64,000 nt of DNA from assembly GCF_910592395.1 (NCBI RefSeq), contig NC_088315.1:10792501-10856500 (forward strand), written 5' to 3'. A program made the translations under genes and the position numbers. The notes beneath the pieces were generated by a model that saw only the letters and a program-made list of their open reading frames with translations, did not search any database and was not told the DNA's origin. This document shows positions 1 through 64,000 of the stretch, piece by piece (positions within the stretch are counted from its first letter, which is position 1; every line of letters starts with the position of its first letter). This DNA comes from Lineus longissimus (Eukaryota; Nemertea; Pilidiophora; Heteronemertea; Lineidae).

Positions 1-560
1 TGTCCCTGTATGGTTCCGTTCTGTGGGACCTCGGAGATAGGTCTGTCAACCTTTTGTATACCGCATGGAGGAAGGCGGTCAGAAGAATTTTATCTGTACA
101 TCCTAGAACGCACTGTGTCTTATTACAACATTAATTTTGTCAAGTCCGATAGAGGATGCTCTCCACAACATATTTCTACGTTTCATGAGCAGGTCATCGG
201 AAACAAATAATAACTACATTCAAATAGCTTTTCAGTTGGCATTAGATGGAAGCTCGTCCTCTGTGTCTATCTCTATCTCATACATTACTAATTTAATTGG
301 GGCACCGCGTTCTACAATCGGGAACATCGACGCGGTGCCATACGTTCATCCTTCAGAAGCTATTTTGGTTCGGTCAAGTGCTATTAGGGATTTCTTCCAT
401 TTACTAGATACAAACCGCGGGGATGTAAATATAAAAACCATTGTTGATTTTTTGTGCACTGAGTAGCACCCTGTAACCTGTATTCTGTGGAGTTGCACCT
501 GCACAATATTTTTGTATCACTGTGCATAATTTGTAATCATGTTTGTTTGTCTAGACGTGT
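1..560 (+). mobile_element. 3' end of a CR1-like non-LTR retrotransposon, frameshifted
   Basis: The first 130 bases read, in frame 3, as a typical C-terminal tail of a CR1-group reverse transcriptase (motifs SLYGSVLWDL, TAWRKAVRRI, HPRTHCVLL). The frame then breaks. Coding resumes in frame 2 from about position 130 (SPIEDALHN, FLRFMSRSSETNNN) and ends at TAG 464-466. The RT catalytic core lies outside the window, and the frameshift marks this as a dead copy. The bases after 466 are probably the 3' UTR, with no clear end repeat visible. The family call rests on recognising the tail motif, not on a search. Confidence 0.7.
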
Positions 561-633
561 AAATGTAATTTACATATCGAATAAGGCCAACAACTCAGGC
601 CTAACACAAAGGCCTGTGATGCCATTCATCACA

Positions 634-1062
634 GGCACGTTTCTTAACCGCAATGACTATTGATCACAAATTAAGTACACATGTACCCCTTGGTCAAGTG
701 ATCGCAGGTACCGAAGTTTGGTCCGATCTGATTTGCCGTTTGGCATCCAGGGAGGGGGCCAAATCCAAAATTCTTCATAATGCTATTACATGTATTCTTA
801 ATCACTTGCCCGATAGGCACCAAGTTTATATCATAGGTACATCTAATTCTAACAACCATTCAATGTGTCACCCGGGTCTTTTTTGATTTGACCTATTTTT
901 CAAGGTCACAGAGGTCACATGTACTGTAAATTGGCCATTCTGGGGAAATTGTAATTACTTTGACCTACATTAAACCTAACACTACATGACACAATACCAT
1001 GCTCTTCATCCATCTTTCCTCCACATGAGGTGAGCACAATGGCCCTGGCCATTTCATTTTTA
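634..1062 (-). mobile_element. Partial, inverted copy of the GCTCACC-ended repeat family
   Basis: On the minus strand this matches the first part of the longer repeats at 14390-15530 and 34831-35937. It starts at the shared gctcacctcatgtggagg end (near 1030-1050) and breaks off after the stretch ending in gaaacgtgcc. It includes the paired motif tgacctctgtgacctt and an inverted AGGTCA near 885-920. It is a truncated fragment with no coding capacity. Confidence 0.8.
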
Positions 1063-3120
1063 AAATTTCATTATGACTTTGAAATTATTTTAAAGATTCA
1101 TTCGTATTTTTTTCTTCCCTTTTGCTCGGCTACATATTCGTGGATTTTTGGACTGCCAATTCACGAAGTACAGAAAAAAAGGAACTACCATTAGTGGTAA
1201 GATACAGAATGATCAACAATCTTCAAATTTTAATAGGTATATGACAAAGCGCGGTATGTCTGTATCGATTTTGCAGAATTCACTTCAAAAATCTACAATA
1301 TGTTTCCAAAATATGATAAAGAATTTAAATAATTGAAACAATTAAACAATTGAGAGTATGATTTGCTGCATGGTTTGAAAGATAACGTGAAGAGATAGGA
1401 ATGACAAGTGATGAGGATAAGCCGGCAAGACTGCGTTGTTCCAGAAGAGGTTACCTCAAATCAGTCATGGCCAGTTCTCAATTCTCTGGTATGATCACGT
1501 GATAGTTGAAGACTGATGAAAACAAGTTGCTTCAACAAATGCCAATCTTTCCATTATGATTGGCACCGGGTGTAACCCTCTTTTGGATTCGGAGTAACCG
1601 ATTGCAACAGTCATACCACAAGTGCAACAATATTTTCATAAGCTCAAAAGTCTCAACGTCGTGTCCTACGGAAATGACATTCTCTTTATGCATCGACGCC
1701 TGTAACGTATTGATATGGACATAGTAACCTGTGTCTTAGTTCTTGTAGAAAACTCGAGAAATATTGACGTAGATATTTGGTTTTTAATACAGTTTTAGGG
1801 AGATAAAGCTAAATCTCTTCATTCAACGGCTACGCCGATGGCAAACTAGAAATTACCGAAGCATCGTAGAAACAGAAAAGGAAAGTAGTGTAGGTAAAAA
1901 GGAGGTAATCTTTCCCGCTTGATGTCGTAGTGATAGCAGATGAGAAGATAAGTACTGCCCAGATTGTTCTTTTGTTGACAATGCAACTTTCTGCTTTGGT
2001 GATTTGGTGAATTTGGTGAATTTTCCCCAACAATCCCGAGGTCACGCAAATTTTGGAATGAAATAATGCCTTGTATTGCCAAGATGATGTATATCTGTAA
2101 GATACCAACTCCCATATTTTACTTGGAAATTCGGCATGCAATATGAACGAACCTATCGGAAACATGGATAGATATTGATAATGCTGAATAAAGCTGTCAA
2201 CCATATACTAAGGATTTTCATGTAAGGATGACATATAAGTATGCTCCACGTCAGCCGACCTCCCGTTTCTGAGAAATGACCGTTTTGGAACTTGACGTCC
2301 AATTTTAACTTTTGGGACAGAGCTTCAGCATTTCGGTTGCGAATAAAATCGTCCTCTTTGGGATTACGCAAGGAATGAATGAAATTCTTGAGTGCTAAGG
2401 TCGTGCTTTACCTACATCGAATGTATTTCTTGCTATCAACTTATTACCACTCATCGTACTTTGCGTTTAGAGCAGTACAATTGCATGAGTGCTGTTCTAT
2501 TCGATAAGGATTACGATTGGAGGGCTAGGAACTCTATTGGTTGGGGGCTTGCTTAAAAACAGTCTTGCAAAGAAAGTGCATTACGGGACTCGCGTATAAA
2601 TAGCCATGATCTAATTTTATACGCTGTAGCTGTTTTCACGCAAAACCCGTATGACGAGAGTCCCAAAATGACATTTTGAGTTATCATGGTCTCCGGTCAC
2701 TTCGTCACTTGGTCGTCACATTCGAATGGCGTAGTGACTGCATCCATTGATTGGTTGAAACTAAAGGTTTAAACCGAAGAACCAATATCACTGCAGTCAG
2801 CAGGCATCACTCACCTTTGCTGTATCATTGGCATGGTTTGATAGGCAAATTCCGTATTAACCTTGGAAAATACAATTTGCCTATCAAACCGTACTTTAAG
2901 AGTCGTTTTAGAAGAATGTTTATCAAATTAACTGCAACGGCTATTTTGAGAAGTGTTTTAGTAATCTCGATCAGCAAACATCATGACAAAGTACCGCTAC
3001 GAGACGAAGACTGCTTATCAGTTCTTATCTTTACCAGAACCCATTCAAGACATTCATTTAATGTTACATTTTATTCATTGGACACTAAAATGGGGTAAGA
3101 ATCAGAGATAAAGAGATGAG

Positions 3121-3243
3121 CATGGGTGTTACTCAGAGGCAGGCGGCTTTTGAACATGTGGTCGATAACTTGGCTTTCAAACGTGTCGATTTACTGAAGA
3201 GCCAAACCTTCAGCCAAATCGGGTGTGTTGTCGTGTGGCAACT
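3121..3243 (+). pseudogene. Truncated PAN/apple-like domain exon (block A copy)
   Basis: This matches the start of the exon at 16211-16469 (shared MGVTQRQAAFEHVVDN, then KSQTFSQIGC). Similarity stops just after IGCVVVW, where sequence leading into the Penelope-like element begins. The second half with the remaining cysteines is missing, so this copy cannot fold as a PAN domain. About 1 kb present in block B at this point is absent here. Confidence 0.7.
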
Positions 3244-3285
3244 ATAAAAGTGTCACTATGGAGATTCATCTATCCAGGTAGATTG

Positions 3286-4973
3286 ATAGTTGGACGGTTT
3301 ATAACCTGATAACTCTGGATAATATTGACTTACATTTCATAAGCTTTCGGACTCAGCTGAGTCCTTGGTCACATGATCACTCGTGACGTCATTGGACGTA
3401 GTGATCCCGAATTCGACTTACAAGGTAGCACGCTATGTCGCTGACATTTTGTCCCCTTTGGTGGGCAAAACTCAACATCATGTTAAGAACTCAAAAGCCT
3501 TTGCCGAAGAAGTAAGAACACTGCATTTTGCCCCGGACGAGGAGCTTCGATCCTATGATGTATCTGCCCTATTCACCAGCGTCCCCGTGGACAAAGCTCT
3601 GATTTTGATCCATAAGAAGCTCGAAGAGGACGACACTTTGAAGGATAGGACCCCCATGCCCCCCCCCCCAAGACATTGTGACTCTTCTAGGCCTCTGTTT
3701 GAATTGTACATATTTTAAATACCAAGGACAGTTCTATCAACAGATACACGGAGCAGCTATGGGGTCCCCAGTCTCCCCCATAGTTTGCAATCTGTACATG
3801 GAGGATTTCGAGCAGAAAGCCATCAGAACAGCAGCCAACCCACCTACATGGTGGATATATGTGGACGATACACATACTAAACAGAAGAGGGCCCACTCAC
3901 AACAGTTCACTGACCACCTGAACAGCATTGACGATGACATAAAGTGGACCACAGAGCCTGAAGTCACCATCCCTGTGAGCGATCAGGAAACCGTCGGTGA
4001 CAGGACCGAAAGAGCCCTCGCTTTCCTCGACACATGGTCTGTGGTCAATGAAGATGGCAGCATTAAAACCAGGGTCTTCAGAAAGGCAACCCACACAGAC
4101 CAATACCTCAACTTCCAGAGCAACCACCCGCTTGAACACAAAAGGGGGGTGGTGAGGACATTGGCCCATCGTGCAGAAGCCATCGTCAGCGATCCCAAGG
4201 ATAAGGGAGCGGAACTCCAGCACGTCAAAACTGCCCTGTCGTTCAACGGTTATCCTAGTTGGATCCTGAAAGATCCCAAGCATCAGGTTCAGGCAGAACA
4301 ACAACCCACGCCTCCTACTAGAACCCCCAGCACAGCGAAGAATCGGTACCCGGTTGTCCTCCCTTACATTAAAGGTTTCTCGGAAGAACTAAGGAGAATC
4401 CTCAAAGGCTATAACATCCAGGCCTATTTCAAGCCCACCAACACCTTGAGGCAACTCTTAGTGCGACCTAAAGATAAGCTGGATAAACACCAAGTCACTG
4501 GACCCGTGTATCACATCCCATGCGGGGACTGCCCAGCTTCATACGTAGGGGAGACAGAACGATCGCTTAAAGCTAGATTCCTGGAACACAGACGCCCGAG
4601 CTCCACCACTTCAGAGGTGTCACGCCACATTCACACCGCGGAACCAGGACATAACATTGACATTGAAAACGCCAAAGTGTTCGAGGTTGAACCGAGGTGG
4701 TACGAACGAGGAGTGAAGGAGGCGATTCACATTCGTACGTTGCAACCCACTCTTAACAAGGACGGCGGCCGACACAATCGCTCTCCAATCTGGAGTAACA
4801 TCTTGAGGACCAGAGTCAGGAGGGGGGCACAGTCGAATTCGGGATCCCCGCCGATCACTACGCCCGATGACGTCACGAGTGATCATGTGACCAAGGACTC
4901 AGCTGAGTCCGAAAGCTTATGAAATGTAAGTCAATATTATCCAGAGTTATCAGGTAAAAACTGTCCAACTATA
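3286..4973 (+). mobile_element. Penelope-like retroelement with terminal inverted repeats
   Basis: The element is bounded by inverted copies of the same sequence, 3286-3418 at the left and 4831-4973 at the right; both contain ggactcagctgagtcc. In Penelope-like elements a 5'-truncated copy is often joined to an inverted piece of its own end, which fits this layout. It encodes a reverse transcriptase followed by a GIY-YIG endonuclease. The N-terminal part of the protein is missing. It sits in block A only, so it inserted after the segmental duplication or was lost from block B. Confidence 0.88.
3383..4922 (+). pseudogene. Penelope-like reverse transcriptase / GIY-YIG endonuclease, one frameshift
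   Basis: Two overlapping frames make up one protein. Frame 1 (3383-3718) gives the finger/palm start (STYKVARYVADILSPLVGK, then SYDVSALFTSVPVDKAL). Frame 2 (from about 3678 to 4922) gives the palm with GAAMGSPVSPIVCNLY and the catalytic YVDD box at residues 61-64 of that frame. A GIY-YIG domain follows at about residues 275-370 (VYHIPCGDC, SYVGETERSLKARFLEHRR, then KEAIHIR with the catalytic Glu). The break falls at a run of about a dozen C bases at 3661-3672, so it may be replication slippage or a homopolymer sequencing error. The protein starts inside the left inverted repeat, so the true N-terminus is lost. The 3' end overlaps the right inverted repeat. Confidence 0.88.
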
Positions 4974-6159
4974 AAAATGTCCAATACAGTGTTGGATCGA
5001 CATGTGCACGTATCTCAAAATTGGCGTATTGGCGGAAGGCATTAGGCAAGGAAGAGAACATTTCAGCAATGAATCGGGAGATAGCTAAATATATAAAGCT
5101 GAATAAGTTGCGAAGAAAGGGGTGAGGTAGAAGGACATTTTTTTTAAAAGACGCGAGCGATATTTGGTAATACACTCAATTTAAATGCATAGGATCAAGA
5201 AAAAAAAACCTCATGTTTTTAATGGGTGGATTAACTTTTCCTTGACTCAGATACAATTCAGTGTAAAGTTAACAACAAGAAGAACAAAACGATATCTTAT
5301 GTAGCTCTGAGCTCCCAAAGATAAAGGAGATATACAGAGCACTTTGTCGAAGAAACCAAACGGATTATTCAATTTCCCGTGATTTGGCGTTGTCTTAGAA
5401 TGGTTTTCGAACTTCGTATAAAATACAATTTCCTCATCAGCCTCCAAATAAGTTACACTATTTGATGCATGTAATATCTTTTTGTGAAAAGAAATCAAAC
5501 AACAACCAGCCAATAGTTGCGATAGGCATTGAATAAAAGCCTAATTATCTTGCAAAAGTCGCCTATTGTCAAAATCTGGTACCGGGTGCTACTTAAAGGG
5601 AACTGGAACCGCCGAGCGATTTATTCAACTTTTTGACTTTCACCGCCCGAGAAAGTCGAACTTCCAACTTCATATTCGAGTTCAGATTTTTAGCTCCGCC
5701 CCCAGTGACCGAGCATGCGCAGTTCAATTTGTTATTATTGAGAATCATGTGAGAATTACGTGAGTCACACGATCTTTCATTCATGAGTTTTCGTAGTAAG
5801 TTCCATAGTAGTGACGTCACTCAATGATTGACAGCTAGGCGCCATGTTTCATTCATGCCTCGTTCTGATCACCCGATACGCGGGAAATGAAAACGAGGTC
5901 ATACGAACTCGCTTGGCGGTTTCAGTTCCCTTTAAGGTGCTGTAGTATTGCAGTCCAATTTTTTAGTCTTTTTTCATTCTTGGTAGAATGGAGAAGAAGC
6001 AAATGTCAAACACTTGACTCATTGCGTTACTGAGCAGGTAAATTGTTTAGGGATCGGAACCTGATAGTCTCCAGGTGGTGATAGGTCACCACTATAGGTT
6101 AATTGTGGTATAACACGGATTACTGAAAGGCCGTTTTGTACAGCGAGCATTCATAGCCG

Positions 6160-6190
6160 CGTCAAAATCTGGAAATCACTGATTTTGACG
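6160..6190 (+). promoter_or_regulatory. Conserved 10-bp hairpin 52 bp upstream of gene 1 (block A)
   Basis: CGTCAAAATC and GATTTTGACG form a perfect 10-bp stem around an 11-nt loop that is identical in block B. The block B version at 18186-18216 has changed one pair from A-T to G-C on both arms. A role in the transcript leader or as a protein-binding palindrome is inference. Confidence 0.4.
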
Positions 6191-6241
6191 TTAAGATGAA
6201 TGGTTCGCTGATGTCTCTGACATTCTGTTCAGCACAGGAGC

Positions 6242-7641
6242 ATGTATACACGGGGTCCCCCGGCAGTACTCATACCACCCAAACCTGTTATAACATACCA
6301 TCTCAATCTCGAGTATCTTATAGCAGTATTTTGTGAAAAATCAGGAGATACGAACTTTTTGAATTATGAGTATACATGTAAGTCTATTACTCATGTGTTT
6401 CGAGTGAAATATAACGGCTCGTTTTTCTCACGCCAGCCGAGAGAAACATTTGCCTACTTTGAAAAATTCCTCTTGATTTTTGATGGTCCTGAAGTCAACA
6501 TGTATGATTTTGCAAAGGGTATTGTAAACGGAAGTCTAATTCTGCCTAAGGAGGGGAGGCAGTGTCTCGAAAAAGATGTAAACTACCCAATATCTAACCT
6601 GGTTTTAAATTTACGATTTGCTGAAAAGGCCTTTATGATGTGCATTTATTTTTTCCGAAGTATGTTTTTGTTTGATTACTATATAGAATCAGGCTCAGAG
6701 CCTGTTCTACGGTTAACTAATAAAACGCATCTTCACTTCCCTCATGTTGACCGAGTAAATCCAACCTGGTTCGACCACAACTTATTCGCAGTTGGTTTTG
6801 TTATCTTATCGTGTAGTCCACTCGTCGTATTGGCCTTAACTATAGGGGGATACCAATCTTTACCTTTCCGTCCATCCTGGGGAAACTAACTCTCTGGGAT
6901 CGTAAGGAGAAACTTCCACACGAGTAGATACGATGCGTACTTTCGTTTATTTGACTCTTACTTGACTATCCGAAATCATACTAATAATAATATTTCCACC
7001 TTCAAGGAAAGGGCATATATACAGGAACCAACCAATCAGGGTGCTGAATAGGGGCTGCAATACTCCACTGCAATGCAGCATAAAGCGTCATCGCTACGTC
7101 ACACAGGTAGGCCCGCAATGCGCCCGGGCAATGCACCTGAAACTACCTGTAGACTATTTCGGTCCTGCATACATGCTACCTGTTCCTTAAAGGTACGATA
7201 AGCAATGACAACAACCTTTGTACACAATCCGATTACAGTTTTATATATCAGCGTGAAAACTATTTGACTGCGGCTGTATATCATTACAAGCAACGACAAT
7301 CAAACGGGTATAGCTTACTTAAGACACACTTAATCAAAGGCAACTCTGGCGGAGCAAAATCGTTTGGCATCATATCAAATCCAAACTATGGAGTCAAATT
7401 TGTCCTCTTGGAGAAATATCAGAGTGAGCTGATGCTAAGCTTTGGGTTTGTCATCGAGTGTAAAAAAAGCAAGCCTCTGCAAAAGGCCTACATAAGAATA
7501 ATTTGCACACACATATGTCTTGAAAAATATGCTGGTAGACTTGTTCACATCAATGAGAAAGGCCAAATATTGCACATGATTCGTTCAAAACCTTTAAACT
7601 CAAACACAAAGTATGTGGTTAGATATACAAGAGCAGACTGA
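6242..7641 (+). pseudogene. Unknown gene 1, block A copy, split by an insertion
   Basis: This is the paralogue of the intact 311-residue gene at 18268-19203. The first part (6242-6799) and the last part (7238-7641) align with it closely at the protein level (shared starts MYTRGPPAVLIPPKP, shared ends NTKYVVRYTRAD). Between them lies 438 bp of unrelated DNA that brings in a stop at 6887-6889. The rest of the reading frame is still open, apart from a small in-frame length difference (residues LEKYQSE versus LSG). The insertion therefore looks recent compared with the duplication. No known domain is recognised. Confidence 0.75.
6800..7237. mobile_element. 438-bp insertion in gene 1, flanked by GTTTT
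   Basis: Comparison with block B shows an uninterrupted ggttttatat there. Here gtttt is present on both sides (6795-6799 and 7238-7242), which fits a short target duplication. I see no convincing terminal inverted repeat or coding region, although cttatcgt occurs near the left end and again, inverted, near the right end. The class is unknown. Confidence 0.55.
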
Positions 7642-8234
7642 ACAAGACAAACTTGGAGACATTGGCCCTCATAACCTGTCCACTGTAATGTATTTTTTAG
7701 TACGCATCAATTACTTTCACCTACCACCTGGTGGTTTTCCGAGTTTCGTTTGAAGACGTCGAACTGATGTCCCAGATCTCTGGGAGCTGGTATTTCCTGC
7801 CCCTGCCCCTGCTGAGCGACAACTGGTGTTGGCAATGACTGGTTTAGTAGGAAAGCCAATTATGCCATTCAGATCAGCCAACATTCACAATTATTTTGAT
7901 AGAACTGGCTTCCTAAGATCTTAATTAAAGGATGACCACGTTAGTGGAATATGTCAAAACACTTGAAGTGCTAATTAAGACTTTTAAACTGATGTTGGCT
8001 GTAGCGTTTGAACGAAAAATGTTGGCATTTGTGCTTTGATTTCTCTCATTCGTCTGATATCTTTTTTTCAAATACTGAAGCTGGAGATGTAACATCATGC
8101 CAGTTGAAAAATCTCAAAATATACACTCCGTGGATGTCTTGGAAAACACTAACCACAATAAGGTAAATGTCAATTTGATGAACGGTTAATACGATGGCTC
8201 AGTTGAAAGAGGTAGTCTTCAGTTTGAAGTTGGA

Positions 8235-9078
8235 TAATCTCGGAATGAGGCGGTCAGATACTAGTTCAAAAGTCTGACATTATAAACTAGGTCATTCACC
8301 TAATATGTCTTTTCCAGTACACTGGCTTTGTTCAGTGATAGACTGCCTTGATATACATTTTTACCGCGCCGTAGCTAGAGGGGTTTGGCGCGAGAGGGAT
8401 GGCAAATGTCCCTCCAAATAGTTACAAAACACGTCTTTTTTCATGCACGTTTTTGGCTGATTTTCAAACTGGCGGAGGACAAAAGAGATGTTTTGCCCAC
8501 CCCCAATGACGAAAAATAGCTGACTTATGACCGGCAATACTACCAATAATGATGAATATTAAAATCATCGTCAAAGAAATCGAAATCACACTAATGAAAG
8601 TTTTCCAAGAAAACAAATATTAGCTGTCTAATATTAACGGTTCTACCACTTAACTTAATCTCGGAATGAGGCGGTCAGATACTAGTTCAAAAGTCTGACA
8701 TTATAAACTAGGTCATTCACCTAATATGTCTTTTCCACTACACTTGCTTTGTTTTACGATAGTGATAGACTACCTTTATAAACATTATACTGGGTCGTAG
8801 CAAGAGGGGCTTGGCGTGAGAAGGAGGGCAAATGTCCCTCCAAAGAGTTACAAAACACGTCTTTTTTATGCATGTTTTTGGTTGATTTTCAAACTGGTGG
8901 AGCATAAAAGAGGTGTTCCCCCCCATGACGAAAAATAGCTGGCTTATGACCGGCAATACTACCAGTATTACGATGAATATTAAAATCTTCGTCAAAGATA
9001 ACGGTATCACACTAATGAAAGTTTTCCAAGAAAGCAAATATTAGCTCTGGAATATTTAATAGTTCTATCACTCACTTA
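8235..9078 (+). repeat. Two tandem copies of a unit of about 422 bp upstream of gene 2 (block A)
   Basis: The stretch beginning aatctcggaatgaggcggtc at 8235 recurs at 8657 and stays similar to about 9078. It includes the motif gcgagaggg...ggcaaatgtccctcc and the run around gacttatgaccggcaatact. Block B has one copy (about 19794-20210), so the doubling is specific to block A. It lies directly 5' of gene 2 and may alter its promoter; that is inference. Confidence 0.75.
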
Positions 9079-9113
9079 TTAAGGGTAATCGAAATCTACG
9101 GTACAGACGCAGA

Positions 9114-9375
9114 ATGAGAGCGAGGTTTCTACCACCTGTGATATTAAAAATCGGCAACCATGATAGGTTGCTTTATAATCACGTGACTGGCGCCATTGTT
9201 GTCGTCACCGACGTCCGTGGTAAACATGATTACAATGTGTGCATGTTTTGTTTGAATTCAAAGCAAGGTATATTCGTTCTCACCCATAGTACAATCCTTC
9301 GTGTAAACAAAATAGTGTGCGCTAAACTGTGTCTAGCTAGCTTTGCACTGGTCTATGATAGATATATCGTCGTAA
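9114..9375 (+). pseudogene. Unknown gene 2, block A copy, cut after about 87 codons
   Basis: This aligns from its start codon with the intact 336-residue gene at 20251-21261 (MRARFLPPVILKIG, then TDVRGKHDYNVCMF and LVYDRYIVV). At 9375 the match stops at a TAA target site and Harbinger DNA begins. The remaining three quarters of the gene do not occur downstream. Instead the last 168 bp before the break reappear in inverted orientation at 10206-10373. The locus is a clear null allele of this paralogue. Confidence 0.8.
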
Positions 9376-10205
9376 AGCCGGCACCACACGGTGAAATTTG
9401 CGTGATGCAAGTGACACGCGTGCACGTTGCGACAGGCAAATTCTCACTGTGTGGGGTCGTTTCTTGCTGCGTATCTTCCTCGCGTGTCGAGACGCAGCCG
9501 ATCTAGCATGTTTGATATTTTCTCGACACGCGAGGAAGTTAATCATCGTGTGGGGGCTACCTGCAGCAATGTTGCGCGAGTTCGACGAATCACAACAAGC
9601 AGATCGGTCACATGATTTATTGGTCAGTCACATGATACCAAAATGGCAGCGCCCGGGAACTGTCAAATCCTATGAGAAGTATTATGGACCAAGAAGACAA
9701 AATTGCCCTTATTCTCCTGCTGTTACTCCGTCGGAGGCGGCGGCGGAGGCGGCGCCGCGTGGACCGTAGTCTTTGGACAAGGCCATGGATTCAGAGAAGA
9801 GAGGATAACGGGGCCTATGCAAATCTAATTGCTGAATTGCGGGAGGAGGACCCCATGAAGTATCGCCAGTTCCACAGAGTGCGGGTCGAGGAATTTCAGG
9901 AATTGCTCGAGATGGTGGGGCCGCAGATACAAAGGCAGGATACAGTAATGTGACTGACCTATAAATCATGTGACCGATCTGCTTGTTGTGATTCGTCGAA
10001 CTCGCGCAACATTGCTGCAGGTAGCCCCAACACGGTGATTAACTTCCTCGCGTGTCGAGAAAATATCAAACATGCTAGATCGGCTGCGTCTCGACACGCG
10101 AGGAAGATACGCAGCAAAAAACGACCCCACACAGTGAGAATTTGCCTGTCGCAACGTGCACGCGTGTCACTTGCATCACGCAAATTTCACCGTGTGGTGC
10201 GGGCT
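9376..10205 (+). mobile_element. Short PIF/Harbinger derivative with long terminal inverted repeats
   Basis: The element ends begin with gccggcaccacacggtgaaa and its inverted counterpart, next to a TAA trinucleotide as expected for Harbinger. Within each end is a nested 18-bp palindrome pair, CTTCCTCGCGTGTCGAGA and its complement (about 9475-9540 on the left). The interior keeps only the first part of a transposase gene. It is non-autonomous. Confidence 0.75.
9672..9953 (+). pseudogene. Harbinger transposase, N-terminal fragment
   Basis: The 93-residue reading frame opens with an arginine run (RRRRRRRRRRVDRSLWTRPW) and continues with EDNGAYANLIAELREEDP, then FQELLEMVGPQIQRQDTVM. This is the usual start of animal HARBI1-type transposases. 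The helix-turn-helix and the DDE catalytic region are absent because the right terminal repeat follows at once. The arginine run comes from a GC-rich triplet stretch (cggaggcgg). Confidence 0.75.
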
Positions 10206-10373
10206 TTACGACGATATATCTATCATAGACCAGTGCAAAGCTAGCTAGACACAGTTTAGCGCACACTATTTTGTTTACACGAAGGATTGTACTATGGGTG
10301 AGAACGAATATACCTTGCTTTGAATTCAAACAAAACATGCACACATTGTAATCATGTTTACCACGGACGTCGG

Positions 10374-11599
10374 AAATACTACATAATTGTTCTGAATATT
10401 TCTCTCTCTGACTCTATGGTATTATTCATGCTAAAAACAATGCAGGGTCAAAGATAATTGACTTTGAAATAAGCTCAAATGCGTAGAAATAAGTGTCGAT
10501 GTCCGACTGTCACGTGACAAAAACGTCATCAATATCTTATGCAAATGACCTTGTGAGCTATAAATAGTAACTTTGCGGAATGCTATTATGAGAAATGGAG
10601 GTCTCTTGAGTTGGAGATGACATTCTCGTTTTTTATGATTGATAATGATGTCAACAGAGATGGAAAATTGTTGTTCTGTTCATAATGTTGTTTGAGCTCT
10701 TAACGAATGGCCTCCTGTTTATTCATTGCCACAATACTAATGGCAGCACCAAACTCTGAAGGATTGTATATCGTTGCCATCATGGAGCAGCCAACTAAAG
10801 ATGGAAATGACTCATATCCGAGGTAAGAGTAGTTCAGTAATTGAAGTCAGAATGAGTACTAGTTCAGTAATTGAACACAGAAAATAATAAAAACCGAAAA
10901 CTATTTATTTGAAATATATGATACATCTGTGATAAAGTGGAGTGGGTCACAATTGTCCAGAAACTATCGCCGATAAACCACAGAGTAAACTTAACAAACA
11001 GCATTGGCAGTGGAGAGTGACATGGATCAAGAACTCTTTGAGGATACCCAAAAAGTATCTGTAAAAGCACGTCTGACTAGTCATAGAGAAGAACTCGAGG
11101 GTAACATGACAGTGAACTGTATAGTGGCATACAAAAACGTTGATAGAAATACTCAATTTCAGGTAGCATGACCAAATTGCGCCAGAAGGGCACTTGTCGG
11201 CTAAACTTCAGTTCAGAACTTGTATTCTAATAGGCCCATATCAGTCCGCAAGTGACGATTTGATGGCAATGCTGTACACACATCAATTTTTCTCAGGCAA
11301 TCGGTATTGGAATGTTTTGAATTTTTACTATTATTTTGATAAAAGCCTCTTAAAAACACATATAAAATTTGGTGGGAATTAAAGCACCCTTGGTGTACTT
11401 TTTTCACCAACCTATATTCATTAAAATGTACACAGAATGTACACGCTGACTAATAGAGGTCTCTGGCCATATGCTGGACTGTTGCTACATTACGTGCCAA
11501 GCATCAAGCACACGTAATTACAGTCACTGTAAAAAATATACTGTTGTGGACAGCTAAAAAACCCACTATTTCTGTAAATGTCTAAAACTGCACTGTCTG
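10374..11599. other. Non-coding tail of block A
   Basis: From about 10700 to 11160 this matches the region 3' of gene 2 in block B (21440-21720), including the shared tatcgccgataaaccacaga. About 300 bp (10374-10700) have no counterpart I can find. From 11160 to 11600 I see no gene or repeat. Confidence 0.6.
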
Positions 11600-13070
11600 A
11601 TTTTTGAAAATGTTATTATGACTTTCAAACATTTTAAAATATAGATTTGTGTTGTTTTCTTCCCTTTTGCTTGGCTGCATCTTCGCGAATTTTTGGGCTG
11701 TCAATTCGTTAGATCCAGAAAAAAATTACAATTAGCGTTAATATACAGAATGAGCAACAATGTTCAAATATAACAGGTATATGACCAAGCGCAGTATGTC
11801 TGTATCGATTTAGCAGAATTCACTTCAAAATATATAATATGTTGTCATAAACATGATAAAGAAATTAAACAATTGAAACAACTGAACAATTGAAACAGAT
11901 GAAACAAAGTTACCCAAAGTATGATTTGCTGCATGGTTTGAAAGATAACGTGAGCAGACAGCTATGACACGTGATGAGGACAAGCCTGCAAGACTGCGTT
12001 GTTCCAGCAGAGGTTACCTCGAATCTGTCATGTCCTAGTTCTTAATTCTCTGGTATGATCAGGTGATGGTGGAAGATGGATGATTGGCAACGGGTGTCAT
12101 TTTCTACTGTCTTTGGATACCGAGTGCAACAGTCAAGTCAACGCCACAAGTGCAACACTATTTTCATAGAGAAGAGCCCGAAAGTCTCAACGTCGTGTGA
12201 TACAGAAATAACATACTCTTCATAGATCGATGCCTGTAACGTATTGATATGGACATAGTAGCCTGTCTTGTTGTTCTTGTAGAAAACTCGAGAATTATTG
12301 ACGTAGATATTTGTTTTTTAATACAGTTATAGGGAGTTAAAGGTAAATCTTTTTCATTCAACGGTTACGCCCATAGCAAACTGGAAATAAAGGAAGCATC
12401 GTAGAAACAGAAAAGGTGATTAGTGTAAGTAAAAGGAGGTAATCTTGCCTGCTTGATGTCGTAGTGATTGCAGATGTACTGCCAAGATTGTTCTTCATTT
12501 TGTTAACAATGCAACTTTCTGCCTCACCGTCTTAATAATTTGGTGAATTAATTTGGTGAATGAAATAATGCCTTGTATTGCCGAGGTGATGTATATCTGT
12601 AAGATACCAACTCCCATATTTTACTTGGAAATTCGGCATGCGATATGAACGAACCTAACGGAAATATGGATAGAAATTGCGCAAGGAATGAGTGAAATTC
12701 TCGAGTGCTAACGTCGTGCTACCTACATCGAATGAATTTCTTGCTATCAACTTATTATCAATCATCGTACTTTGCGTTTAGAGTAGTACACTTGCATGAG
12801 TGCTGTTCTATTCGATAACGATTACGATCAGGGACCTGTTTCATGAAGCCTAATAAAGTGCCTTTAGCCCTAATGCTAGGATAAAGTCTATCCTTAAAGG
12901 AAGAACGCGTTTCATATACGTGCCTTTAAAATATCTAGGTTAATGTTACCATTAAGAGTGTTTCAGGTAGTGGTTTTATCCTGTCTTTATTTTATTCGGT
13001 TACTTCAAACCTAAAGGTAGTCTAGAGTTCCTTTAGTCGCGAGGACTTCGTCCAGGGTAGACGTGGAATC

Positions 13071-13955
13071 ATGTTGCGCTTGATTCAGGAACGGAATAGG
13101 CGAAATCTTCGACAAGAACTGGTATTCAGGGATCGATTCAATCCGCTGGATTCCATGAGAGATGATTTATTCATCAAGAGATATCGTTTCCCGAAGAACA
13201 TATGTTTCGATTTTTGTCGTCAGCTGTCGGAGGAGTTGGAGCATCCTACTCAGAGAAATGAAGCCCTCCCAGTATCATTGCAAGTGTGTATAGCATTACG
13301 ATATTTCGCAACCGGGCATGAACACTCTAGTACCGGTGATATTCACCATGTGAGCATTGCGACAACATCGAGGTGTATTGGCGCTGTGTCATCCGCGTTT
13401 GCAGCACGCATTGACCAACACGTTTACTTTGAGAGGGACCTCCAGAAGGTCAAAACCAAATTTTTTGATAACACGTGTTTTCCAAGAGTAATTGGATCGA
13501 TCGATGCGACCCATTGTCGTATACGCAAGCCTCACATCAACGAAAACGTGTATATCAATCGGAAAGGATACCACAGCATTAATGTCATGCTAGTTTGTGA
13601 TTAGGATATGATCATAAATAACTGTGTGGCACGTTTTCCAGGAGGGTCTCATGACGCCTTCGTTCTCCACAGTTCAGCCCTTGGCCAGGCATTTGAAAAC
13701 AATCCACCGAATGGTTGGATGTTGGAAGACTCGGGGTATCCTTGCACCTCTTGCCAATGCTCTAAACCAGACAGGAAAAGGCATTCCAGCGGATGCAAAT
13801 AAGAGCCAGATGCATCATAGAATGTTGCAACGGTCTCCTAGAGCAACGGTTCAGATGCCTCCGCAAGGAGATTCAATACACACCACAAAAGGCAAGCATT
13901 ATTGTTCAGTCCTGCTGCCTGCTCCACAACATTGCTGTCCGGGATAGATTGCCCT
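13071..13955 (+). pseudogene. Harbinger (HARBI1-like) transposase, stop and frameshift
   Basis: Residues 1-177 (13071-13601) are open. They include a helix-turn-helix-like segment around LQVCIALRYFATG and the first catalytic Asp in GSIDATH (D145). A TAG at 13602-13604 interrupts the frame, but the same frame continues with the second catalytic motif, FPGGSHDAFVL, and LEDSGYP. The frame then shifts near 13745-13795. The catalytic Glu region (RARCIIECCNGLLEQRFRCL) and the C-terminal CLLHNIAV motif lie in the frame of 13793-14233. With one stop and at least one frameshift the enzyme is inactive. Downstream GAT-rich sequence (DDDDDDEDSDDD) may be part of the original tail. Confidence 0.85.
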
Positions 13956-14147
13956 TAGTGGAGGATTTAGATGACGATGACGATGATGACGAGGACTCTG
14001 ATGATGACGTAGGGGATGATGACTTTCCTCCTCGAGACATGGATGTGAACGGCAATAAAATTTGCCAGCTTGTTGTTCTGAGTAGAACTCCACTAAAACA
14101 TCAAATTCAGTATCAGTCCAATTGCGAGATCGCTGTCTCTTGGCCAT
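13899..14147 (-). pseudogene. Harbinger second ORF (Myb/SANT-like protein), N-terminal remnant
   Basis: The minus-strand frame starts MAKRQRSRNWTDTEFDVLVE, a start typical of the Myb/SANT-like DNA-binding protein that Harbinger elements carry next to the transposase. After FYSEQQ the sequence no longer looks like a Myb domain, so most of the protein is deleted. In intact families this protein helps bring the transposase to the transposon ends. The convergent orientation with the transposase is as expected. Confidence 0.65.
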
Positions 14148-14389
14148 GTTCCCAGCAGAGAGTTAATGCATGGAAAGGAAGTTTCGTATGTCGAAAGGGC
14201 ATTCTTATAGTGTATAGGAACCAAAGACACTGAAATTGACACATTTTGCCACGGCCCGATCATATTTTACAAATCTCAACACAATAAAACACTCTGCGTT
14301 CGAGTTATTGTTTTTCACCAATGAGGTACACCATACAATCATTTATTAATGGTAGGCCTGTTATAAAATTTAATGTAATGGCAGAGTAA

Positions 14390-15430
14390 AAATGAAATGG
14401 CCAGGGCCATTGTGCTCACCTCATGTGGAGGAAAGATGGATAAAGAGCATGGTATTGTGTCATGTAGTGTTAGGTTTGATGTAGGTCCAAGCAATTACAA
14501 TTTCCCCAAAATGGCCAATTTACAGTACATTCGACCTCTGTGACCTTGAAAAGTAGGTCAAATCAAAGAAGACCCGGGTGATACATTGAATGGTTGTTAG
14601 AATTAGATGTACCTATGATATAAAATTGGTGCCAATCGGGCAAGTCATTACTAGGAATAATGGCATTTTGATGAATTTAGGATTTGGCCCCCTCCCTGGA
14701 GGCCAAACGGCAAATCAGATCGCACCAAACTTCGGTACCTGAGATCACCTGACCAAGGGGTACATGTGTACTTAATTTGTGATCAATAGTCATTGCAGTT
14801 AAGAAACGTGCCATAGTTACGTCCTGACGGCGAATTTACGTCATTTGACCTCTGTGACCTTGACAAGAAGGTCAAATTAAAAACCTGTGTGACATATACT
14901 GTATGGTGGTTAGATGTACCCATGATATCCAATTGGTGGCAATCGGGCAAGAAGTTAAGGAATAATCACATTTTTAAGGTTTTTGGATTTTGCCCCCTGG
15001 TGGTCAAGTGGTGAATCATATTGGACCAAACTTCGGTCCCTGAGATCACCTGACTAAGGGGTAAATGTGTACCAAATTTGGTATCAATAGTCATTGCAGT
15101 TTAGAAACGTGCCATCATTACATCCTAACGGCCAATTTACACCATTTGACCTCTGTGACCTTGAATAGGAGGTCAAATCAAAAACCCGGAGGGTATATGA
15201 TGCACCTTTGCTAGAAGTACCTACCATATTTTTTTCAAAATTTCCCGACGACTATTAAGGGAGCTATTGCATATTTTCACTTTTAACGTTTGGCCCCCTG
15301 GTGGCCAAACCATGAAACGAATCAGACTGAAACTTGGTCTCCAAGGTGTCATTACATAAGGGTACATGTGTACTAAGTTTCAACTCAATAGTTCTAACAG
15401 TTACGAAACGTGCCCTGCTAACGGACGACG

Positions 15431-15477
<47 letters not shown>

Positions 15478-15530
15478 ACGACGGACGCCACGGTATGGGA
15501 TAAGCTCACCTCTGCTAAGAGGTGAGCTAA
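14390..15530 (+). mobile_element. GCTCACC-ended non-autonomous element, full-length copy 1
   Basis: This is nearly identical over its length to 34831-35937. It starts aatgaaatggccagggccat then gctcacctcatg, and ends in a hairpin, ctcacctctgctaagaggtgag. It has at least three internal modules, each with tgacctctgtgacctt followed by an inverted AGGTCA and by a gaaacgtgcc motif. An ACG-triplet microsatellite lies near the end. There is no coding capacity. It is nested in the Harbinger element. Confidence 0.85.
15421..15484 (+). repeat. ACG/CGA trinucleotide microsatellite
   Basis: About twenty repeats of the triplet acg lie inside the MITE, just before its terminal hairpin. The sister copy at 35861-35891 has a much shorter tract, so the length has changed since the copies diverged. 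The arginine-rich reading frames here are an artefact of this repeat. Confidence 0.9.
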
Positions 15531-16210
15531 CGAGTTATGGAATGCTTTTAATACGCAGCTTTAAATAGACGTTATATCCTTCCTTTATGGTACCTTGAAG
15601 GAAGTCTGTAAAAAAGTTTTATGAAACAGGTCCCAGAGGTCTAGGAACAGTATTGGTGGGGGAAACAGTATAGCAAAGAAAGCGCATTACGGGACTCGCG
15701 TATAAATAGCCATGATCTAATTTCATACACTGTGGCTATTTTCACGCGAGACCTGTATGATGCGAGTCCCAAAATGACATTTTGAGTTATCACGGTCTCC
15801 GGTCACTTCGTCACTCGGTCGTTCCATTCGAATGGAATAGTGACTGCATCGATTGATGGGTTGAAACTGAAGGTACAATATCGCTAAAGTCAGCAGGCAT
15901 CACTCACCTGTGCTGTATCATTGACCTGGTTTGATAGGCAAATTCCGTATTCAGCTTGAAAAATACAATTTTCCTTTCAAATCAAACTTGAAGAGTCGTT
16001 TTAGAAGAACGTTAATCAAATTATCTGCAACAGCTATTTTGAGAATCGTTTTAGTTATCTTGATTAGCAAACATCATGACAAAGTACCCTTATGAGACGA
16101 AGACAGTTTATCAGTTCTTATATTTACCAGAACTCATTCAAGATATTCATCTAATGTTACATTTTCATTTGACACTAAAATGGGGTAAGAGTCAAAGATA
16201 AAGAGATCAG

Positions 16211-16469
16211 CATGGGAGTTACTCAGAGGCAGGCGGCTTTTGAACATGTTGTCGATAACTTGGCTTTCAAACGTGTCGATTTCATAATGAAGAGCCAAAC
16301 CTTCAGCCAAATCGGGTGTGTTGCCGTGTGTCTTATAACAAAAGGATGTCTTACTGTTAATTACTGGCATGACGGAGACATTTATTGCCAATTGAGTAAG
16401 CGGAGGGGGAGGTGTATTGGAAAGGGTGAGCTTGATGACCATCAGGGATCAAGAATGCTTCAAAAGAAG
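16211..16469 (+). CDS. PAN/apple-like domain exon (block B copy)
   Basis: An open stretch preceded by AG and followed by gtaata encodes a small cysteine-containing module. Visible features are KSQTFSQIGC, CVAVCLITKGCLTVNYW, then YCQLSK and a basic KRRGRCIGKG tail. The cysteine spacing and the short hydrophobic core resemble a PAN/apple domain, an extracellular binding module common in invertebrate genomes. I cannot link it to other exons, and the upstream splice site has a poor pyrimidine tract. It may be one exon of a larger gene or a relic. The block A copy is truncated. Confidence 0.45.
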
Positions 16470-16677
16470 GTAATAGGCCATCAAAACTACTTCATCTGAT
16501 ATCTTTTGAACATGTTGAATTGTCAACACGGGTGTTTGGAGCTTGATTCCATTTTCATTTTCTCTCGAAGGCATCAACTGGTCAGATTTCCACAGCCATC
16601 AACGGAAGTTTTCTCCTGTTACTTTTTCTTGAACCCCGTTAGAGTCGTTGTCTGTCGAAGCGGCTATACGAGTGTTG

Positions 16678-16697
16678 GGGGGGGGGGGGGGGGGGTA
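16678..16697 (+). repeat. Poly-G tract of about 19-20
   Basis: An almost pure G run follows gtgtt and could form a G-quadruplex. Others occur at about 56799, 57005 and 59839. The length in the assembly may be inexact. Confidence 0.85.
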
Positions 16698-17299
16698 ATT
16701 TGAGTCTTTTTATCTGTAGTTGTCTTCTTGGTCAATTTTGTGTCCTTCGAAATTGGCAACGTGTTTGTTGTCAAAGCAGGGGCGGTGCTTGAGGGTGAGC
16801 AAAGAAGTCACCAAAAAATTAATCTGTTTCTTGACGTGATTTTTTGAGTTCTCCCTCCCCTCTCCAGCCCAAAAAGGTAGCTACATGTACGCCCCTGCCA
16901 TGATGAACACCTGACTCATTGGCTCAAGTGTTGACTCCCTGGGTGTGTCCTGTGACATCTATTAGATGTTCCCCGAGTCTGGTCAATATAACTCTTTGAT
17001 CATATTCAGAGTATGTACAATTTGAACTGAAGGTATCCGCTAATCATGTCTTGGGGAAGAACCATACCTGATGATTTGCTTGAATGTGATAGGGATGTCG
17101 AACGAGCTATATGCTTGGACAAAGTTACAATCTGAGGAATGATCACGAATCATCTGATTTGGTCCTTCGTCATCGTCTTCATCGCAAGAGAGTGCCCTTG
17201 ATAATTTGACAGCCTCCCAAAGCCCAGGACGGTTCGGGGAAAAGAAATAGGTTGATCCCATATGGAGTGAGAACGTCAGTGTTTAATGCTATACCGGAA

Positions 17300-18185
17300 A
17301 ACCGACCAGATGGTGTCATTCAGAAAAAAAACTATAAAAATGCCCAATACAGCGTTGGATCGACGTGTGCACAAAATTGGCCTATTGGTGGAAGGTATAA
17401 GGCTGGGAAGAGAACCTTTCAGAAATGAACAGGGAGATAGCCAAATATATAATGCTGAATAAGTTACGAAGAAAGGGTTGAGTCGCAAGGAAATTAATTT
17501 TTTAAAGACTCGAGCATTTTTTGGTAATACACTCTATTTAAATGCTTAGAATCAAGAAATTAGAAAAAACTTCATGGATTTTAATGGATGGATTAACTTT
17601 TCCTTGACTCAGATACAATTCACAATAAAGATAACAACAAGACGAACAAAACGATGTCTGATGCAGCTCTGAGCTCCCAGAGATAAAGGAGATATAGAGA
17701 GCATTTTGTCGAAGAGGCCAAACGGATTATTCAATTTCCCGTACTATTATGGCGTTGTCTTAGAAGGGTTTTAGAACTTCGTATAAAATACAATTTCCTT
17801 ATCAGCCTCCAAATAAGTTACATTGTTTGATGCATGTAATATTTTTTTGTGAAAAGAAATCAAGCAACAACCAGCGAATAGTAGTGATAGCCATTGAATA
17901 AAAGCCGAATTATCTTGCGAAAGCCGCCTATTGTCAAAATCTGGTACCGAGTGCTATTTAAGGTGCTATAGTATTGCCGTCCAAATTTTTAGTCTTTATT
18001 CTTTCTTGGTAGAATGGAAAAGAAGCAAATGTCAAAAACTTGACTCGTTGTGCTATTGGACAGAAAAACTGTTTAGGGATCGGAACCTGATAGTCTCCGG
18101 GTGGTGATAGGTCACCACTATAGGTTAATTGTGGTATAACACCGATTACTGAAAGGCCGTTATGTACAACGAACATTCATAGCCG
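17300..18185. other. Non-coding 5' region of gene 1, conserved between blocks
   Basis: This matches 4965-6159 at high identity apart from about 330 bp present only in block A (about 5590-5930). A near-palindrome ggtgataggtcacc occurs about 165 bp upstream of the start codon in both blocks (near 6074 and 18103). I see no TATA box that I would defend. Confidence 0.45.
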
Positions 18186-18216
18186 CGTCGAACTCTGGAA
18201 ATCACTGATTTCGACG
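18186..18216 (+). promoter_or_regulatory. Conserved hairpin 52 bp upstream of gene 1 (block B)
   Basis: CGTCGAA and TTCGACG pair around the same loop as in block A. One base pair differs from block A by changes on both arms (A-T to G-C) and another pair is broken. See the matching entry at 6160. Confidence 0.4.
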
Positions 18217-18267
18217 GTAAGATGAATGGTTCGCTGATGTCTCAGACATTCTGTTCAGCACAGGTAC

Positions 18268-19203
18268 ATGTATACACGGGGTCCCCCGGCAGTACTCATA
18301 CCGCCAAAACCTGTGAAAATATACCACCTCAATCTCGAGTATCTTATAGCAGTATTTTGTGAAAAATCAGGAGATACGAACTATTTGATTTATGAGTATA
18401 AGCCTATTACTCATGTGTTTCGAGTGAAATATAACGGCTCGTTTTTCTCACGCCAGCCGAGAGAAACATTTGCCTACTTTGAAAAATTCCTCTTGATTTT
18501 TGATGGCCCTGAAGGCTACATGTATGACTTTGAAAAGGGTATTGTAAACGGTAGTATAATTCTGCCTAAGGAGGGGAGGCAGTGTCTCGAAAAAGAAGTA
18601 AATTACCCTGAATATAACCTGGTTTTAAATTTACGATTTGCTGAAAAGGCTTTGATGATGTGCATTGATTTTTCCCGAAGTCTTTTTTTGTTCGACTACT
18701 ACATAGAATCAGGCTCAGAGCCTGTTCTACGGTTAACTAATAAAACGCATCTTTACTTCCCTCATGTTCACAAAGTAAATCCAACCTGGTTCGACCACAA
18801 CTTATTTGCAGTTGGTTTTATATGTCTGCGTGAAAACTATTTGACTCTGGCTGTATATCATTACAAGCAAGGACAATCATCCGGGTATAGCTTTCTTAGG
18901 ACACACTTAATAAAAGCCTACTTAGGAGTGGCAAAATCGTTCGGCATCATATCAAATCCAAACTATGGAGTTAAATTTGTCCTCAGTGGGCTGATGTTAA
19001 GCTTTGGGTTTGTCATCGAGTGTCACAAAAATAAGCCTCAGCAAAAGGCCCACATAAGAAAAATCTGCACACACGGAAGTCTTCAAAAATATGCTGGTAA
19101 ACTTGTTAACCTCAATAAGAAAGGCCAAATATTGCACATGATTCGTTCAAAACCTTTTAACTCAAACACAAAGTATGTCGTTAGATATACAAGAGCAGAC
19201 TGA
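18268..19203 (+). CDS. Unknown single-exon gene 1, intact copy (311 aa)
   Basis: A complete frame from ATG to TGA encodes 311 residues. I do not recognise the family. The protein is rich in aromatic and beta-branched residues, with repeated short hydrophobic strands such as FEKFLLIFDGP, YNLVLNLRF and LFLFDYYIESG. That pattern suggests an all-beta fold, possibly propeller-like. There is no signal peptide or clear membrane helix. It lies about 1 kb upstream of gene 2 in the same direction, and the pair is duplicated together in block A, so they may work together. The ATG was chosen because the frame is conserved from there in both copies. The block A copy keeps its frame outside one insertion, which argues the frame was under selection before that event. 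Confidence 0.65.
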   Translation: MYTRGPPAVLIPPKPVKIYHLNLEYLIAVFCEKSGDTNYLIYEYKPITHVFRVKYNGSFFSRQPRETFAYFEKFLLIFDGPEGYMYDFEKGIVNGSIILPKEGRQCLEKEVNYPEYNLVLNLRFAEKALMMCIDFSRSLFLFDYYIESGSEPVLRLTNKTHLYFPHVHKVNPTWFDHNLFAVGFICLRENYLTLAVYHYKQGQSSGYSFLRTHLIKAYLGVAKSFGIISNPNYGVKFVLSGLMLSFGFVIECHKNKPQQKAHIRKICTHGSLQKYAGKLVNLNKKGQILHMIRSKPFNSNTKYVVRYTRAD

Positions 19204-20250
19204 ACAAGAAAAATTGTGATGTTTCTTTTTAGTGCGCATCAATTACTTTCACCTACCACCTGGTGGTTTTCCCAGTTTCGTTTGAGGACCTCGAACAAAT
19301 GTCCCAGGTCTTTGGGAGCTGGTATTACCTGCCCCAGCCCCTGCTGAGCGAAGACTGGTGTTGGCTAAGACTGGTTTAGTAGGAGAGCCAATTATGCCAT
19401 TCAGATCAGCCACCATTCACCATTGTTTTGATAGAACTGGCTTCCTAAGATCTTGATTAAAGGTTGACCACGCTAGTGGAATATGGTAAAACACTCAAAG
19501 AGCTATTTTTAAATTATTCTTAAAAGACTTTCAAACTGATGTTGCATTTTTGGCCTTAGTGTTTGAACGAAAAATGTTGGCATCTGTGCTTTGATTCCTC
19601 TCATTTTTCTGACTTCTTTTGTTCAAACACTGAAGCAGGAGATGCAACATAATGCCAGTTTAAAAATCTCAACATATACACTCCTTGGATGTCTTGGAAA
19701 ACACTACCCACAATAAGGTAAATGTCGATTCGATGATGGTTTTTACAAGGGCTCAGTTGAAAGAGGTAGTTCTCAATTTGAAGCTGGCGGGATAATCTCG
19801 GAATGAGGCGGTCAGTCACTAGTTCTTCAGTCTGACATTATAAACTAGGTCATTCACCTAATATGTCTTTTCCAGTACACTGGCTTTGTTCAGTGATAGA
19901 CTGCCTTGATATACATTTTTACTGGGCCGTAGCTAGAGGGGTTTGGCGCGAGAAGGATGGCAAATGTCCCTCCAAAGAGTTACAAAACACGTCTTTTTTC
20001 ATGCACGTTTTTGGCTGATTTTCAAACTGGCGGAGGACAAAAGAGATGTTTTGCCCACTCCCAATGACGAAAAATAGCTGACTTATGACCGGCAATACTA
20101 CCAATAATGATGAATATTAAAATCTTCGTCAAAGAAATCGAAATCACACTAATAAAAGTTTTCCAAGAAAACTTTTATTAGCTATCTAATATTAACGGTT
20201 CTATCACTTAACTTATTAAGGGTAATCGAATTATACGGTATAAATGCAGA
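19204..20250. other. Spacer between gene 1 and gene 2 (block B)
   Basis: No gene is seen. It is collinear with 7642-9113 of block A, which holds an extra tandem copy of a unit of about 422 bp. Short minus-strand frames (19919-20104 and its block A counterparts) carry the same shifting sequence and are not convincing genes. Confidence 0.55.
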
Positions 20251-21261
20251 ATGAGAGCGAGGTTTCTGCCACCTGTGATATTAAAAATTGGAAGCTATGA
20301 TAGGTTGCTTTATAATCACTTGACTGGCGCAATTGCTGTCGTGACAGACGTCCGTGGTAAACATGATTACAATGTGTGCATGTTTCGACTGAATTCAAAG
20401 CAAGGTATATTCGTTCTCATTCATAGAACAATCCTTCGTATAAACAAATTAGTGTGCGATGAACTGTATCTAGCAAAAAGAGCACTGATCTATGATAGAT
20501 ACATCGTCGTAAGTTGCCGGGAAGAGCACAAGCATCTTACATTTATCCTCTTTGACGTCAGGCTTGGCATCTGCACGAGGAAACTAGTCATACCGGAAAC
20601 GGACCTGTGCGTAAGCGGTGTGTTTGTGTCGACGTTTGATATTTTGCTCCGACACGGGACATTAGTCATTGATTGCAAGCGATATAGCCAGTCTGTCATT
20701 AGGATGTATTCATTCAATCTGAATGAAAGCGCCGTTATAAGACTGTCCTCAAAAAGCGCTATCGAAATAAACGTCCCGGTGTCTACTTACCACAAATTCT
20801 TCCTTGGCGAAGATCTTGTGTACTTTATTATTGGTCAAAAAGAAGAGAACGATTATTTGGGATTATATTTATACTGGTTTAGAAGAAGCAAACATTTTAC
20901 TCGCCCAGGCTCCAGAACCGAATTTAGTTCCATTATCAACTTTACAGATCTCCAGTTCTTATCTTACATTTCATGGTTTAGGGAATCAGACCACCTTTTA
21001 GTTGTAACTGCGGCCCTTGGAAGATATAAAGAGCAAATGGTGACAGCATTCTTTGGATTTAGAATCAGCTGCGTCAGGAGCCGCCTCGATACAACTTTAG
21101 CCATTGAACATGTTGACATTGATTTGAGATACCAGATTCCCAGAAGCGCGTTTGAGTACTTCATCCAAGTGTTAGACGGCACTCTCTATCGCATTGTAAG
21201 GGTTTCCAAATCAACGAAAATGTATTGGAAACACGTCGATATGTTCACAACAAACGACTGA
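20251..21261 (+). CDS. Unknown single-exon gene 2, intact copy (336 aa)
   Basis: A complete 336-residue frame with no family I can name. It shows a repeating pattern of short beta strands separated by turns (DRLLYNHLTGAIAVVTDV, ALIYDRYIVVSCREEHKHLT, LSYISWFRESDHLLVVTAAL), which suggests a beta-propeller similar to F-box-associated or kelch-like domains. No signal peptide or membrane segment is evident. It follows gene 1 at about 1 kb spacing. The block A paralogue keeps only the first 87 or so codons before a Harbinger/palindrome break. Three-quarters of this protein is therefore encoded only here within the window. Confidence 0.65.
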   Translation: MRARFLPPVILKIGSYDRLLYNHLTGAIAVVTDVRGKHDYNVCMFRLNSKQGIFVLIHRTILRINKLVCDELYLAKRALIYDRYIVVSCREEHKHLTFILFDVRLGICTRKLVIPETDLCVSGVFVSTFDILLRHGTLVIDCKRYSQSVIRMYSFNLNESAVIRLSSKSAIEINVPVSTYHKFFLGEDLVYFIIGQKEENDYLGLYLYWFRRSKHFTRPGSRTEFSSIINFTDLQFLSYISWFRESDHLLVVTAALGRYKEQMVTAFFGFRISCVRSRLDTTLAIEHVDIDLRYQIPRSAFEYFIQVLDGTLYRIVRVSKSTKMYWKHVDMFTTND

Positions 21262-22231
21262 TCAATATGAGCCAATTTTTATATGAGCAATTTGAGCTGA
21301 TTATGAGGAACACAATCGAATTGCAGTTTGATATGGCGAAGCCACAAACTTGCCAGTAGTAAGCAGGCTAGAGTGGTTAGGTTGTACATGTAACTCTGTC
21401 TCTGGGTAATGAATTAACGTCATCTCGATTATACATGAGCAATTGCCACAATGTTAATGGCAGCATCAAATTGTGAAGGAATTGCCAGCATGCTGAAGCT
21501 AGCCAGAAAGTGGTGGTGACTCGATCATGACCTATGTACCAGCAGTTCAGCAGTTGAAGTTGAAATATAATAAAAACCTAAAACGACTTATTTGAAAGCT
21601 GTGATACATGATGATAAAAGTAGAGCGGTCACAGTTATTGGCTGCAATCGCCGATAAACCACAGAGGAACCTAGACAAATAACCAAACAGCATTGGCAGC
21701 GGACAGTGACACAGAGATTTGAGGCAGAAAGTTTTCTCGGTATGTTAGGAGGTGCTGAATTTTGAAGTGTACGATTAATTTTTCAAGTGAAGCATGGTGT
21801 TGCGATGATTTGAATTTTGTGCTGTCAAAAGTATTTGCACTTGACTACTTCCACTTTGAATGCTCTGAAAAAACTAAGTACTAACCCATTCGTTGCCAAA
21901 TGCGAATGTGGTCGATAAGGCCTTACATGTTACCGTGTGCCAACTGCGACACCATCTGTCGTTTTAGGCAAATGACTGCACTGCATCGCTGGAATCCAGT
22001 GCGGTTCGAATACATATTCTTCTACATTTCTGGGAAAAAATCAAGTTTGAAGACACAAAAAGTCGGACATTACGGTTATATTGGTTCGTCTCGTGAGTAG
22101 TTTCATCGGGTTCTGGGATCAATGGCATTGTCAGAATCCATCACTGCGATGTTGGTTTGAAGAAAGTTGCATCGACAACTTTGTTGTTAAGGAAAGATGT
22201 CACCTTGGTTAAGGCACTGGAGTTTGTTTTT
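21262..22231. other. Region 3' of gene 2, no gene seen
   Basis: The first 460 bp are the tail of block B. From 21720 to 22231 I see only short, unconvincing frames. Confidence 0.5.
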
Positions 22232-22496
22232 TCATCGTTTTCTTTGCAACATTTCAAGCACTTGTTGGTAACTGACTTTTATTGTCGTCTCATCGTTTGA
22301 TCTGCGGCAAGCCGTGTCGATGATAGCGTTCTCCATTGCATCAACTGTGTCATAACAGTAGGAGCTATCATCACTATCAGGTTGTCGGACCAGAAAGATG
22401 GGCAATGTGTCTTGACAATCGTCCTATCGTCAATCGGCAATCGTCCTTAACATCCAGGATAATCGAATTATCTGATTTATCATCACCATCGAGACA
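22232..22496 (-). pseudogene. Terminal exon of an unknown gene, with a frame-breaking 22-bp insertion
   Basis: On the minus strand a strong acceptor (ttttgttttcctttcag) precedes 22496. The frame opens CLDGDDKSDNSIILDVKDDC. About 70 bases in, the frame shifts into one that reads DTLPIFLVRQPDSDDSSYCY and then YQQVLEMLQRKR, stopping at 22232-22234. The two frames would join if the 22 bases between two copies of caatcgtcc (about 22415-22445) were not there. The amino acid texture on both sides looks like real coding sequence. I do not recognise the protein. It could instead be a coincidental open frame. Confidence 0.4.
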
Positions 22497-22831
22497 CTGA
22501 AAGGAAAACAAAAATAATTAAGGTGAAGGAAACGTGGCAGCTCTATTAGCCCTTATGCAGGTCAGTAAATCAGGAAAGTAGGTCAGTTCAAACCAACTCC
22601 TTATCGGCTCTAAATGTCTTTAGGTGAGAAGGTCAGTTTAAAAACTTAATCAAGATAAGCAAAAGTTTGATCCCAATCACGACTAGCTTACATACATTGT
22701 AACTCGAACGGTCATTAAGTAAGCCAGTAGGTCACGAACCCGAGTATTAGTGTAAACCTGATATCAGAAACTACTTCCTTGACTCTAACGGTCTTTAAAT
22801 AATGTTGAATACTATCACAGTCCACATTTTG

Positions 22832-23014
22832 TCACATTTGGTGGAAGGTATCCAGGTAGAAGTTTTTGGACTGTACAACGCACAGACTTCTCTTAAAGTC
22901 CACTTCTTTGTGGACGACATCGGAGACTGAACACTTTGTTATCAACTTCAACACATGGGCATCCCTGCATACTAAAGGTTCCATGTTTCGGTGAATGAAA
23001 TGGTCAGGAGCCAT
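22832..23014 (-). pseudogene. Possible degenerate coding fragment
   Basis: A 60-residue minus-strand frame with coding-like composition (DAHVLKLITKCSVSDVVHKE). It lies upstream, in the transcriptional sense, of the exon at 22232-22496 and could belong to the same decayed gene. No family is recognised and no clear splice sites bound it. Weakly supported. Confidence 0.25.
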
Positions 23015-23067
23015 GTGGTCAGCTGTGGTAAGTGACAGGAATAATGGTTACCGTTAAGATACTAGAA

Positions 23068-23570
23068 ACATTGACCTCTGTGACAGTGGAAATTAGGTCA
23101 AGGCCAAATATTTCAGCCACTATGTTATTCTTGTCATAATGATCAGAGTAATTAATGACATACATTTAAAGAATGATGTTGTGATATGACCTAAATAGGA
23201 CTTTATGATCTTGACCTATTCATCCCAGACATGTATGTCAAATTGACGTAAACCTTGGACAACATTGTAGAGATGCAAATGTGTCGACATATCAAATTTG
23301 AAGAGGTAAGGACAAATATAGAAATTCCAAGTCCATGTCAACAAATGCATCTGCTTGTATCTATTTTTACCACTCCGAAGTCCATTAATGATGTCATGAC
23401 CTCATTATGGTGTTCCCCAAGCTATTTCAGTATGGTCTCTAGGAGACCAGAAAGTCGGTCAAATTGAAAAAATGAAAAATGCGTATGGGCACATTTCAAA
23501 AAGCTATCATCAAACCAAATTTCAGTCATCGAACTCCAGCGGTTACGAAACGTTCTCCGCTAACGGACGA
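23068..23570 (+). mobile_element. Diverged relative of the GCTCACC-ended family
   Basis: It shares the ttgacctctgtgac and inverted AGGTCA module near 23073 and the ggttacgaaacgt...gctaacggacga motif near 23540 with the ends of 14390-15530 and 34831-35937. The order is the same but identity is low and the terminal hairpin is missing. Confidence 0.5.
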
Positions 23571-23573
23571 TCA

Positions 23574-23680
23574 CGCAGTATGACTGTATCAATTTAGCAG
23601 AATCCACTTCAAAAATATATATAATATGTTTTCATAAACATGATAAAGAAATTAAACAATTGAAGCAATTGAACAATGCC
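23574..23680 (+). repeat. Short third copy of the segmental-duplication 5' region
   Basis: The stretch from cgcagtatgactgtatc through gataaagaaattaaacaatt matches 1251-1345 and 11790-11890. It shows that part of the A/B unit is dispersed or was rearranged. Confidence 0.7.
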
Positions 23681-23734
23681 TTATAATTTCTTGAGAATCC
23701 GCAAGTTCTTATCTAACAGATCAATAACTCCTGG

Positions 23735-24088
23735 TCAATATGCCAAAACACCTGGGTTTAACTTTTTCGTAGTCAACTCCGTTCCACAACAGTTGGATCG
23801 TCTGCTCTTCACCACCCAATCATTCGCAACGATTAGCTGGGCACCGTGAATACAATATGTCAAAAAGTCAACGATAGATTTGTTTTGGTTACAATGGTAA
23901 AGATTTGGTGATCTTGTTGCTTGTAACAGCCACTTATGCAGTTTTCTTATTATATTAAAGACCGGGTATGTACTGCTGGTCAAGCACCTGTAATAAAGTT
24001 TTAAGCCCTTTTCCCTTTGAAATGGTACTTTATACATGCTCATAACCTTTTCCGAGACGTACCCAGGAAGAAACGTTTTCACAGCCAA
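23735..24088 (-). CDS. Hypothetical 117-aa frame, uncertain
   Basis: The minus-strand frame is open for 117 codons with a balanced composition (KTFLPGYVSEKVMSMYK, then FNIIRKLHKWLLQATRSPN and LIVANDWVVKSRRSNCCG). No domain is recognised. It could be an exon of the decayed gene at 22.2-23 kb, a stand-alone small gene, or chance. Confidence 0.25.
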   Translation of the reverse strand: MAVKTFLPGYVSEKVMSMYKVPFQREKGLKLYYRCLTSSTYPVFNIIRKLHKWLLQATRSPNLYHCNQNKSIVDFLTYCIHGAQLIVANDWVVKSRRSNCCGTELTTKKLNPGVLAY

Positions 24089-25209
24089 ATAGACCTATCT
24101 TAGCCTGTTAATTAAACCATGAAATTTTCGTTGCACGTTATGCATGATAATCTCAGGGTATGGGGGGTCTGAAGTTAGGGGGTGATTTCTGACGGCTTTT
24201 AACCAGCGAATAAGCTTTTTCACCACGACGGGTTAAATAGAGCCTCAAAACCACATTTAGTAAGCCAATTAGATTGTAACCTCATCATTTTCTTAATATT
24301 AAACACACCTTATTCACACTTCAAGAAGAACAATATTTTTAAATGGAAATTACCATTCAACTGGTATGGTGAGACCGCGCACTGATCTCGAACTGAACTA
24401 CTCTATTTTTCCTTTTACCTGTCCTACGGAACATGGCAAAATAATGACAAAGTCTGTGGTAGGCCTATTTTGATGGGGGAAGCTCAAGTCTTAGAAAGGC
24501 CTAAGTTACATAAAAAATGCAATACCAGTTGGACCGTGTGGTGTAGTAGGCTTATATAGGCCTAGAATGTATAGATTGTTGCTTGTGGTTCGATTTGTCA
24601 AGATGAGGTTACTTTGGATAAACTTTTTGCTCTGCATGTGGTGATTTCGATGGACAATGATGACGATGGGGCGGACGATGAGCAGGCAGGATATGAAAGG
24701 AGGCATCTTCATTGTTACAGATTAAATCAGCGGTTGGACTACGTTGATACTTTTTAGGCTGCACCATGCGATAGGCATCGACCATGCCCGGTCTATGCGT
24801 TCATTTGCGAACCATTTTAGTATCCACTCACGGCATTTCTCTAGACGCAAGGGCCCAACGCGCCGCGTAGCGGCAAAAAAGCGAAGCTGGCGAAACATTT
24901 ATAACGGGTCACCGTCACTTATTATTGGACTTATAGCGCATTTACGGGGTTGCAACTATTTTGCTTTATAGTGTCACCAGGAAAGAAAAGCATGCGACCT
25001 AACGCCGATCTATTTGTATAAAGTGATAATTGGAAGGTCTATAGTAGGAAATATCAATAAAATAATCATTCCATGTCGTCTTTTGAGGGCATTTTTGATT
25101 GTAAAAAATATATGTGTACGTCACCGTAGTCTCTGCAATGATAATTTTATCAGAGCAGTCTCGCGCAAGTAGAAGTTCTTTACCTATTAGTTCTTCACTT
25201 ATTAGTCTC

Positions 25210-25234
25210 AACGTCTGGCGCAAAGCCAGACGTT
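25210..25234. repeat. Perfect 10-bp hairpin with 5-nt loop
   Basis: AACGTCTGGC and GCCAGACGTT flank GCAAA, followed by tttcc. It is identical in the second copy at 57862-57886. It resembles a terminator-type stem, but in an animal genome its role is unknown. Confidence 0.8.
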
Positions 25235-25342
25235 TTCCATTACGATTTCACTACGATGTTTGACAAGAAGGAGCAGTGCGCGAGATATGCTAATGAGCAG
25301 ACTTCCCTCGCTTGAGTTTCTGAAGAATGTTCCATATCGCGC

Positions 25343-26285
25343 CAAGGAGGATACCGCGGTGACGTCACATCACGTGATCCCGACCCATATTAGTGATCGC
25401 TATGGCCAATCAGATTCAGTCTACTGACAGCAGCAGCACTGAACACATCTCCACGTCTCACTGTCTGGTGCGCTCCTGTACACAAAAACACCAATAGACA
25501 TGAAATATTGCAATACCTAGTATGGATTCTTCCTGTGTAAAATAATATTTACAGAGCAGATTAACTTCCACGAATAAAAAAGGCGTTTGGCGTGGCCAAA
25601 GTGCGGAAATAATGTCTCCGCTAAAATACACTACGAAATACACTAGGCAATGCACTACGCAATATACAGTAGAGATGCAATTGAGTTTGTTATTGTTTTG
25701 ACTTAATAGCCCGCCCATATCATAATATATTCATGTATTCATGAAGTATGAACTCATTTCTGTCCCATACAACTCTAAGAACAGTCAATTTCTCCTTAAA
25801 TCATCACCGAAACCACGATATCCGCAGGAAGATTTCGTTCTAGTGTCCGAAAATGCATGATCTTACAGGGGCGCTAACTCGACAAATAGAGGGGATCTAT
25901 GGGGATCTATGCGAGTTTTAGGTCCAACAGGTCTCAAACTTGTAAAATCTGTAAACATGCCTCCAAATCCCATTATGATAATGAAGAGATTGCCCCATAT
26001 CTGGGAGACTGTTTTAAACCCTCGCTAATTTTGGAAGATCGGTGCCCGGCTATTTGGTTTTAAAAACCCTATTTTTCCCCATCAAAACAGCACTTTTCAT
26101 TATTCAAATGATAGCTTATTGTCTGAAGACTTATTTCATAGCAGAAAAGTACTAATAACTCTGATTTGATGCGAAAAATCTAACTTTTTTGATGACTTGA
26201 TTTTCCCTTGGCCGTGGATCGAGTTTGTTTACATTATGCAGCGCCATCTTGGAAAAGCCGTGACGTCACCGCGGTATCCTCCTTG
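25343..26285. mobile_element. 943-bp TIR element with 9-bp target duplication
   Basis: The ends are inverted repeats, CAAGGAGGATACCGCGGTGA and its complement, with the match running on into cgtcac. The 9-bp sequence atatcgcgc is present on both sides (25334-25342 and 26286-26294) and only once in the uninterrupted copy near 57988. A 9-bp duplication is typical of Mutator-like elements and also seen in Merlin. I see no transposase, so it is non-autonomous. Confidence 0.85.
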
Positions 26286-27036
26286 ATATCGCGCTAAGCT
26301 CATCACTGCTGATTATGACAGGCGTGCAACGGTAGGTATCTGCTCCCCAACTTCCACCCTAATACGGTACAATAAGTTACCATTTGATGGGAATGGGACA
26401 ATGCCCTCACTGTGTATGGAGTCATAGGGATAAGAAGACATTATTCATTAGTGTTGGTACAAGTGATTTTGCCCAAAAAGCATGCGCATTCAAAAAACAA
26501 AATATACAAGGTATCACGTACATGACCATGACGACGTGCAGAAAGTGCACTGGCCAGTGCATACCCTATGGCTATGTACTAGTAAACATGGTAAACAAGA
26601 ACAACATCATTATTCATCGGCAGTTCATTTTACTCCGAGCTTTTCCTGAAACATATAGCCATGATGATTAGGCCTACCATGTACCATGACCAATAACAGC
26701 ACTAGATCATGTAGATGTCAACAAGTTCACATGAACCGTATAATCCCGCATGGCGCATGTGGGGCATGCGTCTAAACCAAAGCCCCAAAATCACTTGTTT
26801 TGGTCTATTTCAGTTGTGTTTCCCCCGTCTCCCAGTCCATAATACATTTACAGTTTACAATCCCCGATCATGGCCCAACAAAAGGTCATCGGTTGACTAA
26901 AGGAACACAACTGTTCAATGGATTTATAGTTGAATGCGATCAAACTACGTCTTTTCAATCGTGGATTGTAAATTTAACCCCATGGGCCTAGGGAAGGCCC
27001 TATAATACGGCGGCCCGGAGGGGACATTGTGAAAAA

Positions 27037-27237
27037 AATAATAAACTCGCACTGCGACTTTTTAAACACGCACTGCGACTTTTTAAACTCGCAATGCTAC
27101 TTTTTAAACTCGCAATGCGACTTTTTAAACTCGTACTGCGATTTTTCAAACACGCACTGCGACTTTTCAAACTCGCACTGCGACTTTTCAAACACGCACT
27201 ACGACTTTGCAAACTCGCACTGCGACTTTTTTTTATC
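27037..27237. repeat. 21-bp tandem repeat, about nine copies
   Basis: The unit is close to aactcgcactgcgactttt with variants. Reading it in any frame gives artificial repeat peptides (NSHCDFL on the plus strand). It directly abuts the end of the dispersed repeat at 27000. Confidence 0.9.
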
Positions 27238-30200
27238 CAATCACAGCCGTGTTTACAACGACATGTGTTGCTGCGCTTGAGTTGTAAGAGTTCATAATTC
27301 AGACAAGTATTTCACTTATCTGAATCTCTTCTCTACGTTTTGCAGGCCGTAGTTGGGTCCAAATGCTATCATGGAGAGTCATACCTCATGATGCAATCAT
27401 CAGAGCTCAGATATTATATAGGCCAACCACGTATAGAGGTAAACATGCTGGTGTAGTCTGAGGCTACGGTTGCCTCAGTGTAACTGGGCGTTAACTATAT
27501 ATATATATACTTACTAGTACCAATTTATGGGGTTTTTATATGAGACCTTAATATCTGGCAATTTTTTAAAACCCAGTTATGTGGCATATATATATATGAA
27601 TATATACTAGTAACGTCCACAGTGTGTATATGCCTCAGAGTTATGCAAGTGTCAAATATACCACGTTTTGGACACTAACTATTTCACTGGCTGCTGTTCG
27701 AGACAGTGAATTGTGTAAGCCTACCTCTAAATATATTTCATTGTTTCCAAAATAGGAAAACCTCACCTTCTCAAGGCGCTGTAATTGTTGGGTGTCACCT
27801 ACCACTTTTATTGATTAATCTGTAAAAATATTGTATTTGTATTCTGCCCCATTTTCTCCTGTTGTATGTCTTCTTGTCTTATCTGTCTGCACTGTGTTTT
27901 CAACCGATATGAATGTATCTATAGGTCCAATAAACTTAATTTGAATTGAATTTTTGAATTTTTTGTTGAGAACAGGAACCTCATGAGGAAATGCTATCTG
28001 TGACGAAAGACAAGTATAAAGACGGCCTAACTCTCCCCTCGGGTTCTTTCTACATTGAGCCACTTTGAACTGTATTACACGCCAAGACCCGACTGAATTT
28101 CGTTTTCCGACGATAAAGAAGAATATCCATAGGCCTGTTCAGCGCTCTTCAAGATTTTTGCAGTTAAGGCGTACCGATAAAATATATATACCCCAGTATC
28201 AAAATTGCCTCCTCACTGAAAACTCTTGGATATATAATATAATGTACCATGTATGTTTGCACCCAAGGTTATGGTTAGGGTTACTGTTGGATTGTGATGT
28301 GCTGCCATCTGACTGAGATAGTAAGACTAATTAAACGTAAAAATTGTTGGGCTTGTTACTCTAAGGCTATATATCATACTGGTACCATATAAATCTATAT
28401 ATCAAGCCTGCATAAACGTATGCCTCAAAATGATATAGCATGCCACTATCAAAACACATCAACATATAGGCCATAATTATATATGGACTACAGTTTCCAT
28501 CCGAACAATTTGTCTGGATATGAACTTATTTCTAGTCTGTTTGACCATAATGTGCTGCCATCTGGCTGAGGACAGAGGTAGCTGAACTCAGTAACAGGTT
28601 TGCCTGAATGTGGACGTCACCCCAAGGTCCTGCGAGAGAACTCAATGTTTTTCCTCTCAAAGGGCGCAACCAAACAACTCAATAATAGCCATAGTCAAAA
28701 TAAAAACCCAATAAGTTGGCTCCCTAATCAACAAAACTTGGGAGGAATGATACAGAGGTTATCACTCCAGGAAGGACAAAGAGTCCTGGTTATCAATCAG
28801 GAAAGTAATTCATCAATAATTATCATTCTTCTCTTTCACAGGAATTAGGGTGGTAAAACAGTGGGCATGTGTTAGAAGTTGTTGGCCATGACATGACAGT
28901 AAAACTTCAGTGCATTTCATAAACATTGCCTCTAACACAGGTATGTCCCAGCCAGGTTTTCAGTAGGGCATATGCGTGGGAGTTCTCAGGCTTTGGGGTC
29001 GAATCCCAAACAAGTGCACATGGTCTGGAATGGATCCCCTGCACTATTTGTTTCCAACACCGCTTTCTATCTTCCATTGAGGCTATATTTATCATTGTAC
29101 AGGACTGGACAAACTCTGGACACAAGAAATCAATGAACAGCATTTATTATCAAATTAAAGCTTTTACATGTATATCACGTACATGTAGATTGCATATCTG
29201 ACATATCTTAAGCAAACAGGATTAAATCATCCTAATATCAAGCCTTTGAGGTGGCACTGTCTGTATTTAAGATGGCACTTGGCCCAATATTCTCAGGACA
29301 ATCGATGGTCTTACTCCACTGACCAGCAGGACACTGCTACTTTAATTGGAAGCTGCGCAACAAAATGATTGGTAATAGACTGGACGAAACCAGAGCACAC
29401 AGTCGAATATTGAATCTCCAATATGATAAAATGAACACAACCTTTTTGGAGCGAGCAACAGATGACAGGGCTTTCATAACCTGCTATGGACGTGATTTGA
29501 AAATGTGCACATGAAATTCAGAAGTACTTGCCAAGTAAGCTCTCATTAACTTCCTCACGTTGTAATCCAACAAATCAGGATAAAATTGACCCTTGCTTAT
29601 CACAAATGTAATGACAAAACATCATCCACAAAATAATTCAGCAACATACTCTGTGCTTATTAAACAAGCCTATTATAAACCAAGAACTATTTGTGTGCCT
29701 TTTTATGTGTTTTGGGTTTCAATAATTGTGAATTACATGTAAAGTTCTATGCAAAAAGTAAGATCAAATGGAATGAAACTGAACCCTATCTCCAAAACAC
29801 TATCCTAAATAGAAAAAAAATTGACAAAATGCTAAAGGTTATGCACATTTCTTGGTTTACAGTATTGTTATAATTACTCAAAAATAATGGAAGCATTTGG
29901 CTTTTTGTTGATGACGTATTAGGAGACTGGAGTATGCGACTTGCATACCATGTTTGAGACACACCACATCATTAATGACGTAACCACACACATTAGGCCA
30001 CGAACACATCACTTCTAGTGGCAAAGACAGGTAAGTGATACCAATACCAAAATTACTTAGGTAAGAAACACAGCTTTGTGTCAGGATTTCAATGTTTTTA
30101 AGTTCAATGTAAACAAAACCCATTAGAAGATATTCACAGCAGCAGCACCAAGTATGGGGGGGTGGGGGTCTAAAATCTGTGAAAGAATATTTTAGCAACT

Positions 30201-30417
30201 TACAGACACCTGGCGAAATTTGTAAACATGTTCTGCAAAAGAAATTTTCATGGAATACATTATTTCCCACCAGAGAAATATGCCCCACAACAAAGGTTTC
30301 ATTTTAAGAATACTCCACAACTTGATAGTAGAACAAGACGTTGGAACTTCCTTGATTGAGCTGAATGTGGATGTAACACACTTTAGATATACCTGGGGGG
30401 GGGCTCAGTTAGCAAAT
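27238..30417. other. About 3.2 kb without a recognisable gene
   Basis: It contains TA-rich simple sequence (about 27490 and 27588) and scattered short frames with no family resemblance or shared splice sites. The motif atatgccccacaacaaaggtt near 30275 recurs near 57455 and points to another old dispersed repeat. The 3' UTR of the large minus-strand gene must lie in the right-hand part of this stretch. Confidence 0.5.
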
Positions 30418-33020
30418 CTAATCTTTGTTATTGTCAGCTCTCATAGCCTCGGTGGACTTTGGCAAAACGACTTTCTGTTTTCCCGTCACCAGGTTGTTCA
30501 TCTTTGTTCTTATCTGAGCTGGAGTCCTTGTTCCTCCAAGTTTTTCAGCAACAGCTGCTATTTCAGACCCTGGGGGATTCTTCTTTGCTTTTATGTATTT
30601 ATCCATGTACCTGAACAATATGCCATTTTCTTCTTCAGACCATCTTGCTCTCTTAGTTTTGAACATGCCGTCGTCAGTGGAAACCATCTTTCTCTTTTGA
30701 CTGCCATACTTCTGATCATCTGCAACCGCAGTAGCTGAGCAGCTTGGTTGTGGTTCTCCATCAAATGGACTGCTTCCATCGACATCATCACAAGTAAGTT
30801 CCCTGCTCTCTAACTGGTCACCTCTTTCCAGCTGATCATTTATGGAAACCGGGGGAGGAAGTTCTTCAATGTTAATGGCATCAAGTTTCTTTCCCTGGAA
30901 CTTATTGATGACACCATTCTCCATGGCAATCAAAACACGTGCAACCTTTGCTCGTTCAAGCACTGAGCTTTGCAATCTGTACACGTCAGTGTGGATGTTG
31001 ACATTATGGCCCATGTGGTCTGCTACCATCTTCAATTCATTGGCGGACATGTCAATTATTTGTGCAGTGGTGGCCATGTATTTCCTTAATCCCCTGGTTC
31101 GGATACTCGCTGGATTTCTGAGCATAGGGCATTTGCTCGTTACCACTCGGATTGCTTCACAGCCATCTATGGGTGAATTAATTTCTCTCGGTCTTGAAAA
31201 CACATATGGGCTGATGATCTTCCTCTTTTTTATCAAATACTCAATCTGTTCTACCATGTCTGGAGAAAGTAAGATGAAGACTTTGCGGAGTGACCTGGTA
31301 CTCTTCCCCCTCACCTCTATCAGTGCCATTCTTTTTGCCAGGACTCTTTCACTGACATCAAGAGATGCTAGTATTTCTTCATTATCCTTCTCGCTCTTTC
31401 TCCCTAGGAAGTCACTCACTTTCAACTCTTCTACCTCGCTCACTCTGCGCTTATTAAACAAGACAATTCTTGTCAACACTAGCTGACTTAGCCATTTCAG
31501 ATCATCATTAGATTGGTTTGTCCTCTGCATGGCTTTGCATATAACTGTGGAGAGCCAGTCTTTCAGCCTGACCAAATCCGTTGTAGAAGGAATATTTTCG
31601 GACTTATTGATCTTGAGCAACTTCTGTTTTCTCACACTAACAGAAGCTACATGATTATTCCAATGAGCTTCATATTCTTCCTTGAAGCATCTGGCTTCTC
31701 GCTGCATTTCCTCCGAGTCTTCTCGCATGCCCAAGCTAATCTTAAGAAGATTAGCCTGTTTGATGTAATGGCCGAGCACAATCGCAAGCTGTGGGGAACC
31801 ACTCTCTGCTGCAAGCTGCTTAACAGTTTTCACAACTAATTTGAAATGTCTAGCACTTAAAAAGTAGGTTAATGATTTCCGAAGAGCCCCCAATCCATCA
31901 TTAAGGGCTTTCAGTAGTCTGCCGAGAGATCGCACCTTTTGGCGAATGTTCATGAGATCTTTTCTCCTCTGGTCTTCGATTTCACCCACTTTACTCAGAA
32001 CAGATGCAGCAAATTCCCTTATCAAGGGATCATCAAAGCATATCTTCCTAATCCCTGGGTTAGATTTGGTTTCTTTCATGGCATTGATGAGATCATCAAT
32101 CATTTCACTTTCTTCGTCAGTTGAAGATGTGCGCAGAAATGGTTCAAGCATGATTCTTGCATTTCGGAGACAGTTTGTTTCAGGTTGTTCTCCACGTGGT
32201 CTGATGGGACAGTTTTTCATATGAAGCCATAGAGAATCCTTCAAAAAGAAGCCCACGCAGTATTCACATGGCAAAAAATCGTGTGCTTTTCTGTCACGTT
32301 TTTCACTTGGCCGCCTGGAAACAACAAATTCTCCCTCACCCAATTCAATGCACTTTGCATTGTGCTTGAAGTTCCCCCTATTCTGCAAAAGAAGGAGGGC
32401 ATTTTTTCTTTCAACAGATTTGACAGGAGCCATGAGTGCTGATTTTACATCCGATTCATTGCAATGAACTGCAAGATAGTGAACTGAAATCTTTGATTGG
32501 TATCGCCTCTCGCAATAAAGGCAATAGTCACTTTTACTATAATTTCTCTTTTCACTTTTGCTATCGCTGTGCTGCGGAACAGTTATGTGTGCAAACTGCA
32601 TTTTCACCTTGGCCTTAAGTGCCTCCCCAACATGATCTTCCGCAGCTTCATTTAAATCCATGTCTACACTGTCTGCACTATTTTCCAAGTCACTGCATTG
32701 TCTCTTTATATCGCTTTTACCATCTCTGTACCGTGGAACACTTTTCTTTGCCTTATGTTTCTCCCCATGATGATCATCAGCTTCGTTGCAGTCCATGGCT
32801 TCATCATCTGCACTATTTTCAATGATCACAGTATCAGATTCAGAGTCACCATCCGAGTCCGTTAAATCATCGTTCGGTCCCTGCTTATAATCAGGATCCT
32901 TTACAGAATCATCGTCATCATCATGTTCATCGTAACCAACTGTTGAACCATCACTCTCTGTGGCATGTCCAGAATCCATTGAGGTTTCAACATCAGGTTC
33001 ATTATCTTTATTCCAATTAG
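30418..33020 (-). CDS. Last exon: zinc fingers, tyrosine-recombinase-like domain, Myb/SANT-like domain
   Basis: Acceptor tcactgtattgcag precedes 33020. The frame enters in phase 1 and is open for 866 codons to the stop at 30418-30420. Residues are counted from the internal Met at 32979. An acidic, Asp/Ser-rich head (1-120) is followed by a C2H2-like motif (C153, C156, H167, H172) and a C2HC motif (C238, C241, H253, C257). A helical region comes next, then a tyrosine-recombinase fold (about 490-690): Arg in FNKRRVSEVEELKVSDF (511-512), Lys in VRGKSTRSLRK, RGLRKYMATT (R632), HMGH (H658) and HTDVYRL (Y667). The usual first His of the HxxR box is replaced. The C-terminus (776-835) is Myb/SANT-like (KRARWSEEENGILFRYMDKY). 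Crypton transposons use such recombinases; a long intact frame suggests domestication. Confidence 0.88.
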
Positions 33021-36000
33021 CTGCAATACAGTGAAGAAGACAGATTAAAAGACAAGTGCAGAAAAATTACCCAATGAGGTGGAGAGTGATTGCTCAGGAT
33101 GGGCAAATGAAATACAGTACAACCTCTCTATTGCGGACACCCATGGGACTGGGCCCAGGTGTCCGCAATAGAGAGGTGTCCGCAATAGAGAGGTTATGCA
33201 AAATCGTCCGATAGGTGGATTTGAAGTTCCCGCCTTGCAGGTCTTGGTTTTCTCTGTGTCGACATCTAGCGTAGAAACTTTAAACCTGTTGGCTGATCGG
33301 TATTTGCTTGTGATGTTGCGTTGAATGACGTGAGCTACTTTGGAACTCAGAGCGTGAATAATCTCTCTAGTAAAAGGTGCCCCTTTTATTGCAAAATCTC
33401 CTCGACATGTGATAATGTGTCAAAAAACACCATAATTTCTGTCCATCAGCCACCTTTGATAAATAATTATTTTTTTCTAATTTCTCTACTAACGCATATT
33501 CGCCGCAACACTGACAAAACCGCGTGGATTTATGAGTGTCCGTAGACACAAAAGGCCTATGTGATTAGTTGAAAAGATGAGTAAACAAATGCCACGGCTT
33601 AATTAGGATACAAAAACACAATGCCAATGCCGCGGCTTAATTAGGATACAAAAACACAATGCCATGGGGTAATTACGTTGATTAATTGCGCGAATATCAC
33701 ACCTGTCGGGCCTACTTGACTCTCCAAGCGCAAGCGGGAAGCCATTGTTTTTGCCTACTGTCCGTAATTGGGAGGGAATTGGACCAAAAATTGGCTATCG
33801 CCCTGTCCGCAATTCGGAATAGAGAGGTGTCCGCCGTACAGAGGTTTTTGTTATTGGAAATGACTTAGAAAAAATCGGGACTGGCCGGACGTGTCCGTTA
33901 TGTAGAGGTGTCCGCCTGGCAGAGGTGTCCGCAGAGGGAGGTTCTACTGTAGTTCATTTAGCTGAAATGGGAACCATTATAATGCCATATTTGCCAGCAA
34001 AACTAACCAGCACAAAAATCCACCATTCATTATCAATCTCTGCTCACTTTTAACTCTTTTGCAAGCACAATGCTCTAACCTTCTGCTTAACCGCACCCGG
34101 TACACTTTCCAGGCATCCTCGGATCCGGGCCTTCTCAGGGAAGTTTTAGGTCAACACATGCACATAACATGTAAATACATGGAAGTGGAGATCATAATTG
34201 TGGGGCCTTAGCAGTTTATATATGTCCCACACCTGAACTATGCCCCAAATGTAAGTCTCTCTGTCAGGGGCCAAGGTTCAGCAACCATAAAACAGTATCT
34301 CTACCCTTGAAATTGAATGTAAAACTAGATTGCCAGATACTCATCGTCCCAGAACCAGGTCATACACTGACTGACCATGTATCTTTGTAATGACAGCAGG
34401 TAGTGTGTGGACTCATTTTGCTCGATGATTAACTCCCTCTAGTCTACAGACACAGGATGCCCCTGGCCGAGTTCACCAATTAATCGAAGTACCTGTTGCT
34501 TTCACATGATCACATGGTCATGAAAGCGGTGAAAACTACAACCAAGTTTCCATTGTTGGTGATTCATGCGGAAATAAATCAGATGCTATCTATTCTCCTT
34601 TGAAAAGGTTTACACCACTGGCTAGGATTTAGTACTAGGAATGTCTCTGGTTAGGGTGAGACAGATCACTCAATAGTGCAAAAGCATTCTGATGGCAAAA
34701 AAGACTGAAGGCCACGGTGAACCTGCCACGGCAACAGAGAGGATGAGCAAACCATTCAGCGAATGTAAGGTGAGTTATGTGCACGAGGGAATTGAGGAAA
34801 TCTTGCTGGTAGCCAATATCAAGTGGAATGAAATGGCCAGGGCCATTGTGCTCACCTCATGTGGAGGAAAGATGGATAAAGAGCATGGTATTGTGTCATG
34901 TAGTGTTAGGTTTGATGTAGGTCCAAGCAGTTACAATTTCCCCAAAATGGCCAATTTACAGTACATTCGACCTCTGTGACCTTGAAAAGTAGGTCAAATC
35001 AAAGAAGACCCGGGTGACACATTGAATGGTTGTTAGAATTAGATGTACCTATGATATAAAATTGGTGCCAATCGGGCAAGTCATTACTAGGAATAATAGC
35101 ATTTTGAAGAATTTAGGATTTGGCCCCCTCCCTGGAGGCCAAACGGCAAATCAGATCGCACCAAACTTCAGTACCTGAGATCACCTGACCAAGGGGTACA
35201 TGTGTACTTAATTTGTGATCAATAGTCATTGCAGTTAAGAAACGTGCCATAGTTACGGCCTGACGGCGAATTTACGCCATTTGACCTCTGTGACCTTGAC
35301 AAGAAGGTCAAATTAAAAACCTGTGTGACATATACTGTATGGTGGTTAGATATACCCATGATATCAAATTGGTGGCAATCGGGCAAGAAGTTAAGGAATA
35401 ATCACATTTTTAAGGTTTTTGGATTTTGCCCCCTGGTGGTCAAGTGGTGAATCATATTGGACCAAACTTCGGTCCCTGAGATCACCTGACTAAGGGGTAA
35501 ATGTGTACCAAATTTGGTATCAATAGTCATTGCAGTTTAGAAACGTGCCATCGTTACATCCTAACGGCCAATTTACACACCATTTGACCTCTGTGACCTT
35601 GAAAAGAAGGTCAAATCAAAAACCCGGAGGATATATGATGCACCTTTGCTAGAAGTACCTACCATATTTTTTTCAAAATTTCCCGACTACTATTAAGGGA
35701 GATATTGCATATTTTCACTTTTAACGTTTGGCCCCCTGGTGGCGAAACCATGACACGAATCGGACCGAAACTTGGTCTCCAAGGTGTCATTACATAAGGG
35801 TACATGTGTACCAAGTTTCAACTCAATAGCTCTAACAGTTACGAAACGTGCCCTGCTAACGGACGACGACGACGACGACGACGGACGACGGACGCCACGG
35901 TATGGGATAATCTCACCTCTGCTAAGAGGTGAGCTAATGAATGGATGGAATGGGGTAACCAACCCATTAAAACCACTGTCCAGCTCTTGATCGTGGATGA

Positions 36001-39000
36001 ATAGAAATGACAACCTCAACAATGCCCTAGACACGAATTGGAATACATCTTTGAGAGAGAACCCACAATTGTTATAACAACAGATGTATCCATCAGGGGA
36101 GATGACACAGCATAGGGTGGAATAGTCTGGAAAGAAGGCAATACCGTTTTTCAGAAGGTGAAGTGCTACAAGACACCCTAGTCTGGTTGTCACGTAACAC
36201 GAAGTTATATGAAATGTCCAGGGGACATTGTGCTCACCTGGGAATGATTAAGTGGGAGACAGTATTCAAGGCCTACACCCCCTAAAATTCAAGGTAGAAT
36301 GTAACCATGACAACACAAATTGGAATCAAGATTAATTGGCGATGATTTTTTGTATGTCAAGTCATGTTGTTATAAGACATCCACACACCAAGTTTCAACT
36401 TCCTAGGCTCAAAGGTAAGCAAGCGTGCCACCATCATTGTTGACGGACGACGATGATGCCGACAGACTGCTGTGTACATAGCCACTTAAAACAAAAATAC
36501 CTGTAGACCTAATGGAATGTCCAATTAACTTCTAAGTAAACAAAGGGCTAGCCCAGGAGGCGAGATCAAAATTTTGTGGCCAATTGTCTTTTCTCTGATA
36601 CATACTGGTAGGCCTATGGATATAATATATCATTTAAGTGCTGGCCGATGGCATGATGGAAAAATCTAGAAGGTTGGAGAAGAAAGCAGAGTAGAGCTGT
36701 GCTTGCTTCATGTCTAATAGTCTTGCTGATGAGCGAGCACCCATCGCAAGTGCAAGAGTTGATGTAGGCACATGGCTAGGGCAATTAGGTTAAACCACAT
36801 TTGGATTGAAAAGGTGATCACAGGCACAGATCTATGATAACCATTCTTCCCTTTGCAGATACTTCTTTTAGCAGGACACCCTCTCTACTAGGGGCAGTAG
36901 TGATGGTCCCAAATTGAATCATTTCTATCCAACTTGACCTCTGTAATCAGGACATCTCCCTATTAAGGACAGCATTTCTCAGTTGCAGAGGTGTCCTTTA
37001 TTAAATAAAGAGGATCTGCTGTTTGCCACTCTGACTGCTTGATATAGCACTCAAAAACTAACTCACCATGTGTGTCTTCCAGCTCCTCATCAGGGCCATT
37101 AATGTCCAGATCATCTGCAGAGATGCCAGCAGAGGCTTCCAATGGTTGCTTTTCAACTGAAAATATTATAAACTCTAAATAACAAATCAATGAAATGGTC
37201 AAAGCATTTATGGTAATCTTTCAATGAATGAAACCTTCCTTGTGGGGCATTTCCAAAATGTGGGGCATATATCGGTAATGGGTGGTTTAAAACACAAGGG
37301 CCACAAAGGTCTGGAGCTCAGCTGAGGCAGTTGAGACAATAGGTGTAATTATTGGAACTTCCCTTTGCAGACACCTTTCTTAGCAGGACAGTCAGTCCTG
37401 TGTACAACTAGGGGCAGTAGTGATGATCCAAAATGGAATCATTTATATACAACTTGACTTCTGTAATCAGGACACCTCCCTATCAAGGACAGCATTTCTC
37501 AGTTGCAGAGGTGTCCTTTTTTAAATAGAGAGGATCTGCTGTTTGCCACTCTGACTGCTTGATATAGCACTCAAAAACTAACTCACCATGTGTGTCTTCC
37601 AGCTCCTCATCAGGGCCATCAATGTCCAGATCATCTACAGAGATGCCAGCAGAGGCTTCCAATGGTTGCTTTTCAACTGAAAATATTATAAACTCTAAAT
37701 AACAAAACAGTGAAATGGTCAAAGCATTTATGGTAATCTTTCAATGAATGAAACCTTCCTTGTTGGGCGTTTCCAAAATGTGGGGCATATATCGCCGATA
37801 TTATCGGTAATGGGTGGTTAAAACACAAGGGTCACAAAGGTCTGGAGCTCAGCTGAAGCAGTTGAGACAATAGGTGTAATTATTGGAACTTCCCTTTTCA
37901 GACACCTTTCTTAGCAGGACAGTCAGTCCTGTGTACAACTAGGGGCAGTAGTGATGGTCCCAAATTGAATCATTTCTATACAACTTGACCTCTGTAATCA
38001 GGACATCTCCCTATTAAGGACAGCATTTCTCAGTTGCAGAGGTGTCCTTTTTTAAATAAAGAGGATCTGCTGTTTGCCACTCTGACTGCTTGATATAGCA
38101 CTCAAAAACTAACTCACCATGTGTGTCTTCCAGCTCCTCATCAGGGCCATTAATGTCCAGATCATCTGCAGAGATGCCAGCAGAGGCTTCCAATGGTTGC
38201 TTTTCAACTGAAAATATTATAAACTCTAAATAACAAATCAATGAAATGGTCAAAGCATTTATGGTAATCTTTCAATGAATGAAACCTTCCTTGTGGGGCA
38301 TTTCCAAAATGTGGGGCATATATCGGTAATGGGTGGTTTAAAACACAAGGGCCACAAAGGTCTGGAGCTCAGCTGAAGCAGTTGAGACAATAGGTGTAAT
38401 TATTGGAACTTCCCTTTGCAGACACCTTTCTTAGCAGGACAGTCAGTCCTGTGTACAACTAGGGGCAGTAGTGATGGTCCCAAATTGAATCATTTCTATA
38501 CAACTTGACCTCTGTAATCAGGACACCTCCCTAAGGACAGCATTTCTGAGTTGCAGAGGTGTCCTTTTTTAAATAAAGAGGATCTGCTGTTTGCCACTCT
38601 GACTGCTTGATATAGCACTCAAAAACTAACTCACCATGTGTGTCTTCCAGCTCCTCATCAGGGCCATTAATGTCCAGATCATCTGCAGAGATGCCAGCAG
38701 AGGCTTCCAATGGTTGCTTTTCAACTGAAAATATTATAAACTCTAAATAACAAAACAGTGAAATGGTCAAAGCATTTATGGTAATTTTTCAATGAATGAA
38801 ACCTTCCTTGTGGGGCATTTCCAAAATGTGGGGCATATATCGGTAATGGGTGGTTTAAAACACAAGGGCCACAAAGGTCTGGAGCTCAGCTGAAGCAGTT
38901 GAGACAAAAGGTGTAATTATTGGAACTTCCCTTTGCAGACACCTTTCTTAGCAGGACAGTCAGTCTTGTGTACAACTAGGGGCAGTAGTGATGGTCCCAA

Positions 39001-42000
39001 ATGGAATCATTTATATACAACTTGACTTCTGTAATCAGGACACCTCCCTATCAAAGACAGCATTTCTCAGTTGCAGAGGTGTCCTTTTTTAAATAGAGAG
39101 GATCTGCTGTTTGCCACTCTGACTGCTTAATATAGCACTCAAAAACTAACTCACCATGTGTGTCTTCCAGCTCCTCATCAGGGCCATTAATGTCCAGATC
39201 ATCTGCAGAGATGCCAGCAGAGGCTTCCAATGGTTGTTTTTCAACTGAAAATATTATAAACTCTAAATAACAAAACAGTGAAATGGTCAAAGCATTTATG
39301 GTAATCTTTCAATGAATGAAACCTTCCTTGTTGGGCGTTTCCAAAATGTGGGGCATATATCGCCGATATTATCGGTAATGGGTGGTTAAAACACAAGGGC
39401 CACAAAGGTCTGGAGCTCAGCTGAAGCAGTTGAGACAATAGGTATTCATACATCACCCCCTATCTTACATAAATGAAATGGTCCTACACCAACAATGGCA
39501 TGAAGAGGAGAGAATCACCAATGGACAATAACTGCTGTATTTGTACTGGTACCAAGTTTGAGGTGTGAAGCGACAGTCAGGTAGTGGTCACAAAACATAC
39601 ACTCTTTGTCCAACGAGGTTGCTGTTTCAGAAGACTTTGACCTCAGTGACCTTGAAAAGTAGGTCAAATAAAAACCCAAAAGATATGTGATGTACCCTTG
39701 CTAGAAGTACCTACTACCGTACCATATATTTTTTCAAAATATTCGAACAAGTATCAAGGGAGATATCGCACATTTTCACTTTTGACATTTGATGGCTCCC
39801 AGGTGGCCAAACTATGAAGCATATAAGGCCGCAGTACGGTCTCCGAGTAGGGGTCATTCAGGGGCACATTTGTACCAAGTTTCAGTTCAGTGACTTTTGA
39901 AACGTGCCACCCATGTCTAACGATGGACCCTCTGTCATGGTATTAAAAGGCTCACATGAGAACACTTGCGCAAACCTGAGAATAGTGTTTCGCTGATTAA
40001 GTGTCAGACAGTGTTCGTTTTGTGCCTGCCATCTGTGATTTACTGGCTATCAAGTATAAATATGCTATTGTAAAAGCATATCAATTGTGCCTGACAAAGT
40101 GTTACATGTGTTTAGCACTGGCAGCAACTGTCCCATCCATGACAAATCACAGTTCAAAATATTTTTATCTTTATATACCTTCCTCCAGATTGTTACTGTC
40201 AGGTCTATTCTTTGATTTTTTAAACTTCACAAGAAGGATTTCGGCACTCTTCCTTGTTTCTTCATCGTGACTCTTTGTACACTGTAAAAGATAGGACAGG
40301 ATTTCCCAGAAATTTTCTCGAACTTCTTAATTTTGCAGCCTTTGCGGAATGATGAATGGAGTCGAGTGGAGTATCCTCCAATCTAAATGAAGCGCGGGAG
40401 TCTACCAGTACCAGAACTGGTAATTTTATTACCGGTATTGTTTTTTTGACGTTCGGTCGGGTCATGTGGCTGATTTGTGCTAAACCTTTTATTCAACCTC
40501 TGCAATTGGAACAAATAACACTGGGCATGACCCCTTAGTATGGGCACATAAATCGATACTGAATCCAGATTCGTTTTACCTGGGTGCATTAGCGTAGCTT
40601 TTTCTCTCAAGCTTTATTGCACGAGAAGTGTGTTTAAGAGCCAGTTTTTATAAGAGTCAGGCAGGTGGTGATTCATGACCCTCTCAGATTTGTTCCAAAA
40701 TTTTTTTATTGGTAGATATATGTTAATAACGGACGGAAATCACATTTTCTATCCTCAATAGGGTCCGCTTTTTTTTTAGGGGCCCCTGGAATATTGGGGT
40801 CAAAATGGGCCTAAAGGGCAAAATAACCAAAATGTGGTTTTCAAATGCTGGTATTTCTGTGCGCCCTTAGTGAGCCACAGAGATTTTCATGCGTGTAAGT
40901 CTATTGGGTATTGACTTTCAGAAAATGTGAAAATTTTGGCGGCTGACTAAGGGCGCAGCCCATAGGTGGCGCTGCAAAACGCGACATTTCGAAATTACAC
41001 ACACCTTCAGAGAGGTTGTGTGGTTTGCGCCCTAAGTCAGCCAGGGTGTTTCATGCGTATTATGATACATTAGCACCTACTGCTTTGATTTAAAGGAAAT
41101 TTACGGCGGCTGACTTTGGGCGCACAAGTATAGGGGGCGCTTTTTGCCGCCGAAAGGTGAAATTACCACCTTTTCGCACAGCAAGTTCTCCATGCGCCCT
41201 AAGTCAAAACTGATCAAACATAGCTCAACTAGTCACCCAGCATCTCTAGTACCAGTGGTTAGGAGGGTTTCATGGCTGGTTTGCGTATTAACCCTTTTTG
41301 CACCGTTTTTTGTCGGGTCACTACGCGAAAAGGCTGAAAATGGAATTTTGTTAACTTTCTCCGATATCATAAAACTTACAGGATTAGCTCCTTTTGCACT
41401 GAGAAAGGTGTTATCAAAGTTTCTGTGGAATGCAGCAAGCCACTTTTGTTGTAGGCTGCCATTTGGCGGCAATATTGGAACTATAAAGCAAAAGTACCAG
41501 TTTTAGTGAGAGACGACAGGGAAAAAGACCACTGCTGAGAACGTTGTCAAACTGATGCGATCTGCAAAGGATGCACAAGGCGCAAAGATGTTTTCACCAG
41601 AAGAATACTTAGCAAGAGATCAAGTTATATCACAGTTCTCTCAATTTATGGCCAAGAAGAAACGAGGTGGAACACTTGAAATCCCAGAAGCTGACCCAAC
41701 TGATGATGGTAGTGACAATGAGGATGAAGGGAATGAGCAGATTGATGAAGAGTTAGAAAGTGTTCAGGTAACATCAATTCCATCCGATTTGAGTGAAACA
41801 ATATCCTCGACAATTTTCTTTTTACCGAAAAAGATTCTACATCGATGTTTTACCTCCAGGAATCTGATCTTCAAGCAGAGCAACATATCATAGTTGTTGA
41901 GTTGATCAACGAATTTCACGAAGAAAACATGGGGGATGGAGTACCATGCAGGAGATTACGCAATCATACAGTGTGGAGAGAAGGCATATGTTGGGATGGT

Positions 42001-45000
42001 ACAAGCTGTTGATGGCGAACTTTGCCACATAAAATACATGAGACGAACAGGTAATTATGGAATCGTGATGGATGATTCTTCCCCAATGGAAATCTAAAAT
42101 ACGACATATTTTTCAACCATATGCCCATAGTTTGATAGTATACATGTCAGTAATATTAGCTGGTACTTTTCTGTATTGCAGGATTGTATTTTGGATGGCT
42201 TGATGATGAACATGCATCTTGGCAGGACAAGGATGACATTCGCGCTAGATTATCAGCACCATCCATTGATCGCCATGGACATTACATATTCTCAAAGAAA
42301 GATGACCAGAACATGAAACTATATAAACTGTAGTTCACTGTTTAGATGTGATGATCCAGTTGGACAGTTTGGCCCTAATGGCATACTAACTATTTTGATA
42401 GTAATTTGCTAAATTTCTGCTGACATTTAAATATTGGTGAAGTTTTACACCATATTCATTGTAAAAGTGTTTAAGTTTCTGAGATACCGGTGATTTCATG
42501 GTAATTTTTGAATACTTTTGATTTTGAATAAACGGTTCATGATATAAAGGTCAAATTGCTCCTTTTTCTGTCAAATTTCAATTTTGCCACCAAGTAGCTT
42601 GCCACCTTGACCTAAAACTCACAAAAAATACTTTCTTTAACGTAAGGAAGTTATCCTGTAAGTTTCATGAATATCGGAGAAAGTTCACAGTTTACCATTT
42701 TTGGCCTTTTTGTCTAGTGTCCCGACAAAAAATGGTGCAAAAAGGGTTAATACGCAAACCAGCCATGAAACCCTCCTAACCACTGGTACTAGAGATGCTG
42801 GGGGACCATTTGAGCTATATTTGGTCAATTTTGACTTAGGGCACATGGAGAACTTGTTGTGCGAAAAGGTGGTAATTTCACCTTTTGGTGGCAAAAAGCG
42901 CCCCCTATACTTGTGCGCCCAAAGTCAGCCGCCGTAAATTTCCTTTAAATCAAAGCAGTAGGTGCTAATGTATCATAATACGCATGAAACACCCTGGCTG
43001 ACTTAGGGCGCAAACCACACAACCTCTCTGAAGGTGTGTGTAATTTCGAAATGTCGCGTTTTGCAGCGCCACCTATGGGCTGCGCCCTAAGTCAGCCGCC
43101 AAAATTTTCACATTTTCTGAAAGTCAATACCCAATAGACTTACACGCATGAAAATCTCTGTGGCTCACTAAGGGCGCACAGAAATACCAGCATTTGAAAA
43201 CCACATTTTGGTTATTTTGCCATTTAGGCCCATTTTGACCCCAATATTCCAGGGGCCCCTAAAAAAAAAGCAGACCCTATTGAGGATAGAAAATGTGATT
43301 TCCGTCCGTTATTAACATATATCTACCAATATAAAAATTTTGGAAGAAATCTGAGAGGGTCATGAATCACCCTCTAATAGGATCTTGCCTGATTCTTATA
43401 AAAACTGGCTCTTAAGACAGTTCATTATGTTTACATCAGAATCAGATCTGAATGCATTCCTTTCATCTGCCATCTAAATGGCCCTTTTATGACTCACCTC
43501 GTTAAATGTTAACAAGAGTTGAGGGACGTCTTCGAGGCCAATTAAAAATTCTGGTGTTGCTTCTATTTGTTGGATTATCATACTTAAGGTCCTCCTGGTA
43601 AAGAGTTTTGCCTGCAAGTACAAAAAGGTTAGGTATGATTATAAAACTAAACAGAATTAACAACTTTTGATAGGCTTTGTGGAGCGGAAATGTTGACTAT
43701 AAATGCTATAATTGCCAATGCCTATGAGATTACTTTTTTTCGGACTTAACTTTAAATTTTATGTCAGTGTTCAGGCTAGCTGATCATGACCATTAGTGGA
43801 GTTGTGGACATTCGGATGATTCATTCGGACTACATTCTCTGATCCAGAGGAATGATAATTTTGAGGGTTGAGGGTGGGGTGGAGGACGACTACGGTCGTC
43901 GGGAAGGATGGTATGAAGTGGCGCTGTGGTATCTCCACTGAAGCCGAGACTACCACAGTCTCTCTTCAGTGGAGATAACTAAGCATGTATTCATCTAGGG
44001 TTATACTGCTTTAGATCTATAGAAGCAACAATGAGTGAATAAAGGAACACGATCGCCTAGCTTACCCGCTATTTGCAATTCACGATTTAAGGGGAGCTTT
44101 GCGAACATTGTTGGGGAAAGAGGGTCTGTGCCCGCAAGGCGAGAACCACATACTCTTCTGGCATTAACGAATCGAAACAAAACGATGCAATGCGATATTT
44201 GGCAGATTTGCCAGCAAAACGTAAATGGGCCAGTAGACAAAAAGTAGAAGTCATAAGTGACCCGATTTCGGCTCAGATGTTTCTGGGTAGTTTTAAATGC
44301 TCGCTGTGAGTGTGACTACGCATAATGCAAAGCAGTGTGGCTCTAATCTACTGACTCTTTAAAACTAAAGACTATAAATAAATAAAGGTCAGACACTGAC
44401 CTGTTCAACTCCTTCGGCTCCCTGTTGGCTAACGCAAATGGCATGGCTGATGTCATGATTGAGCTGGATTAGAAACAGCCTCCCTGAAAGTGAATAGCCC
44501 ACTAGAATAGAATATTCACACCAGGCAAACTGCATGAAGTACCCAACCAGAACCGATACCTTTGCTAAAGCTAGCCGCAGACAGACGAATAGCGCTCAGC
44601 ATTATTTGGCACAGCATATTGCAAGTTGCTTGCGTCGGGAAGCGCTGTCCAGAAGCACTGTGCATGCGGATGACTTGCAACTCGGGCTAAGCTGTTTTCA
44701 AAAACACCGATTTGTGGGCTTTTATGCACGACTCATCACATGTGGCGAGGGCGGCATAAACAAATCATGTAGCGCCGGAAGGCACAATCTGATTGGCACC
44801 AACATTATGTCACCGCTAGGGATTGTAAATAATGCCACAATAATGCCACAATGCGCAAGCAACCACAGACAGCTTGTGGCTGAGCCAACAAATGCTGTGC
44901 CAAATATTAAACTGATTTGATTTTAGAAATACGGCTGTGTCATGCTGTGCAAGCTGGAATAGCACGGAGCCATCAGATTCAGAGACAGGGGTTTTTTTGT

Positions 45001-48000
45001 GTCTCAGCCAATTTGAATATGGCTGTGCTAAATTAAGTAATGCTGAGCACTACAGTATATGTGTCTACAGCTAGCTTTAGCAAGGTGGGGCACAGCATTG
45101 GACAAATTAAATGGTGAGCTTTTATCAGTTCGGCAAAAGTGATTATAATACAACGTTGTGTTATTCAACAACTTTGCGTTGTCATAAAGTGCAACATTGT
45201 TTTTTATGACAACGATAACGTTGTCACTTACTGCAATCTTCAGCTTCCGGTACCATCGGAGCAAGGTTATCCTCATCGGAAAATTGCCTCCTGTTTCATA
45301 GAGGGCAGCACAATATTTAACATCGATCAACCCAAAGCAAATTTTGAGTTCTACCAAGGATTTTTCGAATTTTGGACGATATACTAGTATCAGTTTTATC
45401 ACTTAAAATGTTCTTGAAATCTGTTTTTGTCAACTAGTAGTTGTATTTATACAATGGTTGTTCAGTCAGCCGGCCACGCGCCGTTTTTCTGTCATAAAGA
45501 CGCGATTCTCTGACCACTGCGACAGTGGCGGCTCCTAGTGGGAGATCGTGCCATAAAAAAATCGTAATAAAAAATCGTAATAAAAACCTTGCACCACAAC
45601 AAGTGTTTGATAAAAGTATGATACCATTTTTACAGAGGTTGATATTGATACCATTTATAACGATAAATTGATATTTCAAACTTGGACAACCATATTTTTC
45701 ATCTTCTATTCAGGTGAAGAAGCGCAAATATTCAAAAAAATTTTATGTCAAATTTGGGGGCCAACCCCGTCTTAAAACGCCGAATTGAAATAAATCACTG
45801 TCTTTCTTCACCTATATTTTGTTTTATAGATAAGCTAAGGTCATTATAAATCTATCCCATGCGGCTTCATGGGTTGTTTGCAGGATTGATAGAGATAACA
45901 AGCAATTTCCAAACTGTGCCAAATCACGCAAAATTGCCACCTAAAATTATGTTGAGTAGCAAAAAATGACGTCAGAGTGGTCAGAGAATTCACCTGAAAA
46001 CAGCCCGTGGCCGGCTGACTGTGTTGTATAATACAACTATTATGACAACGTTCTATTATAAGCACTTTTGCCGAACTGTTAAAGCTGAATTGATTATCTG
46101 AATATTAATAATGCACTGTTGTCAGCACTCGGATCATGCTCGTCACATCAGCTTCTCAAGAAGACCAGTTTCTAATGCTACACTTCTCTATGCCAAAATG
46201 CATTTTTGGGATGCATCAAAAATCCCAGCTAGAGCTCTATAGGGGGCAGTTGCCCTGAATATCCTGATTATTTTTCATTAGGGCCTTTATTTGGGGGTAC
46301 CATGCCAAAACTATTACTTGTACTTACAGGAATCAACATCGTCAATGGTTTTTCCTGGCTCCTGAAATTAAAATGAGTCCAATAAACTAGTGCTCACAAG
46401 TTCAAGCGTTTTAAGGATAAAATATCTTCAAGCTGGGAAGCTGGGTTAGTGTCAACCAAACTATCTACTGTGCACAATCCATTTGTCCGGGCCGTAAGTT
46501 CAGAAGTATTACGAGTATGAGTATTCCAGTTAAATAAACAAAAAAACCAAAAGAATCAATCTCCCAACTGAACACACATTCAATTTGACAATGTTGTCAT
46601 CTACAGGTGCACAGGTGTCATCTTACTTGTAAATTTACCAGATTCCCGGCCTAGGAACGACACAAGGGGAAGGGAGCCACCAAGCGTCTTAGGGGGGTAA
46701 ACTAGACAAAATTGATTTACAGAAAATGTGAAAATCTGCGGGAATATAACCACCCATACTAATCATCTTTGGATCCACAACATACCTTTCTCCACTCCAA
46801 ATCCTTCTCTCCGTAATCATACGCAACTTCATCCCCTTTCTGTATTTCTTTTGTGGAATACAGGCAGAGATGAGGCTGACCATTTGTTACCATCTTCTGC
46901 ACTTTGGCATTCCTCTCCCTCCCTTTAGCATCATTCACTAGTCTCGCCAGGCACACTTCTGAAGTGGCATCAATGCTGAGAAAATCGACAGAAATCATTT
47001 GTAATCATGGTGGAAGATGATGATTTTTGGTACGGCAGATTGTACTTAACCCCATGAGCTTGCTTAACTCGCCAAACGGCAAGCACAAAATCGCCATAAT
47101 TTTTTCCAAACTCACTGTTTGGCAAACGCAAATTTTCTAGTCATCTGTAGTCTGAAGTCACACATTTCCTTGTACATGTTCCATGTGTAAACAGCTCAGG
47201 CTGCACCTGTAGTGTTTATTGCACAGTTTACTGGATTCAAAATGACGGAAAGACCCATGTACGCTAGTCACTACTAGTGTCGATAGCTTGGCTAATCAGC
47301 GCTAGTGTCAGTGTGATTCCAACCTTTAAGCTATCCAAAAGGCAATCATGTCATATGTATTAAAGAACTGCCTTACCAGCATTCTTTTCCACGGTGGGAA
47401 AAAAAATATAGATAGTTGCCCAGTTGCCTTTTTTTGTACTGGAGCCCTCTACGGTCACCCTCATCACTTGTAATGAGTTCGCCAGAGTACCGCAGCAGAA
47501 ATGTTCCTGATTTTATATCGTGTGTGGCAGTTATACCTCTACCTGAAAATGTACAATTTTGAAGGGATAGGCCGAATTGTAGTTAGACACTTTCTGTTGC
47601 CTGTTGTATGGTTGTAAACATATCCCAAATTTCTTCATGGGGCATTAGGGTAAAGACTGACTTTAGACTTAAAACTTTCAGAAATATGTTTGGTTTGTGC
47701 ACTTGGATTAAAGATGTTCTTTGTCCAGAATCACAACCTGTATGACCTGAAATGAATGATGCAAATGAATTTGAAAATGTGCTTCTTCCTATCCATGCAC
47801 TTGATTGGGGACAACGTTTACATAACGTAGTGTTTGCCGTCGTCGTGTCACCATGCATTTTACATTACCGTCACACGACATCTTCGAAATGTTTTCCCCA
47901 ATCAAGTGCATGGATCTATAATCCTACCTTTTCTCGGACCAAAAAAATTCATTTGGAGACTACAACAATCCAGCATTTCCTTCTTTTCAAAATCAGCACC

Positions 48001-51000
48001 ATTTTCACCTCGCCTTCCCCTCGTCTGTATTAAGAAAAGAAAGTTCAGAATAAGTATTTATTGATAATCGAAGTATGGGACACTGAATCATAGGGCAGGT
48101 TGAAATTAGAGGTGGACGGAAAACAGAGCATAGGTGAAGCTCCCGATGTGCGCCGCCCAACCGGGGTCAGGTGGCCCTCCCCAGACATGCCAGAAATATT
48201 TGAATTTGAGAAGGCTCTATATGCGATTTCCAAGCATCTGAGAGTGAGACCCAATTTCTATGTTGTTTTATCTGGAAAAAAGCAAATACGGCAGCCTGCT
48301 GCGTTGTTAAAGTGAAAGCGGTGCGTGCTGGGACTGGGAGACCAAATACTTCATCGATGATACGCAGCGTATCGGGTAAATAGCCCGTAGATAATTTATG
48401 CGGAGTGATCGTTGCGCCACCAAACAATTTCCTGCCGCGGTCAAATATAGAACTACACGTACTGTAGCCGTGGTAGCACCACAGGCAAGATATAGGCAAT
48501 GCCGCCACCCTGACCCCAGGGGCCGCCATCCCAAGGAGGGGGCTTTTTGGGGCCACCACCCCCAACATTTTTTTTTTTTTTTTTTACTCATTTTTGGTAA
48601 TTGAGGTGGCCGCACAAAATTTAGTTCCAAACACAACCAATGAGGGATGTTGGCCTTGTCCTGAATCTTTTATTCTTACCATTTCGAGTACATGCCACAG
48701 CAATAACTTATTGTTGATGCAACAGTAATAGGATTGACATCCCAGTGTCAATGAGCCAATCAACAGCCAGAAGAAAGTCATCAGTATCAAAAAAACAAAT
48801 GCAGTTTAATCCGTGGTATTCCAAATCGGTGAAGTCATATTCTTTATCTGAGAAACGTTGGTAGCTTGCAATGTACTCTTCTGGTTCAAGAAATAAAATC
48901 AGGATGGTTCCAACTTCTACACTGGTCGTTCGGGCGTGGCCAGGCATAGCTGAACACTACATCATAAGCCCCCCTCTTAGGAGGGGCTCTTAAGATACAC
49001 GTGTGTGCGGGAGTATATAATGTAAATGAAGTGAAATAAAGAGAGTAATTATTGTATATCCAACAAACAATTTTTTTTGGTTTTTCAAAATGGCGCTGAA
49101 TAAATAAATCAGACCAGTTGTAGCGCTGAATTATAAATCAGACCAGTTGTAACAGGTTACGAGAACATCTAATTTAAATCTTCATGGGAATTCGCTACAT
49201 ATGCCTAAGAAATTGGCAAATTATATTGATATTTTTATTAGAGAAATATCCGTCATAAATAATGACAGAAAAGGGTGGTTTATTTCAATTTTGCGTCGAC
49301 ATGGTCGAGGTCACGTGACATAAAAACAAAACAATCGCACACACCCGTCCAAAAAAGGCACTTTAAGAAAAATAAATACGTTTTTCCAGCTTAAAACCAC
49401 ACTGACGACTAAGTTATATTGGTCTACTGCCCAAATCTGAAGTATCAAAATGAATCACAAACTAGAACTAGCTCTATTTAGCTATAGTTGCGTGAAAAAT
49501 TCGGGTGAGCGACGTACATTCTGTACCCTAGCGGCCAATAAATAAACTACTTTCAGCCGTCTGCTCCGGTCTCGTTAGGGAGTTTTTCCCAAATGTACGC
49601 GATGATGACGTGCCCCATTAACAGGACGTGACATCTATTTTAAAATGCGTTTCCAAAGTGAATGCATGAGGACAATCCATTTAAGTGTCGTATATCACTG
49701 GAAACGCCCGATTCCCGTGAATAAGGACAATCACAATGTATTACATTAATTACCAAAACAAAAATGTGTCGGAAGGAACTATATGGATGGTCCCATCGCA
49801 CCCCCCCTCCAGCAGTATGACACAGAAGGGCTAGTTGACTGTCCACCGGGGGGGTTTGGGGGGAGCTTCCCCCCAACGCACTGGTAAAAACCTATGTCGA
49901 CGGAGGGGGGTTTGGGGGGTGTCCCCCCATTGTAACAGCTGTAGTTGTTAGAGCTTGCACTTAACATATGCTCGTAGGGGGGTTCGGGGGAGCTCCCCCG
50001 ACCTAAAGGGGGGCTCACTAAGTCCTTGACTTTACATATTAAGACCCCCTTTAGGAGGGGCTCTTAAGATACACGTGTGTGCGGGAGTATATAATGTAAA
50101 TGAAGTGAAATAAAGAGAGTAAATATTGTATATCCAACAAACATTTTTTTTTGGTTTTTCAAAATGGCGCTGAATAAATAAATCAGACCAGTTGTAGCGC
50201 TGAATTATAAATCAGACCAGTTGTAACAGGTTACGAGAACATCTAATTTAAATCTTCATGGGAATTCGCTACATATGCCTTAAAAATTGGTCAATTACAT
50301 TAATATTTTTATTAGAGAAATATCTGTCCTAAATAATGACAGAAAAGGGTGGTTTAGGCCCTATTTCAATTTTGTGTCGACATGGTCGAGGTCACGTGAG
50401 TCGTGACATAAACAAAACAATCGCACAGACCCGTCCAAAAAAGGCACTTTAAGAAAAACAAATACGTTTTTCCTGCTTAAAACCACACTGACGACTAAGT
50501 TATTTTAGTCTACTACCCAAATCTGAAGTATCAAAATGAATTACAAACTAGAACTAGCTCTATTTAGCAAAAGTTGCGTGAAAAATTCGGGTGAGCGACA
50601 TTCTGAACCCTAGCGGCCAATAATTAAACTACTTTCAGCCGTCTGCTCCGGTCTCGTTAGGGAGTTTTTCCCAAATGTACGCGATGATGACGTGCCCCAT
50701 TAACAGGACGTAACATCTATTTTAAAATGCGTTTCCAAAGTGAATGCATGAGGACAATCCATTTAAGTGTCGTATATCACTGGAAACGCCCGATTCCCGT
50801 GAATAAGGACAATCACAATGTATTACATTACCAAAACAAAAATGTGTCGGAAGGAACTATAATTACTATATGGATGGTCCCATCGCACCCCCCCCCCTCC
50901 AGCAGTATGACACAGAAGGGCTAGTTGACTGTCCACCGGGGGGGTTTGGGGGGAGCTTCCCCCCAACGCACTGGTGAAAACCTATGTCGACGGAGGGGGG

Positions 51001-53007
51001 TTTGGGGGGTGTCCCCCCATTGTAACAGCTGTAGTTGTTAGAGCTTGCACTTAACATATGCTCGTAGGGGGGTTCGGGGGAGCTCCCCCGACCTAAAGGG
51101 GGGCTCACTAAGTCCTTGACTTTACATATTAGGGAGCTCTAGCGAGCTTTATGGTTAGAGAGTGTGTGTATACCATCAACGAAAAAAACTTGACCCGGAA
51201 CCAGAAAACCTCCACACCCAGGTGACATTTTTGCACGCGAATCGTATACGCTAATGCACAGCAATTTACCTGGGGAGAGATTTTCTTTTTCCAAACAATT
51301 CAGCGGGACGCTACGATGTTTACGCACAGAAGTTGCTGTTCGGTTGAAGATTTCGTCAAAACAGGGCCGAATCAAAGTGTAACGATACCCTGGGGCGAAT
51401 CGAAATGCATTAAACAACAAGCTGCATCGCTGCCAGAGATTATTTTTCTCTTTCCGCGAAGAAATCGTGCTTTGAACTGGCAAAATTCCGCAAAAGATTT
51501 TCCGTCTGCTAACTTTTCCGTAGTTTCAAGCGCACCAACATGATCGGTCCGGGGCTGCCCGTTTCGACGACGATTTCGTCAATATCATGGGGTGTGACAA
51601 TATGTCGACGGTCTGGTTCCATTAATAATGCAATAATCTTGAAAGTACATTGGTCTCAATGTCTATTTCTCCGTTTCCATGACAAAATCCTACCTTGAAA
51701 CCTGAAACCACTCGTCCACAACACAAGCCATTTCTATTTTCAGAAAGCGCATGCGCACTAACTCAAACGCACGCGCTGACCTCAGGTCTCACTAGCCGGT
51801 GCGGAGGCCAGGCCTACTTGCCTCCAAAAATGACGCGACGTCATTTCATGCATACCCCTGTTCCAGCGGCTGTAGACTTGACAGTACCTTACTCTCACAC
51901 AAACCTATACATTTCTGAATAGCTTGTCTCTTGAAGAATACATCTGACCAAGTTTCAACGTCGTCTAGACTTACAGTCATGCATAGACTGATGTAGCACA
52001 ATGCATGAGACACCCTGTATATAATATATAACGCAAATTTGAAAAATTTCACCTCTATGCCTTATAACTTCAAGATTAACACCTGATCACCACTGGCTAG
52101 TGAGACCTCAAACTATTCAGGACGGGGGGGGGGGTCGGCTAAGGTCTTTTTGAATTAGAATATAAATCTTAATTACACTTGGGTCTTGGGATCATTATGC
52201 TTATCTCCGGGCAAAAATACCTATCCTTCTCCTGTTGTGTTTAGTTTCCCACATTCTCCCCACTTATTTTCTATACTGCGACAGCGTCTATTGGGTCAAC
52301 TGCCATGATGGCATCATCCTAACTATATCCCCCCTCTCCCACCCACCAACTACTCGCCATCAATCATTGACATTGTGTGCTAGCCAACTGCTTCTTCGGT
52401 CAACTGTCATGATGGCATCATCCTAACTATATACCCCCCCCCCCCCCCGAGTCTTCTCGCTCACCAGCCCTATTAACGAAGAGCTCCCTATCAAGGCCTG
52501 AGCCTTCCTCATATTATGACCTTGTATGCTAAATCACATGCATGCTCCGCTCATTGTGTGACATCCATATGACCATGCATCACTCGCGGGAGAATGAGAA
52601 GGTGTGGGCAAAGGGCTTGGATACGGGAGAGGCCTACATATAAAAGTGGGCCGTTCGAAATTATGGGGTTAGCCGAAAGTTTGACGTCTGTAGGCGGTAT
52701 TCATAGATCTGTAGTGAGTTGACCCTACAATAACTGACTGAGCATTGAGACAGCAGCCGGCCTCGCCCTCGCCCGGCCTCGGCCATGTCGGCTCGTTTTT
52801 TTGACACATTATTGAAAAAGGTGCATTAGGCCTAGGCTTAGGCCCTACTTTTCGATTAAAAAACATTATGAACATACCGCAGAGGATTTGATTGTTATCA
52901 TCGTCAGGCCTATGGCACATATTAAACAGATGGCTATATAAACAATCAGGAGCATAACCAAAACTTACCTTCATGCTGCTTCGTACTTCCATATTAATTG
53001 GATGCAT
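30418..53007 (-). CDS. Large gene: SET methyltransferase fused to zinc-finger, tyrosine-recombinase-like and Myb domains
   Basis: Minus-strand model assembled from splice sites and codon phase. Exons, 5' to 3': 53007-52969 (tentative), 48024-47928, 47542-47377, 46975-46786, 46361-46328, 44483-44401, 43611-43498, 40281-40179, five 90-bp exons (39244-39155, 38724-38635, 38207-38118, 37676-37587, 37156-37067), and 33020-30418. Every junction is in phase, with AG acceptors and GTRAG-like donors. The product is near 1290 residues. Order: SET domain related to KMT5A/SETD8, helical linker, acidic repeats, two zinc-finger motifs, Crypton-like recombinase domain, Myb/SANT-like domain. KMT5A-type enzymes methylate histone lysines; the other domains suggest DNA binding. 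I infer a nuclear chromatin protein built partly from transposon parts. The first exon is weakest, and two adjacent genes instead of one fusion cannot be excluded. Confidence 0.7.
33115..33949. mobile_element. Tigger/pogo-like non-autonomous element in the last intron
   Basis: It starts cagtacaacctctctattgc and ends with the inverted gaggttctactg, flanked by TA dinucleotides (33113-33114 and 33950-33951), as for Tc1/mariner-type elements. Internal repeats of gaggtgtccgcaatagagag occur near both ends. No transposase is seen. It lies 95 bp upstream of the last exon's acceptor, on the intron side. Confidence 0.75.
33950..34830. other. Intron sequence, nothing recognised
   Basis: I see no gene or repeat here. 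A short frame starting at 34692 runs into the MITE that follows and is not conserved. Confidence 0.5.
34831..35937 (+). mobile_element. GCTCACC-ended non-autonomous element, full-length copy 2
   Basis: This matches 14390-15530 along its length, including the terminal ctcacctctgctaagaggtgag hairpin, and differs mainly by a shorter ACG-triplet tract. It lies in the last intron of the large minus-strand gene. The high identity between the copies suggests recent activity. Confidence 0.87.
36213..36475 (+). mobile_element. Shortened relative of the GCTCACC-ended family
   Basis: It begins gaaatgtccaggggacattg followed by tgctcacctg and ends near gacggacgacgatgatg, the same start and end signals as the full copies, with the internal modules missing. 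Confidence 0.6.
36840..39440. repeat. Five tandem copies of a 517-531-bp unit, each with one exon
   Basis: Exon start to exon start distances are 520, 531, 517 and 520 bp. Each unit holds one 90-bp exon and its flanking introns. Each also contains a stretch resembling the Tigger-like ends at 33115 and 33949 (ttgacctctgtaatcaggaca and gcagaggtgtcc), so an element copy was amplified with the exon. Units differ by a few percent and by a 10-bp indel near cgccgatattatcgg. Confidence 0.93.
37067..39244 (-). CDS. Five copies of a 90-bp symmetric exon (30-residue acidic repeat)
   Basis: Exons are 39244-39155, 38724-38635, 38207-38118, 37676-37587 and 37156-37067. All have an acceptor ending atattttcag and donor gtgagt, and all start and end in phase 1, so any number can be spliced in tandem without a frameshift. 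Each adds a repeat of the type EKQPLEASAGISADDLDING then PDEELEDTHV. The copy at 37587-37676 differs (SVDDLDIDG). The repeats are acidic and probably disordered. They link the SET half to the recombinase half, and alternative splicing could set the linker length. That use is inference; the exon structure is directly visible. Confidence 0.8.
39630..39960 (+). mobile_element. Fragment of the GCTCACC-ended family
   Basis: It contains tttgacctcagtgacctt, an inverted AGGTCA, the tagaagtacctac...accatat motif and gaaacgtgcc, then aaaggctcacatgag, in the order of the full-length copies' last module. Confidence 0.65.
40179..40281 (-). CDS. Exon of the large gene (helical linker, part 3)
   Basis: 103 bp with acceptor tatcttttacag and donor gtatat. 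It enters in phase 0 and leaves in phase 1, matching the exon before it and the 90-bp repeat exons after it. It encodes CTKSHDEETRKSAEILLVKF and a basic tail KKSKNRPDSNNLEE. The charged, amphipathic pattern suggests helices. Confidence 0.6.
40638..43411 (+). mobile_element. Kolobok-like foldback transposon with inverted arms of about 750 bp
   Basis: The ends GAGCCAGTTTTTATAAG and complement are flanked by TTAA on both sides (40634-40637 and 43412-43415), the target duplication of Kolobok and piggyBac elements. The ends lack the CCY start of piggyBac, so Kolobok is favoured. Arms are about 40638-41385 and 42650-43411 and include a repeated gccctaagtcagcc motif. The centre holds remnants of a spliced gene on the plus strand. 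The element lies in an intron of the large gene, between the exons at 43498-43611 and 40179-40281. Confidence 0.75.
41555..42333 (+). pseudogene. Gene remnant carried inside the Kolobok-like element
   Basis: The first frame (41555 to about 41776) encodes an acidic segment with a start MRSAKDAQGAKMFSPEEYLA and ends at gtaaca. A second coding stretch, about 41916-42050, reads HAGDYAIIQCGEKAYVGMVQ and ends CHIKYMRRT at a gtaatt donor. After an intron with a tattgcag acceptor, 42182-42333 continues LYFGWLDDEHASWQDKDDI, then SIDRHGHYIFSK, and stops. The Tyr/Trp/Asp pattern resembles small C-terminal domains found on several invertebrate transposon proteins. The splice from 42050 to 42182 is in frame. 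The link between the first and second stretches is not clean, so the gene is probably degenerate. Confidence 0.5.
43498..43611 (-). CDS. Exon of the large gene (helical linker, part 2)
   Basis: 114 bp, phase 0 at both ends, with acceptor tttttgtacttgcag and donor gtgagt. It encodes AKLFTRRTLSMIIQQIEATP, then EFLIGLEDVPQLLLTFNE. The heptad-like hydrophobic pattern suggests paired helices. No named domain is recognised. Confidence 0.62.
43930..43977. repeat. 48-nt intronic hairpin (14-bp plus 6-bp stem)
   Basis: TATCTCCACTGAAG pairs with CTTCAGTGGAGATA. Inside, GAGACT pairs with AGTCTC around the loop ACCAC, with a small asymmetric bulge. It lies in the intron between the exons at 44401 and 43611. 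It is short for a microRNA precursor. Confidence 0.8.
44401..44483 (-). CDS. Exon of the large gene (linker, part 1)
   Basis: 83 bp with acceptor ggctattcactttcag and donor gtcagt. Two of the three frames contain stops. The open frame enters in phase 1 and leaves in phase 0, exactly what the neighbouring exons at 46328-46361 and 43498-43611 need. It encodes (W)RLFLIQLNHDISHAICVSQ and QGAEGVEQ. Confidence 0.55.
44562..45083. mobile_element. 522-bp MITE with TTGCTAAAGCTAGC ends
   Basis: The left end ttgctaaagctagccgcaga and the inverted right end (about 45062-45083) match with a few differences and share the next motif, gctcagcatta. It lies in the same intron as the 955-bp element at 45125. 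The long plus-strand frame inside is not meaningful. Confidence 0.7.
45125..46079. mobile_element. 955-bp TIR element with CAGTTCGGCAAAAGTG ends
   Basis: The ends are cagttcggcaaaagtg followed by ttataat, and the inverted copy, next to TA dinucleotides (45123-45124 and 46080-46081). The inverted similarity extends inward through cagccggccacg and its complement (near 45468 and 46005). No transposase is visible. TA flanks suggest a mariner-type family, which is tentative. Confidence 0.7.
46328..46361 (-). CDS. Small exon of the large gene just after the SET domain
   Basis: 34 bp with acceptor ttttaatttcag and donor gtaagt. It enters in phase 0 after the SET exon and leaves in phase 1. It encodes EPGKTIDDVDS. 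Alone it would be unconvincing; the phase match on both sides supports it. Confidence 0.5.
46786..46975 (-). CDS. SET domain exon, C-terminal half (KMT5A/SETD8-like)
   Basis: 190 bp with acceptor tgtcgattttctcag and donor gtatgt. It encodes (C)IDATSEVCLARLVNDAKGRE, then NGQPHLCLYSTKEIQKGDEV and AYDYGEKDLEWRK. These match the second half of the SET fold in KMT5A-type enzymes: the IDAT strand, the RLVN-x pseudoknot segment, PHLCL, and the YDYG motif with the catalytic-site Tyr. The usual NH of the SET motif reads ND here. That change is also known from fish and invertebrate KMT5A-like paralogues, as far as I recall. Donor and acceptor phases fit the exons on both sides. Confidence 0.82.
47377..47542 (-). 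CDS. SET domain exon, N-terminal half
   Basis: 166 bp with acceptor aattgtacattttcag and donor gtaagg. It enters in phase 1 and leaves in phase 2, as the next SET exon needs. Together with the last base of the previous exon it encodes the SAM-binding start GRGITATHDIKSG, then LRYSGELITSDEGD and LGNYLYFFSHRGKEC. This is the classic SET beginning (KGRG, Y-x-GELI, Y-x-Y/F-x-F). Joined to 46975-46786 it makes a complete SET domain of about 118 residues. Confidence 0.82.
47791..47915. repeat. 125-nt intronic hairpin with a perfect 21-bp stem
   Basis: Positions 47791-47811 and 47895-47915 are perfect inverted repeats (atccatgcacttgattgggg plus one base). The 83-nt interior has further partial pairing (gtcgtgtcacc with cgtcacacgac). 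It lies in the intron just before the first SET exon. Confidence 0.85.
47928..48024 (-). CDS. Exon immediately upstream of the SET domain
   Basis: 97 bp with a strong acceptor (tttcttttcttaatacag) and donor gtagga. Only one frame is open. It enters in phase 0 and leaves in phase 1 with a final G, which completes the first Gly of the SET KGRG motif across the junction (FFGPRK joined to GRGITA). It encodes TRGRRGENGADFEKKEMLDC and CSLQMNFFGPRK. Confidence 0.65.
48025..48964. other. Intron-like region with one isolated minus-strand frame
   Basis: A minus-strand frame at 48708-48947 (79 codons, starting MPGHARTTSVEVGT, with FTDLEYHGLNCICFFDTDDF) has coding-like composition, but its donor options do not fit the large gene in phase. 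I cannot place it. A poly-A/T tract lies near 48570. Otherwise nothing is recognised. Confidence 0.35.
48965..50038 (+). mobile_element. G-rich repeat of about 1.08 kb, copy 1
   Basis: It begins taagccccccctcttaggag and ends actaagtccttgactttaca. It is nearly identical to 50040-51131 and 58962-60039. The right third has three spaced G/C palindromic blocks, for example ttggggggagcttcccccca, ggggtttggggggtgtcccc and ttcgggggagctcccccgac. No coding region is seen. The first end (ccccctttaggag) and the last (cctaaaggggggc) are weakly inverted. Confidence 0.85.
50040..51131 (+). mobile_element. G-rich repeat of about 1.08 kb, copy 2 (in tandem with copy 1)
   Basis: This has the same ends as copy 1 and follows it directly, head to tail, joined by a single short ctttacatattaagaccccc stretch. 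It differs by small indels, such as an extra attacta near 50866. Confidence 0.87.
51132..52968. other. Large-gene first intron region, no other gene recognised
   Basis: It includes a pair of direct copies of catgatggcatcatcctaac (near 52303 and 52408) and C-rich runs (52433-52448). The minus-strand frame at 51139-51483 looks like chance. Confidence 0.45.
52969..53007 (-). CDS. Tentative first coding exon of the large gene
   Basis: On the minus strand a short frame, MHPINMEVRSSMK, ends exactly at a consensus donor, gtaagttttgg. It leaves in phase 0, which fits the exon at 48024. A second in-frame Met lies at 52992. The distance (4.9 kb) and the small size make this a weak call. Other first exons, or additional exons in between, are possible. 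Confidence 0.35.
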
Positions 53008-53370
53008 GCATCGTGTTCGAGTGGGAGAGTCGCGGGGATCGTCTCATTATCTTGCCAGGTAAAAGCTAAATGGAGGGGGCCGTCTCAAACAGTCAAGCGT
53101 GTTTTGATGCAAAAAACGAAGTGACTTCATCTGGTTATGGAGCTAGCTCATTGTAGCTCCACTCTAGGTCCATTGTCTATTATAGAGGGAATTCGCGATT
53201 TGGGAAGTCAGCTATATACTTCCATGGGCTATGGGCAATGGGTCTTTTTACTGGGTCTATAAACCTATACTTATAGGCTTAATAGTAGGCTATACAAAGT
53301 CTATAATTCGGGAAGGAAGAAGTGAAGTTGTTTTTGTTTATTGCTGACTGACTTCACCAACCAACATTGT

Positions 53371-54735
53371 GGAGGCATGGGATGGTCATAACCACCATTG
53401 TCGGCGAGAAGGAGACGACATAGGGACTGCCAATATGGCTTGATCGTATCAGACAAAGTCACAACCACCATTGTGGGTGATAGGAGGAGACGATACAGGG
53501 ACGGTCAAGACCTGATCGTATCAGGTATAGTCACAACCAACATTGTGGAGGCATGGGATGGTCATAACCACCATTGTCGGTGAGAAGGAGACGACATAGG
53601 GACTGTCAATAGGACCTAGGCATATAGTCACAACCACCATTGTCAGTGAGGAGGAGACGACACAGGGACTGTAAATATGACCTGATCGTATCAGGTATAG
53701 TCACAACCAACATTGTGGAGGCATGGGATGGTCATAACCACCATTGTCGGTGAGAAGGAGACGACACAGGGACTGTCAACAGGACCTAGGCATAGTCACA
53801 ACCAACATTGTCGGTGAGAAGGAGACGACGTAGGGACTGCCAATATGGCCTGATCGTATCAGACAAAGTCACAACCACCATTGTGGGTGATCAGGAGGAG
53901 ACAATACAGGGACGGTCAAGACCTGATCCGTATCAGGTATAGTCACAACCAACATTGTGGGTGAGGAGGAGACGACACAGGGCCTGGTCACAACCAACTG
54001 TCAATAGGACCTAGGCATAGTCACAACCAACATTGTCGGTGAGAAGGAGACGACACAGGGACTGTCAACAGTACCTAGGCATAGTCACAACCAACATTGT
54101 TGGTGAGGAGAAGACGACACAGGGACTGTCAATATGACCTGATCGTATCAGGTATAGTCACAACCAACATTGTGGAATCATAGGATGGTCATAACCACTA
54201 GTGTCGGTGAGAAGGAGACGACACAGGGACTGTCAATAGGACCTAGACATAGTCACAACCAACATTGTCGGTGAGAAGGAGACGACACAGGGACTGTCAA
54301 TAGGACCTAGACATAGTCACAACCAACATTGTCGGCGAGAAGGAGACGACATAGGGACTGCCAATATGGCCTGATCGTATCAGACAAAGTCACAACCACC
54401 ATTGTGGGTGATCAGGAGGAGACAATACAGGGACGGTCAAGACCTGGTCGTATCAGGTATAGTCACAACCAACATTGTTGGTGAGGAGGAGACGACACAG
54501 GGACTGTCAATAGGACCTAGACATAGTCACAACCAACATTGTCGGCGAGAAGGAGACGACATAGGGACTGCCAATATGGCCTGATCGTATCAGACAAAGT
54601 CACAACCACCATTGTGGGTGATCAGGAGGAGACAATACAGGGACGGTCAAGACCTGATCGTATCAGGTATAGTCACAACCAACATAGTGGGTGAGGAGGA
54701 GACGACACAGGGCCTAATCACAACCAACATCGTTG
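53371..54735 (+). repeat. Minisatellite, 64-bp basic unit with longer variants
   Basis: The basic unit is close to gtcacaaccaacattgtcgg, tgagaaggagacgacacagg, gactgtcaataggacctaga, cata (64 bp). Variants contain cctgatcgtatcagg, itself a palindrome, and are arranged in higher-order groups. There are about twenty units. It is not a CRISPR array: repeats are contiguous and of animal minisatellite type. Confidence 0.92.
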
Positions 54736-55640
54736 GATTTTAATACAAAGACGACTTCCTTGTTAGTGTACCACTCAAAACACTGACAACTGAAAATGAA
54801 GACAGGATCGATCGAGGGTTAAAGCCAATGGCCGCGTGCATGTGCCCGGACCCAAACTAACAAGACGGGTACTAGGGCCTAGCCTCTACATCTAGGCCAA
54901 CACTAGCACCCACAGCAACACTAATACATAAATTGCTGCTTTGGGGCACTATGTTGCCATTTTCGGCCAATATTTGCATGAAAAACAAAATTTGTCGGGA
55001 TCGCTGGGCGAGGGGGGGGGGCATAGTGCTGAGCCCTGTCCCCTCTCACTAGCTGTGCCCCTGAAACCGGTATCTCGAAGGGTATTAAAAATGCCCCCTA
55101 TTTCTGGATGCCCCACAGGACAGGTTTCATTTTGTAGAAAATGTCCATTCCCAAAAGTGTATATAATTTGTAGGGCATTGAATACGTCCCGTAGTTTTAG
55201 ATACTCCACAAGACAGGTTTCATTTGTAAAAAAATCACATATATTTTGTTTTCAATTGGTCCAAAGGTGGCAGCACTGTACGGTAATTTTGGACGATGCG
55301 TTTCTTGAAATCAAGCAAAACTACGAGAGTGAAAATTGTGGGGTATACCATAAAGCCTAATGGACAAAACTCTCCCCAATAAAAAGCTTTTACTAAAACC
55401 AGTATCTTTCTGCGGACAGAAATGAACAGGGTGTTTATCCATTCCCTTTTAATGCCCAAGAACTATCAAATATTGCCATTTTCATCGTTTGGTCGATGGT
55501 GAATTTCCGACTCACATTTTGTCTTATAGTGATGCTTTCGACTGAGTTGAACTAAAGAACACTTTCAAATATTGTTGAACCAAATCTTTGTCCACAGGAA
55601 CTTTTGAAATTCTAATCTAGACGTTAGCATAATGGCGGAT

Positions 55641-55703
55641 ATAATGAAGTCGTATTTCAAGTCGGAAGCCAGCACTCCCCGGCTTGGAATACGACTTCAT
55701 TAT
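55641..55703. repeat. Hairpin with 16-bp perfect stem, longer imperfect stem
   Basis: ATAATGAAGTCGTATT (55641-55656) pairs with its complement (55688-55703). Inside, caagtcgg and ccggcttg extend the pairing with mismatches, so it looks like an aged or partly corrected palindrome. Confidence 0.8.
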
Positions 55704-55728
55704 TTGTGGCTGAGGCACACTTCCAATG

Positions 55729-55935
55729 AATACAGTGGAACCCCGGTCGCGACCACCTCAGTAACGCGACCACCCCGCGAACACGACCAAAATTCTCCGG
55801 TCCCGAATGGTTTTCTCTCTAATTCCCATTAACTGGCCCTCGCTAACACGACCACCCCGGTACCCAAACCGCGACCACCAGCTTGGTCGGTCACAAACTG
55901 CAAATTAACCCCGCTAACGCGACCATGAGGCCTAA
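55729..55935 (+). mobile_element. One end of a Tigger-like element (CAGTGGAACCCCGGTCGCG)
   Basis: It starts at TA followed by cagtggaaccccggtcgcga, with repeated gcgaccacc motifs. It is related in design to the element at 33115-33949. I find no matching inverted end nearby, so it appears truncated. Confidence 0.55.
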
Positions 55936-57490
55936 TTGCCGTAATCAACCATGACCGCATCGTATCAATTGGCACCTTCTCGCAAATCCGTGTTGATAGT
56001 TAGCACCTCGAACACAATGACCATGGGAATCCATATGAAAATAAATGATGTGTGAGTGAGTTTGATCAAATGTAAGCGCAAATAAAATGAAGAATAAACT
56101 TTTTTTTCGACTCACGGTTTGTTTTCATCATTTAGTATTAAATGATGTCAAGAGGCATGCGCACGTAGTTTTTAGGACAAATAAATTATGTTGATTAGTA
56201 AGAGTACCAATACTCAAAGTAAAGAATGCTAACTACGTCGTAATATTGATAAAATACGTTTTTAAAAAGATGATTTAATCAGTACCAGTTCAAATTGGCT
56301 GAAGTTAAAGCAGGAAGACATCAGGAAGAATTCTCAACATCTTCTCACATCACCTCTCTCAATGTTAGCGGGAATATTAGCTTGACATCAAGAAGGGCAG
56401 CTGCCGATGGTGTGAATAACATGCTTGCTCTAATTAGCATGCTCAAGTTTTAATGTAATGTTTGGTCTAATTAGCTCTCGTCAGTTTATTTACTCATTTA
56501 CATAAGTTGTAAATTAAACGCAAAACACTCAAGAAAATGATTTTTTATTCGTAATATACATGTAGTTTGCATAGTTTTTAACCAGGAAATATGATCTATA
56601 GTATGAAGCCGTTTTCAAATTAGTTTGATTAAAGGTGTCTCGAAATGACCAGTTTAAATCAATCACAATGCTAAGTCGGAGTCTGAACTTCTCTAATATA
56701 TTTTTTTCTCGCTGACTGCTGGAGCAACGGAGCTAAAAGGCGTGACACTTGGAAGGGATCTGCCCAATCAGGGCACGTACATAAATTGTGGGGCGCCGGG
56801 GGGGGGGGGGGGGGACAGAGCCTGGGTCTGGGGCTGGGTCTGGGGCCTCCCCCAGAAAAAAATCCCAGAATATGATAATTGAACCTCATTCCTAAACGAC
56901 AAAATCTGGGCATAGTTTATTTAATTCCAAATACGCACATTTTTAAGCCTGTCTGGAGGTTCTGGGCTACGTAAGGAGTCGTTCAAGTATTAAATACGCA
57001 GCTGGGGGGGGGGGGGCGTACACGGGCAGGGGTTCTTTCCAGATGGGGGGTCTAAAATACCCCAAAAGTTTGCATAATATAATGCTTGAATGACCCCATA
57101 ACCTGCCTAATGCCATCCTCACAGAGCGATGTTCGTTTGTTTAGTGACGCGATAAAGAGAAACCACTGTAAAAGTTGCCTGCAAGCGCTTAAAAATTTGA
57201 TAACATATTATATATCCCACAAATTTTTCAATCCCACTATCGATGATAAATATGTGGGGCAGTAATTATATGCCCCACAAAGACAAAAGTACACGTAGTG
57301 CTATCTAGACTACAAGTTGGAACTAAAACGGGACAAGTGTGTATAAAACAGAGTTATTGGAGAGTGACACTACGGTGTCCCATGAGGCCAAAGGGGTCTG
57401 AAAAACGTTGAAAAAATTGTGGGGCATTATATATGGACCACCAGCGAGATATGCCCCACAGTAAAGGTTTCATACAGAAAAAGACCTCAT

Positions 57491-58717
57491 AACTTGACGC
57501 AAGGGCCCAACGCGCCGCGTAGCGGCAAAAAAGCGAAGCTGGCGAAACATTTATAACGGGTCACCGTCACTTATTATTGGACTTATAGCGCATTTACGGG
57601 GTTGCAACTATTTTGCTTTATAGTGTCACCAGGAAAGAAAAGCATGCGACCTAACGCCGATCTATTTGTATAAAGTGATAATTGGAAGGTATATAGTAGG
57701 AAATATCAATAAAATAATCATTACATGTCGTCTTTTGAGGGCATTTTTGATTGTAAAAAATATATGTGTACGTCACCGTAGTCTCTGCAATGATAATTTT
57801 ATCAGAGCAGTCTCGCGCAAGTAGAAGTTCTTTACCTATTAGTTCTTCACTTATTAGTCTCAACGTCTGGCGCAAAGCCAGACGTTTTCCATTACGATTT
57901 CACTACGATGTTTGACAAGAAGGAGCAGTGCGCGATATATGCTAATGAGCAGACTTCCCTCGCTTGAGTTTCTGAAGAATGTTCCATATCGCGCTAAGCT
58001 CATCACTACTGATTATGACAGGCGTGCAACGGTAGGTATCTGCTCCCCAACTTCCACCCTAATACGGTACAATAAGTTACCATTTGATGGGAATGGGACA
58101 ATGCCCTCACTGTGTATGGAGTCATAGGGATAAGAAGACATTATTCATTAGTGTTGGTACAAGTGATTTTGCCCAAAAAGCATGTGCATTCAAAAAACAA
58201 AATATGCAAGGTTACGGTATCACGTACATGACCATGACGACGTGCAGAAAGTGCACTGGCCAGTGCATACCCTATGGCTATGTACTAGTAAACATGGTAA
58301 ACATGAACAACATCATTATTCATCGGCAGTTCATTTTACTCCGAGCTTTTCCTGAAACATATAGCCATGATGATTAGGCCTACCATGTACCATGACCAAT
58401 AACAGCACTAGATCATGTGGATGTCAACAAGTTCACATGAACCGTATAATCCCGCATAGCGCATGTGGGGCATGCGTCTAAACCAAAGCCCCAAAATCAC
58501 TTGTTTTGGTCTATTTCAGTTTCACTTGTGTTTCCCCCGTCTCCCAGTCCATAATACATTTACAGTTTACAATCCCCGATCATGGCCCAACAAAAGGTCA
58601 TCGGTTGACTAAAGGAACACAACTGTTCAATGGATTTATAGTTGAATGCGATCAAACTACGTCTTTTCAATCGTGGATTGTAAATTTAACCCCATGGGCC
58701 TAGGGAAGGCCCTATAA
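57491..58717 (+). mobile_element. Dispersed repeat of about 1.2 kb, copy 2 (uninterrupted)
   Basis: The partner of 24842-27000 without the 943-bp insertion. Both ends are the same (gacgcaagggcccaacgcgc; ctagggaaggccctataa), and it is almost identical. The shared 97-codon frame at 58084-58377 carries the same CPHC and CRKC cysteine pairs. A shorter, more diverged relative lies at 60945-61090. Confidence 0.85.
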
Positions 58718-58961
58718 CAATACTTTCGACACAGTTATTATCTCCGGTGCCTCCACCATGTTACACACAGTGCTCACTGCTGATTCTAAAATGCGCCACC
58801 TAGTCAAAACAGGACATATGTTCTTCTAGGAATAGATCTCTTTCCAATATTTCGTCATTCCACTATCGTCATCACCTCATCATACTTTCATTGACATTAC
58901 AGGCACACATCCACAGAGCACTCTTCAAATCATCTACACAGTGGTTATCCAACTAGGATTA

Positions 58962-60039
58962 TAAGACCCCCTTTAGGAGGGGCTCTTAAGATACACGTGT
59001 GTGCGGGAGTATATAATGTAAATGAAGTGAAATAAAGAGAGTAAATATTGTATATCCAACAAACAATTTTTTTTGGTTTTTCAAAATGGCGCTGATAAAT
59101 AAATCAGACCAGTTGTAGCGCTGAATTATAAATCAGACCAGTTGTAACAGGTTACGAGAACATCTAATTTAAATCTTCATGGGAATTCGCTACATATGCC
59201 TAAGAAATTGGCCAATTATATTGATATTTTTATTAGAGAAATATCCGTCCTAAATAATGACAGAAAAGGGTGGTTTATTTCAATTTTGTGTCGACATGGT
59301 CGAGGTCACGTGACATAAACAAAACAATCGCGCACACCCGTCCAAAAAAGGCACTTTAAGAAAAACAAATACGTTTTTCCTGCTTAAAACCACACTGACG
59401 ACTAAGTTATATTGGTCTACTGCCCAAATCTGAAGTATCAAAATGAATAACAAACTAAAACTAGCTCTATTTAGCAAAAGTTGCGTGAAAAATTCGGGTG
59501 AGCGACATTCTGCACCCTAGCGGCCAATAATTAAACTACTTTCAGCCGTCTGCTCCGGTCTCGTTAGGGAGTTTTTCCCAGTTTTCCCGCGATGATGACG
59601 TGACCCATTAACAGGACGTAACATCTATTTTAAAATGCGTTTCCGAAGTGAATGCATGAGGACAACCCATTTGTGTCGTATATCACTGGAAACGCCCGAT
59701 TCCCGTGAATAAGGACAATCACAATGTATTACATTACCAAAACAAAACTGTGTCGGAAGGAACTATATGGATGGTCTCATCGCACCCCCCCCCCCCCCTC
59801 CAGCAGTATGACACAGAAGGGCTAGTTGACTGTCCACCGGGGGGGGGGGGGGGTTGGGGGGAGCTTCCCCCCAACGCACTGGTAAAAACCTATGTCGACG
59901 GAGGGGGGTTTGGGGGGTGTCCCCCCATTGTAACAGCTGTAGTTGTTAGAGCTTGCACTTAACATATGCTCGTCGGGGGGTTCGGGGGAGCTCCCCCGAC
60001 CTAAAGGGGGGCTCACTAAGTCCTTGACTTTACATATTA
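58962..60039 (+). mobile_element. G-rich repeat of about 1.08 kb, copy 3
   Basis: It has the same ends and internal order as copies 1 and 2 at 48965 and 50040, with expanded C and G runs at about 59786 and 59839. It is a single copy here, about 8 kb from the tandem pair. Confidence 0.87.
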
Positions 60040-62794
60040 AAGGTAATTTCTTAGCCCCGCACAGTGGGTTTCAGTCTTGATAAAGGGGCACTATTGCTAG
60101 CAGCTAGGTAGGCAAGATAAAGTTAGACGAAGTAGCCGATAGGGGTCTCTCACCCCTCAAAGTCCGTCACAACTATTCAAGCTTGTACAAGGAATACATG
60201 CAGCGCTGACTCTAACAAGACCCAATGGGAATGTCGCACAGTCATCTGTCAAAAACAAGACCTATGTTGCAGTATGATCTCTTGCCAATATTTAATAATT
60301 GCACTATCGTCATCACCTCATCATACTTCATTGACATTACAGGCACACATTGACATTGACCACTGTTGCAGTCAACGACACAGTCGCTATCCAAGTAGCA
60401 TTATAGAGGTAATTATCATTATCATACCTCATAAGCATGTGAACCAATCACGTCGCGTCCTTTGCGATCACGGCAAAGCCTCATGGAATAATGTCTTTCA
60501 CCGTTGAATAATTTTTCATATTCCATGCCTACAAGTACAACTTCAATTTCTTCATATTCCATGGCTAGAAGTTCAATACTAATATAATATCCAAGATGAA
60601 GTTACAAGAAGTAGTCAATAGGGGTCTCTCACCTCTCACTGTATGTCCACACTATTCACGCTTGTACGAGGAATACATTCAATGCTGAATCTAACAACAC
60701 CCAGTGCCCTTACTCTGTATATTAGTCACTGGAAGATGGCCCATTCCACTCCTTGCTTCTACTTCGCCTATAGTCTCATTGCAAACGCCTCAGTTCTATG
60801 ATATCACATTCACTTTCAGCTGTCATGCAACGCAACAACTGTGCTATCTGCCATCGCACATCAACGAAGAAGTGCTGCCGCCCACATTCCACCTCACGTC
60901 TGTCCGACCAGCTGCAATCCTCGAGGACGCCCCACTGTACCACGATTTCACTACGATGTTTGACAAGAAGGAGCAGTGCGCGAGATAGGCTAATGAGCAG
61001 ACCTCCCTCGCTTGAGTTTCGGAAGAATGTTCCATATCGCGCTAAGCTGACCACTGCTGACCATGACAGGCGTGCATTGGACTGGTACAGGTTGGAACTA
61101 AACATTGAATATGCTGGTGGTGTCGCTTTCTGATGAGAAGTTGGTCGTGACTGATGCAGTATCCTTGGACTTGTCCACAGCATCGTTCAATCATTGCTCT
61201 CTGAGCTGCCTTGATTCTGTACTTACCCAAATACTAAGACCAAATGCCTGTTGACTGTGCTTTAAGAGAGACTGGCGCCATGCCTAGAGATATGACTGAC
61301 CCCTATTGGCAAATTTGTATGACTTTATCTTGCCTACCTAGCTGCTGCCTATAGTCTCCCTTTAACTGCGGAACACTTCAAAGTCGATAAAATGCCATGT
61401 TCCACCTTTTAATGTGCTCAGACTGCCATTTTCAAAATAATCAAGTCAGGACACTGCCTTCTAGTCTCATAATAAATTTTGCTTTCCTCAATAATAACAT
61501 TTCTTCTTCTTCAATGCTTTCATCATTCCAAACTTCTCCTCCTCTGACTTTTACAGGGGTACAGTCATGGCAATCAAAACCCAAATACTGAGACCAAATG
61601 CCTGTTGACTGTGCTTTAAGAGAGACTGGCGCCATGCCTAGTCTCTCTTAAAGCACAGTCAACAGACACCAACCCCCTCAGACTCAGAAACCACAAACTT
61701 CCAACCCTTCCTGCTACCTTAATACTTCTGGATAATGTATTTATATATATATGTACATACAATGCATGCATTGGAAGCTGTACTGGCTTCGGTATCAATG
61801 AATGCAACTGACAGTGATACAGAATCTGTTGAGCTGTTAAAGTGATTCTTTCACCGATGTGATGCCCTCATCATTTATTTGGGACGAGACCTGTTGCCCG
61901 CTCAACTGCTGTTGCCGACCGCCACTTGGTTGTAGGCCTATAGGCCAACCCGTCCTACCCGTCCTCTGAACTGCCGAACTTGACGAGTGTTTGGTCGACA
62001 TATTTGGCGCCTGCCTGAGCTTCATGTGAATTGTATGCCCAATCAACTAAGCCCGTAATTGTCAACGACGGGTTTGTAGTTCAATACCTGGCATGTGGCA
62101 TTTAGCGATTGGCATTAGGCAATGACAATGTGTTACTTAGTATATCAAATGCTATAAAACAGGGGTTTATTGATGGTGACAATTCATCATTATTCTTTGG
62201 ATCATTAACACAATTGAAATGACGTCACTCCTGGGATTTATTTTGTTGAATTTGATGATTTGAATTAATAAACAATTTAAAACATTTATGTGTAACCTCC
62301 TCATGTCTGTGCTAACAGGGTGCTCCAGTGTGCTGTCCCCACGTCTCGTCATATATTTTGTTCATAAACAATTCATGTTGACAGACTTTGAGTACTGTAC
62401 TTAAAGTATGTATTGAGTATCCTTGAGTTTCAATTGATTTGACAATTAGGGACGTTCCATAATTTCTGGACGGAGTCCGCCTACAATACTGATGAGTCAT
62501 TATCTAGGAAGCTGCCCCATATCTACAATACAATACTATGCAGTACTGTTGAGCAGGACTCACTTGTCCCCATGAGAGCCACGTCCTAAAAGCCGGAAAA
62601 TGATGAAAAATATTGTAGGAGCTGTTTGAGATTCTTTTGGTACATTGCTATTGCGATTGCCATTGCCAAGTTTTGAACTAACTACCGGCCTGGTAAGAAG
62701 AACCGGCGAAACTTCGTTACACAGCATTTAATTGCCCACATTCCATACATTCAGAACTGTCACTTTCTTCAACTGCAGGTGCAAAAGTCGCACG
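60040..62794. other. About 2.75 kb of intergenic sequence with old repeat fragments
   Basis: 60945-61090 is a diverged piece of the repeat at 57491. Sentences such as cgtcatcacctcatcatact occur at 58869 and 60309. A duplicated stretch at 61231-61290 recurs at 61580-61640 and ends in a perfect hairpin. No gene is supported. The promoter of the gene at 62795 must lie at the right end, but I see no defensible TATA box. Confidence 0.5.
61603..61664. repeat. Perfect 25-bp hairpin with 12-nt loop
   Basis: Positions 61603-61627 (tgttgactgtgctttaagag plus five bases) are the exact complement of 61640-61664. The left arm is also part of the nearby direct duplicate at 61248-61272, which has no inverted arm. 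Confidence 0.9.
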
Positions 62795-64000
62795 ATGGAT
62801 GATGTAAAGGAATTTCTTGCGAGTACAGGACTAGATAAAGAAACCTTCGAGCGGCTAAGAGATGATGGCGTAAGTATCATTTGATCTATCGCTTTCAACA
62901 GCAACTGGTGTCATACTGTCTATTGCATGATGCATAAATTTATGTCAAGTCCACTGACGGGGCGGAAAACTGTGATAACATCTGATTGGTTGGCAAAGTG
63001 CCGAGGCATCGTTGTGGTTGTCGTTTGGCTATACTGCAGTCAATCCTATACAATTTCCCAGTCTCGGGGATGACGATGAGAGATGCCGCAGTTCAAAAGA
63101 GACTGGGTTCAGAGTCTAACCAAAGTCATGAACGATGGATCAATGTTAGTCTCATTGTTCCCAATTCAAAGTTACACAAAAATGTTTTATGGATTGCATC
63201 GCTGTGTTTTGCAGATTGACGAGCATGTCGTTCCACTGATGAGTGAGGACCAACTCTCCAAGTACGTAACACGATATGGTGACAGATTGGCCTTGAGGAA
63301 CTTTTGTTCACAACGGCAGAGCAGAGAGAAACACACCAGCAAAAAAAGAAAATCGTCATTGCTTGCTAGGCTTAAACGGCGCATTCGGTCGAAGACGAAT
63401 CTAAACAATTTGGATGACGACATGGAAGATGACAAGAATCAGTGTTCCGCTACATCCAGGATACAGACAAGGCGGATCGAACTTGGTTGGCTTATGGTGA
63501 CGGAGCAAGCAGAGGGCACGCTCGAGTACAAACAAGTGCGCACTAACCAGGGCGGGGGGACGCGGTCACTCAATGTAGATATGGACTTCAAAGCTGAGGA
63601 CTTGCTGATTGTCGCAAAGGCTCTGTTTTTTCCTGATGGAGTATCGAGCAAGGGTGAACTTGGAAAGTTTAGATTCAGTTTGAAAGATTTTCAACATAAC
63701 GATGTAGATTCTGATCTCACTGTCAAGGAACACTATGGGAAAACGAGGTTAACGCTTTTGCGTTTCTACTTGTGTTCGCAAGTCCTTTCTGATGCGAAGG
63801 AGGAAACTAGCGGGGCAGGTGAACATCAACAAAGATCACTGCCATCTGCAGCTGCAGGCTCAGCAGCACAGGCTGAGTGCATGCCCAGCACAAGCACGCC
63901 GATATCGGATCTAGGTCTACCAACAGTTCCTGCAGTAGCATTCGAGTGTGAGGTATCATATCCACTGGCAGACCCAGCCCAAAACCTGGACATTTCGGAG
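62795..64000 (+). CDS. 5' part of a gene with SAM-like and GGGTR domains, runs off the window
   Basis: Exon 1 (62795-62869, 25 codons) ends at gtaagt. Exon 2 starts at 63215 after gctgtgttttgcag and stays open to 64000. Both are phase 0. Residues 1-55 form a SAM-like helical module (MDDVKEFLASTGLDKETFER, then EHVVPLMSEDQLSKYVTRYG). A basic stretch follows (SKKRKSSLLARLKRRIRSK), a possible nuclear signal. Then comes a conserved-looking region: RRIELGWLMV, YKQVRTNQGGGTRSLNVD, AKALFFPDGVSSKGEL and TRLTLLRFYL. I recall this GGGTR region at the N-terminus of fish and coral proteins annotated as G2/M E3 ubiquitin ligase-like, which carry a HECT domain further on; whether a HECT domain follows is unknown. 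The tail turns Ser/Ala/Pro-rich. Confidence 0.75.

Follow-up and report, generated by a model that had tools for sequence, protein, structure and literature searches.

The stretch of DNA analysed here, which we call the window, comprises 64,000 nucleotides from the ribbon worm Lineus longissimus (G000:C8:10792501-10856500 of a 391,118,348-base assembly). Its minus strand carries a long gene, running from 53007 down to 30418, that is predicted to join a SET histone methyltransferase domain to a tyrosine-recombinase-like (YR) region. The exons are, in order, 1, 2, 3, 4, 5, 6, X, A, B, five R exons and Y. When spliced, they give a frame of 1,345 codons including the stop, with no internal stop, and we recover the same stop-free, in-phase, minus-strand chain that an initial annotation of this DNA had described. 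Every internal junction is GT-AG. The initial annotation counted ten junction types that agree in phase; the agreement is confirmed, but our recount gives 11 types rather than ten. What it overlooked is that the whole stretch it described lies inside a repeated element (27502-61745). Copies of this element are named here after their contigs, e.g. C4, C6 and C16.

The exons, all on the minus strand, differ in how securely they are placed. Exon 1 (52969..53007) is the least certain and has no match in C16, a divergent copy whose YR region is 55% identical to that of the window. The start codon is probably the second ATG, at 52992, since in C9 and C11 a 4-base deletion breaks the frame from the first ATG whereas the frame from the second stays open. 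Exon 2 (47928..48024) has a counterpart stretch in C16 (51% identical, E 1.8e-6), and exon 3 (47591..47746), which has no significant match there, is in frame and bounded by AG/GT in six of six copies. The first half of the SET domain is encoded by exon 4 (47377..47542; 65% identical in C16, with equal phase) and the second half by exon 5 (46786..46975; 77% identical, with a Pfam SET match). Four linker exons follow, namely 6 (46328..46361), whose splice sites and phase are equal in C16, X (44401..44483), which is kept in C16 in the same phase and 9 bases shorter, and A (43498..43611) and B (40179..40281), both conserved in C16. All four are present in the NCBI gene model LOC135488563 (P0052). 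The five R exons, which that model does not contain, form a tandem array (37067..39244) of 90-nt units spaced 517-531 bp apart (39244-39155, 38724-38635, 38207-38118, 37676-37587 and 37156-37067). The last exon, Y (30418..33020), encodes an acidic region, zinc-finger motifs, the YR region, a Myb-like tail and the stop codon. It has an open frame of 882 codons, has 8 close copies in the genome and matches the NCBI protein LOC135494501 (P0001). Among the open frames listed for 30000-54000 no other exceeds 216 codons, leaving one recognised gene.

The number of R exons varies between copies, from five in the window, C9 and C11 to six in C6, seven in C10 and ten in C15. The fused frame is intact in all six of these copies. 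It has 1,345 codons in the window, 1,375 in C6, 1,405 in C10 and 1,495 in C15, and it is open over 1,341 codons in C9 and C11 when counted from the second ATG.

Joined, exons 4 and 5 match the Pfam SET model PF00856 with an E-value of 1.9e-15 (57.6 bits against a cut-off of 22.4) over model positions 2-105 of 105. The closest solved structure is KMT5A (SETD8), with an E-value of 7e-18, and the next molecule is SETD2 (6e-11). The tyrosines of the YDYG motif are kept in the element SETs, where the motif of C4 reads YSYG. In contrast, the NHS motif of KMT5A has become ND in the six element SETs that were aligned (window, C16, C4 and three fishes); the window, C16 and fish sequences read RLVND and C4 reads RLTND, where KMT5A has RLINHS. 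The element SETs also differ from KMT5A in the W-R or W-R-K that follows YDYG, and in sitting within a mobile gene. Between the window and C16, simple counts give dN 0.17 and dS 1.9 for the SET domain, dN 0.30 and dS 0.67 for the linker, and dN 0.38 with saturated dS for the YR region. In the SET domain, amino-acid-changing differences are fewer than silent ones.

Exon Y carries two zinc-finger-like motifs and, in order, the residues Arg, Lys, Arg, His and Tyr, which are found in 21, 20, 21, 21 and 19 of 21 aligned family members. The usual first His of box II is replaced by R or T in the alignment rows inspected. PF00589 was matched in 3 of 16 YR members, with a best E-value of 4e-4 that is still under the cut-off, and was not matched in the window's own protein. 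An hhalign comparison of the YR alignment gave E 0.12 with lambda Int and E 0.07 with Cre, beside 0.21-0.77 for five shuffled controls; Cre box I fell on the invariant Arg region, without significance. A PDB profile search with the same alignment returned weak zinc-finger matches only (best E 0.03), and in PHROGs two families matched one YR member each and none matched the window protein. Neither DUF3504, the Crypton-type YR model, nor DUF3435 is among the Pfam matches of the window frame at E-values up to 1. The assignment of exon Y to the tyrosine recombinases is a weak one, suggested by motif order and weak profile matches. The Myb-like tail has a Pfam match at E 0.011, below the cut-off.

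The domains named in the initial annotation can be set against these results. The complete KMT5A-like SET, the zinc-finger motifs and the five residues in place are all borne out. Its Crypton-like recombinase is suggested by the R-K-R-H-Y set but not by DUF3504, nor by PF00589 in the window protein. The comparison with lambda integrase that it proposed is not significant by hhalign, and the Myb/SANT-like domain is present as a Myb-like match that does not reach the Pfam cut-off.

That SET and YR belong to one spliced, fused protein is supported by the exon chain of C16, the NCBI model P0052, the single frame of C4 and predicted fish proteins with both domains. C16 keeps exons 4, 5, 6, X, A and B with the same order, splice sites and phases, and its length changes are multiples of three. 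P0052 (338 aa) starts just before exon 5 and continues through 6-X-A-B-Y; it holds half of the SET and only the start of exon Y. In the C4 paralogue, half a SET (a weak match, E 7e-4), a long repeat linker and a YR region share an open frame that runs for 1,496 codons. P0001, the main NCBI model for exon Y, contains no SET.

The pairing of the two domains was also examined across the genome, where 67 YR matches were merged into 42 clusters and compared with 67 SET matches. A same-strand SET lies within 40 kb upstream of 24 of the 42 clusters, a count that includes the 8 close copies, so the 24 are not independent. At the other placements there were none upstream on the opposite strand, one downstream on the same strand and none downstream on the opposite strand. 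With the SET positions shifted, each contig being taken as 20 Mb, the mean was 0.17 and the maximum 3 over 2,000 trials. The remaining 18 clusters have no SET match within 40 kb upstream. Conversely, 41 of the 67 SET matches are unpaired, and host SET genes of the ordinary kind will account for many of them. A genome search with the C4 YR gave 91 matches, and a second large YR-like frame, on C2, has no SET. For short exons the chance of a stop-free single frame is 8-57% each, which is weak evidence taken alone. The C16 chain, P0052, the C4 frame and the excess of paired clusters (24 against 0.17 expected) agree with the initial annotation that the in-phase joins are beyond chance, and the fish proteins add to the case for the fusion it proposed.

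The element that houses this gene spans 27502..61745 in the window, with a right end that is split by an insertion. The window copy is ~34.2 kb long with its nested insertions and ~22.9 kb without them, the insertion boundaries being approximate. End to end, C6 measures 28,974 bp, C10 32,986 bp, C15 26,441 bp and C9, the shortest full copy, 22,148 bp. The eight copies of exon Y are 99-100% identical and lie on seven contigs, and one of them is cut short. We aligned ~40 kb around five copies (C6, C10, C15, C9 and C11) to the window, together with small stretches for C5 and a second C8 copy. The alignment starts sharply at 27496-27502 in four of the five copies and at 28613 in C11, and it stops at 57497 in all five. 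Outside the shared ends the flanks are unrelated among copies, where examined.

At the left end the element reads TATATATACTTACTAG (27502..27517, plus strand), which is common to four other copies with different flanks. The right end region (57200..57497, plus strand) is directly followed by TAATGTATTTATA in seven other copies; in the window the last bases, GATAATGTATTTATA, are found at 61731..61745 on the plus strand, moved away by the insertion of ~4.2 kb. The right end of the element reads GTATTTATA, and the DNA beyond it differs in the seven other copies and is often TA-rich. Searching the genome with the 298-bp right end gave 13 matches, of which 8 are full, one per copy. The partial ones are a 36-bp match on C5 and a 70-bp match, at 79%, on each of C20, C16, C12 and C1. 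On these last four contigs a SET lies 11-30 kb off on the expected strand (paired by eye), and on C16 and C1 there is a YR cluster as well. With the 279-bp left end there were 12 matches, six of them full-length (93-100%), one from base 23 and five short. In the stretch taken around the C5 copy no left end was located; at G000:C5:15372990-15373240 there is a left end that lacks its first 22 bases, with no exon Y match at that place. The second C8 copy has a left end whose outermost bases differ.

In each of the four other copies for which the left and the right end were inspected (C6, C10, C15 and C9), TATA is present at either end. The insertion sites seen are mostly TA-rich, and they lend no support to the targeting of telomere-like sites that the initial annotation had suggested. 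Target-site symmetry has a p-value of 0.013 at one site and is not significant at three of the four. Within 24000-60500 no inverted repeat of at least 24 bp joins the ends. Compared in inverted orientation, the two ends agree at 8 of their 9 outermost bases, so they may include very short inverted repeats.

The interior of the element holds further repeats. Subterminal tandem repeats with a unit of ~64 bp occupy 53358..54712 (plus strand). The sequence ATGCCCCACA, counted on either strand, occurs 13 times inside 27501-57497 (at 30280, 37241-39347, 55108, 57270, 57418 and 57451) and twice elsewhere in the window. It falls in the part of the right end that is common to divergent elements, and it is a possible binding site. 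Several insertions interrupt the window copy. At 33115-33949 a stretch of ~835 bp, absent from the five aligned copies, has CAGTA..TACTG ends beside TA, and resembles a short element of the Tc1/mariner type. The insertion at 40634-43415 begins at TTAA and has inverted repeats of 701 bp (96%); we take it to be piggyBac-like, judging from the TTAA site, and a related insertion occupies a different place in C6. Finally, the 3.5-kb insertion at 48966-52515 contains two copies of a ~1.08-kb unit, and a third copy, at 58959-60039, lies inside the insertion that splits the right end.

The initial annotation had proposed a search for related metazoan proteins. A protein profile search built from 16 YR proteins, in which a capped list of 8,000 candidates was scored, gave at least 36 family matches. 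Among the 36 listed, PF00856 is found in 18, i.e. 17 fish entries from 8 species, each with both SET and YR, plus the Lineus model P0052; the other 18 have no SET. The fishes are Carassius, Phoxinus, Alosa, Anabarilius, Astatotilapia, Triplophysa, Pimephales and Cyprinus, with nine rows from five loci for Alosa and two rows with a partial YR for Cyprinus among the matches listed. In the fish proteins inspected the order is SET, linker (repeat-rich in several), zinc fingers and YR, and several have a Myb-like tail. The YR regions of the Alosa loci are 99.4-100% alike. Five other fishes are 86-94% identical to Alosa in this region, and Carassius (44%) and Cyprinus (35%) form another group. For P0022, P0028 and P0029 (from Alosa, Anabarilius and Astatotilapia), the comparison with Alosa gives 86-93% for the YR and 63-70% for the linker. 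The closeness of the fish proteins could reflect horizontal transfer or strong constraint.

The mollusc models (P0002-P0005) have no SET listed. In a YR tree of 18 rows, with a midpoint root for drawing only, the Lineus window and C16 group with molluscs, and Lineus C4 groups with Sinanodonta on the fish side. SET-fused members are found on both sides of the deepest branch (support 100/99), and the fusion may therefore be older than this split. A search for proteins of the length of the fusion with the Lineus SET as the query (1,349 candidates) found one plant-type SET protein, P0017, that is unrelated to exon Y.

We read the element as a large Crypton-like DNA transposon whose single spliced protein would join a recombinase-like region to a SET chromatin modifier of its own, and we give this reading a probability of roughly three in four. 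The zinc fingers and the Myb tail would bind to the repeats and the ends of the element itself. Strand exchange by the recombinase would cut the element out, probably in circular form, and insert it at short TATA-containing sites, so that TATA remains on either side. As part of this protein, the SET domain would methylate histones, the protein itself or its partners at the places where the recombinase sits. Such methylation might open the chromatin of the element for expression or recombination, or it might tie movement to the cell cycle.

Other readings of the same data deserve consideration. The element could hold two genes, an upstream SET and a downstream recombinase, that happen to lie on one strand with phases that fit. 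The absence of a SET from the main NCBI model of the last exon and from the annotated mollusc relatives would fit this. However, the intervening linker exons 6, X, A and B keep their phase in a copy as diverged as C16, P0052 connects exon 5 to Y, one frame of C4 encodes both half a SET and a YR, and fish models contain both domains; we regard two genes as very improbable. The element might instead be moved in trans by some other enzyme, e.g. one that creates TATA duplications, and the SET-YR protein would then be cargo or a regulator; this too is very improbable in our view. The TATA at both ends is readable as a 4-bp target duplication, the YR profile matches are weak and the outermost bases match when inverted at 8 of 9 positions, but the ends are not joined by an inverted repeat of at least 24 bp within 24000-60500, no further open frame above 216 codons overlaps 30000-54000 and the R-K-R-H-Y set is conserved.

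The initial annotation had called the recombination module domesticated. Segmental duplications of a domesticated host gene, with no current or recent mobility, would go with the mostly silent changes in SET and with the one group of fishes whose YR regions match that of Alosa at 86-94% across species. We give this reading little credence, as the copies on seven contigs share ends while their flanks differ where examined, and all four other copies inspected at left and right ends have TATA there. The eight close copies share ends, have unrelated flanks where examined and keep the fused frame open in six of six. They have the look of a recently mobile element, and the term domesticated is therefore unsupported. 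Three readings were rejected: chance joining of unrelated exons, in view of the exon chain conserved in C16; two adjacent genes, in view of P0052 and the single frame of C4; and a YR copy inserted beside a host SET gene, in view of the SET lying inside the element in six of six copies examined.

A number of known systems resemble the transposon that we propose. SETMAR is a single domesticated primate gene in which a SET is joined to a mariner transposase, whereas the Lineus SET-YR gene is multicopy and apparently mobile. The transposases of HarbingerS and MuDR are of the DDE type. In the parts of PMC12730594 that concern them, these elements of Phytophthora are described as DNA transposons that acquired a SET histone methyltransferase gene. 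Their hosts are oomycetes rather than animals, and the SET of Lineus is predicted to be joined to a recombinase-like protein. DUF3435 is the captain domain of the Starship elements. These are large fungal elements with a tyrosine recombinase and many cargo genes (PMC12134995 among others). The Lineus element, in contrast, has one recognised gene, the SET-recombinase fusion, and no DUF3435 match.

The nearest comparison is with the animal Cryptons (CryptonA and CryptonI), which, according to sections of Kojima and Jurka (2011, PMC3212892), are moved by a tyrosine recombinase, have no terminal repeats that could be found and are without a C-terminal domain. Cryptons have domesticated relatives (ZMYM, QRICH1 and KCTD1), and the words 'SET domain' occur 0 times in the text of that paper. 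Like Cryptons, the Lineus element lacks long terminal inverted repeats, and its mover may be a tyrosine recombinase. Unlike animal Cryptons, it is at least 22 kb long and has a multi-exon gene, zinc fingers, a Myb-like tail and a SET, and it does not match DUF3504. 'Crypton-like' is thus a fair description of how the element may work, but membership among the Cryptons is not established. Our literature search, which took in few subscription papers and had Repbase Reports outside its scope, yielded no description of a mobile element with a SET-YR fusion.

More tentatively, and at somewhat less than even odds, we suggest that the ribbon worm and fish elements, with recombinase kin in molluscs, represent an unnamed superfamily of animal transposons in which the mover has a built-in histone methyltransferase that would alter chromatin at any place bound by the recombinase. 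Transposons are usually regarded as being acted on by host chromatin. If our reading is true, the recombinase of this element, with its conserved SET, would act on chromatin itself, in cis. One could then test if a transposon modifies histones in order to evade silencing or to control when it moves. The finding also matters for genome annotation, as those fish genes that are multicopy and encode both SET and YR (one is named KMT5A) may be transposons.
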